Positions 1-58,500 of a stretch of DNA of 58,500 nt are shown piece by piece. Every line of letters starts with the position of its first letter. Position 1 is the stretch's first letter. Origin of the DNA: Bolinopsis microptera (taxonomy: Eukaryota; Ctenophora; Tentaculata; Lobata; Bolinopsidae); contig NC_087076.1 of assembly GCF_026151205.1 (NCBI RefSeq), positions 16,082,419 through 16,140,918 of the forward strand, read 5' to 3'. The translations under genes were made by a program, and so were the position numbers. The notes beneath the pieces were generated by a model that saw nothing but the letters and a program-made list of their open reading frames with translations, did not search any database and was not told the origin of the DNA.

Positions 1-1755
1 GAAATAAGGCTTCTAATGTCGCGTCATCCCTTAGCTCCACAAACTGTACCGGCGTGTCTAGACAATTACTTATTTCTCTGCTCAACAACCCACATTTAGA
101 ATAAGTGGAAAAGCATTTTTTAAAAATTATAATATAATGATACCTGAAGGCCAGGGCCGTAACTCGAAAAGTCAAAAAGCCTAACTCTACTCGAGTCTCG
201 AGCAGTACGATAACTCAATAAGCTACATCAGCCAGATGTTAGTTGGAACACTAAATAAATTCATCAGATTACTTGGAGGTCTGCCACGTTAGAATGTTGC
301 ACAGCACGCATGATGGATGTTAATCATTTAACTATTATAGCCTAGGCGTGATGCTATGGAGGAGCAATGATTATTAATACTGGGAAGTGATGAGAAGCAA
401 TGATTATTAATACTGGGAATATAACAGTCCTATAACTCACAGCTACCCCTTGATGCTCATGACCAAATCTGTTTATAGTTATTAGTCTATCTTTATCATC
501 GCCTTTGACCTTTACTGGCCGCGGTTGAGAGAGACTTATTATGTAGTAAAGTCTAGAATCATGACACAACAGGCAAGATCGAGACTCAATAAATCAGTCT
601 TCCATGAATAATGAGAGTTGTGGAATTAGTATTAGTCCTATTTCCGATCTTTGAACCATTGTTATCCGATTATTCATATTTATTGTAATGAAAATATATG
701 AATAATAAGAATATATACATTATACATGATGCAGACAAATTATTCCCATTACCATCGCTATTTTGAGAGCCTCATGCAGCCTATTCTTATCGGGAATAAA
801 ATCCGTACTGATGGTGATACTGACACGAACTCCTTATTTCAGGATCTATGAGACTATCATCTCCTAGAGATGTTTTAAACATATGTACTGGATATATATA
901 AGTATATAGCTTGTTATAGATATACTATACACCAGTTCACGTATCATTAAGCTTTTACATGTAAGAGATCCGTGGCCAGGGACTGATATTCGTTCAAATT
1001 TTAATACAAACAGCTTCATCTACATTCTAGTTTCTACATATTATTATATTAATGTTATAGTTCCATGCGGAGTCCAGAGTTAATGAGCGATTAATCTCCA
1101 AATAGATTAGGTTAGACAAAGTTCGCTTAACTCAACACTTTTTGAACAATGAGACATCACGAAAAAGTTAATTACACACAATGTCGCGAGTAAGTCAGTA
1201 GAGCTGCTACGACCGTAGTACCGTATACTCCATACAATTGCCACACGGATACTGTGCCACAGTAGTATGATCCAAGATAAAGGCTCGGAAACGCCGGTCT
1301 ACCACCTTCCTTACTTACCAACCTTAATAGAATAATGCTACATTGTTATAAAGCTAATGCACTGGCATGATGCGAATAGCTGAAAATATGAAGAAACAAA
1401 AAGCTGAAAAATATCACGGTTAAGCGTCAATCTAATCTGGAAGCCAGGTGTTTGAATAAATTTACTGGGATGAGCTGTGAACTTAGAGCTAAAAGGTAGA
1501 GATACGCTCAGACTGAAAGATTGAACTGGTTAATTGTTATTGGAATATAGTGGGATCGTGGGATCGTTTCATTAAATTATCAAATTCCGCAATGGAGATT
1601 AAAGCTGCTTAATTTGTCCCATGTGGTGCTTTGTCACTGATGATACCTTAAATCTAATCGCCGTGGCCATGTGGCCCATGCTACCGAATCTAAACGCTGG
1701 CCAATTGGTTATAATTCCTAATAATCAATAATATATAATATGGATCTTATTTCAG
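1..1755. other. Non-coding, upstream of first recognised receptor exon
   Basis: No convincing exon was found on either strand. The first exon of the receptor seen here starts in phase 1 after a good acceptor at 1755, so its signal-peptide exon and promoter must lie farther upstream, outside the window or in an exon too short to recognise. A ~31-bp direct duplication with core AATGATTATTAATACTGGGA lies at about 361-420. Confidence 0.5.
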
Positions 1756-2315
1756 CCTTTGGATTTACGTCTGTGTCAAACGTAGTGACACAAAACGATA
1801 CCAATACTGATGTGACTCTGACATGTAACGGAGTGTTCTCCAGCAGTGGTGATGTCTCCGTCACTTGGTGAGTTTATCAACTAATTACAACACTACAAAT
1901 CTATTACATTTATTGAGTATTATGTATTGTCATGGAAACGTTTTAAACGGGTAAAAGCCAGTCTGGCTCCATAACATAAAGGCCTCGTTTTGATTTGTAT
2001 TGAGAAGCACTATAAATATTATTCGCTTATTATTATAGCTCTACTAAATTCAATAAAAACATAATATGTAAATAAATAAAACTTAATCACATTCCCACAA
2101 CCATACTAATCTCCACTCCCTACCCAGGTTAAAGGACGGCAACAAAGCTGATAACGGAGTAGAAAGCACCTCGGATATAACCGGAACAACCACTAAATAC
2201 AGCTACACGATAAGCTCAGCGAGTGTGTCTGACACCGGCATGTACCACTGTAGCATGACCAGTACCAGTGCTGGCACTACCGTGAAGAGTCTCGTTATGC
2301 CGCTCTATGTTAGAG
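1756..2315 (+). CDS. Receptor exons for Ig domain 1 (1756-1867, 2128-2315)
   Basis: The first exon gives VTLTCNG and ends within the Trp codon of VSVTW; the second starts LKDG and contains DTGMYHC. This is the classic Cys-Trp-Cys Ig pattern split by an intron right at the Trp. Splice sites are CAG/ before 1756, G/GTGAGT at 1867 and G/GTGGGT at 2315, leaving phase 1. The same two-exon-per-Ig layout recurs through most of the N-terminal half. Confidence 0.85.
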
Positions 2316-5300
2316 GTGGGTTATTGTTATTTGACACGTGGTTTGACACGTGGCAGCACGTGGTGTCACGTGGTTTGACACGTGGTGTTGTCGTGCAACG
2401 CACTTTAGTTCAAGTTTGTACATCATCACGACTAGATATTTACTGGTTAGAGATTGTTCCTGCTTCTCATGAGGCGTGTTTATTGTTTTCTTAAAGGCGT
2501 TTAATATTTACTAAATAGATTATTTTAGCAATATTGAAACTAAGTGACGGTGAGTTAAACATGAATGACAATTCTCTCGATAAAGCTGGTAACTAAGCCC
2601 TGCAATATGACAATTTTTCTTTATAAAGCTGGTAACTAGGCCCTGCAATATGACAATTTCTCTTTATAAAGCTGGTAACTGGACCCCACGATATGCTAAT
2701 ATATGCTAATTTGCTTATTTGCTAATTTGCCAATATCATAATTTGCCAATTATATACTAATATGCTAATTTTCCAATATCCTAATATGCTAATATGGTAA
2801 TATGTTAATATGCTAATTTGCTAATTTGCCAATATGCTAATATGTTAATATGCTAATTTGCTAATTTTCCAATTTTCTGATATGTTAATATGCTAATATA
2901 TGCTAATATATGCTAATATATACTAGTATATTCTAATATATGCTAATATATGCTAATATATGCTAATATATGCTAATATGTGCTAATATGTGCTAATATA
3001 TGCTAATATCCTAATTTGACTGTATAATGCTCGACCCAGGTTTCTTCGAGAGCCCCGTCTTCCAGTTGATCGACAAAGGAGGAGAAGCAACCATGAGCTG
3101 TTTAACGTCTGGAGGTTATCCAACGTCTATATCTTGGTACAAAGACGGCTCTATCGTAAGTTTACTTGTAATGAAATAATCATGTTGCATTATAAATTAA
3201 ATATCCGTGACTCTACCCAATGACACAAAACGATTAAAAAAGCGCTTTAGAACGCTTAACAATGAGGAAAGTAAATAACCAACCCCCTTCTTAACCTCAG
3301 ATTCCTCCCATCTCATTCAACAATAAAATTACAACGAGAGCGAGAGATACCATAAATGTAGGGTCTGATCTGTACATTTTCAACTCGAAACCCTCCGATG
3401 CCGGTGTTTACCAGTGCAAAGCAAAGTGGGATGATGTGGAGGCTGAGTCAGATGCAGCTTTGATGCTTCCCGCTGGTCAGTAAGGATACCAATAAATAGT
3501 CATAAGTATTGATATTGACGATTAACAAAGGGAGTGAATAAATAATATAAATAGTAGGTAAATAAATATAATAGTGAGTGACCTCCATCGTTAATTACTG
3601 CAAATAGTATACTGGCCGAACTGAAAAGTTTAAACTTTTGATAACAGCACTCATCAAAATAAAATTGCCTGGCTATTAGAGCATTAGTAGCGGACTTGTT
3701 GAATAAAACACGTGGCGTAAAACTAATTACGCGACCCTTTGTGCTATCATATACTTCTACAATAAAGGAAAACAATTAAAACTATTCAAATCGCTCTAAA
3801 TGATAAATTGACTGTTTAAATTCATAATTCAAAATTCTCTACTCAAATCACTTATCATACTAACCAAATAATTTATTTCTAAGCTCTTATTATTATTTCA
3901 GTGACTTATAATTTTAAGTACCTTTATCATGAAAACTGTAACGATATCGTTTCTACAAGCTTGCAAATAAACGTAATTAAAAGTAATTAAACTGATAATT
4001 TAAAAAGTAATTTAACCGCTAATTAACGAGTTGATACCACCCACAGAGGTAGCAATTAGTGAGCAGTTCGGTATTATCGGGAGTGCAACAACCCTCCTGT
4101 GTGTCGGTATCTCACCTGATGGCTACAAACCCCAACTCAGTATCTACAATGGAGAAACTCTCCTTTCTAAGAACGAGGACCCTGACCTGCTCAGTGTAAG
4201 TATACCTGCTTAGTTTCAGTATTATAATGGAGTACCACTCATTAAAATGGTCATCTGGAGAGCTCAGCTGCTTCGTAATTGGACTTAAAATTTGTAAGCC
4301 GACAAAATTGAGACGATGAAGGAAATTAATTTATGTAAATTAAGATGAATAATTTATGACTATTAACCATATGCAGGGCACGACGGACAGCTACAATGTA
4401 GCCCACGTAATAACGTCTGTGAAAGAATCTGACTTCACGGACACGTACAACTGCAGATTTGGGTACGACTCAGCATCTTTGACGAGCGAATCCTCCGAAC
4501 TCAAGAAAATAGGTAAGCAATAAACCTGTTACAATGTGTCCAATCAAATGGAAATGAGTAAGAAGGCACTAAGCACCGGACTCGTGTCCGGTGAGCAAAA
4601 TGTAATATCAGAACAACATACTGAAATAGGAAATGCTGGGGAATCAAAGCTGTGATTATTATTCTTGTATCAACCCAGTTATATTATTGGTCTGAAGATC
4701 TCTTTGTAACCTTATAAAGCGGAAGAGAACTATGATATCAAGGAATAAATCAAATTTCACAATTGATAATATTTGATCATGCGATCGACTTGGCAATGGC
4801 ATGGTTAATTAAAATAGCTCTATAGACTCTATTTTGGACGGCTTCCATCCTACAATTACATCATGCTCCTTCACGAATACCTCACTAATTGTCCCCCTCA
4901 CACACCAGCTAACCAATACCTTCCTTCAGACATGCTGTCCAGCTCGACCCCCCAGTCAGTAGCGTACGGAGAGTCCGTGACCCTGACCTGTACCTCAACC
5001 CTTGTCTCCAGTGCTGATGTAACCACCACCTGGGTCAAGGAAGAGTCTAGTGTGGCCAGTACTAACGAGGGACCCGCAGGTACATAACTCGGCTAACATT
5101 TATTGTCGAAATATTTTACCTTAACCCTTTAGAAATGCCTGGTAGTTTTTATGTACGACAGAACTCATTCTGTAAAACACAATTTTAATTGACGAAATAT
5201 TTAACCTTAACCCTTTAGAAACCCCAGAGTCTGTGTACAAAGCAAGTTTAAAGTTTGACTCAGTTAGTGATGCTGACGCTGGAATATACCAGTGCTCTAT

Positions 5301-8300
5301 GGACTACAAAAACATTGGTGTTCTGACCTCATCCGATATCATTCTCGGAATTGATTGTAAGTTTGCTACCTTTATTTTAACTTTTGGAAGGAATTTTAAT
5401 CTTTAGCCCTATATGATGTGGATGATATCAGGCATATACAATTACACTCAATCAAAAGAAAAAGGTTAATATTTGCAAAACAATTTGATGTTAACGAATA
5501 CAAGTATTAGTGATTAACGATCATAAAATAGTTAAGTTATCAAATTCTATGTAACGCATTTTAACGTCATTCTAAAACCAGCTTCCGCTCAACAAATCAA
5601 CTTGAACACCAATAACTATCAATCAGCACCAATAAGATTACTTGGTGAACGACCAATTAATAATTAGGTAATAGAGAACCTCTGACCGCTGCCGATGATT
5701 AAAATATGATGGTAGGAAAGTCGTACTTAAAACGGGCATTTGAAATAGTCTTTCTATTTCTCTAGAAGGAATGCAATCCAAGTGACAGCTCCATTTACGA
5801 ATTCCGTGGACGATTTACATCATAAATATCAAAAAATGTCGTGGTATATTGAATTGAACGAGTGTGAGCATGAGTGATGGATAAATTTGGATAATGCATA
5901 ACGAAAGGATGCATCTTGTAACGAAATTTGAAACTCATTATTCAAGCTGAGCTCCTGCATTGATTATGTGTCGTTCTAAGGAGTAAACAAAAACTCAGAA
6001 ACTACAAGGATAAATTCACTTTATAGATTGAAAGGGCCTCATGGAATTAAACTGATTAGTGTAGTCGGTGGTGGTTTAAATAGTGCAGATGTAGGCAAAA
6101 CTAGATTAGAGTTAGACTTTTGGGTTAAGAAGCAATAAAAGTTGACAAAACATCGTGCGCCTTTCAGAGGCACCGCTTACTAAATAGGCAAGAAACGGGC
6201 TGATAACCAACAACTAAACTTTACCTCCTCGATATAAATTTGTATTGGAACAAGTGTTGTCGCGCTGGCGAACGAATAAATAACAACGGCTACCGCTATC
6301 GTGCAAACTAATTACGTTGACAATTAACTAATAGCCGTTCAATTTTGGTGTTGAGTGAAACTTAATTCCCAAAAAACTGGTATTATCTCGGAAACTAAAT
6401 CGATTAAGTGCTATCATTCACGGCTGCTTCGACTGCCAGGGTTAACACCTTTTAAAGACTGACCTGTCTGAATATCGTTCAATGCAGAAGTTCAAAGTGC
6501 AACTAATGACAAAGTGACGATTGGAATGTAACATGAAGTCCAAACTTTGAAACTCATTCGTTGTCTGATTGCTGAAAATATTGATTATTGAAACCCACAC
6601 CTTTTTCAGCCTTCAAGACCCACCCCGAGGACAAGGTGATGTTCGCTGGGTACGAACTTATTTTGAGCTGTCTAATTAAATCTAACGTTGATATTCGGTG
6701 GAAAAAAGACGGAAACTTGGTCTCGGAATCTGTGAGTTACAGCTGTAAAGTACTGAAATTATACTTTATATTAGGAAATAATTGTAAAATATCATTATAG
6801 AATAATAAAGCTTATTGAAAATTATTAACCCCTGTCTCCTCAGGACTACATCTCAGTTCAAGGCAGCAGCCAATCCTCTTCCACCCTGACCATCACCAAG
6901 GCAACCTCTGCCAACAGCGGAGAGTACCTGTGTGAAGCCCCGGTCAACGGCAAGATTATCAACACCGACCCAGCCTCTGTCACCGTGTACGGTGAGTGGT
7001 CTAGGCCCCCTGTGGCCAGCGGACTCAGTCTCCAGCATTGGAATTGGGTTTTTTTTGTATTATCCTTAGCTCAGTTTTAGATTTTGATGTAGATCGTCAA
7101 AAACATCTTTTGGATTTGTTTATTCATATTTATATTGATATCTATTTATCAATATTTTATCATTTATTCACATTTATTTATTTATTAACCTATTTATCTA
7201 TATATATTTATTTATTTGTTAACTCGCATATTTACATATATTTATTTACTTGTTAACTTATTTATTTATTTTTTCTCCATAGACTCAGTGATGACAGTTT
7301 CTAATGAAGGTTTCGTTAGAAACTGTCATCACTGGGTCTATTCAGAAAAGTCAGAAATTTTCTTGAAAAAAAAAACATGAGACTCAATAATATAACACGA
7401 CTTAATCACATATTTATTTAGATAAGCCTTTTTTAAATCCGACTACTGGTAAAAATATCAAAAGAGGTTGTTCAGAATTTCCCTGTTATTAGTTTCTTTA
7501 AACACTTTTCAATAACTGCGGTGTAGTTATTGATTACTAGCATAATATGTTGAAAGTGGAATACAAAATGACTTGATTGTAGAGAACATTGGAACGCTGT
7601 TGCTAAACTGGAATGATATAACTAACTGGTAACATGGCGGGACCTTAAACCTTCAGGATCTAGAATTGGCGAACACGTTGTAAGCATTGTCCCTCATGAC
7701 GACAAATTATATTGACATTACGCAACTCTTTAGTCTTCACGTACCGGTAATCATTTACCGAGCGACCTTTCCATTGGAGGATGTAAGCAATCGGTATTGT
7801 ACGTAAACATGATTACTGAGCAGCTGACTGTACAAAGCTCATCTTTAAAGATAAAGTTTTGCTTAATAACAGAGAGCTCGGTTAATGGCCAGTAATATGA
7901 ATAATGCAAACTACTCTATCATGAGGTGCCATTGTCCACTACCAAGACAATGATATGACGTCAAAAAACAAAATCTATAATGACCGCGTCCACTTTGAAT
8001 ATGGCCACGGCCCATGATGCTGAAAATAGAAAATATCGCAAAAATAAACAGGCAGCTGTTTTTGCCGCTATATTTGCAGCTGTATTTGCGGAATATGTTT
8101 TCGAGATAATTTTAAATGAAGAGGCAAGTTATTATGAGCGGATGCTATTTCCAACAATGTAAGTATCTCGAAACCGGTGCCGGACGAGAGATAAGTCTGA
8201 GATAATTACTAATTTTGCAAGATTTTTATCTACAAAAAAACAGAAGAAGTCTAGGATCTTGATATAATTGTTTCGTGGTGAAACACTATATTTTTTTCTT

Positions 8301-11300
8301 TATTAAAAAATCGAATTCAATGGACAAAGCTTATTTTTATATAATTTCTCGTCGCAAACGAAAAATTTGAAATTTTGAATGATTTGAAAAGATCTTAAAC
8401 AGTATATTCTTAAACAATATTATATTATAAATTGTCTATGTTTAGAATTTTAACTTATCTTCTCTATTTCAGAGTTCGAATCTAGTCCAACATATAAAAA
8501 GGTGGTGGTTGGAAGTCCAGCAACTCTGAGCTGTTCCACCCAATCCATTCCAACAACTCCGACTATCACCTGGGAGAAGAACGAATCTGCTTTCACCCAA
8601 ACAAACCTAATCACTGATACCTCTGATTCCAACAGCCAGGTATTAAACTTTTTTATTCTGGATATTTTTTATTCTTCTGGAATTTCTGGGGTTTTATATT
8701 TTATTTCACTACAAAATAAACTAAAGATTTTCCCTAATCTGGTATAAATAATGGCTGACCATAATCCCCCTCAGTCCTCCCGTCTGGTCCTCCCCTCCAC
8801 CACACCAGATGACTTAGGAGTGTACCGCTGTAAAGCAGAGTACCCTGCTGACGACAACAATGTTGGAGGGATCCTGTATTCGGACGAAGCTGCTCTTATT
8901 GTCCTGTACATTGGCATGGAGTCTGCAGCTTCTACTTCTAATGGAAATTCTCTCACCATCACTGCTACTCTTATTAACGACAAGGAGGTTTTTAATGCGA
9001 ATATTTGTTGACGTTTTTTATGTTGTCGAAAATTGAGATTAAAATTTATGAACATTGTGTAAACTATTTAGTATTTATCGATATAAAGATTTTCGAGGTT
9101 AGGTTATGATAATATTTTCTCTTTCAGGCGACTATTAAATGGTACAAAGAAGGAACCCAAATCACGTCCGGAAGCGGTATCTATATCAGCCAAACCTTCC
9201 CTAACAGCTACTCAGTCGGAGAGTTCCAGTTCATCAAATCAGTCCTCACTATCTCCAGCTTTGTTAGCGATGATGTGGGAACTTATACTGCCGCTGCAAC
9301 TGCCACTTTCAACGGAAACAATCTTGATGTGACTAACTCCGTAGGAACCAAAGCTGATCTCTCCAACATTTTCCTAACCAACGGGGTCGGCAAAGAAGGA
9401 GATGATGTGACCATGTATTGCATGTATGAGGGTTCAGCTACCGTTAATATATTCACATACTACAAACGGGACAATAGTGGTGACTGGAAGGAAGTGGATA
9501 AAAGTTTAATCAGGATGCTGGTAACCTACTTATCAGTGGACACACTGGTGTCCGCTAAAACATTGACTGGGATGAGCGCTGCCAAGAGTGGCAGTACCTT
9601 AGAGATTCTAAACGTGGATAACGACGATGAAGGCTTGTACAAATGTTCGATTACTGATATAAACAGCATAAGAACAGATTCGAAACAAAGTAACCTGCAG
9701 CTGATATCTTGGAGCCTGCCGGAGAATAAGATGCTGGTGGAGACAGGAGAAACAGCCATGATAACCTGCACCTTCTCTGGACCTTCTGTCCCGGAGATAG
9801 AGGGACGAACTTTCGTTAGCTCTGCTTTCTCTAGTGACGAATATGCTTTGCTGTATTCTAAAGATAGCTCAACCTCTACTTCTAACAGTTTAACTAGGAT
9901 TACAACAACAGCTGTGTTCTCCAAAGTGATCACCAAGAATGGGCCGTTCAAGTGCCACGCCACTTTCAAGGACGAATCAAGCCCCGGAATTCAATCTGAA
10001 CTTGGCAGTGGCCAGGTTGAAATTCTAGCTGCTTCAATCGAGCTGGGAACCCACCAATCTTCCCTCCCTGTCTACGAGGGTGTTTCCTTCACCTTCATCT
10101 GCCAATACAGTTTCGAGACAGCAGGCACAGTGACCATCTCCCCATCTGCTGATGAAACCGTCACAGACGATGCCAGGGAGAATTTCATAACCACTGGTTT
10201 CAAAAACGGCCAGTTCGGAAAAATAACCTCGACGAGTTTCACTGGACCCTACATCTGCTCGGTGGAGATCGAGGGGTACACTATTTCCAAACAGCTGGAT
10301 CTAGATATAATACCTATACCTGCTGTTCCGAACCTGGAAGAAGTGATTGTCAGTACAGCGACTATGATTGGCTGACCTGTACTGTTACGAGTGATCTACC
10401 TCTCTTCAGCGTCTCCTGGTACACTAAGGAGGATGGAAAAGATCAATATGTTACCACCCACAGGTAGGGGAATATTATACATTTTCTGGTTAATCCGGAA
10501 GCAGAATAATAATAATAATTGTTTATTGATGGCGTCAAGAGACTTAAATTTAGTGATCTCAAATTCTAAAGAAAAAACAGTATCAAACCCAGAACTGAGG
10601 AAGGATACTCGAAGACAGGGGTGAGTGAGCGAATTAATGGTCTCGACTACTATAAAGATCGGGAGTTCACCTGCAAACAAACCATCCAATCTAGCTTTTA
10701 CGCCTCTGAAGTCTCTTTCGTGGTGAAACGTGTAGTGGTCAAAGTTGGAGGTGAGTTTCGTAAAATTTAAAATGTTATATATAGCTTGCCTTCCGCTTTT
10801 ATTAACATCGAAGCAATGTACAATTTCATGGAAGGGAATCTATCGGGTGGAATCAAAACAGTTTTTTGACCGCACTGAATGCTTGCAACCAGTGATAGTA
10901 GTGGCTGAGAATTTATTTCTGCAGTACATAATTCGAGATTCAGCCAGCAGCTACAACTTCAGTTAAATCTATAATCGTAACTCTAAATTCCACCAGGTGT
11001 CCGAAAGTTCGGCGTATCTTCAACTTCTCTGTACGTCGGGGACAAACTGACAGTAACGTGCAGTACTGAACAGGGCACTACAGCTCGTCTGTACCGCGGT
11101 TTCAGTGAGCAGTCCCTCAGTTCTACATCTACCACTGACAATGTGAGTTTATAACATTCAATAAGGTTGTAGTTTTTATTGCTCACTAAATGACAATTTT
11201 ATGTTTTACTGTATCGAGTATCGACGAATTGAACTCTGTCAACAAATTTTAGTACTCTAAATTGGTTCCTTATTCCTCGAAGCGTCAACAGGAATTCACC

Positions 11301-14300
11301 TGAAGAGACCCGGCTGGTGACCAAATAGTATCTAATTTCCGGTTTACTTGATAAGAACTAGACCTCCCTTATTTATTCCCACTTAACACCATAATTTGCA
11401 GGGAGTGATTACCTACAAGTACGAGAAATCGTCAGTAGAACTGGCTGACATGGGAGACTACAACTGCGAGATTAAGAAGGAGAACCGGTGGAATGTCTAC
11501 TTCGACCCTCAACAAGTTGAAATCAGCAGTAAGTCAAAGAAAACTAAAATGAAAGTTCTCCAACTTAGTGAATTATTAATAAAGCGTGCGAAGAAGTCTA
11601 CCCGCAATCAGCAATAAATATTAAGTCGGTATAAAGTTTCTGCAAATATCAAGAGTCTCGCGCTGACAACCCCCACCACCTCAGAACGCTGTGAGGACCT
11701 CGTGAACCCGAACTCAAACACCGCCTCCCTGATCTGCTCTACAGAACTAATAGAGACAGGCACCACGTGCACGTACACGTGCAGTGGAGACAACGCCATG
11801 TCCAGTATCTGGGAGGACAGTGTGACCACCACGTGCAGGGACACAGGGTACTGGTCCCACACCTATCTTAGCTCACTCAGACTGGAGATGCCTTCCTGTA
11901 CAGGTGAGTTGTTCTTTCAGAGAGTTCTTACTGAGTGGGTGGATATTGTCTACTATTTCATTGCTTCAAGACAACAAACTTAAACGTTGAAATATATAGA
12001 GATTAGATTGTAATAGTCGAGCAGTAAAAAGTGCGAAAAATCAAACTGTAAGCAATCAAATCATGGAACGATCCTCTGATAGGTGGTAGTGATTGGGAAA
12101 CTGTAGTGTCTCGGTCTCTACTCATCCAATCATGATGCTGACTTATTAATCTAATATATCGACCTCACATTTGATCAACTAATCATGATTACTATTTCAG
12201 CACGAATCATCCCGATCACCTACAAAGCGGTGATGGTAGTAACGTTCGGTGGCTTGACCTGCCCTCCAGACAGCTCTGATGAAATATTCAACTTCATAAC
12301 CGAACAGAAGTTCCGGGATCTTGACATGAAAGGCTTTGATAACACCCTAGTGAGCACTCAAAACTTCTACACTCAGGAGAAGTGCAAGATTAAGTGGTTG
12401 ATAGAATCAGATGAGACAAATGTGGCCCGAACTCCTGATGACCTGCTCGAAGTAAGGACCGCTGAGAGATCTGCTCTGTATGGTAATAAGAGGTTCACGG
12501 TAGAAGAAGAGGAGGATGCTGATGAGTCTGGGTTCCTTGTGGAATGTCCGGCTGGGTCCGGAGTCAGTTCTGAAGAGCTCTATTGCGGTGAGTTTAGAAG
12601 TTCGGGACTGTTATAAAGGTATCTAGAAATACTACAACTGTTGAATTCGCTAACAGTACATTTTTGGTATGATGATCACAAAGTGGATTAATATATTTGC
12701 TATGGGATCTCTAAACTTTGTTATCGCAGTGCAATGTGGAGTTGGAACTTACAGCACCAACCAGGACTGCGTGAGTTGTCCTGTTGGATCCTACCAAGAC
12801 CAGCCTGGTCAGTCCGTCTGTAAATCCTGTTCTAACGGAAAGAGCACACTAAGTCCTGGCTCCACTTCTTGTCTAGGTATGTTCTGTTAATTTACCTTTT
12901 TCTTTTTGTTGTTGTTGAGATTTTCACTCTATTCCTTATTATGTTCATTGCTGAAGTCTGGAGAAAGATCTGGGAACAGAAGCATCAAGTTAGCTGATAG
13001 TATGTGCTAGTTTGTATTGTGAGCTAAACTATAAATAAGATAATGATCTGATAAATGGAATGCCCCGCGTGTAACATTCCTAATGGCATGATGTCGAGAG
13101 ATCTGCATCCGGGAGGGCAAGTATTGGGCCATTATCTCGGCAATAGTGTGTGTATAACTGTGTAGATCAATTGTATGTTAACTGGAAGCTTTTTATTCAA
13201 ATTGTGAGTCTAAAGTTAAACACCTCTGTAATATTGATAAGAAAACATAGAATCCCTATTCTATGTTTTCTATCAATTCATTAAAGATATCTTGATTATT
13301 AAATAAAGGTTCTCACCTGATCTTCTACAGTCTGGATCTCTAACAGTTGTCAGCACTCCTTCCCTACACTGCACTTCTCTTCCCCCAATGTTAACATGGT
13401 TCCTTCCACAGATCACCCTCACCTTCATGCCGTGTCTTACTGGCAGTACTGGAACTGTCTCCTCTCTTATATTCTTCCAGGACACGTCTAATCTCGTACA
13501 GTCCTCTGAGAAGTCGGTATCATAAGAAATGTGCGAAGTTTGCAAAAGTGCTCAATATCTAATAAATATCTGTAACTGGTTATACAAAGCTAGAGTTGGG
13601 TCTGAATACTTACTTAAATGTGTGACGCGGCGACAGTTTGCTGTAACTCCACCGGCAGTTGTCACATCCTTTGTCCAGATCCACTTTGAAATGTGGGAGA
13701 TATCTCCAGGGATAAAATCGTGGTCCTTCTCTCTGGCACTTTCCCAAGTACTATCATCGAATTCTTTTTGCAGCCAATCAGCATTTTGCTCATCCTTTGA
13801 GCATCTCCAGGTGTGGTCAGTTACTAGGATATCATTTTCTTCGGTATCTTTCACTGAAGCTAATATACCGTAGTCACCCCCTAAATTTTCACATCGAATT
13901 CCGATCACCTGGAACGATGCTGGTATTTCAAAAGTAGATTCTTTTGACAAATTGTTCAATTTTTCAATTTCAGATGACTGTTCCTTGCCGTCCACATACA
14001 CTTTCATGCGATCGTCACATGTTGCACTCAGGATGTAATGGTCTGAAAGTATTGTTATAAATATGATACGATTAATTAAGACTTTTCTCAGGAGACATTA
14101 AGATAAAATTGTTGATATGGGAATAAGTTTATGGGAAAACATTGGTTGCAATGTTTCTTACCTAAAGATTCTGCGCTAAGAGGTGCCATCAGTAGCAGAA
14201 GCAGCAAATAAGTCATGGTCTCAAGATTAATCGCAATACTTTTACTACGGGGATCAGTAGTTTTAATAAGCAAATGGTATAGCGACTTTCCTTCTATTGA

Positions 14301-17300
14301 ATATTGAAGACATTGAGGTATTATGTTTGGGATTGCAGAATCAAGGAGCAGGATCTGTCCATTTTATTTATGGCATATGCTTTGTATTATCTTACTATAT
14401 ATAAAGCGAGACGATATATATATGGATCCGTACCATTTTACTAACACCACGGCATCAACTTTAACACGACTTTCCGCAAAAATCGTAAAAGATATAAAAC
14501 TGAAACTTTTTTGACTGGGCCAAATGCTTTAATGGCCTCCAAATCAGCATGAAAAAATAAAAAATTGGCCAAGAAATAGGAGTTTTAGAGCCCAATATTT
14601 GGATCCCCAAGTGGTGCCAAAAACGCGAATTAAATAGGTATAATCATTTTAGTCTCTTGAGTCTTGACACCATTTTAGGGTTATACGGGTTCCTGCTAGT
14701 GAAAATAACGCAACTTTAAACAAATGTTTTGTTAAGTTAAGAAAGCTTTCGATTGATGATGCAGATCATAATTTTCATGTTGGGATTTGGGAATAGTTAT
14801 ATACATACGAAGCATTAACTAAAACTGAAGCTCAACATATTAAGGAATAAACAAAAGCGCTTGCCTCTGCAACTATTTGTGGATTATACTTATAGCTGGC
14901 CTAAAGAAAGTATCTGTACCATATGCTTTGCTATGATAGAGAGAACGTGAATTACACATACTCAGTATGGATGGTAAAAGAGTTAAACTAATCTAGGTCT
15001 CTTACTCTTCACCACCTCGTACTGTTCTTTACTTCATTCTTTTCTTCACCTTATACTACTGGTCATTCGCAATGGCGTAACGAAGGGCCATAAGTCAGTA
15101 TCATAAGAAATGCGTGAAGTTTCCAAAATATCTAATAAAGATCTGTAACTGGTTACACAAAGCTAGATTTGGGTCTGAATACTTACTTAAATGTGTGATG
15201 CGACAGTTTGCTGTAACTCCACCTTCAGTTGTCACATCCTTTGTCCAGATCCAAGTAGCACTGTGAGAGATAACTCCAGGGATCAAATTAGTTGAATGGC
15301 CCTTCTCTGTAGCAATTTCCCAAGTACTTTCATCGAAGTCGCTTTGCAGCCAATAAGCATTTTGCTCATCCTTTGAGCATCTCCAGGTGTGGTCAGTTAC
15401 TAGGATATCATTTCCTTCGGTATCTTCCACTGAAGCTAATATACCGTAGTCACCCACTATATCTTCACATTGTATTCCGATCACCTGGAACGATACTGGT
15501 ATTTCAAATGTAGATTCTTCAGTAAAACTGTTCAGTTTTTCATTTTCAGACAACTGTTCCTCGCCGTCCACATACACTTTCATGCGATCGTCACATGTTG
15601 CTCTCAGGATGTAATGGTCTGAAATAATTGTGATTATAGAAAACTAGCAGGAAAAGAAATTAGGATAAGACTTTTTATTAAATGGGAATGAGCTTGATGC
15701 TTTGATGGCAAAACGTTTGACTGAAATGTTTCTTACCTGACCATGCTGCACTAAGAGGTGCCATCAGTAACAGAAGCAGCATATAAGTCATTATCATAAG
15801 ACTTATCTCTTTAACTATAATAATTCCTTTTAATTAAGTTATAAACAGGTAAAGATACTTCCTTAATTTTTGATATTCGACACTAAGATATTTTGTTTAA
15901 AAGGATTGCTGTAAAAAGGGATATCTAAAGAAAGGTTTTAAGAAAGTGGCTGTTGTTAAGATGGACGATTTAAAGAGAAGCTTAAAGTAAAATTTGGTAT
16001 TCAAGACTGAGGACCTGTTCAGCTTGTTTACGTTATCTGTGGGCATATGCTTTGTTATATGAAAATAACGTCACTGTTGACGAATGTTCTGTTAAAAAAA
16101 GAAGGTGTTTTAGTGACGATATGGTAAGAGAGTTAGACAAAGTTAGACTAATCTCGTACTTTTCTCCAGTACCTCGTACTGTTCTTCACTTCATTCTCTT
16201 CTTCACCTTATACTACTGGTCATTCGTCTAAAATCTAACATTAGAAGAGAACAGCTACATTTATCTTTAGACCCCAGGCTACGAAACCAGGCTATTTCAA
16301 TAAGAATCAATTGTGCAGACGGATATTATATTTGCATAGAATAAGAATATTGAAGAATTGTGGCCATAACTATTCGATAAAGAATGTAGCACCGTCTATA
16401 CACTTCAGCAGAGTGTAATTTGCATGGTGCAGAAATTGTACTTTTAATGTAACTGGAATGGCGCAGAATTTACAAATGAATGGTCCTTTGAGCGAATCTA
16501 AATGCTGATAGGGCAAACAAATTTGAGTTCACTTTAATTTTGAGTCCATTTCTTTAATAAAAGTTATTCACATACAAAGCATTAACTAAAACTGGAGCTC
16601 TGTAGTCTGTTACAGATTAACTGGCATGTTATAGCAGTGTGCGATGTTCTCTTGTACACCGACCACGTCTTAATGTTATTCAGGTTCACACTCCACAGTA
16701 AACACTCTCTAACGTCCTCTAATGTTATTGTATTTGTGGATTATAGCTGGCCTTATCTTCCTGCTAAGGCGCTAAACAGATGGTGTTGAAACACGACTGT
16801 TGCTTTATAGCTTTAGAAACTTTAAGGTGGTCGTAAATGAACTGAGCGTCTACATTAGCAAACCAGATATTTAAAGAGAGGCGTAAAGAACGTATCTGTG
16901 GCACATACTTTGCTATAGAGAGAACATGAAATACACATACTCAGTATGGATGGTAAGAGAGTTAGACTAATCTAGGTCTCTTACTCCTCACCACCTCGTA
17001 CTGTTCTTCACTTCTTTCTCTTTTTCACCTTATACTACTGGTCGTTCGTCTAAAATCAAACATTAGAAGAGAACAGCTACATTTATATTTAGACCCCAGG
17101 CTCTGAAACCAGGCTATTTAAATAAGAATAAATTGTGCAGACGGATATTATATATGCATAGAATAAGAATATTGAATAATTGTAGCCATAACCATGTGAT
17201 AGAGACCGTCTTTACATTCTGAAGTGAGCAGATCATAATTTTCATGTTGCTGAAATTGTAATTTTACTCTTATTGAAGAGGCTGGACATTTACAAATGGT

Positions 17301-20300
17301 TGGTCTTTAAAACAAGTATAATTATGTTAAACATGATTGTAATGTTGATAAGAAAACATAAAATCCCTATTCTATGTTTTCTATCAATTCATTACAAAAT
17401 ATCTTGATTATTAAATAGAGGTTCTCACCTGATCTTCTACAGTCTGGATCTCTTACAGTTGTCAGCACTCCTTCCCTACACTGCACTTCTCTTCCCCCAA
17501 GGTTAACATGGTTCCCTCCACAGATCACCCTCACCTTCATGCCGTGTTTTACTGGCAGTGCTGGAACTGTTTCTTTTCTTATATTCTTCCAGGACACGTC
17601 TAATTCCGTGCAGTCTTCTAATGAATAAATAAATTATTAGAAACTCTAGAATTCTATAAAGTGCCCATTATCTTATAGCTTTATAAATATTTGCTACCGA
17701 TAACACAAAGCAAGAGTTCGGTATAAATACTTACTTAAATGGCTGATGCGACGACAGTTTGCTAATTGTGTTGTCCCCTTTGACCAGATCCACTTTGCAC
17801 TGTGGGAGATATCTCCATCGATAAAATTACCTCCGTGGTCCTTCTCTCTGGCACTTTCCCAAGTACTATCATCAAATTCTTTTTGCAGCCAATCGGCATT
17901 TTGCTCATCCTTTGAGCATCTCCAGGTGTGGTCAGTTACTAGGATATCATTTTCTTCGGTATCTTCCACTGAAGCTAATATACCGTAGTCACCCCCTGCA
18001 TCCTTACAATATATTCCGATCACCTGGAACGATGCTGGTATTTCAAAGGTAGATTCTTCACTCCAATTGTCCAGTTTTTCAGACGACTGTTCCTCGCCGT
18101 CCACATACACTTTCATGTAATCGTCACATGTTGCTCTCAGGATGTAATGGTCTGATATAATTGTGATTATAGAAAACTAGCAGGAAAAGAAATTAGGATA
18201 CGACTTTTTATTAAATGGGAATAAGCTTGATGGCAAAACTTTTAACTGCAATCTTTCTTACCTGACCATGCTGCACTAAGAGGTGCCATCAGTAACAGAA
18301 GCAGCATATAAGTCATTATCATAAGACTTATCTCAAAACTTTAACTATAATAATTCCTTTTAATAAAGTTTTATAACAGGTAAAGGGACTACCTTAATTT
18401 AAAATATTCGACACTAAGATATTTTGTTTAAAACGATGGCTGTAAAAAGGGATATCTAAAGAAAGGTGTTAAGAAAGTGGCTGTTGTTAAGATGGACGAT
18501 TTAAAGAGAAGCCTAAAGTAAAATTTGGCATTCAAGACTGAGGACCTGTTCAGTGTTAACTTTATGTTTTGTTAAGTTAAGAAAGCTTTCGATTGATGAT
18601 GCAGATCATAATTTTCATGTTGGGATTTTTGGAATAGTTATATACATACGAAGCATTAACTAAAACTGAAGCTCAACATGTTAAGGAATAAACAATAGCG
18701 CGTGCCTCCAAAGTCCAACTATTTGTGGATTATACTTATAGCTGGCCTTCTCTAATCTCTTCCTGCTAGGGCGATAAACAGATGGTGTTGTAACACGATT
18801 GTTGCTTTATAGTTTTAGAAACTTCAAGGTGGTCGTAAATGAACTGAGCGTCAAGATTAGCAAACCAGATATTTAAAGAGAGGCGTAAAGAACGTATCTG
18901 TGGCACATGCTTTGCTATATAATAGAGATAACATGAATTACACGTACCCAGTATGGATGGTAAGAGAGTTACACTAATCTAGGTCTCTTCTCAAACTCGT
19001 ACTGTTCTTCACTTCATTCTCTTTTTCACCTTATACCACTGGTCATTCGTTTAAAATCTAACAATAGAAGAGAACAGCTACATTTATCTTTAGACCCCAG
19101 GCTCTGAAACCAAGCTATTTAAATAAGAATCAATTGTGCAGCTCACTACTTTGTGATCTGAAAACTAACTGATATTATTTCCAGATGTGTGTGAGGTGGG
19201 AACAGTGATGTTCGGAACAACAGATCCTCCAGCCGGGTACCGAGTAGAAGCTAACACCAACATCGTCACCACCTGTGACCAGGGCTACTTCATCGGAACT
19301 AAGACTTCTGTTACTCACACATGCGGCACTACTCAGTTCTGTTCAAGTGAGTCTAGACTTATTGTTAGGGCCGAATTCCTGCATAACTTTCTGGACAAAG
19401 CAATCAACAATCAACATGTTATGACAACATTCCACAATAAACTAACACCACCGTTTCCAGGTGTGCTGATGTTATCAGGGTACGAAGGGTACGCCAGCAA
19501 GGGACACAGCTACAGTCTGACGTGTCAGTACACCACTGACGACACCTCTGCTCGGCTCACCTGGTACAGGGACAACATCCTCCTCGAAAACACTGCTACT
19601 GACGTGACTGATTCCCAGACTACCACAAGGTAAGTGGGGGAGATATGAGGTGATCTTGGTAATGTAACCAAGGTGAATGTATGGATAAGATTTTCCATCA
19701 TCATGATATTTATTTTGTTAAAGGAAGTTTAGTGATTATAATTAATTGAACTGCCTGTTTCAGTGTGTTGGACGTAACAGTTGACAATAGTGCGGAGTAC
19801 TCTTGCAAACTCGGCTCCACTCTAGCTGACCACTCTCACGAAGTCACTGCTCTAGGTAACCAGAACATAAACCTGACACGTGTTAACTTTTACCTGACAC
19901 GTGTCAACATTTACCTAACACGCATGTTAACATTTATCTAACACGTGTTAACTTTTATCTAACACGTGTTAACTTTCTAACAACCATACCGCTAAACTAC
20001 TAGTGTATGACTGTATAACACGAAACTAACAAAGCTAAACTTCAGTAAATGATATTGGTGTGAGCGCTACTCTAATTGTTGGAAGCACCTACACTTTCAC
20101 TTGTGCTGGGCAACAACCCGAGGGAGTGGATCTTCCTCCTAGCATTGCCGCTTTTATCAACAACAAGCAGGTTCGTGGTTAAACTTTTGGGGTAATTGCT
20201 CGACCGAAATTAAGTTTACAAGGCACTCATTCAAATTTCAAGGACCTAATTCCCATAATTTATTGTTTTTTAACACACTTATTTAATACTTCTATAATAC

Positions 20301-23300
20301 ACACAGATACCAATCGTGGTAGATATCAAATACATGTCAGACTTGTATATCATTTAAACGTAAATCGTTTTATCCAGGTGTATGAGGGAGACCTTTCTGA
20401 TGATGGTCTGTCCCTGAAAGTTGAGTTCCAGGCTACTTCAGACATCAGTATCACGTGCGAGTTCATCTACATCCAGGTGGATGAGGACGTGTTTGTTACT
20501 AAGGAAAACGGCAATGGATTCAACGTTATAGGTTCGTTAGTTTGTTTTTGGACTATGTTTCTTGTCATTGGAAAACTGAATTTTTAATGTAGGAAAACCG
20601 AAGTTTTAATGTAGGAAACCCCCTCTTCGTGCAGTATTTCAGTAAATGTCTTGTAATAAATTCCCCTTTTTCTAAATCTCCAGGTGTTATCAAAGAGCCC
20701 AGCCGAAATATGTTCATTCCAGTAAACACCAACCACGATATCGAGTGCGAGATGCACAATGTTGACTCCATCAGCATCGTGAAGGTCAGCTCAGGTGGCA
20801 CTGAAACTGTGGTGCAAACTACCCCTAACGGCGGTTCTGCCTCCTACACCCTGAACTCAAACACTCCGGAGACTGCTGACTACTACTGTCTCGGAACTAA
20901 AGATGGTTACTCCGTGGAGACTTCCAGATACACCTACACCGTGGTTAACACAAACGTGATCTCGGGACCAACTGACCAGTACACTATTGGGGAGAGTGTA
21001 AAGTTTGAGTGTCTGGTACCCGCTGGAACCACCGTCAGTTTTAAGAAAACAGACAACAACGCTTTGGACCTATCAACCCAAACCTCGGAGAACAGTGGTG
21101 CTAACGGTAACACCCTCTTTACTCTGACCATCTCAAATCCCATTGAATCAGATAACGGCGAGTATTTCTGCGAAGGTAACAACGGCAGGAGCTCCGGTGC
21201 TATGTTGAACTATGTACGGATCCTCTCATCTCCTAAGGACCTGTACCGGGATGAAGGACAAGCTGCTACGTTTGTTTGCAAAGCGTCAGGTTATGTCAGT
21301 ATAATGTGGACCACACCAACTGGTTTTCAAACCCCTGATCACACCTTCGTGACAGAGACAGGTGACACCATAGCAGAGCACAGTCTAACAGCGGAACAGG
21401 CAGGTATCTATTATTGTGTGGCTGCAGATATTGTCAGCAGCAAGTCCGCTAAACTTGTGGTGATGAAAGTACAGTTGATCGTTCCTGACGCAGTGAAGTC
21501 CGGTGAGGAGGTTGAGATCTCCTGCGTGGTATTTGGAGATCACGATGGTGTTACTATTTCTAACCAAGGACGATTATTGACCACTGAGACACCTCTCGAT
21601 GCGATGAGCACCATGGCCAAAGGAGGGGGTACCAAATACTTCTCCAAATACGAAGTCTCTCTAAGCTTATTCACTGAGGGTGTTACTAACTTTGCTTGCA
21701 CCGCCTACTACAACAACTTTGGAGACGTGCACAAAGAAGAAGGACAATCCTACTTTGTTGGTTTCTACAAGCAACCATCTGACATCCTTCATCTAGCCGG
21801 GACATTTGAAATCGTAGCTCAGGTGGGCTCCTCTCCTAAAGATAACATCGTGCTGGCTCTCTACGATAGTGAGAACACTCAACAAGACACTAAGACTGCA
21901 TCTGGTGGCTTGAAGAGCGTGTCAATTCCATTGACACGCTCTGTAGCTAGTACCGGCAGGTATTACTACGAGTTGAACGTGGGAGGTGAGACTATAAAGT
22001 CTGATCAGTTTACCATCACCACCTACGGTGCACCCATTGCTGGAAACTATGAGATTTATTACCCAGGCAGCAAGATAGATTCTCTGACACTGATTTGTGT
22101 CCTGAGGATGCCTCTGGGGTCCCCTGTAACATGGACTGATGCTAACGGAGATAAGCAGGGCTCTGACAACCCTCTCATCAGCACCAAGTACTCAGGAAAT
22201 GATCAGATCATGACGTCTACCTTCACAATCTCCGCTCCTGGTACTGGTTACTCTTGTTCTGCCACCATTCTCGAGACAAAAGTTACTGTTGGCTACAAGG
22301 TCTATCTCCAGAACTATGCTCTGGTTCCCGAAGACAAGAACAATGTGTTCTATGATACTATGATCCAACTGAAGAGCTCACCCGCCTCTTTTAACCCAAG
22401 AGTCTTTGCTCCTGATCAAACTGAGATCGATCTTAGTCAACCCTTGAATTTGTATGAAAGTAGAGACTTCACCTCTGAATTAATGTGGACTTGGGGAGAC
22501 GAGGAAAGTTTATTTATTCAAAGCGATACACTCAATGTAGCAGGAATTTACATCGCTGAACCTACCAGTACAGGACTAGTTGCTGGAGAGGATACCGAGC
22601 TGCAGTGCACGGCCACCCAAACAGCTGATATCTTCGCTAAGAAGATTAAGTGGACAGTCCCTGATGGAACCCTGACCTCCAACCAAAAAACACTATCTTT
22701 GGGTTCAGACCCTAATGCTGATGTTTCCAAGACAACCGTTACATGGAGAAACAGCTTAACGTCTGGTTCTACGGTTACGATCACCTGCACTGTTGATTTC
22801 TCTTTTAAGGATGGGTCTCCTGATGTTACGAAAGTAAGAACGATCGTCGCCGCAATAGACAAAAAGTGTTACGCCGTGTATGATCTTGATGATGGAGTTG
22901 TCACCGCATCCGGAACCTCTATCTTCCCCGGAGAAACTGCCTCTGTGAAGTGTAATGACGGTTTCCAACTCTCCGGTCAGTCTGAATACAGGTGTTCGGG
23001 AGGAGCGCTTTGGAGCTCTCCACCTAGATGTGTAAGGAAGAAACTGCTGTGTCCTACCATCGCCCCTATCTCCGCTCTTGTCAATTACGATCACCCTGAC
23101 CTTACTCTGCAATGTGTTGGACACTTTTCTGCCTTTCAAGATCCGCCTCGTCTTAGGTGTGAGGATTATGGCTGGAACCTACTGTCTGTATCTAGCTCTG
23201 TAAGCTCATTCCAGTTTTGCGGAGAAAAAATCACTCCGTATTCAAAGTCTGTGACTGTAACCGTTACTTACGGCAATGGAGACCGAGACTGCGATACTGA

Positions 23301-26285
23301 GGGAAAGAAGACGGCTGCTTTCCTGAGATATCAAGGAGAAGTAGATCTGGAACTGACCGGAATAACAGAAACTCTTGTTGGTTGCAACACTACTCCTGAT
23401 GGCTACGCGTTATCTGTAAGTTGGTTCGAAACTTGTGTTATGATTCAAACGTATCTTAAAGCATTACTTTTGCTTCCACATAGCGTTTTGATTATTGCCT
23501 ACAATAATTCACTCGAAAATGATCTCTTTTAATTTTGATAATTTCTCTCTGCAGGTGAAATACTCGGTAAACTACATTAACCTTGCTAAACATGATTATC
23601 TGGACTTGGAAGATTTACAACAAAAGATCACTATATCTGATGGAGACAATACCAATAAACGAGCTGCTTCTTGGGAATTTGATTCAATCGTAATTGCTTG
23701 GGACTTGGAATGCCCGCTGGGAGCTCCTGCTTTCAAGGATCAGTGTGGTTTGTAAATTTAGTGATATTATAGTAGCTCCTTTTTTCAGCTCAGGACGCTT
23801 TAGTTATGTTTCATTAATTTTTACGGGAAGACACTGATATTTACTATTTCAACGTACCCTAATGTGTTATCCCTCTCTCAGTTGAGTGTCCTGCGGGATA
23901 TTTTTCGACCGGTACAGCGTGCGTAGCGTGTCCTAAGGGTGAATACCAGTATGAGGCAGGTAAAACCTACTGTATAGCCTGTCCTGGTGATGAGACTACC
24001 CCCGGAACTGCCTCTGCAAAGTCTGATGAATGTGGAGGTAGGGTTACAATCACTTTACTTCTTCTTAAACATATTTCATTCTCACTACTTGCTGCTCAAT
24101 GGTATCCATCTCTCGTTATCCCGCTATAATTTCTCGTAATCTCGCTATAAATTAATGATTGTACAATACAAATCTACATCAAGGTAAATTATTTAAACCC
24201 CTTACTCCCTCTCAGTTTCGTGCAGAGTCCCTAATGTGAGCAACGGATCCACTTACCCACTTGGAGACAGTACCATAACAAATGGTATCGGAGTAACTGT
24301 TAAGTGTGACTCCAATTTCTCTCCTCCATATGGTAGCGATGACACGTTCTCTTGTGACCAGTTTGCAGCCTTGGACGATCCTGAAGGCTTTTGTCACGGT
24401 TGGTTTCTAGATAACTAAGTTGTGGGATTTCTTATTGGGGACTCAGAAAGCGTGGCTTCTTATTAATGATTCTTTGCTTCCGTAGATTTCTTAAGAATGT
24501 TAATTGCTAACCATGGTTTATTTTTCAGAGGTCTGTTATGTACCGGCAGCTATGGTCTCAGATAACCACTTGAGCATAACAGCAGCCACCAGTTACATTC
24601 CTGGGGAGACTTTCGATGTCGAATGTGTTGAAGGGTACACCCTTAAGAGCACATCAAACCCCAACATTGAGTATATCTCCTATAGGTGTGACGACGGTGA
24701 GCTGATGGAAACCTCAGCTGGTCTCTGTGAGAAGGACGGTCTGTCCGGTGGTTTGATAGTTGTGATTGTGATCCTGGTCATCATCTTCCTCCTCATTCTC
24801 TGTTGTATCCCACTCTGCTGCTTCTACATGAAGAAGAAAAAGGAGGAGGAATATCAAGATAGTGAACAAGATGTAGAGATGAGGCCTGAGAGTGCCTTTA
24901 GTTGCAGCAAGCATGTTATTGTTAGGGGTAAAGACGACTCTGGAGCACAGATTGGCAATAGTAACCCCTTCAAGGTGTCCGGATTCAACGACTACATCAG
25001 AGGCATGGCAATCAATAAAAACGAGGGCTTCATCAAGGAATTCAGGAGCATCTGTGTGGGAAGTGACACAAAGAAGATCGTATCTCAGTTAACGGAGAAT
25101 TACGATAAGAACAGATATGGAACCATCACAACATATGACCACTCCCGAGTCAGACTCCTGAAGATAAACAACGATCTCAACTCTGACTATATCAACGCCA
25201 GTTACATAAACGGATACGTCACCCCGAATGCTTACATCGCCACTCAAGGTCCTCTAGATAACACAGTGAACGACTTCTGGAGGATGGTATGGGAGCAGAA
25301 CGTCTCCTCTGTGGTGATGCTGACAAACCTAGAACAAGGCGGCCAGAAGAAGAGCGTCAAGTACTGGCCTGATGAATCTGTGGAGCAGTACGGAGTTGTT
25401 AAAGTCACCAAACAGTCTGAGAACAAGTTCCCAGGATTCCTGGTCAGAGAGCTCAAGTTAGAAGTGGAGGGATCCACCAGGACCGTCCTGCAGTTCCACT
25501 ACACAGAGTGGCCCGATGTAGGGTACCCAGTGGAAGTCAAGTTCCTTACCTTCCTCTACTACATCAGATACATGAGACAGGACTCCAAGAAGCCGCTAGT
25601 CGTGCACTGCAGTGCTGGCGCTGGGTGGACTGGAGTCTTCGTCGGTATGGACTTTACACTGGACCGACTAACTAAAGAGGACACTATTGATGTGCTGGGA
25701 TGTGTAAACAGTATGAGACAGCAGAGGTCCGCTATGGTTCAGAACGAGCCTCAATACATTTACCTTCACAAACTCCTGCTAGACTCTGTCAACAGTTCCA
25801 ACTTCAACCGACTCAGAGCTAATCGATTTAGATCAAGTAAGTTTCTCATACACAAATAATCAACTTCTTCACTGCAGTAACACGTAGATAAATAGTAGGC
25901 AGTAGAAAGGGAGACACTTTGACGTTCCGACTGAATTAGAGTAAGCAAGCGATATCTAGCGTAATTTGTGTGCTAGAAAGTTCGTTGTTTGATGTAATTA
26001 CTTAGGAGACCATTCTGAATTCAAGGAAAGATATATGTTATTAATATACGAAAGTCAAATCTCACATTTACACGCCCTTTAAGTTAGATAAATTGAAGCT
26101 CATCTTCCTTTAAATAAGCACTCTGCAATCTAAATAAACTTCAACTTTAGTTCTAATCAATTATATGATATTTATATTCCCTGCATGAACACTCGATATT
26201 AATTATTATATTTTCAGATCTGGAGGGTGCTATATTCGTTAACGAAGGAGCGAATGGAATTAACGAGTACGAAGCTGGAATTTGA
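1756..26285 (+). CDS. Giant Ig/CCP/GCC2-GCC3 receptor with one cytoplasmic PTP (pseudophosphatase) domain, 5' incomplete
   Basis: Thirty exons chain in matching splice phases (9,688 coding nt, ~3,220 residues). Domain order: 12 Ig (1756-11528), CCP (11685-11903), unassigned domain X (12201-12587), GCC2/GCC3 (12730-12876), CCP (19185-19346), ~10 Ig (19461-22860), two CCP-like units (about 22860-23220), second X (23220-23747), GCC2/GCC3 (23882-24037), two CCP (24216-24740), one membrane helix (24751-24830), a Lys/Glu-rich juxtamembrane stretch and one PTP domain. It is a type I plasma-membrane receptor; Ig and CCP domains suggest protein-protein recognition outside the cell. Known receptor PTPs such as LAR combine Ig with FN3 and two PTP domains, so this architecture is unlike them. 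The signature motif reads HCSAGAGWTG, with Trp for the catalytic Arg. It may be one gene or two tandem ones: the splice 12876 to 19184 is in phase and repeats the GCC2-CCP order seen at the 3' end, favouring one. One frame break is at about 10343. Confidence 0.8.
2330..2395 (+). repeat. Short CACGTG-rich repeat just after an Ig exon
   Basis: GACACGTGGTTT-type words recur five times in about 65 bases. Each contains the palindrome CACGTG or its ACGTGG variant. It lies in the intron after Ig domain 1. Confidence 0.7.
2577..3015. repeat. Intron satellite: three ~45-bp repeats followed by a TGCTAATATA array
   Basis: The word AAAGCTGGTAACT with its flank AATATGACAATTT occurs three times at about 2577-2690. 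It is followed by some 320 bases of repeated (A)TATGCTAAT words, becoming a near-perfect 10-bp TGCTAATATA array at about 2890-3010. The array ends about 30 bases before the next exon. Confidence 0.85.
3040..3475 (+). CDS. Receptor exons for Ig domain 2 (3040-3155, 3301-3475)
   Basis: The Ig core is visible as ATMSCLT, ISWYKDG and DAGVYQCKA. Donors are ATC/GTAAGT and G/GTCAGT; the acceptor of the second exon is CTCAG. The Ig is entered in phase 1 and split in phase 0. Confidence 0.88.
4047..4512 (+). CDS. Receptor exons for Ig domain 3 (4047-4195, 4377-4512)
   Basis: The start at 4047 after CCCACAG is chosen because it restores phase with the exon ending at 3475. The core residues are TLLCVG and DTYNCRFG; the usual Trp is not obvious. 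Donors are AGT/GTAAGT and G/GTAAGC. Confidence 0.83.
4930..5356 (+). CDS. Receptor exons for Ig domain 4 (4930-5079, 5219-5356)
   Basis: VTLTCTS, TTTWVKE and DAGIYQCSM give the Cys-Trp-Cys core. The first exon ends in phase 1 (GCA G/GTACAT), unlike the other Ig pairs. An acceptor-like decoy (TTAACCCTTTAGAAA) is duplicated about 90 bases before the real acceptor at 5218. Confidence 0.83.
5357..6609 (+). other. Receptor intron, no gene seen
   Basis: A 1.25 kb AT-rich intron. I see no ORF with family resemblance and no clear repeat. Confidence 0.6.
6610..6991 (+). CDS. Receptor exons for Ig domain 5 (6610-6731, 6844-6991)
   Basis: LILSCLI, IRWKKDG and NSGEYLCEA form the Ig core. The exons have TTCAG and CTCAG acceptors and GTGAGT donors. 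The pair is phase 1 outside and phase 0 inside, like Ig 2. Confidence 0.88.
6992..8472 (+). other. Receptor intron with a hairpin and T-rich low-complexity DNA
   Basis: A 1.48 kb intron. From about 7100 to 7275 it is simple TTTA/TATTTATT sequence. A perfect-stem hairpin follows at 7281-7339. The remainder shows nothing recognisable. Confidence 0.6.
7281..7339 (+). other. 24-bp-stem, 11-nt-loop hairpin (miRNA-precursor-sized)
   Basis: The arms 7281-7304 and 7316-7339 are reverse complements over 24 positions, with only one T:G wobble. The loop is 7305-7315. The total length is 59 nt and it is transcribed in sense with the receptor pre-mRNA. It could be an intronic miRNA-type precursor, a hairpin RNA or a tiny MITE. 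The sequence cannot tell which. Confidence 0.75.
8473..8987 (+). CDS. Receptor exons for Ig domain 6 and start of Ig 7 (8473-8639, 8775-8987)
   Basis: ATLSCST, ITWEKNE and LGVYRCKAE give Ig 6. The second exon runs on into the N-terminal half of Ig 7 (ending LINDKE), so here two domains share an exon. The donor at 8987 (GAG/GTTTTT) is weak. It is chosen because it is in phase with the acceptor at 9127. Confidence 0.8.
9128..10463 (+). CDS. Receptor multi-Ig exon (rest of Ig 7, Ig 8-10, first half of Ig 11), with a frame break
   Basis: The exon opens ATIKWYKEG in phase with 8987. It encodes three further complete Ig domains: cores VTMYCMY...LYKCS; AMITCTF...PFKCH; FTFICQY...PYICS. Introns that split earlier Ig domains are absent. 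The frame that is open from 9128 hits TGA at 10373, but the -1 frame carries an obvious Ig half (WLTCTV, VSWYTKEDG) up to a donor at 10463. That half joins in phase to the exon at 10581. So the reading frame changes once, between about 10343 and 10356. Confidence 0.78.
10581..10750 (+). CDS. Receptor exon, second half of Ig 11
   Basis: The acceptor AAACAG/T at 10580 is chosen because it completes the codon left at 10463 and leaves an open frame through INGLDYYKD and REFTCKQT. A nearer AG at 10619 would not keep phase. The donor is G/GTGAGT. Confidence 0.72.
10997..11528 (+). CDS. Receptor exons for Ig domain 12 (10997-11142, 11402-11528)
   Basis: LTVTCST and MGDYNCEIK mark the two Ig cysteines. 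The donor of the first exon is AAT/GTGAGT and of the second A/GTAAGT. This is the last Ig of the first module. Confidence 0.85.
11685..11903 (+). CDS. Receptor exon, CCP/sushi-like domain
   Basis: The exon encodes about 73 residues with a CCP-like cysteine series: RCEDL, LICST, TCTYTCSG, TTTCRDTGYW and a final PSC. The YW near the last cysteine stands in the usual CCP Trp position. Extra cysteines make it atypical. It is a phase 1-1 exon, freely insertable between others. Confidence 0.72.
12201..12587 (+). CDS. Receptor exon, unassigned domain X, copy 1
   Basis: A single 129-residue phase 1-1 exon between a CCP and a GCC2/GCC3 repeat. Predicted pattern by eye: strand (YKAVMVVTFG), helix (EIFNFITEQKFRDLD), strand (CKIKWLIES), helix/acidic segment (PDDLLEVRTAERS, VEEEEDADES), ending FLVECPAGSG. 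A second copy with the same neighbours and start pattern lies at 23220-23747. I do not recognise the family. The alternating pattern could fit a ferredoxin-like fold such as SEA, which is speculation. Confidence 0.7.
12730..12876 (+). CDS. Receptor exon, GCC2/GCC3 (ephrin-receptor-like) cysteine repeat
   Basis: The motif CGVGTYSTNQDCVSCPVGSY...CKSCSNGKST...CL is the GCC2/GCC3 pattern (C-x-x-G-x-Y/F ... C-x-x-C-P-x-G-x-Y ... C-x-x-C). Phase 1 at both ends. It is paralogous to the exon at 23882-24037. Confidence 0.9.
13241..13272 (-). other. 13-bp-stem hairpin directly after the stop of copy A
   Basis: GAAAACATAGAAT, a CCCT loop and ATTCTATGTTTTC form a perfect 13-bp stem at 13242-13271. The minus-strand stop codon (13273-13275) is immediately upstream, and a minus-strand AATAAA lies at about 13192-13197. 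A near-identical hairpin lies after copy C (about 17350-17380). It may be a 3'-UTR stem-loop. Confidence 0.75.
13317..14216 (-). CDS. Nested secreted galactose-binding-like/CCP protein, copy A
   Basis: Three exons on the minus strand: 14216-14162, 14042-13614 and 13505-13317. Exon 1 encodes a signal peptide (MTYLLLLLLMAPLSAES). Exon 2 encodes ~143 residues starting HYILSATCDDRMKVYVDG and containing TWRCSKDE, FDDSTWESA and WIWTKD. This is the style of galactose-binding-like (jelly-roll) domains in which a DDSxW and a WIWT motif recur. Exon 3 is a CCP: CTRLDVSW, VRVICG, VQCREG, DPDCRRS. All junctions are phase 1 with good GTAAG/GTGAG donors. If the last donor is not used, translation ends 14 codons later at 13273, just before a hairpin. 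Product: probably a small secreted glycan- or protein-binding factor. The function is unknown. Confidence 0.8.
14410..14576. repeat. Dispersed ~165-bp repeat, inverted relative to 30956-31125
   Basis: The stretch from ATATATATGGATCCGTACCAT to AAAAAATTGGCC matches the reverse complement of 30956-31125 with few differences. The ORF over it is not protein-coding. It lies between nested copies A and B. Confidence 0.85.
15187..15791 (-). pseudogene. Nested galactose-binding-like gene, copy B, lacking the CCP exon
   Basis: Exon 1 (15791-15737) encodes the signal peptide MTYMLLLLLMAPLSAAWS. Exon 2 (15618-15187) is an intact 144-residue domain with TWRCSKDE, FDESTWEIA and WIWTKD, and keeps its GTAAGT donor. 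No CCP exon follows before copy A's first exon. In its place is duplicated spacer DNA. It may be a decaying copy. It may also splice in phase (1-1) into copy A's exon 2 or 3 and give a two-domain or chimeric protein. Reading through the donor gives about 29 more residues to a stop near 15101. Confidence 0.65.
16118..17340. repeat. Duplicated spacer blocks between nested copies
   Basis: Words such as CCTTATACTACTGGTCATTCG, GAACAGCTACATTTAT and ATTGTGCAGACGGATATTATAT occur at both 16118-16400 and 16937-17200. Related copies lie at 14959-15075 and 18947-19145. They show that the nested gene and its spacer were copied as one unit more than once. Confidence 0.8.
17350..17381 (-). other. Hairpin after copy C, paralogous to 13241-13272
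   Basis: GAAAACATAAAAT and ATTCTATGTTTTC flank CCCT. The stem is the same as after copy A except for one mismatched pair. It lies at the same distance downstream of the CCP exon. Confidence 0.72.
17429..18316 (-). CDS. Nested secreted galactose-binding-like/CCP protein, copy C
   Basis: Exons on the minus strand: 18316-18262 (signal peptide MTYMLLLLLMAPLSAAWS), 18151-17735 (galactose-binding-like domain with CDDYMKVYVDGEEQ, TWRCSKDE, FDDSTWESA, WIWSKG) and 17617-17429 (CCP with CTELDVSW, VRVICGG, VQCREG, DPDCRRS). All exons are intact and join in phase 1. This is the first copy along the minus strand. The exon 2 tail is shorter than in copies A and B (KGTTQLANC). It is likely a secreted binding protein, like copy A. 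Confidence 0.8.
19185..19346 (+). CDS. Receptor exon, CCP domain after the nested cluster
   Basis: CEVGTVMFG, AGYRVEANTNIVTTCDQGYF, VTHTCG and QFC follow the CCP spacing. It starts in phase 1 after CCAG and ends A/GTGAGT. The GCC2/GCC3-then-CCP order matches exons 23882-24398. Confidence 0.83.
19461..19855 (+). CDS. Receptor exons for Ig domain 13 (19461-19629, 19764-19855)
   Basis: YSLTCQY, LTWYRDN and SAEYSCKLG form the Ig core. The intron splits the domain in phase 2. Confidence 0.86.
19862..19980 (+). repeat. Tandem ~22-bp ACACGTGTTAACTTTTA repeat
   Basis: Five units of (C/A)ACACGTGTTAAC(A/T)TTTA(C/T)CT lie straight after the Ig 13 exon. Each unit contains the palindromes ACACGTGT and GTTAAC. 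The other CACGTG-rich block of this gene (2330-2395) sits in the same position, after an Ig exon. Confidence 0.85.
20046..20531 (+). CDS. Receptor exons for Ig domain 14 (20046-20170, 20378-20531)
   Basis: YTFTCAG and DISITCEFIY mark the two cysteines of a divergent Ig. The donors GTTCGT are weaker than elsewhere, but both keep phase. Confidence 0.75.
20684..23415 (+). CDS. Receptor 2.7 kb exon: about eight Ig domains, two CCP-like units, start of domain X
   Basis: One uninterrupted exon of ~910 residues. Ig cores in order: HDIECEM...DYYCLG; VKFECLV...EYFCEG; ATFVCKA...IYYCVA; VEISCVV...NFACTA; a Cys-free Ig-like unit ending GRYYYELNV; LTLICVL...GYSCSA; a degenerate unit (about 22310-22540); TELQCTA...VTITCTV. 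Then CCP (CYAVYDLDDG, ASVKCNDGF, YRCSGGALW, PPRC), a second CCP-like unit (CPTIAPISA to FQFC) and the first half of X (ITPYSKSVTVTVTYG). The acceptor is CCAG at 20683 and the donor TCT/GTAAGT at 23415. Compared with the two-exon Ig units upstream, this exon has lost its introns. Confidence 0.85.
23555..23747 (+). CDS. Receptor exon, second half of domain X copy 2
   Basis: This exon continues X with VKYSVNYINLAKHDYLDLEDLQ (strand then acidic helix) and ends FDSIVIAWDLECPLG. X copy 1 is one exon but copy 2 is split here in phase 0. The donor is G/GTTTGT. Confidence 0.78.
23882..24037 (+). CDS. Receptor exon, GCC2/GCC3 repeat, copy 2
   Basis: ECPAGYFSTGTACVACPKGEYQ...CIACPGDETT...DEC fits the GCC2/GCC3 pattern. 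Acceptor CTCAG; phase 1-1. Confidence 0.9.
24216..24398 (+). CDS. Receptor exon, membrane-proximal CCP 1
   Basis: SCRVPNVSNGSTYP, VTVKCDSNF, FSCDQF and GFC give four cysteines in CCP spacing. N-NGS is a possible N-glycosylation site. Donor G/GTTGGT. Confidence 0.82.
24529..25836 (+). CDS. Receptor exon: CCP 2, transmembrane helix and degenerate PTP domain
   Basis: The exon begins with a CCP (EVCYVPAAM, FDVECVEGY, YRCDDGELM, GLC). A ~26-residue hydrophobic helix from GLIVVIVILV follows, then KKKKEEEY and a complete classical PTP fold. Motifs in order: YDKNRYGTI, DYINASYINGY, YIATQGPL, DFWRMVWEQN, HYTEWPDVGYP (WPD loop with its Asp), VVHCSAGAGWTG and QQRSAMVQNEPQY (Q loop intact). The active-site Cys is TGC at 25608-25610. 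The invariant Arg of HCx5R is replaced by Trp (TGG, 25626-25628). Loss of that Arg normally abolishes phosphate binding and catalysis, so the domain is probably a pseudophosphatase or phosphotyrosine reader. Confidence 0.92.
26218..26285 (+). CDS. Receptor terminal exon
   Basis: After TTTTCAG the exon adds ~22 residues (NLEGAIFVNEG...NEYEAGI) and a TGA stop, in phase with the donor TCAA/GTAAGT at 25836. There is no second PTP domain. Confidence 0.75.
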
Positions 26286-27499
26286 GAGTTGCCAGCCCCA
26301 GTCTCTCTTGACTTAGCACACTTTAGCTCAAAACCGTGACCCCGGTAGACCTCCGGTGAAATATAATGGACACACCCGCGACTCAATAAGTAGAAACTTG
26401 ACAAAAAGTACGTGTCATAGAGCGAGCAACAAAACAAGTAGAAATTGTTGTTGCCGGACTTCTCAGAGTTTTATTATTTGTATGATAGTTTTAGTTGTAG
26501 CTTCTTTTTTGTTGAAGAAGAAAATGAATTTGTGTGTTTATTTTTTAGTGTATAATACAGTTTAATATGATACGATGTCTTTTATATTATCATTTTCAGA
26601 AGTGAATAGTACTGTAATTATTGCATTTAAATTATTTATTGCTTTAACTAAGTTTTATATATGTATAACGGGTTGAACTTTGTAAATTATCATTAACTTA
26701 ACCAGGAAGATGTATTATATCTACAACCAGAGATGTTTTTCTACGTATGTTAAAGTGTTATGTGAACTGTTAGATAACCACGGTAACAATTAACTAAACG
26801 TCCCCGGATGGTTACTGTATTGATGATATTAGATTCTAGATTTCCAACATACAGTCGTTTCAATTTGTGAAGTATGGAATATGGATCGCAGAAATTCTGC
26901 TTGTTTGTTTAGTTTCAGTCGCTACACGCGTCCAGATACCTGCTCATTTTAAAAGAACAGGTCGTTCTGTTGTAGTAATCTACAGCTCTTTTTGTTCGGA
27001 ACAAAGGAAATCAAATTTAAAGAAGCAATCTAGAAGTTAATGAGAAGTCATGAAACAAAGGAGATTTGCCCCTTTGAAGGGATCTCAAGAATAAACACAT
27101 CAGCAAATAAATACGTCAGCTAAGAAACGTCAACAATATTAAGACAAGCTTTTTATACAAATTATACGGTCTTTCGTATAAATGATGTACGAGTAATAGT
27201 ATCTCCGGTCAAGGTGTTCGACATTTGAATTTACACCGACTTATTCATAACAATAACACTAACAAACTGCTAGTGCTATTGCCCTAACACTATCCTCAAC
27301 CCTGTAAACCCAAAGACATTGTTTAAACTGGCAGCGAGCAAAATTTCGTTTCCTACTTCAAATATCTAATTTAACAAAGTGTAAATAGCACCAAACTTTA
27401 TGATCTCAAATGTATAAACATTCATATGGAACCTTGTTGGATTGAAAGCGCTTTAACTAGCGTCCCAGTCTGACTTCTATCTTACACACCTCTCCTTCA
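26286..27499. other. Gap between convergent receptor and actin genes
   Basis: Probably holds the 3' UTRs of both genes. No ORF of interest was seen. A plus-strand AATAAA occurs near 27090. Nothing else can be supported. Confidence 0.5.
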
Positions 27500-30003
27500 T
27501 TATAAACACTTCCTATGCACTATTCTAGGACCATGTTCATCATACTCCTGACTTGAGATCCACTGACACGCAAAGGAAGACAAGGAGGCAAGGATAGAAG
27601 CTCCCCTCCACACCATATACTGCCGTTTCTCCCACTCTGTGATGTTGACGGTCACTGTGGCGGGGAGGAGGGAACACAGCTCTCTTTTTACCCGATATCC
27701 CATACCCGGCAGCATGCTCGTTCCGCCTGGGAGGGGTTGTAGGTTATTGGGGTGACTTATTCCCTACTTTAACCGGTCGATTGTGACTTATGCGTTCAAT
27801 TTGAACGAACAACGAATGAGTTTACGTACCAAAATTCATGTGTCTTCAGAACACAAATGTGTTTTGACTTTGAGTATGATATGAGTTAAAATATAATATG
27901 AGTTAAATTTAATTATAATAGTAAACAGTACTGACAATCATCACAATTTTTTAAGCATTACCTGAAAGGACGATATTCTTATAAAACTCAGCCCGAAGGT
28001 CGATATCACACTTTGAAACAGAGTCGTATATCAGCTTGTGTATCCCCTCACTTTCAGCACCGATCAGGGAGGGGTTAAATAAACATTCCGGACATTCGTA
28101 CCTCTCTCGTCCTGGTGGAAACAGGTATTAGCTGACTCAGTTAAAGAAAAAGCGTTAATATAGCTGACTGCGCCAGACTATAAAAAGTTTGATTTGGCAT
28201 TGATTGACGATGTCAATTCCTTCCAGTTTGTAGCTTTGCTACAATCTCGTCGTGGCTATGAGAAGCATTATTTCATATGCGGCGCGGCCCACTACACACT
28301 ATAGTGCATTACGCTACAAAATTTGGCAGCTTGACATTTGACATGGACAATAGTCTTTTCATTTTGACAAACAATAAGTTAAAAATTTATTTATTTTTAA
28401 GGTAGTCGTTTGACTTTAGCGAAACGGTCATCGCTGGTTTATTTGAAAGTCTTCATTAAGTAAAAGTGCTTACCAATAGTGACGATCTGGCCGTCAGGAA
28501 GCTCGTACCTTCTTTCTATCGGGAGCTCTGGAAGCTCGTCTTCGTACGGTTTATCTAAAGCTACGTAGCAGTGCTCTTCCTGCGAGTCGGTCATAGTATC
28601 AATCAGTTTTATTATATACTGACAGGATTTTCAGGAATTTTTGCACATTGATCTTGGCAACCACTTGTATTATCTACTCACCTTGGCAACCACCATGGCA
28701 ACCAATTGTACTTACTTACCTTAATTTGCCGGACGATCTCTAGCTCTCCTCCGGTGACGAAGTTAAAACCTCGCTGTCGCATCAACATTGTGAGATAAGA
28801 AGTCAAGTCTCTACCGGCTATGTTCTTTCTCAGTACTGCGTGCGGCAAGGAATATCCTAGGGGAGATTAATATACAGCTATATGATTATGAATAATAGTT
28901 TGTTGATAGAGGATGGTAGAGTATATCCACCAAGTATACTTCTTCTTTAAGTGCAGAAAGATGATGTAGCCTTAATTTTCCTACAACTATAATAATTGAC
29001 ACCAAGCACTATTTAGCCGAGGATATTTTTATAAACATGAAACATCGCGACAGCTTCTTTTTGTCAAAACTAAATTCTCTAATGGCAATTCAACGTTTCA
29101 TATTGAAAATACTAAATTAGATTTGTTCAAATATTATGTAATAATATTATTCATATAACATAATATTCCAATATTATGTGCACCAACCCTCGTAGATAGG
29201 GATGCTGTGAGATACTCCGTCCCCAACATCCAGCACAATTCCAGTAGTTCTCCCGGTACAATAAAGTGCCATCTGTGCCTGGATTGCAACGTACCTGTGG
29301 TTTAGTAGTGTGATATACCATATACCGATTTGGTTGAGAGTCAAGGTCAATATTTTGAAGTTGTGAAATCTTGCATTGTATAATTGTCGCCATGTGACTA
29401 GCATCATTGATAAAATTAGTTTGAATATTCTTTTTCTTGGGAGAAATGAATGATTTAAGGGCTTAAACGTAAATGTTAGGCTGGCAAAAATTAATCTCTT
29501 CTAATCCGGATTAGAAGAGACTACACAACTAAATTTACTAAATTATTACATGATTATTTGTATTACACAACTAAATTTACATGGCAGGAGTTCTAAATCC
29601 CTCGAACATGATCTCGGTCATTTGTTCTCTAGACTCCTTAGGGTTGAGAGCAGTCTCGGTCAGGAACACAGGATGAGATTGAGGGGACACTCTTAACACG
29701 TTATAGAACACTTCGTCCCACACCTGCAGACAAACTGTCAGTTTTGTAGAGACACAAATTAATCACTATCTCGTAATGTTATTGCTTTATTGCAATAGAA
29801 ATTGTAAAACTATGTACGTTGTACATTGTACAGGCCATTGAAAATGACAGGTAATTGACAAATAATTACAACACAGAAAATATGGCAGATTACGGGATTA
29901 CCTCTGTCATGGCGTCCCAATCAGTCACTATGCCGTGCTCCAAGGGGTGGATCAACTTCAACACTCCTCGCTTTGCCAGAGCATCGTCTCCAAAATACGC
30001 TGA
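27500..30003 (-). CDS. Actin exons 3-9 (residues ~51-373)
   Basis: Seven clustered exons with short introns, e.g. an exon ending at donor G/GTAATG at 27962. The last exon carries [11 protein letters not shown], a variable stretch ([20 protein letters not shown]), [20 protein letters not shown] and the TAA stop at 27500-27502. Exon 4 ends inside the Met codon of PAM/Y, which is completed by exon 5. Confidence 0.93.
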
Positions 30004-33000
30004 CTAAACTGGCATTCATTCTTTTATGTAAGAGTAGCTCGCTAGTGTGAGCTTATAATCAAACGTAATGTAGTAAACATAAAGTCTCGTGTTACTGTTA
30101 AATTGTGTTTATAGATTCTCACTGATTTGACGTGTGACCTTACTGGTGATATGTTGGACGGAGAAATAGTTAGGAGGTAAAATTTCGAAAATACAGACAT
30201 ATTTGGTTCACTACCTATGCGCCTAAACATTTTTTGGTTACCTTCCTTCTTACCTTTTTTTGTGAAACTTGGTTTTGAGATAGACCAACAAACTAGGACC
30301 GGTGACCGAACTTTTGAGGGGGTCCCGGACCCCAAACGCCAAACGTTGCCCACGGGGCAGCCACGCCCATAATCATATTTGGTCAAAATTAGGCACAATT
30401 TAGCCAAATACCCTGAACATGCCCCAAATCCAGATTTTGGGGCATGCTCTCTACTTGTAGCTATATTTTCTCGTACTATACAAACGATAATTAAAAGTAA
30501 AAAAATAAACTCTGTAATTCGCTTCCTGATATCACCCTCACTAGTGAGTAAAGTATCTTCGACCTCGTACACCATAACATCTCCGTAGAAATACGTGATC
30601 AATAACATTAACAATAATCCCCTTCACCCGGTCATGCAATTGTGTTGTGATTAGATTCCTCAACCTCGTACATTATGAGACCTCGTACTGATATATTATA
30701 TATTTCACTCTAACTGGCAGAAAGACCGGAGCTAGGTGCTCTAACAAAACTTTAAGAAAATTTTAAGACTGTCGCCCATTGTTTATTCTCAGAATTGTAA
30801 AAGTTTCGCCCACTGAAATATCATTAATAACGTATCATTTCGACATATGACATGATGATGAGGAGGCTAATAGTATGTAGCACATTGATTGGGTGAGTTA
30901 TACTTACTAGCAGGATCCCGTCTAACCCTAAAGCGGGGCACTAAAATTCTTATTCCTTTGCCAATTTTTTATTTTTTCACGCTGATTTGAAGGCCATTAA
31001 AGCATTTGACCCAGTCAAAAAAAATTTAAGTTGTATATCTTTTACGGTTTTTGCGGAAAGTCGCGTTAAAGTTGATGCCGTGGTGTCAGTAAAATGGCAC
31101 GGATCCATATATATATATCGTCTAAAACTCTCACCTTCACAAATCAAAGAAGCGATGCGTTCTAACTTCAGGCAGATATGGAACACTGAGAGATGGAACA
31201 ACAAGAAACTAACGTTCTACAACACCATAAAGATGAGTTTTGGCTATGAGCAGTACCTCAATATGAATCTGTCGCACGCTGAATCCAAAAAGCTGGCTCA
31301 ATTCAGATCAAGCTCACACAATTTCAATATTGAGACAGGACGTCATGGAACCCACAAAAGAAACCGGATCGTACGTCGGATATGTAAAGCTTGCTCAACA
31401 GAGGACATGGACATGCTCGAAAATTTTGCAGAAATGCCATTCTTCGACCCCATCATCGAAGATGAGGTACACGTCCTCCGGACCTGCTCCCTGTATGAAG
31501 ACTACCGACACAGATGCCAGCCTCATAAGAGAGACAGCGAGGTTCTTGGTGAGAGCAAACAACAGGCGTTTCCCGAAGAAGGAAGTCACTAAGAAGGATC
31601 TGCTGAAGTCCAGCTGTTAAATGTTACTTAAATAAACTTTAATTTGTAAGGCTTCACCAGTTATATATTAACTGCGCTGCACTCCAAAGCATTGTTAATT
31701 TGAAAAAAAGATGACAACATATATTACTATGCGGCGCTCAGCCTGTCATTCCGCCGAATCTTTATTATTTTTATGAACATAATAGCCTGGGGTCCCCAGG
31801 TAAACAATATAATAATATTAATAGTATGACGTCATTCCAAAACTCCGAGCTTTTGAAATTTGAAAATATGCACCCTGTGATTATCATTAATCATAGGGTG
31901 CAGATCTGAGATCATGAGACATAAATAAGATTGTAGCGAATGTGCCAAGTGCCGAAGGGCAGTTACACTTATAACAAGCTATGATAAGGGACAAATATTA
32001 AGTTTCCACTAATTTACTGCTTGCTCTAATCATTGACATTAACGGGTGATATTCATAAAATATTTGTTCCAACTGAAATTTACTGCTATAAGTATAACAA
32101 TGCAGATAAAGGCAGCTGCGGCCTCACGTGTTCGGGTCTTCAAACTGGACGGGTATAACTATAATCAATGCTTACATTTTTGTCCTTAGGCCGAATAGCT
32201 TTTTTGCCACGTGCGCGTACGTGACTTGCTTCCAAGTTGTGCAAAGCTGTGTTGGAAAATCATAATTTCTTACTCATACGACTAAGCGGCGATCAGCCAG
32301 TCATTCCGCCAAATCTCTATTATGAACATAAATATAATGTTAAAAGCCTGGGGTCCCCAGGTAAATTATTTCGTGTTATTTTTATTATTTTGGAATCTGC
32401 GATCAATCTAAAACTGACGTAAAAATTGTCGTAAACCAAATTTCATGAAACTAAATTTTTCGGCGACTAATTTTAAAGGAGACCAAAATTTCAGTAGAGT
32501 ATATTTGTTTATGTTGTATACATGACATGACATGAATATTGAAATTTGAATATAACTAAGCTTACATTGTTTATAGGGCTTTATAATTAATAAAAATATA
32601 ATGACATCACCGTTCCTACTGCACAAAACCGTACCAAATTCCTATTATGTACTTAAAGGGTGCTCCTCTTGAATTGGGGATGATGATTAATCACTCTACA
32701 CTCGACTGTCACGTGACTTCTTCAACCCGTTCTTTAGCTGGCCCTGGACGACTATTCAAAACCCTAACCCTCTAATATCTGATCGCAACCCTAACCCTAA
32801 CCCAATTCTTAACAAAATCATATGCTGAAACTCTAACACTAACCACTAACAAGAAATTAAACTAACTAATAGGTAGTGCACCATCGACAGTGAGCCGCGC
32901 GTGCCGACTGTAGGATGGTTTTTTAGCGCTAATTTCGGCCAGCACAATTTTCTTCAAATAAATAGATATTGAGTATCCTTCCCGACCTCCAATTGCAACA

Positions 33001-36000
33001 AAAATTGGTAAGCTTACTCATATACTTACAATGAAAGTGTCCGAAAAATTTAAAGCATATCCAACTAACAGACATTATGATTATGTTACAGCTAAAAGCA
33101 GCGTATTTTGCCCCATTTTAATCACTATATGAATATCAACTCCGATATCCACCAAATTTTTTGGACAGTTGTAAAAGCCCTATTGGAAGGTCGTCGCCAA
33201 TTTTCAGAATTGAGAATGATCTCATTCAAGGAACCGAAGATATATCCAAATAATACGACAAAAATCAACGATTTTGGTCAAATTAGGCGAAACTCACTGA
33301 TCTTTCCAAAAAGGTATGACAAATTTGGTATTGTGAAAATTCTCACAGTCTCTAAGTCTAGAAAACAGTGGTACAAAAAATTTTAAAATCCGAGCAAGTT
33401 TATTTTTATCGTGCACCCCCTATAACTAATTCCTTATACGGTCAAATCACGTGATCGAGACAGTTGTTTGCCAATATCTTGATTGACGATGTCAACCCTT
33501 CCAGATCGTTGCTTTGCGAAGCAGAGCAACGATATTGTCGATGCGAAGCAAGAATGCTAGTTTGCGCGGCGCGTCGAAGCGGCGAAGTTCTCTAAGCCAA
33601 TATCTCACCAGGGGAGCATTTAACCCTATGTTATGGGGATGATTCGGAATCAGCGTCCAAAAATACATCGATTCAAGTTGGTTTCAACAGTCGGGGGCCG
33701 GGCCCTTTTAGAACAATCTCGAAGATCGACTGTAGAGTGATTTAGCACGCTCGTCCTCTTAGTCTTACACATTACATTCTTAATCGATCCATCCCAATGC
33801 ATGATGCTCTGTTGAAACGGCTGAAGGATCATATCGACATAAACTACCTCGTACCGACAGAAATAGTAAAGTCGAAAAAGGGTGAAAAAGAAACTGAACA
33901 GTGTTATACTGAAAAACTTAGTGATACAGAGTCATAAACTCTGATCTGGATCTGATGTTATTGAAATTCTTGAGTAATGCATTGCAGCTTAATCTGTAAT
34001 GCTCAGACGGGGTAGACTAAATTTGTCGTTCTTAAGGTAAATGGAATGGAAAATGGTCTCGAAAAGTCAAAAATGTGATTAAAATTGTTGCAGGCTGAAA
34101 ATTTGCGAAATTTGTGGCTAAAATTATGATAACCAAAATTATGGTAACCAAATTTATTGTGAACAAAATTTATTGGCCCTAATGCCTAAGGTATTTAGCA
34201 TAGATTATCATTACTATTAGTGCAGCATTATTGACGTAATTTTTGTAAATAATGATACATCTTTTCTATTGGTTATTTGTTTCAGCAAATTATTAAAACA
34301 CTATTTAAATAGTATGTACTTGTAGCACATTGGGTAAGTTACCGGACTCAGTGGTTTAATGTTATTTAAATGAACTTAAATTTGTAAGGTTTCGCCAGTT
34401 AACTGCGCCGCCATGCGCCACTCCAAGACCCTGCTAATTTGAAGAAAAAAATATGTCAATAATATTATTATTATGATTTCATTCCAAAACTCCGAACTTT
34501 TGCATTTTGAAATCCCAGAGTGCAGATCATAAATAAAATTGTAGCGAATGTGCCAAGTACCGAAAGGCAGTTACAAGCTATGATAAGGGACAAATATTAA
34601 GTTTCCACTAATTTACTGTTTGCTCTAAATCTAATCAGAGCCCTCTGAATCTGATCTCGAGTCTCGTTAATTGCAGTAGCGTGCGTCACGCAGTACGCGT
34701 AGAAACATGGCTACGTGAAATTTACTGCTATAAGTATAACAATGCAGATAAAGGCAGCTGCCTCACGTGTTCGGGTCTTCAAACTGGACGGGTATAATTA
34801 ATGCTTACATTTTTGTCCTTAGGTCGAATAGCTTTTTTTGCCACGTTACTTGCTTCCAAGTTGTGCAAAGCTGAGCTGAAAAATCATAATTTCTGGTTAT
34901 TTTTAGCGTTCGCTTCGATGATTCTATTCATTAAACGCAGCCGATTTTTTAAAAATCTCAACACTTATTTTACTTCGGACATTCCAACAGCCACATTATT
35001 ACATGACACAAGTGTAACCACTACTAGCCAATGGATGCTGGAAAATCATAATTTTATGTTATTTTTAGCGTTCACTTCGATTATTCTATTAATTAAACGC
35101 AGCCGATTTTATAATTTACATACATGATAGTAATACAATTACATGAAGAGGTCTCCTCCTCAAAAGTATCGGGAAGTGAGTTTTCTGCAACCCCTGTTTT
35201 ACAATAGATTGCCGTGATACATATATATGTAGTGCTAGTATACAATGTATTTAAGGCGCAGTCATGCTTTTCGGCACTGTGACAATCGTGTAAGCTTGCG
35301 TAAGGGATCATTTACATATATTACCGTTACGTAACCCAGATTTGATCTTCTCAGAGTCAAAAGTCAAAAGTCAAAACCTGATAACTTTCGTCTGATGATG
35401 CAATACTATAATTGTTGTGAGTTTATAAACCCGAGCATGTGGAGAAGAGGTCACATTTTGATTTGAACATTTGAACTGCTAGTCAGTTGGTGACTGGTCT
35501 TTAAAAATAAACGGCATCACGCTGTTACTTTTATTTGTTCTGTTGACTACAAGTACAAACTAGGGGGCCAACTATAAAGAGCCGATCAAACATTTGGTCC
35601 GTTCACTGCGATCCGGCTCACTTAATCTTATATTTAAATTTAATCCGGTCTGGTTTCAATTTCATATCCAATATTTGCTGAACCTTGATGCACGCGTTTT
35701 ATTTCCCTTTTCGGATCGCGCGCGAAATGGAAAATGCAATTGCAACGTGTAATTTAAGCCAAACATGGATCAATATTTGACAGCATCAGAAATATCGAAA
35801 TTTTAATTTATTTTTACCTCCAAGTCCAGCTAATCACTATACAGATACTTATATAATAGTTCAAGTTCAACTCCTTTCTGATCAGCTCTTATTATTGTTG
35901 TATTTGATTACTCGATTACCGTTACGTTACTCGAAATCATTAATTTTCAATGGTCATGGTTTTAATTTTGTCTTTGCTTTATAATAAATTATACTTTTGT

Positions 36001-39000
36001 TCACTTTTACACATTTGATTTTGCTCACGCCTCACATCACTCACAGTCAGCCGCGCTCTGACATGGTTACCCACTTTCCTTGTGTTGTTGGTTAATCATA
36101 TGACTATGAGCGGGATATCGGATATAATTATAAATAACTCATTTCCTCATATTTTGAAATTTCTGAGCTTTGGCTAGACGACAGATATTACAAAGTCGAA
36201 ATGGTATTATTCAAGAGGGTAATAATAAAAATGTTCATTACCTCATTACGTAACTTTTAGTTTTAACGCACGTCACAAATTTTCCCTGTAAATTGATTGT
36301 TGCGTTGACGCATGAACAAACTACGCTATAATTTGTTGTTTTGGATCGTGGTAAACGTATCGGTATTATAGATCACTACGACTACGTAAAGATCACCATA
36401 CTGATACATGGGACTTTTAGTTTTATTATTGCAGTTTTAGGCTTAAAAATCAGTAGAGAAAGAGGTTCGACCGAGTTTTTCTAATTTATTGTACATTTCA
36501 GCTCTAAGCTATGAGTATGATAAAGACAGCAATACTCCTCACCGTACTGTGCTGCACACTCTGCTTTGCAGAGAAAGATGTTACGATTCTGGCTGTTTAT
36601 CAGCTGAACCCTGCAGAACCCATAACCCTGCCTTACGGTCTAAATATAGATGTGACTGGTCTTGCTGACGATGCTACACTGCTTGATGTTATGATGAAAG
36701 CTCGAAATGAAGGGGAAATGACGTTTGAAGGGACTGAATCGACAGATTTTGGATTTTTTGTGACAACGATAGGCGTGCTTGAGGCTGGGGAGAAGCAATA
36801 CTGGAAGATACAAGGATCAGTGGGAGGCGCAGCATTCACTCCGATACAAAAGGGAGTGAGCACCTACGTGCCAGTTGACTTTGAGAAGGTGCTGTTTACA
36901 TTGGTCAGTTGGAGTGATGACAGCGCTGAGGGAGATAGCACTCATGTTGATACAAACGACGGTTATACAAGTGGTGGTTCTGTGGCAAATCTCGGGTTTC
37001 CTCTGTTCATCATCACTCTCTTGGCTTCCCTCATTCTCATGCAGCACTAAGAGTACTATACCAGTATACCAATGGCTGCAGAGATAGTAAGAAAGCACCG
37101 AAGTGGTTGAGCACTATTATTTCTACTAGACTGTAAACAATATACCACTTACTGTAAGACACTTTGAAAAATTAGCTATAGTTATTGTGAGGGTAATCAA
37201 GTATGTGAGCACGGTCTCATAACTGTTATTGTGTTAAACGTAGACATAGCATGAATTTATTATTAACTGCACTTTTGTTTATTTCTCTAAGACTTTTTAC
37301 CAAAAATCTTAATATGGTATCTGATTAATATATTTTAAATTTACAAGAACGAAATGATTTTCAGTTAAGATTAAAAATAGATATTATTTTTAAATAATTG
37401 AAAAAAACCCACATATTTTCATTCGTGTCCGTAATAGAAATTAGAATGCACCTCGTGATGGAGTGATCATATTATTGAAACCAATAGAGAAATGATGAAT
37501 CGTATGCGTTTAGATATATCGTATCAGTACTCAGTTCCCGCGATCAATAAATATTACGTTTAATACTGTAAAACAGAGTGGTGGGAAATCATTGTCCAAC
37601 AAACTGCTCAATAATGTCTTTCAAGTTTCAACTTGCATTCACGAGAAAAATATCGCAGTGCAATTCCAGGTTTGAATTCCACGGATTTATGTATAACGCG
37701 GTTTCGGGCTTCATGGGTTCTGTTGAAATGTTTTGTTAAATTCAGGACCGAGATGGCCAAATAAAAAATGGTTTTCAAAAAGCAGGTATTACAGTAATAA
37801 TATTACTATTACTAGTGCTTTAACTGTTTAAGCATGGAATATTTAATGCACGATAACCCATTTGACGAAGATGACCTGTGATATCAGATATGCTCATTTT
37901 TTTTTATCAAGACACTTATTTTACTTCGGTGTATTCCAACAGCCACATTGTTACACAAGTGCAACCAGCCAATTACAGGAAGCCGAAGGATTTATTTCAT
38001 AATCATAGACAATAGACATTAGACATTGATATATGACAGATATTTTGACATTTTTACTGCTTAACGATTGCTTTTCTTCCTTATTGTATGACAAATTGAT
38101 TCAAAAATTATCTGCTCAAATTTTAAAAACACAAAAAAAAAGATGAACAAATTTGTATTTTTGATGGTTTTGAATGCCTTCGTGCGTTCATTTTAATGTC
38201 CGTTCATAATTATGTCCGTTCATTTAATGTCCGGTCCGATAAGGTATACCATATGGATGAACTGCAGAAATCCAGAGAAGGTTATTGACATTTTTCTCTT
38301 GAGGAAAGTGCTGGCATTTTATCTTACAACCATTCTGGAGACGGGCGTCGGGCACGAGCATGTTACTGTTAACAGGAGCCAGGAATTCAATTGAATTCCG
38401 GAAGTGTTCTTGGGGTGATACATTGTCTTCCAGAAAAGGGATAATTTTGAGCAACAGATCCCTTCTCCTGAAGACAATGTTTCAAAAATAATATCATAAA
38501 TTATTTATCAAATCGACATGTTTTGTGACTTAGTCAATTGTCATCCTTAGTATCATCCATACATGACGTCACGGATCAGTTTTCAACTTCAACTCTACTC
38601 CTGATCTGCAGAAGACCGGACTTTGCTAATAGTAGGGGGCTACTATATTTACGTAACCCAGATTTGACCTTCCCATACCCCTCCCCTCGTATTTTTAAGG
38701 ATATAATAAAGATGGAATAGGGACTTGCCGCCAAGTCATAATGATATTTTTAAGACGATACCCGAGCTGGAACAAAATATGCCGGTACACATGCAGGTGT
38801 GGACTGTGGGGGGAGGGAGGTTTCCAAATGATTACTATTAGTGATTACGCATTGTGTAATTTTGACACAATAGCTATGTATAAAACTGTTATCAGTTTCT
38901 CGGGAATCATTTCCCGGCCGACAAGTCGTGTACACTGATTAAAATTATATTGATAATGTCCCGGACACTTTGAAAGAAAATGTTCAGCATATGGCTATAC

Positions 39001-42000
39001 GGATACCTCAGAATGGCTGGCGGAAGTTTAATTTTAAAAACAAGTCATAGTTGTGCACTGTTATTATTACACACTACATTACATATTATTATTATAGAAT
39101 ATAATTATAACGGCATACCGCATAACGCGTATCCCATTACATATTCTTTCATTACATATAATACTTTGGTTAAGTTTCGTACCGGACTCGCTCTCCGCTT
39201 TTTTTTTCAATATGGCGATTCAAAAATCTATCACCTAGCAGTACGATCAGTAGCCTGCCTTGGTTGCAGTATCGTTTCACTTATAGGTGCACATAGGGCC
39301 CGATGTAGGATGATTATTAATCACTCTACACTCGATGATCGACTGTTAGTGTTATGTGACTTTTTTAACCCGTTCTCTAGAGAGCTAGAGCTAGCCCTGA
39401 ACGACTATTCGAAACACTGGATGCTAACCTTCTAATTTAATCCCAACCCTAATCCGAACTGCTAACCCAATCCCTAACAAAATAATAAGCTGAAACCCTA
39501 ACCCTAACGAGAAATTATACCAACTTCCTTATAGTTATACAGTCATATTACGTGATCGAAACAGTTTTTCGCCAATATCTCGCCAGGCAGTGGCGTAACG
39601 TTGCCTGTTGGCGCACCCGCTGAAAAAGCGCCCCCCTGTTGGGCGTTGGCGGCCCTTCCCCTTTTGGTGCCCTTTACCCTAAAATTGAACAAATTAGATG
39701 ATTCTAGAGGAAACGCTGGTAAAATCTCAAAAAAGTGTGTTTCTAGAGCAAAATGCGCAGTTTTGCTATTATCGTAGTTAAGTTTTTCGGTCTAGACTAG
39801 TCACTTGTAAAGGCATGTACATTGTACAAGTCATTCGGCGAATATATTATGTAAGTATATTTTATGTACATGCTAGCTACGTTCACTCGTACTCATTTGT
39901 CGACCGAGCTTTTCTTATTTAATTACATTTCAGCTCTAAGCTATAAGTATGATAAAAACAGCAATACTCCTCACGGCCGTACTGTGCTGCAAACTCTGCT
40001 TTGCAGAGAAATATGTTACGATTATGGCTATTTATCAACTGGACAAGCCGATACCCGAAACCCCGGAAATATATGAATTCCATTACCATCTAAATATAAA
40101 TGTGGTTGGTCTTGCTGACGATGCTACACTACTTGATGCTATGACAAAAGCTCAACAGGAAAACAAAATGATGTTTGATGGGATTCAATCTACAGATGAA
40201 ACATTTGGACTTTGGGTGACGACGATAGGCTATCTTCATGCTTCGGGGAAACAATACTGGAAGATACAAGCAGCAGTGGGAGACGCAGATTTTGCAGACG
40301 CAGCATTTGTTGAGAATGAGATATCAGTGGGAGTGAGCAACTACGTGCCAGTTAACACTGAGAAGGTACTGTTCACATGGGTCAGCTTTGAAGAGCCCCC
40401 TCCAGGTTATGTCGATGACAGCATTGAGGGTGATAGTGCTGATACAAACGCCGGTACAAGTGGTGGTTCTGTGGCAAATCTCGGGTTTCGGCTGTTCCTC
40501 ATCACTCTATTGGCTTCCCTCATTCTCATGCAGCACTAAGAGTACTACCAACGCCTGCAGAGATAGTAAGAAAGCACCGCGGAGTGGTTGACTGCTACTA
40601 TAAAACTATACAACTATTATAATATGATATACTTGTCTGTAAAACTAAAAGGCCTGTTATATGCCCCTGTAGGACACTTTGATAGATTAACTATACTTAT
40701 TGTGGGAAGATTTAGTACGACGCGAGGACGGTCACAATACTGTTAAACATTGACCATTGTTAATGATCTGGCCCGGCGCGCGCTACTTCGTAGCACTTGC
40801 CATCTAACATTTCGAGAAGAAAGCGGCGCGCGCTACTTCGAAGAAATTTAGACGAGTAACATCCGTCAATGTTAAACACAGCATGAATTTATTATCAATT
40901 GCACTAATTAAATAGTTAAAAGCTTTAGCTTTTATTTATTTCGCTTTATATCAGACTCTTAGACAAAATTTTCACCAAAAACGAAAGTTTTTCAAAGTTT
41001 TTCAAAGTTTTTCAAAGTTCTTCAAAGTTTTTTTTATTATTGCATGCTTCAGTTTTACAATAAAAACGGGTCCTCAGATCAAACGGTTTATAAGTTTTAT
41101 TTTTCCCTCTGCCTGATCCTATTTCAAAATGTACTTTTAACATTTACTATCTTACTTCTGTTATTTCTTTAATATTTTCAAAAAATTTTATTTGTTTTAT
41201 TGAACTATAAAAGTATAAAATTTAGTTGCAATGATAGAAAATCAAATAATTCGTCAGTGCAGTATTATCGCACACAATTAATTTAACTTGATCTAATTAC
41301 CATTCTATGATGAAAGCAAACAAATTAACATTTACTAAAACAGTTAGATATCAAACATTTATGAACGATCTAAAATAATGATTTTTTTGCAATTATTGGT
41401 AATATTGAAAATATTTTACATACTGAAAAGAGAAAGAATGGTTATTTATACGATAGACACACTGTACAAATTTTAAAATCGAAGATCATATTAAAAACAG
41501 CATAGCACTATAACTATAAGTATAAATAGAAATCTAATACTATGAAACATAATTTATGTAAATGTATAAAAATATTACGAAACTGTCTCATTAAACAAGC
41601 GTATCCACAATATTTTGAAAGTTTAGTTGTTGTATCTCTAACTGCGAGCCTTGTAGCCCTGCAGCTGGAGTTAGGGTTTTATCACCTTCTGGGGGATCTT
41701 GCCTTGGATTGGGTTTTTGTCTCTGCCGTTCAAGGGCCAGAGGTCTTTGATAGTGTTGTCGGCCTTCTCGCATGGACAGCCTCATTAAGGAAAGGAGTTC
41801 AGTCATCTTCATTTTGAGGAAATGTCTAAAACTTCGCACAGTTAGTGAGTACACTAAGAAATTAGCCATTACATTCAGATTAGTAAGATAAGACATTACT
41901 CGAATGGAAGTGCTGCTGTATTTAACTCCCCGGAGATATGTCACCAACCACACGGTGAATGGCAGGTAAGATAGAAAGAAGACCCCGAAGGTTAGTAGAA

Positions 42001-45000
42001 CTGTTGTCACCCCCTCCCATCTCAGTGTTTCTCCGTGTCGGGAGGCAGCTCTACTAGCCACGATCAGGAGGAGAACTGATGTAACGATGAGCGTCGTGTA
42101 GCAGAGGATACCAAACGCAGCAACACTGATTGGTAAGTACCATGTTAACCAGGTGGGTACACTAGGAGGGAGGCAATCATAAACACAACTGTAGTTAATG
42201 TAGCTGAAGTGTAATGTGTCTCCTGTGTAAAGTAGTCTCACTACTAGTAATGGAGTGCACCAACAAAGCACTAGGAGCCACAAAGAAGCACAGATTTTAT
42301 GTCCTAACAGTGTGGACCAGGCACCAGTTCTCAGAGGATACTTCACTATTATCAGTTTCAGAGTGGTCATAGCACAAGTCAGGAACGATGTCAGCAGAGC
42401 GCAAGCCCAACTGACATTTTCCTCCACATGACAGAGCAGCTCCCCAACAATCCACCGATCTGATATTATTGCCAGGGTGACAGGGAATACTCTGAATACA
42501 GTTTGTATCAAGTCACAAACAGCCATGTGTTGCATCACTGTTATTATCACTTTATGGAGTTTGATGGCTTTGTATTTGATAGTCGCTATCAAAATTATAC
42601 TGTCCCCTATAAGCGACAGCATGATAACCGTAAAGTTCCACAATATGAGAAGTGACCGCTCCGCATCATCTTTGATACCATATAACGTTTTGTTGTCCGT
42701 TTGCATGTTCAACAGAACCTGGTCATTTAAAGAATATTTCGTCAACAGAATATTATTTACCCGCTATAGTTCTTTGGAAAGAAATTTCAACAAAGACTAC
42801 TCTGTTGACTGAGACGATGTAAAATGTTATTATTCAGCGTGCATTAAAAACAAGGATTCCAAAGAAAGCGTTAAAACATTGCCAATTTGGCTATGAAAAA
42901 ATAATTACGCAACCGACTCCCAAAATGCTGGCTGAAAATCTGGTCAAATTTTGGAGTCACTGTGATTTTATATCCTTCTATAAGTTACGTCAGAACTCCT
43001 CCTTATTCTTAAGATATTTTGGTAGCCATGAACAGCTGCCAGCTGGGACCAGGGGATTGTGATTTGTGATGAGCCTCGGAAATTCCGAGAATTTTCTGTT
43101 TTTAATTCTGTGCTCGACTGACTTGTGGTAAGATATACCTCCTAACGTTTAGCAGATTATCAGAAGTTAATCCGAAGAAGAAAAGTGGGTTACAATAGGA
43201 ATTTATAATTTAATTAACAAAAGACACTTTGTTTGTTAAAACAGTAAACAATTTGACACGATTAATTAGATTCCCAAGGAGGAGTCCAATCAAACACGTA
43301 TAAATACAGACCGGCCAAATCACAGTCTCAGACTGTGGTCTATGGAGCGTACAGTTTAACGATAATTACTGGTAGACTACGATTCGGGGAATATATATTG
43401 AGATTTTGATAAGCTTGCCAGTTAATTTATTTTTATTTTTTATTAAAATACATTTTTTTTAATGAATAAACGTAAAAGGTTACATCATAATTTTCAATTT
43501 TCATATTCACGTATATCAAATAAAATTATATTGTTATGTATCATATGATATTTTTGTAAACATTGGCCGGTGTACCAAAAACCGGTCCCCAAACACAACT
43601 AGTAGTAATCCAGTAAGCTCTTTTTCTTAATTCGAATTCAAAAACGCGAATTTTTTATTAATCTTGCTTCAATTGTTTATTCCAGTTACCTCCATTCATG
43701 ATCATCTAAATTTATTCTGCAAGTAATACGTAATTCTCTCCAAGTTTGACCAGACACGTCCATATTAGAAAACCTTCCCGACTAGTTTCAAGGTTAATCT
43801 TTCGGACATTAGACAGAGATTATCAAAGTAAGTAAGTGTACAAAGTTTAGTATGATATAAAGCATCATATTGATTATTACTTCGTTTACCTGAGTTGAGA
43901 TATCCATCATTGATTATTGTTTTACCCATTTATATCCTTTAAAGAGTAATTTGCACGATTCCTTGATTAATGTTTGTTCAGGGTCACAGGGTAAAAATAA
44001 CGAAGTCATTGTCGATAAGATTCCTCCTATCCAAAACTAGAAGACCATTCAAAAAGACCATCATGCGTGTTGGGTTCGTTCTAGAGGTAAATTCCATTTC
44101 TATCTCGGCATTTCAAATGTAAGAATAATAAGAAGGTAGTCGAAAATCGTAATTCTGAGCTCTCGATTAATATCCATTGTAAAAAAATACGTTTTAGTTT
44201 TCCAGGTACCATATCCACGAGAATTTCTACTAATAGCGTAATGCTATTGTCAATACAAGCTTGATTTGGCCAAGAATAATCTATTCTCTTTCGTCAGCAG
44301 AGGTACCTAGTAACTTACAAAGTTTTCAGAGAGTAGTAGATAAAAAGTGTTTGTTTCTCGTGTTCGACAAAGAGAGTAGTAGATATATATTTAATTGAAA
44401 TTTGATTAATTGCTGTTTTATGGAGTAAGAATTTGACGTCTTCTTTTATATTAGTTTTAAGTACACTTGAAGTTTTCAAGCTGGTTACGCTATAACGTGT
44501 TCTAACGCGATAGTGTCTAAAAATACTGTTTCAGACAAGACTTCATCCTCAATGGTATTGGTAACTGCTTATTTGCTAGTTCAAGACGCCTTGGTACTTC
44601 CTTCTGTCTGCACAAATATAGCTCTAAATATAATTAACATGGGTGTTATCATTATTGCTGGAAGCCGGGGCGGGGGTGCTGATTAAGCACGTCCAAAATA
44701 TCACCAATGAGTTTATCAGAAATAAATAAAATGGAAAACCCATTTTAAAACAAAAATATTCTCTAGACTATGCTTGAATTGAGAAATGTACCTTGTTGTT
44801 GGATCCTAACATGACATTGTTGAACTTGGGTCGTCCCAGAAGTGTCGGCACGATGTGACTTGGCATATCCTGACCACTGAACCCAGCTTTGATGTATCCC
44901 GTGCCTGTGAGTAATATGTGAGTAATATGTGAGTAATATGTGAGTAATATGTGAGTAATATGTGAGTAATATGTGAGTAATATGTGAGTAATATGTGAGT

Positions 45001-45430
45001 AATATGTGAGTAATATGTGAGTAATATGTGAGTTATATGTGAGTTATATGTGAGTAATATGTCAAATTAAATGCGCTGACTGAGGCAGATATACTAGATA
45101 CCTACCTATGTGACCTATGTGATCGAGCAAAGCATCACTATCAGTGCAAAAAGAAAGCGTAGAACTATAGAGTTCGCGCAGCTGTACAACTACAATGCAA
45201 CTACAGTGCAACTACAGTGCAACTACAGTACAACTACAGTGCAACTACAGTGCAACTACAATGCAAATAAGCAGCCACACAACAAAAATGCTGAACCAAA
45301 AGCTAAAACATCGCTAAATACTATCATAGCGCAAATGGCAGAGTGGCAATGCGTCCCTAATAGCGTCCCCTGCAATATAGCGTCCCTACCTACCATTGTC
45401 AAGAATGACAGCATCAACATCGTAGTACAT
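27500..45430 (-). CDS. Divergent (orphan) actin, nine exons, one intron of 14.8 kb
   Basis: Minus-strand exons: 45430-45394, 44904-44792, 30003-29902, 29723-29581, 29294-29188, 28856-28720, 28579-28474, 28111-27962, 27726-27500. All splice phases agree. The coding length is 1,122 nt, or 373 residues, against 375 in conventional actin. Motifs: [17 protein letters not shown] (phosphate loop 1), [10 protein letters not shown] (with the His73 equivalent), [38 protein letters not shown] (loop 2, with Val for the usual Ser), [58 protein letters not shown] and a C-terminal HRKCL. The D-loop ([12 protein letters not shown]) differs strongly from standard actin. There are no ARP2- or ARP3-type insertions. 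The start ATG at 45428-45430 gives a short N-terminus, MYYDVDAV. It probably binds ATP and may join or modify filaments. Low similarity for an actin suggests a specialised role. Confidence 0.93.
28195..28300. repeat. Dispersed repeat related to 33471-33590
   Basis: The words TTGATTGACGATGTCAA, CCTTCCAG, GTAGCTTTGCTAC and GCGGCGCG occur in the same order at 33475-33580. It is probably a small non-autonomous element. It lies in an actin intron. Confidence 0.65.
30250..30465. repeat. Unclassified element with CATGCCCCAAA inverted repeat
   Basis: A locally GC-rich stretch. CATGCCCCAAA at about 30418 and TTTGGGGCATG at about 30438 form a short hairpin. The overlapping 190-residue minus ORF shows no protein-like features. 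Confidence 0.4.
30956..31125. repeat. Dispersed ~165-bp repeat, inverted copy of 14410-14576
   Basis: Shares GGCCAATTTTTTATTTTTTC, TTAAAGCATTTGACCCAGTC and GATGCCGTGGTGT with the reverse complement of the copy in the receptor intron. It abuts the LINE remnant, so it may be part of that element. Confidence 0.85.
31126..31592 (+). mobile_element. Non-LTR retrotransposon ORF2 C-terminal remnant
   Basis: The frame reads [22 protein letters not shown] and [18 protein letters not shown]. This is the typical C-terminal segment of LINE ORF2 proteins (R-x-S-x-H-x-L-x-IE-x-GR ... C-x-x-C ... DE-x-H-x-L-x-x-C-x-x-Y). Only about 150 residues remain and no reverse-transcriptase motifs lie upstream. A dead, 5'-truncated copy inside the actin intron. 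Confidence 0.82.
31620..32275 (+). repeat. ~600-bp direct repeat, copy 1
   Basis: Matches 34355-34890 over most of its length. Shared words include GTAGCGAATGTGCCAAGT, GACAAATATTAAGTTTCCAC, TTCGGGTCTTCAAACTGGAC and TGCTTACATTTTTGTCCTTA. Contains the palindrome CCTGGGGTCCCCAGG at about 31786-31800. Confidence 0.88.
32297..32360 (+). repeat. Second CCTGGGGTCCCCAGG palindrome copy
   Basis: CATTCCGCC(A/G)AATCT, TTATGAACATAA and AGCCTGGGGTCCCCAGGTAAA repeat the arrangement at 31745-31805. The palindrome is perfect over 7+1+7 bases in both. Confidence 0.8.
32680..32870. repeat. Interstitial telomere-like repeat block 1
   Basis: ACCCTAACCC words, some degenerate, lie at about 32758-32808. They are embedded in a unique flank (ATTAATCACTCTACACTCGA, TTCAACCCGTTCT) that is shared with 39308-39530. 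Orientation CCCTAA on the plus strand. Confidence 0.85.
32871..33420. other. Intron stretch, no gene recognised
   Basis: The ~92-residue plus ORF at 33108-33386 resembles nothing I know. Composition is like its surroundings. Confidence 0.4.
33590..33725. repeat. Dispersed repeat, inverted relative to 57735-57830
   Basis: ATTCGGAATCAGCGT, AAGTTGGTTT(C/A)AACAGTCGGGGGCC and AGAACAATCTCGA match the reverse complement of 57735-57815. Two diverged copies 24 kb apart define an unclassified element. Confidence 0.83.
34355..34890 (+). repeat. ~600-bp direct repeat, copy 2
   Basis: Same family and orientation as 31620-32275, with indels. A further short echo at 35035-35110 (GGAAAATCATAATTT, TTATTTTTAGCGTTC, TTAAACGCAGCCGATTTT) repeats 34875-34950, and 37907-37985 repeats 34955-35030. 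Confidence 0.88.
35130..36510. other. Intron stretch upstream of the first DUF4430 gene
   Basis: No coding signal was seen. It probably includes the promoter and 5'-UTR exon of the downstream gene: the coding exon is preceded by TACATTTCAG/CTCTAAGCT, an acceptor-like site 9 bases before the ATG. Confidence 0.5.
36511..37050 (+). CDS. GPI-anchor-type transcobalamin-like (DUF4430) protein 1
   Basis: 179 residues. Signal peptide [20 protein letters not shown], cut probably before EKD. One domain (about residues 23-135) has the DUF4430/transcobalamin C-terminal beta-grasp pattern: [52 protein letters not shown]. The same fold forms the cobalamin-capping C-domain of intrinsic factor and transcobalamin. 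The C-terminus is a GPI-signal-like hydrophobic tail (SGGSVANLG...[14 protein letters not shown]) with no cytoplasmic residues. No alpha-barrel cobalamin domain is present, so the ligand is unknown. The coding part is one exon, with an acceptor-like CAG nine bases before the ATG. It is paralogous to the gene at 39949. Confidence 0.82.
   Translation: MSMIKTAILLTVLCCTLCFAEKDVTILAVYQLNPAEPITLPYGLNIDVTGLADDATLLDVMMKARNEGEMTFEGTESTDFGFFVTTIGVLEAGEKQYWKIQGSVGGAAFTPIQKGVSTYVPVDFEKVLFTLVSWSDDSAEGDSTHVDTNDGYTSGGSVANLGFPLFIITLLASLILMQH
37051..39300. other. Intergenic stretch between the DUF4430 paralogs
   Basis: No gene seen. It holds a copy of the 34955 repeat (37907-37985), an 18-bp perfect palindrome GGAATTCAATTGAATTCC (38382-38399) and a 61-nt hairpin (38420-38480). 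Part of it was copied along with the gene: GAGATAGTAAGAAAGCACCG recurs after both stops. Confidence 0.6.
38420..38480. other. 23-bp-stem hairpin (miRNA-precursor-sized)
   Basis: The arms 38420-38442 and 38458-38480 are reverse complements with three mismatches. The loop is 15 nt. The size resembles the hairpin at 7281-7339, but the sequences are unrelated. Confidence 0.65.
39308..39590. repeat. Interstitial telomere-like repeat block 2
   Basis: CCCAACCCTAATCC to AAACCCTAACCCTAACG (about 39441-39508) lies in the same flanking context as 32680-32870. The shared tail TACGTGATCGA(A/G)ACAGTT and GCCAATATCTCGCCAGG also occurs at 33440-33475 and 33598-33615. Confidence 0.85.
39949..40539 (+). CDS. 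GPI-anchor-type transcobalamin-like (DUF4430) protein 2
   Basis: 196 residues and clearly a tandem duplicate of 36511-37050. Signal peptide [19 protein letters not shown]. Domain with [69 protein letters not shown]-terminal GPI-type tail SGGSVANLG...[13 protein letters not shown]. Compared with copy 1 it has two insertions, one near [12 protein letters not shown] and one near [11 protein letters not shown]. The first ATG of copy 1 has become ATA here, so translation starts at the second Met. The same acceptor-like CAG/CTCTAAGCT precedes it. It probably sits on the cell surface. The ligand is unknown. Confidence 0.82.
   Translation: MIKTAILLTAVLCCKLCFAEKYVTIMAIYQLDKPIPETPEIYEFHYHLNINVVGLADDATLLDAMTKAQQENKMMFDGIQSTDETFGLWVTTIGYLHASGKQYWKIQAAVGDADFADAAFVENEISVGVSNYVPVNTEKVLFTWVSFEEPPPGYVDDSIEGDSADTNAGTSGGSVANLGFRLFLITLLASLILMQH
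40760..40850. repeat. Duplicated GGCGCGCGCTACTTCG word
   Basis: CGGCGCGCGCTACTTCG occurs twice 58 bases apart, a GC-rich island in AT-rich DNA. Downstream at about 40985-41030 is a short AGTTTTTCAA tandem array. Confidence 0.65.
41591..42745 (-). CDS. Rhodopsin-like (class A) GPCR, intronless
   Basis: 384 residues with seven hydrophobic segments. TM1 has [10 protein letters not shown] (GN-type motif as GD). TM2 has MAVCDL (LAxxD). The TM3 start has the conserved Cys (LLCHVEEN). TM6 has FFLSYLPF, keeping the Pro. TM7 has NFLVYSL (NPxxY-like). The TM3 end reads [13 protein letters not shown], so the usual D/ERY is LKL. ECL2 has two cysteines ([10 protein letters not shown]) for the disulfide. 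The N-terminus has NKT, a glycosylation site. A basic, Gln/Pro-rich C-tail follows. The gene lies entirely in the actin intron on the same strand as actin. The ligand cannot be told; a peptide- or amine-type orphan receptor is possible. Confidence 0.9.
   Translation of the reverse strand: MTKYSLNDQVLLNMQTDNKTLYGIKDDAERSLLILWNFTVIMLSLIGDSIILIATIKYKAIKLHKVIITVMQHMAVCDLIQTVFRVFPVTLAIISDRWIVGELLCHVEENVSWACALLTSFLTCAMTTLKLIIVKYPLRTGAWSTLLGHKICASLWLLVLCWCTPLLVVRLLYTGDTLHFSYINYSCVYDCLPPSVPTWLTWYLPISVAAFGILCYTTLIVTSVLLLIVASRAASRHGETLRWEGVTTVLLTFGVFFLSYLPFTVWLVTYLRGVKYSSTSIRVMSYLTNLNVMANFLVYSLTVRSFRHFLKMKMTELLSLMRLSMREGRQHYQRPLALERQRQKPNPRQDPPEGDKTLTPAAGLQGSQLEIQQLNFQNIVDTLV
42746..44791. other. Intron stretch upstream of the GPCR
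   Basis: Likely contains the GPCR promoter. No other coding region or clear repeat was seen. Confidence 0.5.
44792..45430 (-). CDS. Actin exons 1 and 2
   Basis: Exon 1 (45430-45394) encodes [12 protein letters not shown] and the first base of Gly. Exon 2 (44904-44792) completes it and reads [26 protein letters not shown]. The donor GTAGGT is at 45393-45388. The acceptor CTCACAG abuts the 11-bp array. These exons are 14.8 kb from the rest of the gene but in phase with it. Confidence 0.88.
44907..45060. repeat. 11-bp tandem array GTGAGTAATAT, ~14 units
   Basis: Nearly perfect head-to-tail units, two with GTTATAT. On the minus strand the array runs into the actin exon 2 acceptor (…ATATTACTCACAG), so it supplies the acceptor sequence itself. 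Confidence 0.95.
45187..45263. repeat. 11-bp tandem array CAACTACAGTG, 7 units
   Basis: Seven units with occasional A/G changes, in the same actin intron as the previous array and with the same 11-bp period. The 131-residue ORF over it is just the translated repeat. Confidence 0.93.
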
Positions 45431-46574
45431 CTCATCGGTTGTGGCGAAACTAACTACACAACAAATACGTCTTTCCGCTTGAACTTCGAGGAACTACACG
45501 TGTAAAAACTTAATCTTATTACCGATAAATTGCCTGAGCATGGTGGTACTGCAACGTACTGTTTACTTGCTTAGCAGGCTGTTTGCACTGTTTAGCAGGC
45601 AGTTTGCGGAGGAAGTACAACTGGACAACTGGTCATTCTCTTGTTTAAGTATTTCTGAATTTACACATTCAAAAGAAGGGTCTACGTAATACTAATAGAG
45701 GCCGGAGAGTAAGGGTAATATTAATAGTGGTAAGGGTAAGGATAAGGTTGAATATTTCGAAGAATTATGGAATATAAATGATGACCAGTTGTCAATGAGC
45801 AGGTGTACCAGATTCAATTAGTCTCATTGGTGCAACATGTTTATTATAGGAATTAGGAACTGAGAAACACGTTTACCGGCGACCTAACATTAAAGAATGA
45901 AAACAATTATTTCCTATTTGCAAAAAAAATTAGTAAATTCTATAACATTCATAATACAAAGCTTAGATCGTCTGCGCTACAAAAATGCTAAAAATCTAAG
46001 AAAAATCTACTCCCACTTTGGCTACAACGTCCGAGTCAGTGCTTGAATCTAACATTTATACTCTTTATGGGTTTCTTAGAGAAATAAGATTACTTCTCCT
46101 GTATTGATTATTGAAGTGTACCCAGATATTTACACATGCACTGTGTCGGACAGCCAGGAAGCACCCAAAGATAGAGCTATAAATACTATTATTGTTAAAA
46201 TAATATCGTACCTTGGTTATGCTAATTGCTTATTCAACAGTCAGGGATACAATGGGATATCACAGTCAAATACCTATCTAACTATTAGCGTTCATGCATT
46301 TTCAGGAAAATATTTCTGGCTCGCTGTTTATTAAATTAGTGTTAGGCTAATCTCATTTAGCTCATATTTAGTATTTAGCATAACTATAATATATAAAAAT
46401 CTTGAATCATTTAAAGTTCGTAAAATTTGCTTAATCGCATCGTTCCACAACTGGAAACTTCACTAAATAAAATAAACTTGTTCAATCAAATCTCAGCTAC
46501 TTCAACCTATGTGATAAATCTCTATTTAAAAATCCTCGAAACTCCAAAATAGAAGTTAACATTTGTCCACATTT
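45431..46574. other. Gap between actin 5' end and PDZ gene 3' end
   Basis: Should hold the actin promoter. No TATA box or gene was seen with confidence. GTTTAGCAGGC-type words repeat at about 45568-45605. Confidence 0.45.
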
Positions 46575-46709
46575 TTAAACTCTGGATAGTTGCTTGCTGG
46601 GGGTGGGTTTGACGGTCCTCTTTTTCCACATCTCAGTTAGTTCGCTGTTGTTGATCCCAGAGACTGAGCTAATGATGGATTGTATCTCAGAGTTGCTCCC
46701 GGAGGAATG
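46575..46709 (-). CDS. PDZ gene terminal exon
   Basis: HSSGSNSEIQ, IISSVSGINNSELTEMWKK and KPTPSKQLSRV then TAA. It joins in phase 0 to the exon ending AYKQS at 46886. The intron between them holds a 9-bp GTTATTGGA repeat (about 46764-46800). Confidence 0.72.
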   Translation of the reverse strand, partial: HSSGSNSEIQSIISSVSGINNSELTEMWKKRTVKPTPSKQLSRV

Positions 46710-49700
46710 CTGAAATAAGAACATCTGTTTTAGAATTTATTATCACCTCAAATATATTGACGAGTTATTGGAGTTATTGGAGTTATTGGAGTTATTGGAC
46801 AATCCTTACCGCCAACTTTGTTTCTTTAACTGAAAAGCAATAAAAGATATTTAGATAAAAACCCAGGTCTCAATACTCAACTCACACTTTGCTTATATGC
46901 CTGTTTCGTCCCAAAAGTAGTCTCCTGTTTGCGACTTGTAGCAGGATACGATGTCCCTGTCCCTGCTCTGTTACCCCTGTATCTCTGTCTCCGGACATCC
47001 GGTGATCGGACTCTCCCTTGTTCTGTGGAGTGAGAGTTTCGGTTAAACGTTCGGTTAAAACATTGAACAGTTACTTCTGATTGGGAGCGTACGTCGTACG
47101 AAAGAACATTGTAAATTGATATTACATTTTAGATAATATAATGTCCCCAATATTTAAACTATGGTACCACAAATCTAACACGTGACTAACCGCGGACTTC
47201 ACGTTGTGGTGGGCGAGGTTGTCTTACGTCAGTGTATCTCAAGTTAGAATCACAACTGTCCGGACCACCATTGTGATCACCACGTCTCCTCTGTGCTTCC
47301 TCGCTCTTATCGCTGTTGACTCTACGAACTATGCCCAGATGTCCGTGGTTTGAGGGTTGGTATCTCCGACGGAGGGAACTGCCCCCGGATCCTGGTCCTC
47401 CGGAAGAAGAATCCAGATCGTTGCTATGGAGATCGGTTCCACTGGATCTGTCGGCGCTATATGACCTTGAGTGAGAATGTTGCTCAGTTGCTTCGTACAT
47501 TGAGGGAATACCACGGGACATAAAACTTGATTTGAATTCCTCTTCTGAGTTTGGCCTTTCTCTTTGATAGTTCGGCTGTATGTTTCTGTGGTTGTTTTCT
47601 TCAGGAGCATCACTATAGTAACGAATCCATCACTGCCAACTTTATCAATAGGTTCTCGAGTATTGTCAGTAGAATAACGGACATTGTCCCCAGTATGATG
47701 GATATTGTCAGGGTGACGGATACTTTCTCCATGGTGACGATGTTATCTCCAGGATGGCGAATGTTATCGCTCGAAGAACGTTTGTTATCACCCGGATGAC
47801 GAATTATTGGTTGATGAGAGAAGGATGTTTGCTCCGCAGATACCTCACTGTTTAGTGACTGATATGAGTTTGCTCTAGCCACGTTCAAAGTGGATGTACT
47901 GATCGCTTCCTGAAACAATAAATCATCAAGTGAAGGCAGCTATATATCTAATAGATTAAATTTCAGCCTAAAGCTATGCCAAGTTAAAAGTTACTTTGTT
48001 CACTTTTGCATAATCTGGGACTTGATGTTATAATTAAAGATAACCTTTAATAAATCAGCGAGTTATTTAACATATGGTTGTCACTTTCGCCCAAAATATA
48101 AGCATTGATTTAAAGAATAATGAACCTTGAGTTGACCAGTGATACCGACCAGGACAATATTAAAAGTTTTAGTGCTATAGTTGTTATAAGAATAATACCA
48201 AATATGGTCAAAATGATTTGAACGAAAAAATGGCAAAACACCAAAAACATACATAATTCAATAATATCTATCTATCACGAATTACTCCATAGAAATCCAC
48301 TGCATCCAAGGGTGACATGTTAGCTCTCCAGGAGTCATCCTATCATCTTCATCAATTCTAAGTAGGTCAGAAAGAAATTCCTTGCTTTCCTGATCAAGTA
48401 GGGGGTTGATGAACTGCAGATGTCTGTATGCTGCTACTTCTTCCTTCGCTGAGAATGGACAGTCACCGTTCAGAAGAATGTAAGCGAGACATCCAATACT
48501 CCACGTCATAGCGGGGAAGCGCTGAGTAAGATCCATGGGTGAACCAATCAGGAGGCAGGTAAACTTCTGTTCCTTGATATCGGGTGTAAGGAGTATCTGG
48601 AATATGGGAAGCAGAGCCAAAGTCTATCAGTTTTATCCGGCAAGTTGTTGGATTGTAGAGGATGTTCTCGTCCTTGATGTCCCTGTGGTCGATTCCGAGT
48701 GAGATGAGGTAGATGCAGGTATCCAGGAGCTGGGTCAGGACTTCACGGGCATTCTCCACAGACAGGGCTCCGTTCTGAGAGATGTGATCAAACAAGTCCA
48801 CGAAGTTTGGTAGGTAATCCATCACAATAATCCAGGAATCCTGCTCGAAGTAGATCTCGTGAAGGTTTATCAGGTTAGGGTGGTCTAATGTCTCCGAGAA
48901 AATGATCTCGTCTGGTATCCTAGCTGATCTCTCTTCACACCAAGTCTTCCTCTTGCACTTTGAGTCGTTGATTATCTTCGCAGCGTAGAGGGTACCATCA
49001 GAGATCCGCTTGACCAGCCACACCGCTCCATATCCACCTTCTCCGAGCAGTCTAATGGGTTCGTAGGTTTCAGTGAAGTCAAGAGTGGTACTCATGGTAG
49101 GTTTGGAATTTATTGTAACAGAAGATGAGAAGTAATAGTTGTGATTGTAGAAGGAGGTAAAATGTTCGATGAGGTAACGCAAGCTGTAAGGGTATTTATA
49201 GTGAACTTGACAGGGGCGAGCATGGTGAGAGCCATGCCCTTTTCTCACGTGGGATCAGATCTCGACCGTGTGACAAGATCCAATGATTGGAGGTTCACAT
49301 GCTCTGATGTGACTGCTGAGTGATTGGATACCACAAATGTCTGGTCCAGTGGCCTGATCAGATAACATGTCTCCCCCACCCTGTTATCCCACGTGTAATA
49401 CAATCCTATGAGATACATTCCGTCACGTGATAATACATTGGGTCACATGATCATTTTTTGGCAAATATTTTCAATCTTTAGGATCATGATTAGATATAGG
49501 CTTACTTTTCTACAAGACAATATCACAATAAGTTACAAAAACAATGATACAATTTACAATTGTTAAATGATACAGTTTTTTCTCTTTATCTTACTATAGT
49601 GGGGTTCGGTTCTAACGGATAATTGACGAATTCCACTATCCAGGTCAATCAAGGAAATAACCTAATTAGATGTGATTTCATTAAACACTAAGTCTAAGAA

Positions 49701-52320
49701 CCAATCATAACTAGATACCTCCCTTAATTAACTAATTAACTTAATTAACTTAAGTTTTCATACCTGAGAGCTGTTGCGACTGGTGGAGCGTGGTCCACTA
49801 ACTAGAGGTATTGCAGATATATTAGTATTCAGCAGACTCTTCCAGCTCTCACTCTCCACTGGCTTACACATCTGAAGGGCGAGTCAACATTTAAACAAGA
49901 CTGTAAAACATTAACATTTCATCGTTATCATTATCTACATCATGCTGTGTTTGTACTTTTTAGGTAATTAACTTACTTAATTTTGATTAACTAATTAACT
50001 AATTGTCAGAAGTTTCAGTTGGAGTCCAGTTCTACTAACCTTGAGTTGAAGCACATTGCAGGGTTTAATCATCCCCACTATATCCTCAATAGTGTGATCA
50101 GTGATGGGTTCCCCGTTAACCGACATTATCCTCTCTCCCAGCGACAAATGTCCTTCCAAGTCAGCCGCTCCAAACGGAGTTATTTGACGGATTATGAGGA
50201 CTGACGTGTTGTCTCCTGATTTCTGTTTTGGTTCCTGAGGCAAGGTTGTGTTAACATTGATTGTTTAATGTTTGTATTGTACTGTAAACTTGACGTAATC
50301 TCCAAAGGCTTGAAAACACGGAATATTGTCCAAAAAGTAACCTTCCGTTGTTACCAATTTTAGAGTACAAATGTAAATACATACAAGTGTGTAAATAAGT
50401 ATATAAAAGACCAAATTACACATCTTACAAACCTTATAATCCATTATACTGAATCCAAAACCGTTTGCTAACTTTGTAAGCGTGACGAAATGCTTTTCTT
50501 ACTCCAACTGAAAATAATTTTATTGAGTCATTATCAATCCAAGGCAACTTGGTCGTTTAGCTCCGGACAGTCTATGCAACGTCTATGCAACGTCCATGCA
50601 ACAACAAAAGAACCGTCTATGCAACGTCTATGCAACTTCCCTGCACAATGAACACTCTATGCACACTCCCTGCACGGTCAGTCTATGCAACGTCTATGCA
50701 ACGTCTATGCAACGTCCCTGCACAGTACCATATGAACACCGGCTACTAGCCGGCTACTAGCCGGCTACTAGCCGGCTAGTAGCCACTTTTGTAATAACAG
50801 CTCCTCAACTTCACATTACCAACCGGCTACTAACCGGCACTTGAAAAGTGGTCACTAGCCGGCTACTAACCGGCTACTAGCCGGCTAGTGACCACAAAGT
50901 GGCTACTAACCGGCTACTAAGCGGTCACTAGCCGGCTATTAGCCGAGCTCTAAAGCAGACCTACTAGTAGCCGGTTCCAAACCGGCTACTAGCCGGCACT
51001 TAGAAAGCGGTCACTAGCCGGCTACTAACCGGTTAGTAGCCGGCGAGTGACCGCTTTTCAAGTGCCGGCTAGTAGCCGGTTTAAAACCGGCTACTAATAG
51101 GTCTGCTTTAGAGCCGGCTAGTGACCGGTTAGTAGCCGGTTAGTAGCCACTTGGTGGTTACTAGCCGGTTGGCTAGTAGCCACTTTTGTAATAACAGCTC
51201 CTCAACTTCACATTAACAACCGGCTACTAACCGGCACTTGAAAAGTGGTCACTAGCCGGCTACTAACCGGTTAGTAGCCGGCGAGTGACCGCTTTTCAAG
51301 TGCCGGCTAGTAGCCGGTTTAGAACCGGCTACTAATAGGTCTGCTTTAGAGCCGGCTAGTGACCGGTTAGTAGCCGGTTAGTAGCCACTTGGTGGTTACT
51401 AGCCGGTTAGTAGCCGGTTAGTAGCCGGCTAGTGACCACTTTTCAAGTGCCGGTTAGTAGCCGGTTGTTAATGTGAAGTTGAGGAGCTGTTATTACAAAA
51501 GTGGCTACTAGCCGGCTAGTAGCCGGTGTTCATATGGTACTGTGCAGGGACGTTGCATAGACGTTGCATAGACGTTGCATAGACTGACCGTGCAGGGAGT
51601 GTGCATAGAGTGTTCATTGTGCAGGGACGTTGCATAGACGTTGCATAGACGGTTCTTTTGTTGTTGCACGGACGTTGCATAGACGTTGCATAGACTGTCC
51701 GGAGCTAAACGACCAACTTCCCCAATCCAATGTATTATTTATTTTGGATACTCTCGTAGTTCATCGCTCCCTTAAAAGCTTAAAGCATCAACCCTCCTAA
51801 TAAAACGATTAAAAAGTGAGACTGTCCCAAACTGTTAACCTTATCCAAGCAGGGGCAGGTAGAATAACAGTTCCAAATCTGTAAGCTATAGGAGCTGAAG
51901 GATTTGCATCTGACCACAGTGCCTCCGGTAACAACATGTCAGGGGCCTGAATAAGGTCGGGTGTGATACTTTGTAGAAATAGGAACAAAACCATTGTTTA
52001 CAGAAGAATAGTATGAAGTGGTGTTACAATTAACTCGTCTGATATCGGCAATCTACAACTATTACCTGATCAATGTGTTTCTGTACAGGAAGGGTAGAAC
52101 CAGGCCCGGATTTAGAAGGAGTGTTGGTAGCTCCACTACCGTTAGTGTGAGAAGACGGTGTTCTAATCCGTTTGGAGGCATGTTGGACGAGAAGTTTTAC
52201 TGTTGGAGTTGAGTTTCTTAGTTCAGGTATCACAAGATCTTTTGTCTCCGCCTGGCCGAAGTTGGCGCACTTAATGTTGTTGACTTGAATTATGTGGTCT
52301 CCTATCTGCAGCCTGCCGTC
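46575..52320 (-). CDS. PDZ-domain scaffold protein, 3' part (5' end not found)
   Basis: Minus-strand exons: 52320-52066 (second half of a PDZ: DGRLQIGDHIIQVNN, TPTVKLLVQH, then a Ser/Thr-rich linker), about 51946-51840 (linker), 50497-50433 (PDZ start: VTLTKLANGFGFSIMDYK), 50234-50040 (rest of that PDZ: SVLIIRQITPFGAADLEG, LGERIMSVNGEPI), 49871-49764, 47909-47844, 47575-47191, 47022-46886 and 46709-46575 (stop TAA). The GFGF loop binds the C-terminal carboxylate of partner proteins. So this is a multi-PDZ membrane-cytoskeleton scaffold with a Ser/Arg-rich C-terminal tail ending KPTPSKQLSRV. Most phases agree. The junction 51840/50497 is uncertain. One intron carries a kinase gene and another a foldback element. 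Confidence 0.8.
47191..47575 (-). CDS. PDZ gene Ser/Arg/Gly-rich tail exon
   Basis: Encodes about 128 disordered residues (SRSYSADRSSGTDLHS, SSSGGPGSGGSSLRRR, RRRGDHNGG). The acceptor ATACAG at 47576 is chosen because it is phase 0 with the exon ending NSE at 47844. The donor G/GTTAGT leads in phase 1 to 47022. Confidence 0.68.
48282..49095 (-). pseudogene. PIM-like Ser/Thr kinase, intronless, with a 2-nt frame break
   Basis: The start ATG at 49095-49093 gives MSTTLDFTETYEPIRLLGEG. Kinase motifs: GEGGYGAVW (glycine loop), AAKIINDSK (VAIK Lys), IDHRDIKDENIL (catalytic HRD), LIDFGSASH (DFG) and GTEVYLPPDWF (PIM-type activation end). At about 48500-48504 the frame breaks after ALPRYDV. The kinase continues in another frame with WSIGCLAYILLNGDCPF...HPWMQW and a stop at 48282. 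The break is what loss of two bases from a GTGTGG would give. Unbroken length is ~271 codons, near the PIM core. It lies on the same strand inside a PDZ-gene intron (47910-49763). A minus-strand TATAAATA at about 49192-49201 suggests its own promoter. Either a recent pseudogene or a sequence error. Confidence 0.85.
49190..49204 (-). promoter_or_regulatory. TATA box of the nested kinase
   Basis: The minus strand reads CACTATAAATACCC about 100 bases upstream of the kinase ATG, which would leave a ~70-base leader. A CACGTG-containing stretch (about 49247) lies upstream. Confidence 0.5.
49764..49871 (-). CDS. PDZ gene exon after the second PDZ
   Basis: Encodes MCKPVESESWKSLLNTNISA and ends STSRNSSQ before GTATGA. 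It joins in phase 0 to NVLQLK, completing the last PDZ strand. Confidence 0.78.
50040..50497 (-). CDS. PDZ domain exons (50497-50433, 50234-50040)
   Basis: Together they encode one PDZ: carboxylate loop ANGFGFSIMDYK, strand TSVLIIRQI, GAADLEGHLSLGERIMSVNG, helix HTIEDIVGMIK and strand CNVLQLK. The first exon's start is uncertain because a TAA lies just upstream in frame. The AG at 50498-50499 or at 50494-50493 are the choices. Confidence 0.82.
50546..51719. mobile_element. Foldback element, 1,164 bp, with 5-bp target duplications AACTT
   Basis: The element 50551-51714 is an almost complete palindrome. It begins GGTCGTTTAGCTCCGGACAG and ends with the reverse complement. AACTT flanks both ends (50546-50550, 51715-51719). 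Outer arms hold 11-bp GTCTATGCAAC repeats. Inner arms are packed with CCGGCTACTAGCCGG palindromes. The centre is near 51132. There is no ORF, so it needs a transposase from elsewhere. It sits in a PDZ-gene intron. Confidence 0.92.
51840..51946 (-). CDS. Probable PDZ gene linker exon
   Basis: After TATTCAG the frame reads APDMLLPEALWSDANPSAPI and PAPAWIR before a GTTAAC donor. The entry phase 0 fits the exon ending HIDQ at 52066. The exit phase does not fit the next exon cleanly, so the 3' boundary is uncertain (51833 is an alternative). Confidence 0.5.
52066..52320 (-). CDS. PDZ gene exon: second half of an upstream PDZ and linker
   Basis: Starts after TTTTCAG with DGRLQIGDHIIQVNN and ends the PDZ with TPTVKLLVQH. 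Then RTPSSHTNGSGATNTPSKSG. The first half of this PDZ should be the preceding exon, which I could not find up to 58500. Confidence 0.8.
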
Positions 52321-52859
52321 CTGAAAATGATAACGTTATACGTCAGACAATCTGAAAGCTTTTGAAGCTTAGAACCTCAGTCAGGTACCTATTATGTCTA
52401 TAGTAATGAAATTGTGTACCCTAATTCAAGAATTAGATGTCTCACATGATTTTCGACCAGGCTCACGTGGCGCGCATACTGCGCGTTTCACAGTCAATGC
52501 AGAAATCCAGACTTTTTACATCAATCATTTTACAGCGCGCTACATTAGACTTTTAAACATATAATGATTCCTCAAAATGGAAACATTTTCTAAATGTCCG
52601 ATTTCCCCAAAATTATCGGGAAGCTGGTTTATTATGTTCTTTAGCGGTTCATATATGCTGTAAAGGTGTTTCAATCTATCAAGAAGGGGTGGGAAGCAAA
52701 ATTTGTCAGAAAATCGAAATATCGTAAATTTGCCAGCAAGCGCAACGTGTTAATGAATAACTCAAACGGTATTATTAGAGTTTTTATATTAGGAGGTATT
52801 AGAAGGTCTAGGTATAAGAAATAAATATCTGCAATGTCAAATTCTAATCAAAAGTTAAT

Positions 52860-55140
52860 TGGAGCCAACAATTGGGTATTCGGAAACCGAAAATGGCCCC
52901 TATAAGGACCTTTTGTACAAAAATGGAAACATTTGAGAATCCATGGGAACTTTTTAGAAACATCAGAATTTTGCCCTAAACGGTCTCCGATGAGTTTGTT
53001 TGGGTTCCTGGTAAATCAGGGGGGACGATTCCAGGTAATTAAGGCCATCAGGGATACTTGGGGGCAGAGATTAAAAAAAAGTTCTTTTGGGGTGTTTTTC
53101 GATTGGAGCCAATTAAAGCAGGATTGTCGGCTTTAATTGGTTGGAAAAGGTCCAAATTGTACCGAGTGAGTTGCATAGAGTTTGGATACAGCTTAGTCAT
53201 CGTAAAAAACCGGGGTTTAAACTTTAAAGGTCCGAACTAACTTGAAAAGATTTTGTAAAGAATATGGAAACATTTAAGAATCCATGGGAATTTTTTTGGA
53301 AACATCCGAATTTTGCCCTAAACGGTCTTCGATGCGGTTTTTTGATGTCCTGGTAAGTGAGGGAGGACGTTTCCAGTTAATAGGGGCCATCAGGAAAACT
53401 CGGAAGCCGGAAATGGCCCTAAAAAAGGCCTTTTGGGGTGTTTTTCAATTAGAGCCAATTAAAGCCAGATTTTCGGCTTTAATTGGTTGGAGCATGTCCA
53501 AATTGTACTGGGTGAGTTGCATAGAGGTGAGACACATCTGATCCATCGCAGAAAATCGGGTTCCAAGGTCCGAAATGACTTGGAAACATTTTGTAAAAAA
53601 TGGAAACATTTTGTACAAAAATGGAAACATTTGAGAATCCATGGGAATTTTTTGGAAACATCCGAATTTTGCCCTAAACGGTTTCCGATGCGGTTTTTTG
53701 ATGTCCTGCTAGGTGAGAGAGGACGTTTCCAGTTAATAGGGGCCATCAGGAAAACTCGGAGGCCGGAAGTGGCCCTAAAAAGACCTTTTGGGGTGTTTTC
53801 CAATTAGAGCCAATTAAAGCCAGATTTTCGGCTTTAATTGGTTGGAGCATGTCAAAATTGTACTTGGTGAGTTGCATAGAGGTTAGACACATCTGATCCA
53901 TCGCAGAAAATCGGGTTCCAAGGTCCAAAATGACTTGGAAACATTTTGTAAAAAATGGAAACATTTTGTACAAAAATGGAAACATTTGAGAATCCATGGG
54001 AATTTTTTGGAAACATCCGAATTTTGCCCTAAACGGTTTCCGATGCGGTTTTTTGATGTCCTGCTAGGTGAGAGAGGACGTTTCCAGTTAATAGGGGCCA
54101 TCAGGAAAACTCGGAGGTCGGAAATGGCCCTAAAAAGACCTTTTGGGGTGTTTTCCAATTAGAGCCAATTAAAGCCAGATTTTCGCCTTTAATTGGTTGG
54201 AGCCATTTTTAGGGCCATTTCCGGCCTCCGAGTTTTCTTGATGGCCCCTATTAACTGGAAACGTCCTCCCTCACCTACCAGGACATCAAAAAACCACATC
54301 GGAGACCGTTTAGGGCAAAATTCGGATGTTTCCAAAAAATTCCCATGGATTCTCAAATGTTTCCATTTTTGTACAAAATGTTTCCAAGTCATTTTGGACC
54401 TTGGAACCCGATTTTCTGCGATGAATCAGATGTGTCTAACCTCTATGCAACTCACCCAGTACAATTTGGACCTGTTCCAACCAATTAAAGCCGAAAATCT
54501 GGCTTTAATTAGCTCTAATTGGAAATCACCTCAAAAGGCCTTTTTTAGGGCCATTTCCGGCCTCCGAGTTTTCCTGATGGCCCTTATTAACTGGAAACGT
54601 CCTCCCTCACCTACCAGGACATCAAAAAACCACATCGGAGACCGTTTAGGGCAAAATTCGGATGTTTCCAAAAAATTCCCATGGATTCTCAAATGTTTCC
54701 ATTTTTGTACAAAATGTTTCCATTTTTTACAAAATGTTTCCAAGTCATTTTGGACCTTGGAACCCGATTTTCTGCGATGGATCAGATGTGTCTAACCTCT
54801 ATGCAACTCACCCAGTACAATTTGGACCTGTTCCAACCAATTAAAGCCGAAAATCTGGCTTTAATTAGCTCTAATTGGAAATCACCCCAAAAGGCCTTTT
54901 TTGGGGCCATTTCCGGCCTCCGAGTTTTCCTGATGGCCCCTATTTACTGGAATCGTCCTCCCTCATCTACCAGGACATCAAAAAACCGCATCGGAGACCG
55001 TTTAGGGCAAAATTCGGATGTTTCCAAAAAATTCCCATGGATTCTCAAATGTTTCCACTTTTGTACAAAATGTTTCCAAGTCATCTCGGACCTTGGAAAC
55101 CCTATTTTCGGCAATGGATGAGATGTTTTCCACTTATATA
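52860..55140. repeat. Palindromic array of ~356-bp tandem units (4 forward, 3 inverted)
   Basis: The marker GAATCCATGGGAA occurs in forward orientation at about 52938, 53278, 53634 and 53990, and inverted at about 54341, 54677 and 55034. Spacing is 337-357 bp. The turning point is near 54190-54210. Each unit also has an internal 12-bp hairpin, CCAATTAAAGCC/GGCTTTAATTGG. All ORFs here, on both strands, are the translated repeat and not genes. Confidence 0.93.
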
Positions 55141-55930
55141 ATGGACTCATATATCATTAGTACAATTCCAACGATTTCTGAAAAACATTTTGGAAAAAAT
55201 TTTTTGGCAAAAATTTGTCCCCCCCCCCCCCCCCTCCCCCCACTTTTTTCAGGCCTTATATTGCTTAGAAAAGGTTTAAGTACACTTTTGTCACCAATAG
55301 AACCTTTTGAAACCGTATACAGCTAATTTAAGTGGATAAATATCAATAATACGTAATTCCCCTCTAATTCCCCTCCAATTCCCATGAAATTCCCATGGAA
55401 ACAATGTTTCCAAAATGTTTCCAAATATGAGGAATCATAATATCCTTTTAAATATTGTACCCATGTCCCATATTCATGGTACAAGAAATCTATTAAAGCC
55501 AATAAGTAATAATGAAAACTATTGTGTACTGTACATGACTACATCTTTGCTTGCTTATCCTCTATTGGAATATCGGGAACTCTGCCAATTGTAGTCCTCA
55601 ATGTACGTATAATACGGGTGGAAGGCCTGGATCTCATACCAATAAATAACCTTTATTGTGTAGATATGAGAGGAAGAGAGGGGGCAGAGGCGGGGGGGGG
55701 GGGGGCGACCCCTGTTATATAAATTAACCCCTGTTAATTTATATTACATATTCTGATATTAAACGAGTAGCTGATTTTGATAAAATAACATCGTGATCAA
55801 TTATTTTAATTGAAGTACAACGGCTGCACCCCTGACTTTTTAACTTAATAAGAGACGTATATATTAGGACACTTGTAATTTGATGAAATTTAAAGTTTTG
55901 GTGTGTGAGTTAAAGGTCTTTAAGAGCCCC
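55141..55930. other. Low-complexity stretch with poly-C and poly-G runs
   Basis: A run of ~15 C at about 55219 and a run of ~13 G at about 55692. Nothing coding was seen. Confidence 0.6.
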
Positions 55931-56079
55931 CTCCCGGGTTGCAACATTGCCATGTTACGCAAATAATTGCCGCGCTAACGAAATATTTGCCATCTTAGCA
56001 AAATATGCGCCGTGTTATGATGTATTTGCCAGGCTGCGCGTGATGATGCAAATATTTCATAAGGAGGCGAATTTTACGT

Positions 56080-56445
56080 TAGGAAAATGCGCATTCTTAG
56101 CAAAATATTTGCCAAACGGTCTGACGCGCGCTGCACGCTCCTTTTTAGTTTGTTTACGCGAGAATGAAATCTTCGCATTCTTAGCAAAATATTCGCCTCC
56201 TTATAATTTATTTGCGCGAGAGTTAAATCTACGCTTTCTTAGCAAAATATTCGCCACCTTATAATTTATTTGCGCGAGAGTTAAATCTACGCTTTCTTAG
56301 CAAAATATTCGCCACCTTATAATTTATTTGCGGGAGAGTTAAATCTACGCTTTCTTAGCATAATATTTGCCGCCTTATAATTTATTTGCGGGAGAGTTAA
56401 ATCTAGCTACGCTTTCTTAGAAAAATCTTTGCCACCTTATATTTT
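56080..56445. repeat. ~58-bp minisatellite, block 1
   Basis: About five units of CTTAGCAAAATATTCGCCAC, CTTATAATTTATTTGCG and GAGAGTTAAATCTACGC, with a diverged leading unit containing TTTGTTTACGCGAGAATG. Confidence 0.92.
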
Positions 56446-57159
56446 ACATAACTTCATTTGTGATAGGAATTAGGATCATATGCTGCTTACGACTCTGCAG
56501 TGGATCACATACTGTATACGTGGATTGAACTGACCCGAAGGAATTATGATCAGTGGATCGAAATACATAACGTGACCGACGAATCGCGTCCACAAGATCA
56601 CTTCGAAATAAGTAACGTGAACCGGCCTGACGAATCACTTGATGAGTTAATGATCCAAAAGAAGGATAGGATCTGACCTGAACTTGGAAATAAGATAGGA
56701 TATTGTGTCGCACTGAATATAATAGAGTACGCTACCTGGATTGTAGTGCGACACATACTGTAGTCAGTGTAGTGCGAAAGATTACTTTTATAGTGTTAGC
56801 AGTTAAAAATCTAAACTTCATCCCGTTTCAAATATCAAACCACAGTACGAATTATTGCACTAATGCCGGTTATAATGAGGTCTAAAACACACGCTCAAAG
56901 TTAAAGTGTGTTTATATTTACCAAATCCAATTAAACTTTAGTTGATGTTAACTTGTTAATTATAACTGTGTACGAGTACGACTACCTACCTAACAGTAAC
57001 CGCTTCGATTTGTTTAACAAAACATCATTTTCCGAACTAGAGTGCGGTACCTATGACTTAGACTTTACTCCGCTAGAAACAACAAAATTTAAACAATTGG
57101 ACAGTAGCGAATCTACCTAGCGAACTTTAGTGTTAGAACTTAGCGGTGACCGACAACTA

Positions 57160-57830
57160 GGAACCTCTCATTCCGGCCTCCCACAGCTAGGTATCACATG
57201 ACATGGCCCAATCAGTGACGTATCATTTGTGATGTGATCCATATTATTCACATGACAGTTTAGTAAGTAGTTGTGTTTGAGAAGTGTTTGAGCTCTCGGC
57301 ATGTGTTCACATAACGGACGTGAGCCAGGTCCAAAAGGGGCTGGTTCTCGTATCCAAGGATGTGAGCCGAGCATGCACTGAAGCGGAAAGCTGCTGAACA
57401 GCCCAAGGCAGTAGAGCCAAGGCGTCCGGATCTGCACAGCACTCTGAAGCGAAGACCTCAGAAGAATTCCTCCTTCCTTCTACATGCACCTCCACGAGAC
57501 GGGACCAGCCCTTTGTTATCTTCGGCGGGAAGACAGATCGGAATGTACGAGTCGTTGCCTTCTCTACAGCCCGGAACCTTGCTACGCTGGCATGGTAGCA
57601 ACTGGATTGCAGACGGCACGTTTTACGTCGCCCCGAATATATTCACCCAGAGCTATACGATTCATGCTGTTATTGACCAGAAATTTTTGCTGTGAAATCA
57701 GTGGATACCTGAAGATTGAGAGATGGACGCCTCGAGATTGTTCTACAAGGGCCCCCGACTGTTTAAACCAACTTCAATCGGTGTATTTTCGAACGCTGAT
57801 TCCGAATAACCCCTCATGACATCGATCACG
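57160..57830 (+). mobile_element. MULE-like transposase remnant
   Basis: The plus frame at 57513-57695 reads GSNWIADGTFYVAPNIFTQSYTIHAV. It matches the W-x-x-DGTF-x-x-x-P-x-x-F-x-Q-x-YT(I/L)H signature around the first catalytic Asp of MULE transposases. It stops after IDQKFLL. Neither a zinc-finger domain nor the rest of the catalytic core is present. 57735-57815 is the dispersed repeat also seen at 33643-33722. A dead fragment. Confidence 0.65.
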
Positions 57831-58059
57831 TGATATGACCGTAAGTTGACCCGAACTAAAGTCAACTACCTTCAGAACACGCACTGAAGTCCACCAGGGA
57901 AATATATTGAAAAATCTATTTTGTCGAAAATTCGAAGAAAACTTTTTGTGAATTACCTAAGTTATGTTTGTAAACAGTAAAATAACTAATTCGTCAATCA
58001 TGGATATGCAGATGATCCAGTTTCTCTCTCAACTTAAAACTTCGTGATATTTCAATCGA

Positions 58060-58265
58060 TTTACTCGCGCATTCTTGGAAAAATAATTGCCAAACAGTTT
58101 GACGCGCGTTGCACGCCCCTTTTTGGTTTGTTTACGCGAGAATGCAATCTTCGCATTATTAGCAAAATATTCGCATCCTTATAATTATTTGCGCGACGCA
58201 AATAAATCTTCGCTTCCTTAGGGAAATATTCGCCACCTTATAATTTATTTGCGAGAGGATTCAAT
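58060..58265. repeat. ~58-bp minisatellite, block 2
   Basis: Same units and same leading sequence (CAAACAGTTTGACGCGCGTTG, TTTGTTTACGCGAGAATGC) as 56100-56210, in the same orientation, with about three units. With block 1 it brackets the transposase remnant. Confidence 0.9.
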
Positions 58266-58500
58266 TTGTGTTTTTTATGTTCGCGCAGTTCTTAGCAAAA
58301 TATTTATCTGAACGAAAGCTCAAAATTTACCGAGAAATTGACCGTCTAATTTATTTATTTTAATGACTGTTTCTGACCTAAAATTGCACAAAAAATCGAT
58401 TTAACTAGGTTTCAGAACCTATTAACAAATCCTTATTCCTCAAAATGTATGTTTTATAGTTAATACGAGCAACAAGCAACGCCAACATGTAGGTATATTG

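Follow-up and report, generated by a model that had tools for sequence, protein, structure and literature searches.

How far does the immunoglobulin (Ig) receptor locus that ends at position 26285 of this Bolinopsis microptera stretch extend, and what kind of receptor does it encode? The window, i.e. the whole stretch of 58,500 nucleotides that was analyzed, is C5:16082419-16140918; window coordinates are used throughout, and negative values lie upstream of it. We also read the 150 kb upstream of the window and searched the genome (264.65 Mb, 232 contigs; the listed matches are all on C1-C13). The genome has innexins, and one of its iGluRs finds its best match in the Mnemiopsis leidyi ML032222a structure, which speaks for a ctenophore and against a sponge; another iGluR is closest to kainate receptors, and a search for COX1 in the assembly found none. 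Exon models came from a simple custom gene finder that combined splice matrices with a codon usage learned from the ORFs of the window. Ig domains were totaled by hand from the exon lists, and the Pfam scan covered selected exons from part of the gene. With about even confidence, we read the window locus as the 3'-terminal part of a gene that spans approximately 145 kb of the plus strand (-119062 to 26285), was built by unit fusion and would encode an exceptionally long receptor serving as an extracellular tether or in adhesion.

Pfam matches in plus-strand ORFs bore out the domain types proposed in a first-pass annotation of the window: Ig, CCP, GCC2/GCC3 and PTP. The scores are 38.4 and 38.0 bits for the GCC2 domains (cut-off 23.1), 254.8 bits for PTP (cut-off 20.9), 51.3 bits for sushi in a CCP of the second half (cut-off 20.7), and 57.8 and 64.0 bits for Ig_3 (cut-off 30). 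The proposed total of about 22 Ig domains agrees with our hand count of 12 in the first half and 10 in the second. The first complete Ig in the window (1756..2315, exons 1756-1867 and 2128-2315) follows Ig exons at -3616/-354 and farther upstream. Ig domains 2-6 (3040..9011) are split over two exons each (3040/3301, 4047/4377, 4909/5219, 6585/6844 and 8473/8748). Ig domains 7-12 (9113..11528) take in a long exon from 9128 and the pair 10997/11402, with an Ig_3 E-value of 1.6e-15 for 9113-10375. Exon borders at 10.3-11.1 kb are uncertain: one gene-finder run placed a false stop and restart at 10375/10433, and a later run passes through via another donor. The first half closes with a CCP (11685..11903), a domain called X (X1, 12201..12587, an exon with both splice sites and no Pfam match), a GCC2/GCC3 (Ephrin_rec_like) domain (12730..12876) and a further CCP (19185..19346).

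The second half has 10 Ig domains (19479..22842; Ig_3 1.9e-17). Eight of them are in a long exon from 20684, and the usual cysteine pattern is missing in two of these eight. A CCP (22866..23035) and a second CCP-like stretch, assigned by reading, lead to X2 (23036..23739), read by eye as two exons with a phase-0 intron (end 23414, next 23556). A GCC2/GCC3 domain (23882..24037), a CCP (24216..24398) and a last, juxtamembrane CCP (24529..24730) come next. The transmembrane segment GLIVVIVILVIIFLLILCCIPLCCF (24750..24824) and the receptor-type PTP domain (25035..25836) complete the protein. The probable last exon (26218..26285) was predicted by the gene finder, which independently gave the annotated stop at 26285. 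All these features are on the plus strand.

Both halves had been said to end in the order CCP-X-GCC2-CCP. The order holds, but the sameness of X is unsupported: X1 and X2 occupy equivalent positions, and X1, in a tblastn search, matched itself alone, with no similarity to X2. The CCPs are present as proposed, yet four of them fail Pfam on their own: those at 11687 (17.4 bits) and 24531 (17.0 bits) fall below the cut-off of 20.7, and Pfam returns nothing at E 0.05 for those at 19187 and 24218. Homology links three of the four to other CCPs: 19187 to -17186, which passes (22.3 bits), 24216 weakly to -17183 (E 0.003), and the juxtamembrane CCP to 22888 (6e-5). As a candidate reading from sequence, X may be a SEA-like domain with basic cleavage motifs. 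An X-like stretch before the GCC2 at -17516 (window -18410 to -18185) has the multibasic motifs RKKR, RFRR and RNKR, and X of the paralogue L004 (see below) has RKRS. These motifs are possible furin-type cleavage sites.

The join of 12876 to 19185, on which the two halves depend as one receptor, was recovered by the independent gene finder, and its flanking exons are homologous to a single upstream pair. GCC2 12732 has its best match in GCC2 -17514 (54%, 4e-12) and CCP 19187 in CCP -17186 (40%, 3e-9), and these two upstream exons are 172 bp apart. Because the exons flanking the gap are closest to adjoining upstream exons, we interpret the gap as an intron that received minus-strand genes. This 6.3-kb intron contains tandem minus-strand gene copies (13273..18322) of a small secreted type, which do not belong to the receptor. 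By reading, they comprise a signal peptide (MIMTYMLLLLLMAPLSA), a domain ending in WIWTKD..C and a cysteine-rich CCP-like part. Their signal-peptide-like exons are at 18322 and 15797, and the copies gave no convincing Pfam match.

The receptor had been taken to start at 1756. This was not borne out, as plus-strand Ig exons go on for approximately 119 kb upstream, running in order from -118.8k into the window. Of the proposed two tandem modules, the duplication of an ectodomain unit is supported, but the number is not: additional GCC2 domains are found on the same strand at -118.5k, -25.4k and -17.5k. The CCP and X of the node at -23k to -17k were read from weakly scored exons. Beyond about -119k there are repeats and an opposite-strand gene that reads as glypican-like. 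By eye we picked out a candidate first exon, MRVLQWFSVVLLLN (-119062..-119020), whose phase-1 end joins on to the -118813 exon. It lies below both cuts of our first-exon scan for signal peptides (hydrophobicity 1.98 vs 2.0, donor 3.3 vs 4), and because the scan missed this candidate, its sensitivity is limited.

Split Ig halves of matching phase span the wide gaps in the series (-95585/-90772, -33080/-28875 and -3616/-354). The 5' block is partly collinear with the -17.5k block: the GCC2 and CCP correspond, as do -115142/-11166 (8e-8), -113068/-5435 (2e-9), -111827/-4745 (3e-4) and -108628/-3616 (7e-3). The collinearity has gaps, with best matches of -115522 to -16354, -114822 to -24718 and -117314 to 9128, and the 5' exons -108020, -107723 and -106136 match out of order. 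The step from -105.4k to -90.8k includes an ORF rich in Cys and, by reading, a reverse-transcriptase-like segment. The final gene-finder chain from upstream into the window contains spurious exons, which were dropped by hand. It opens on one of them (-118161) and sets a false stop and restart at -87207/-86771 within the Ig array, where the splice sites of the A exon are intact. In this chain, 128 of 198 exons are phase 1-1, with spurious exons counted.

Most of the Ig series is an array from -90384 to -35163 of 111 one-exon Ig domains, in which 56 A-type and 55 B-type exons alternate without exception. One A copy matches C1-set at 24.2 bits (cut-off 21). The one B copy scanned has no Pfam match; it is homologous to A (20/65 identical, 2e-8) and has the cysteine and tryptophan pattern. 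Full length in one frame is retained by 106 of the 111 exons, and 102 of these have the standard phase-1 AG and GT, with an edge break in the other four. The remaining five copies each lack one base but keep both splice sites, a pattern expected from assembly errors or recent damage.

The array exons are strongly constrained. Of 1378 pairs per type, dS is defined for 1332 in A and 951 in B; the other 46 and 427 were left out of the dN>dS counts. Median dN/dS is 0.17 for A and 0.16 for B, with maxima of 0.40 and 0.49, and in no pair of either type, all 1378 included, is raw pN above pS. Mean pS is 0.53 (A) and 0.67 (B). When substitutions alone were simulated to the observed divergence, 4.8% (A) and 1.7% (B) of copies stayed stop-free under neutral drift. 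Introns shorter than 300 bases (49 A-B and 46 B-A; sampled pairs) are barely more alike (0.684 and 0.678) than shuffled ones (0.651 and 0.652). Low dN/dS, stop-free frames beyond neutral drift and barely similar introns indicate that selection, not recency, keeps most array exons alike. Conserved exons with dissimilar introns suit a long chain with a structural role better than a repertoire that diversifies. Copies at even lags are more alike (A 0.786 at lag 2 vs 0.751 at lag 1; B 0.709 vs 0.654), which points to duplication in units of two A-B pairs. A pseudogene array is ruled out by the intact frames, splice sites and purifying selection, and recent amplification is ruled out for most copies by the mean pS values, yet some B copies are up to 97% alike.

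Does one gene carry the whole series? We consider it fairly probable that at least one transcript does. One gene is favored by the single PTP match, the single coding-like transmembrane segment, the gaps bridged by split Ig halves, the partial collinearity of the 5' block, and the closest relationship of GCC2 12732 and CCP 19187 to neighboring upstream exons. Two neighboring genes are possible, on the unlikely side: an upstream Ig-array gene and a second gene of approximately 38 kb from -12267 to 26285, with 29 Ig, two CCP-X-GCC2-CCP nodes, TM and PTP, of which the receptor first annotated in the window would make up most. Such a boundary is suggested by MIIVILLCFLSLTEQQWLPDAVDTQICDGNCL in CACCATGA context with a phase-1 donor at -12267 (L003 7733-7829), between two Ig of the series. 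It is the sole plus-strand signal-peptide-like first exon passing the scan from -120k to +30k, follows about 1.7 kb of non-coding-looking DNA, and is stronger than the rival first exon at -119062. (The minus-strand scan returned six rows at two places, both inside antisense gene copies.) However, in the 5' block, relatives of exons on either side of the -13990|-11427 boundary stand in a single run (GCC2, CCP and -115142, which resembles -11166), and the -12267 exon could be an alternative promoter of one gene. The upstream gene would also lack a coding-like membrane anchor at its end: the plus strand has 20 hydrophobic stretches between -120k and +30k, of which the segment at 24750..24824 alone has a clearly coding local score (10.7; next 1.9). 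The C4 paralogue described below is collinear with the -17.5k block only to -14650 and is thus silent on this boundary. Whether there is one gene or two, the two-node receptor with PTP found within the window stands.

Alternation and constraint also bear on what the array does. The first-pass annotation had offered self/non-self or pathogen recognition, and a receptor with diversifying Ig for that purpose seems improbable to us. A large Ig/CCP ectodomain, related arrays at several loci and the divergent window Ig domains (mostly 25-55% identity between related exons) would suit it, and an immune survey of M. leidyi reports proteins in which CTLD and SRCR occur together with Ig and sushi domains (PMC11797021). 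The same survey centers on TIR2, NACHT, SRCR and CTLD receptors, and the word "phosphatase" occurs 0 times in its available text (PMC11797021); within the array, no pair of either type has pN above pS. Recognition is thus unsupported rather than refuted, as the selection test covered the array in a single assembly. Allorecognition receptors of the Alr and fuhc type are marked by extreme allelic polymorphism under diversifying selection. We regard Dscam-like splice choice, with A-B pairs as alternative cassettes of which few enter each transcript, as more doubtful still. The symmetric phase 1-1 of 102 of the 106 full-length exons means that any subset keeps the frame, and tandem cassettes are described for chelicerate Dscam in the available text of PMC4835542. 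Against this, the two exon types alternate without exception, no signal-peptide-like exon of the array passes the scan (whose sensitivity is limited), and the introns are little alike. A docking or selector signature was not found: shared intron words stay within shuffled maxima, except for one 10-mer in 4 of 49 A-B introns (shuffled maximum 3). The strict alternation, the strength of the constraint and the sheer length favor a structural chain.

At the other end of this chain, the receptor-type PTP layout is present, with extracellular domains, one TM and a cytoplasmic classical PTP domain. The domain aligns over its full length to PTPRS D1, and PTPRS is the best solved-structure match. Its P-loop reads HCSAGAGWTG: the catalytic Arg is replaced by Trp and an intact HCxxGxxR is absent, whereas the Cys, WPD, KNRY and Q-loop Gln are retained, as read from the alignment. 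Loss of catalysis with this change follows from what is known of PTP P-loops. The domain is probably catalytically dead, as judged from its residues, and on the basis of the Arg-to-Trp change we class the receptor as a pseudophosphatase relative; the earlier designation as pseudophosphatase is likely correct. Genome-wide, the PTP exon has one 100% match and the next is at 42%, so there is no second haplotype copy. Other PTP loci were rejected as close relatives after gene finding in 10 kb each: C4 6.77 Mb and C11 4.21 Mb have no Ig/CCP/GCC2 ectodomain, and C9 15.1 Mb has other exons.

Related loci occur elsewhere in the genome. A paralogue lies 2.9 Mb away, at C5 18.98-19.03 Mb, in two parts approximately 29.5 kb apart that we infer to form one gene. 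One part, L030, begins GCC2-CCP-Ig, and the other, L004, ends Ig-CCP-X-GCC2-CCP-CCP-TM-PTP (GCC2 by Pfam, the first CCP by weak homology, the rest by reading). By eye, the PTP of this paralogue is more degenerate, with Ser for Cys, Tyr for Arg and no WPD. No A or B array match was among the matches listed at this locus. In the genome searches, 150 of 920 A-type and 150 of 447 B-type candidates were scored. At a C4 locus, a GCC2-CCP-Ig start is followed on the minus strand (3526382-3552326) by at least 27 A-type matches that recur every 950 bp, 25 of them with the same score; at least 21 B-type matches of identical score lie between them. This array is very recently homogenized, unlike the old one upstream of the window. 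Among the matches listed, A and B types also interleave or adjoin at C1 16.75 Mb, C2 17.45 Mb, C6 1.62 Mb, C9 8.52 Mb, C9 9.75 Mb and C10 14.50 Mb. From this alternation at further loci we tentatively suggest that A-B pairs serve as a standard building block at the cell surface of B. microptera. On C7 (10780926-10794561, plus strand), fifteen-odd listed B-type matches of near-identical score at a 951-bp period adjoin an A-type match at 10777582, and this B-type array is recently homogenized. On C9 (3637257-3677032, minus strand), PTP-domain matches are preceded by A-type Ig exons; this locus may be another phosphatase receptor with an Ig array.

The architecture had been put forward as possibly undescribed, and in the literature searched (the best-ranked part of several result sets) no paper matched it by title or abstract start. 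The LAR-type receptor phosphatases (PTPRS, PTPRF/LAR) have in common with it one TM, a classical PTP domain and an Ig ectodomain. They differ in combining few Ig domains with FN3 and two PTP domains, whereas here there are about 165 Ig, CCP/GCC2 nodes and one PTP without the P-loop Arg. No FN3 was among the Pfam matches of the segments scanned, which cover part of the gene, and the tandem D1-D2 arrangement is absent, with one PTP match in the window. Titin/connectin is likewise a giant chain, built of Ig super-repeats. Titin lies inside the cell and carries FN3 and a kinase; here, the TM and PTP are at the C-terminal end, there are candidate signal peptides, and neither kinase nor FN3 was among the Pfam matches of the receptor segments scanned. 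Hemicentin resembles it as an extracellular protein with a long Ig run, and has about 44 Ig and no PTP. Dscam (arthropod hypervariable Dscam and chelicerate sDscam) offers tandem duplicated Ig exons. The hypervariable form has same-type alternative Ig clusters from which one exon is chosen per transcript, in contrast to the two strictly alternating types here. Each chelicerate sDscam cassette has its own promoter and signal peptide, whereas between -90.4k and -35.1k no signal-peptide-like first exon passed our limited-sensitivity scan. Connectitin was reported absent in ctenophores in a 2025 study, according to its available text (PMC12198301).

Returning to the single-gene reading, the hand count gives about 165-170 Ig domains in a predicted protein of approximately 17,700 residues. 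From the N-terminus it would have GCC2-CCP, 12 Ig, the 111 alternating A/B Ig and 13 Ig with a GCC2 among them. A first CCP-X-GCC2-CCP node (about -23k to -17k) would follow, then 22 Ig that extend into the window, a second node (11685-19346), 10 Ig and a third node (22866-24398), and at the end a CCP, one TM and one PTP. The simplest history we infer begins with a single-unit receptor, GCC2-CCP-Ig(n)-CCP-X-GCC2-CCP-CCP-TM-PTP, which would have been duplicated in tandem. The copies would then have fused in frame at the GCC2-CCP cassettes present at both unit ends, and the A-B pair would have been amplified in addition. An Ig domain is approximately 4 nm long, so the chain would exceed half a micrometer if extended. 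Most probably it would keep the GCC2-CCP-Ig head at the N-terminus well away from the cell and carry load, and the catalytically impaired PTP domain would act as an adaptor rather than as an enzyme.

We tentatively propose that ctenophores, independently of titin, evolved a family of titin-sized extracellular receptors. In the case described here, a 145-kb gene for ~17,700 residues and ~165 Ig domains would have grown by repeated unit fusion and would make a single-pass, half-micrometer tether that relays load or contact through its dead phosphatase. Should a single transcript span the entire series, titin-scale Ig chains would have arisen separately, and extracellularly, in an early animal branch, and the receptor would to our knowledge be among the largest membrane receptors known. 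It offers studies of long-range adhesion or mechanosensing in ctenophores a candidate that can be tested, and it illustrates how receptors may grow when tandem copies fuse in frame. Such genes can be missed by single-window surveys or short gene models; the window holds less than a fifth of the series.

Several other features were noted in the window, downstream of the receptor. Two similar single-exon ORFs on the plus strand (36508-37050 and 39940-40539) have a signal-peptide-like start and a hydrophobic end, GPI-anchor-like by reading, and no Pfam match. A 390-aa single-exon ORF on the minus strand (41594-42763) reads as seven-helix-receptor-like and matches no Pfam receptor family at E 0.05. 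Another minus-strand ORF (48466-49254) encodes a protein-kinase domain (Pfam Pkinase 6.6e-38). Near-identical inverted copies at 50527-50760 and 51508-51738 encode repeated CNVYATSMQ-like peptides. Repeats of a few hundred bases with long ORFs on both strands at 53000-55200 resemble a satellite or a palindromic element. Elsewhere in the genome, the innexin pairs C1:4254005/4378223 and C7:6754013/6935049 have identical scores and are possible assembly or haplotype duplicates.
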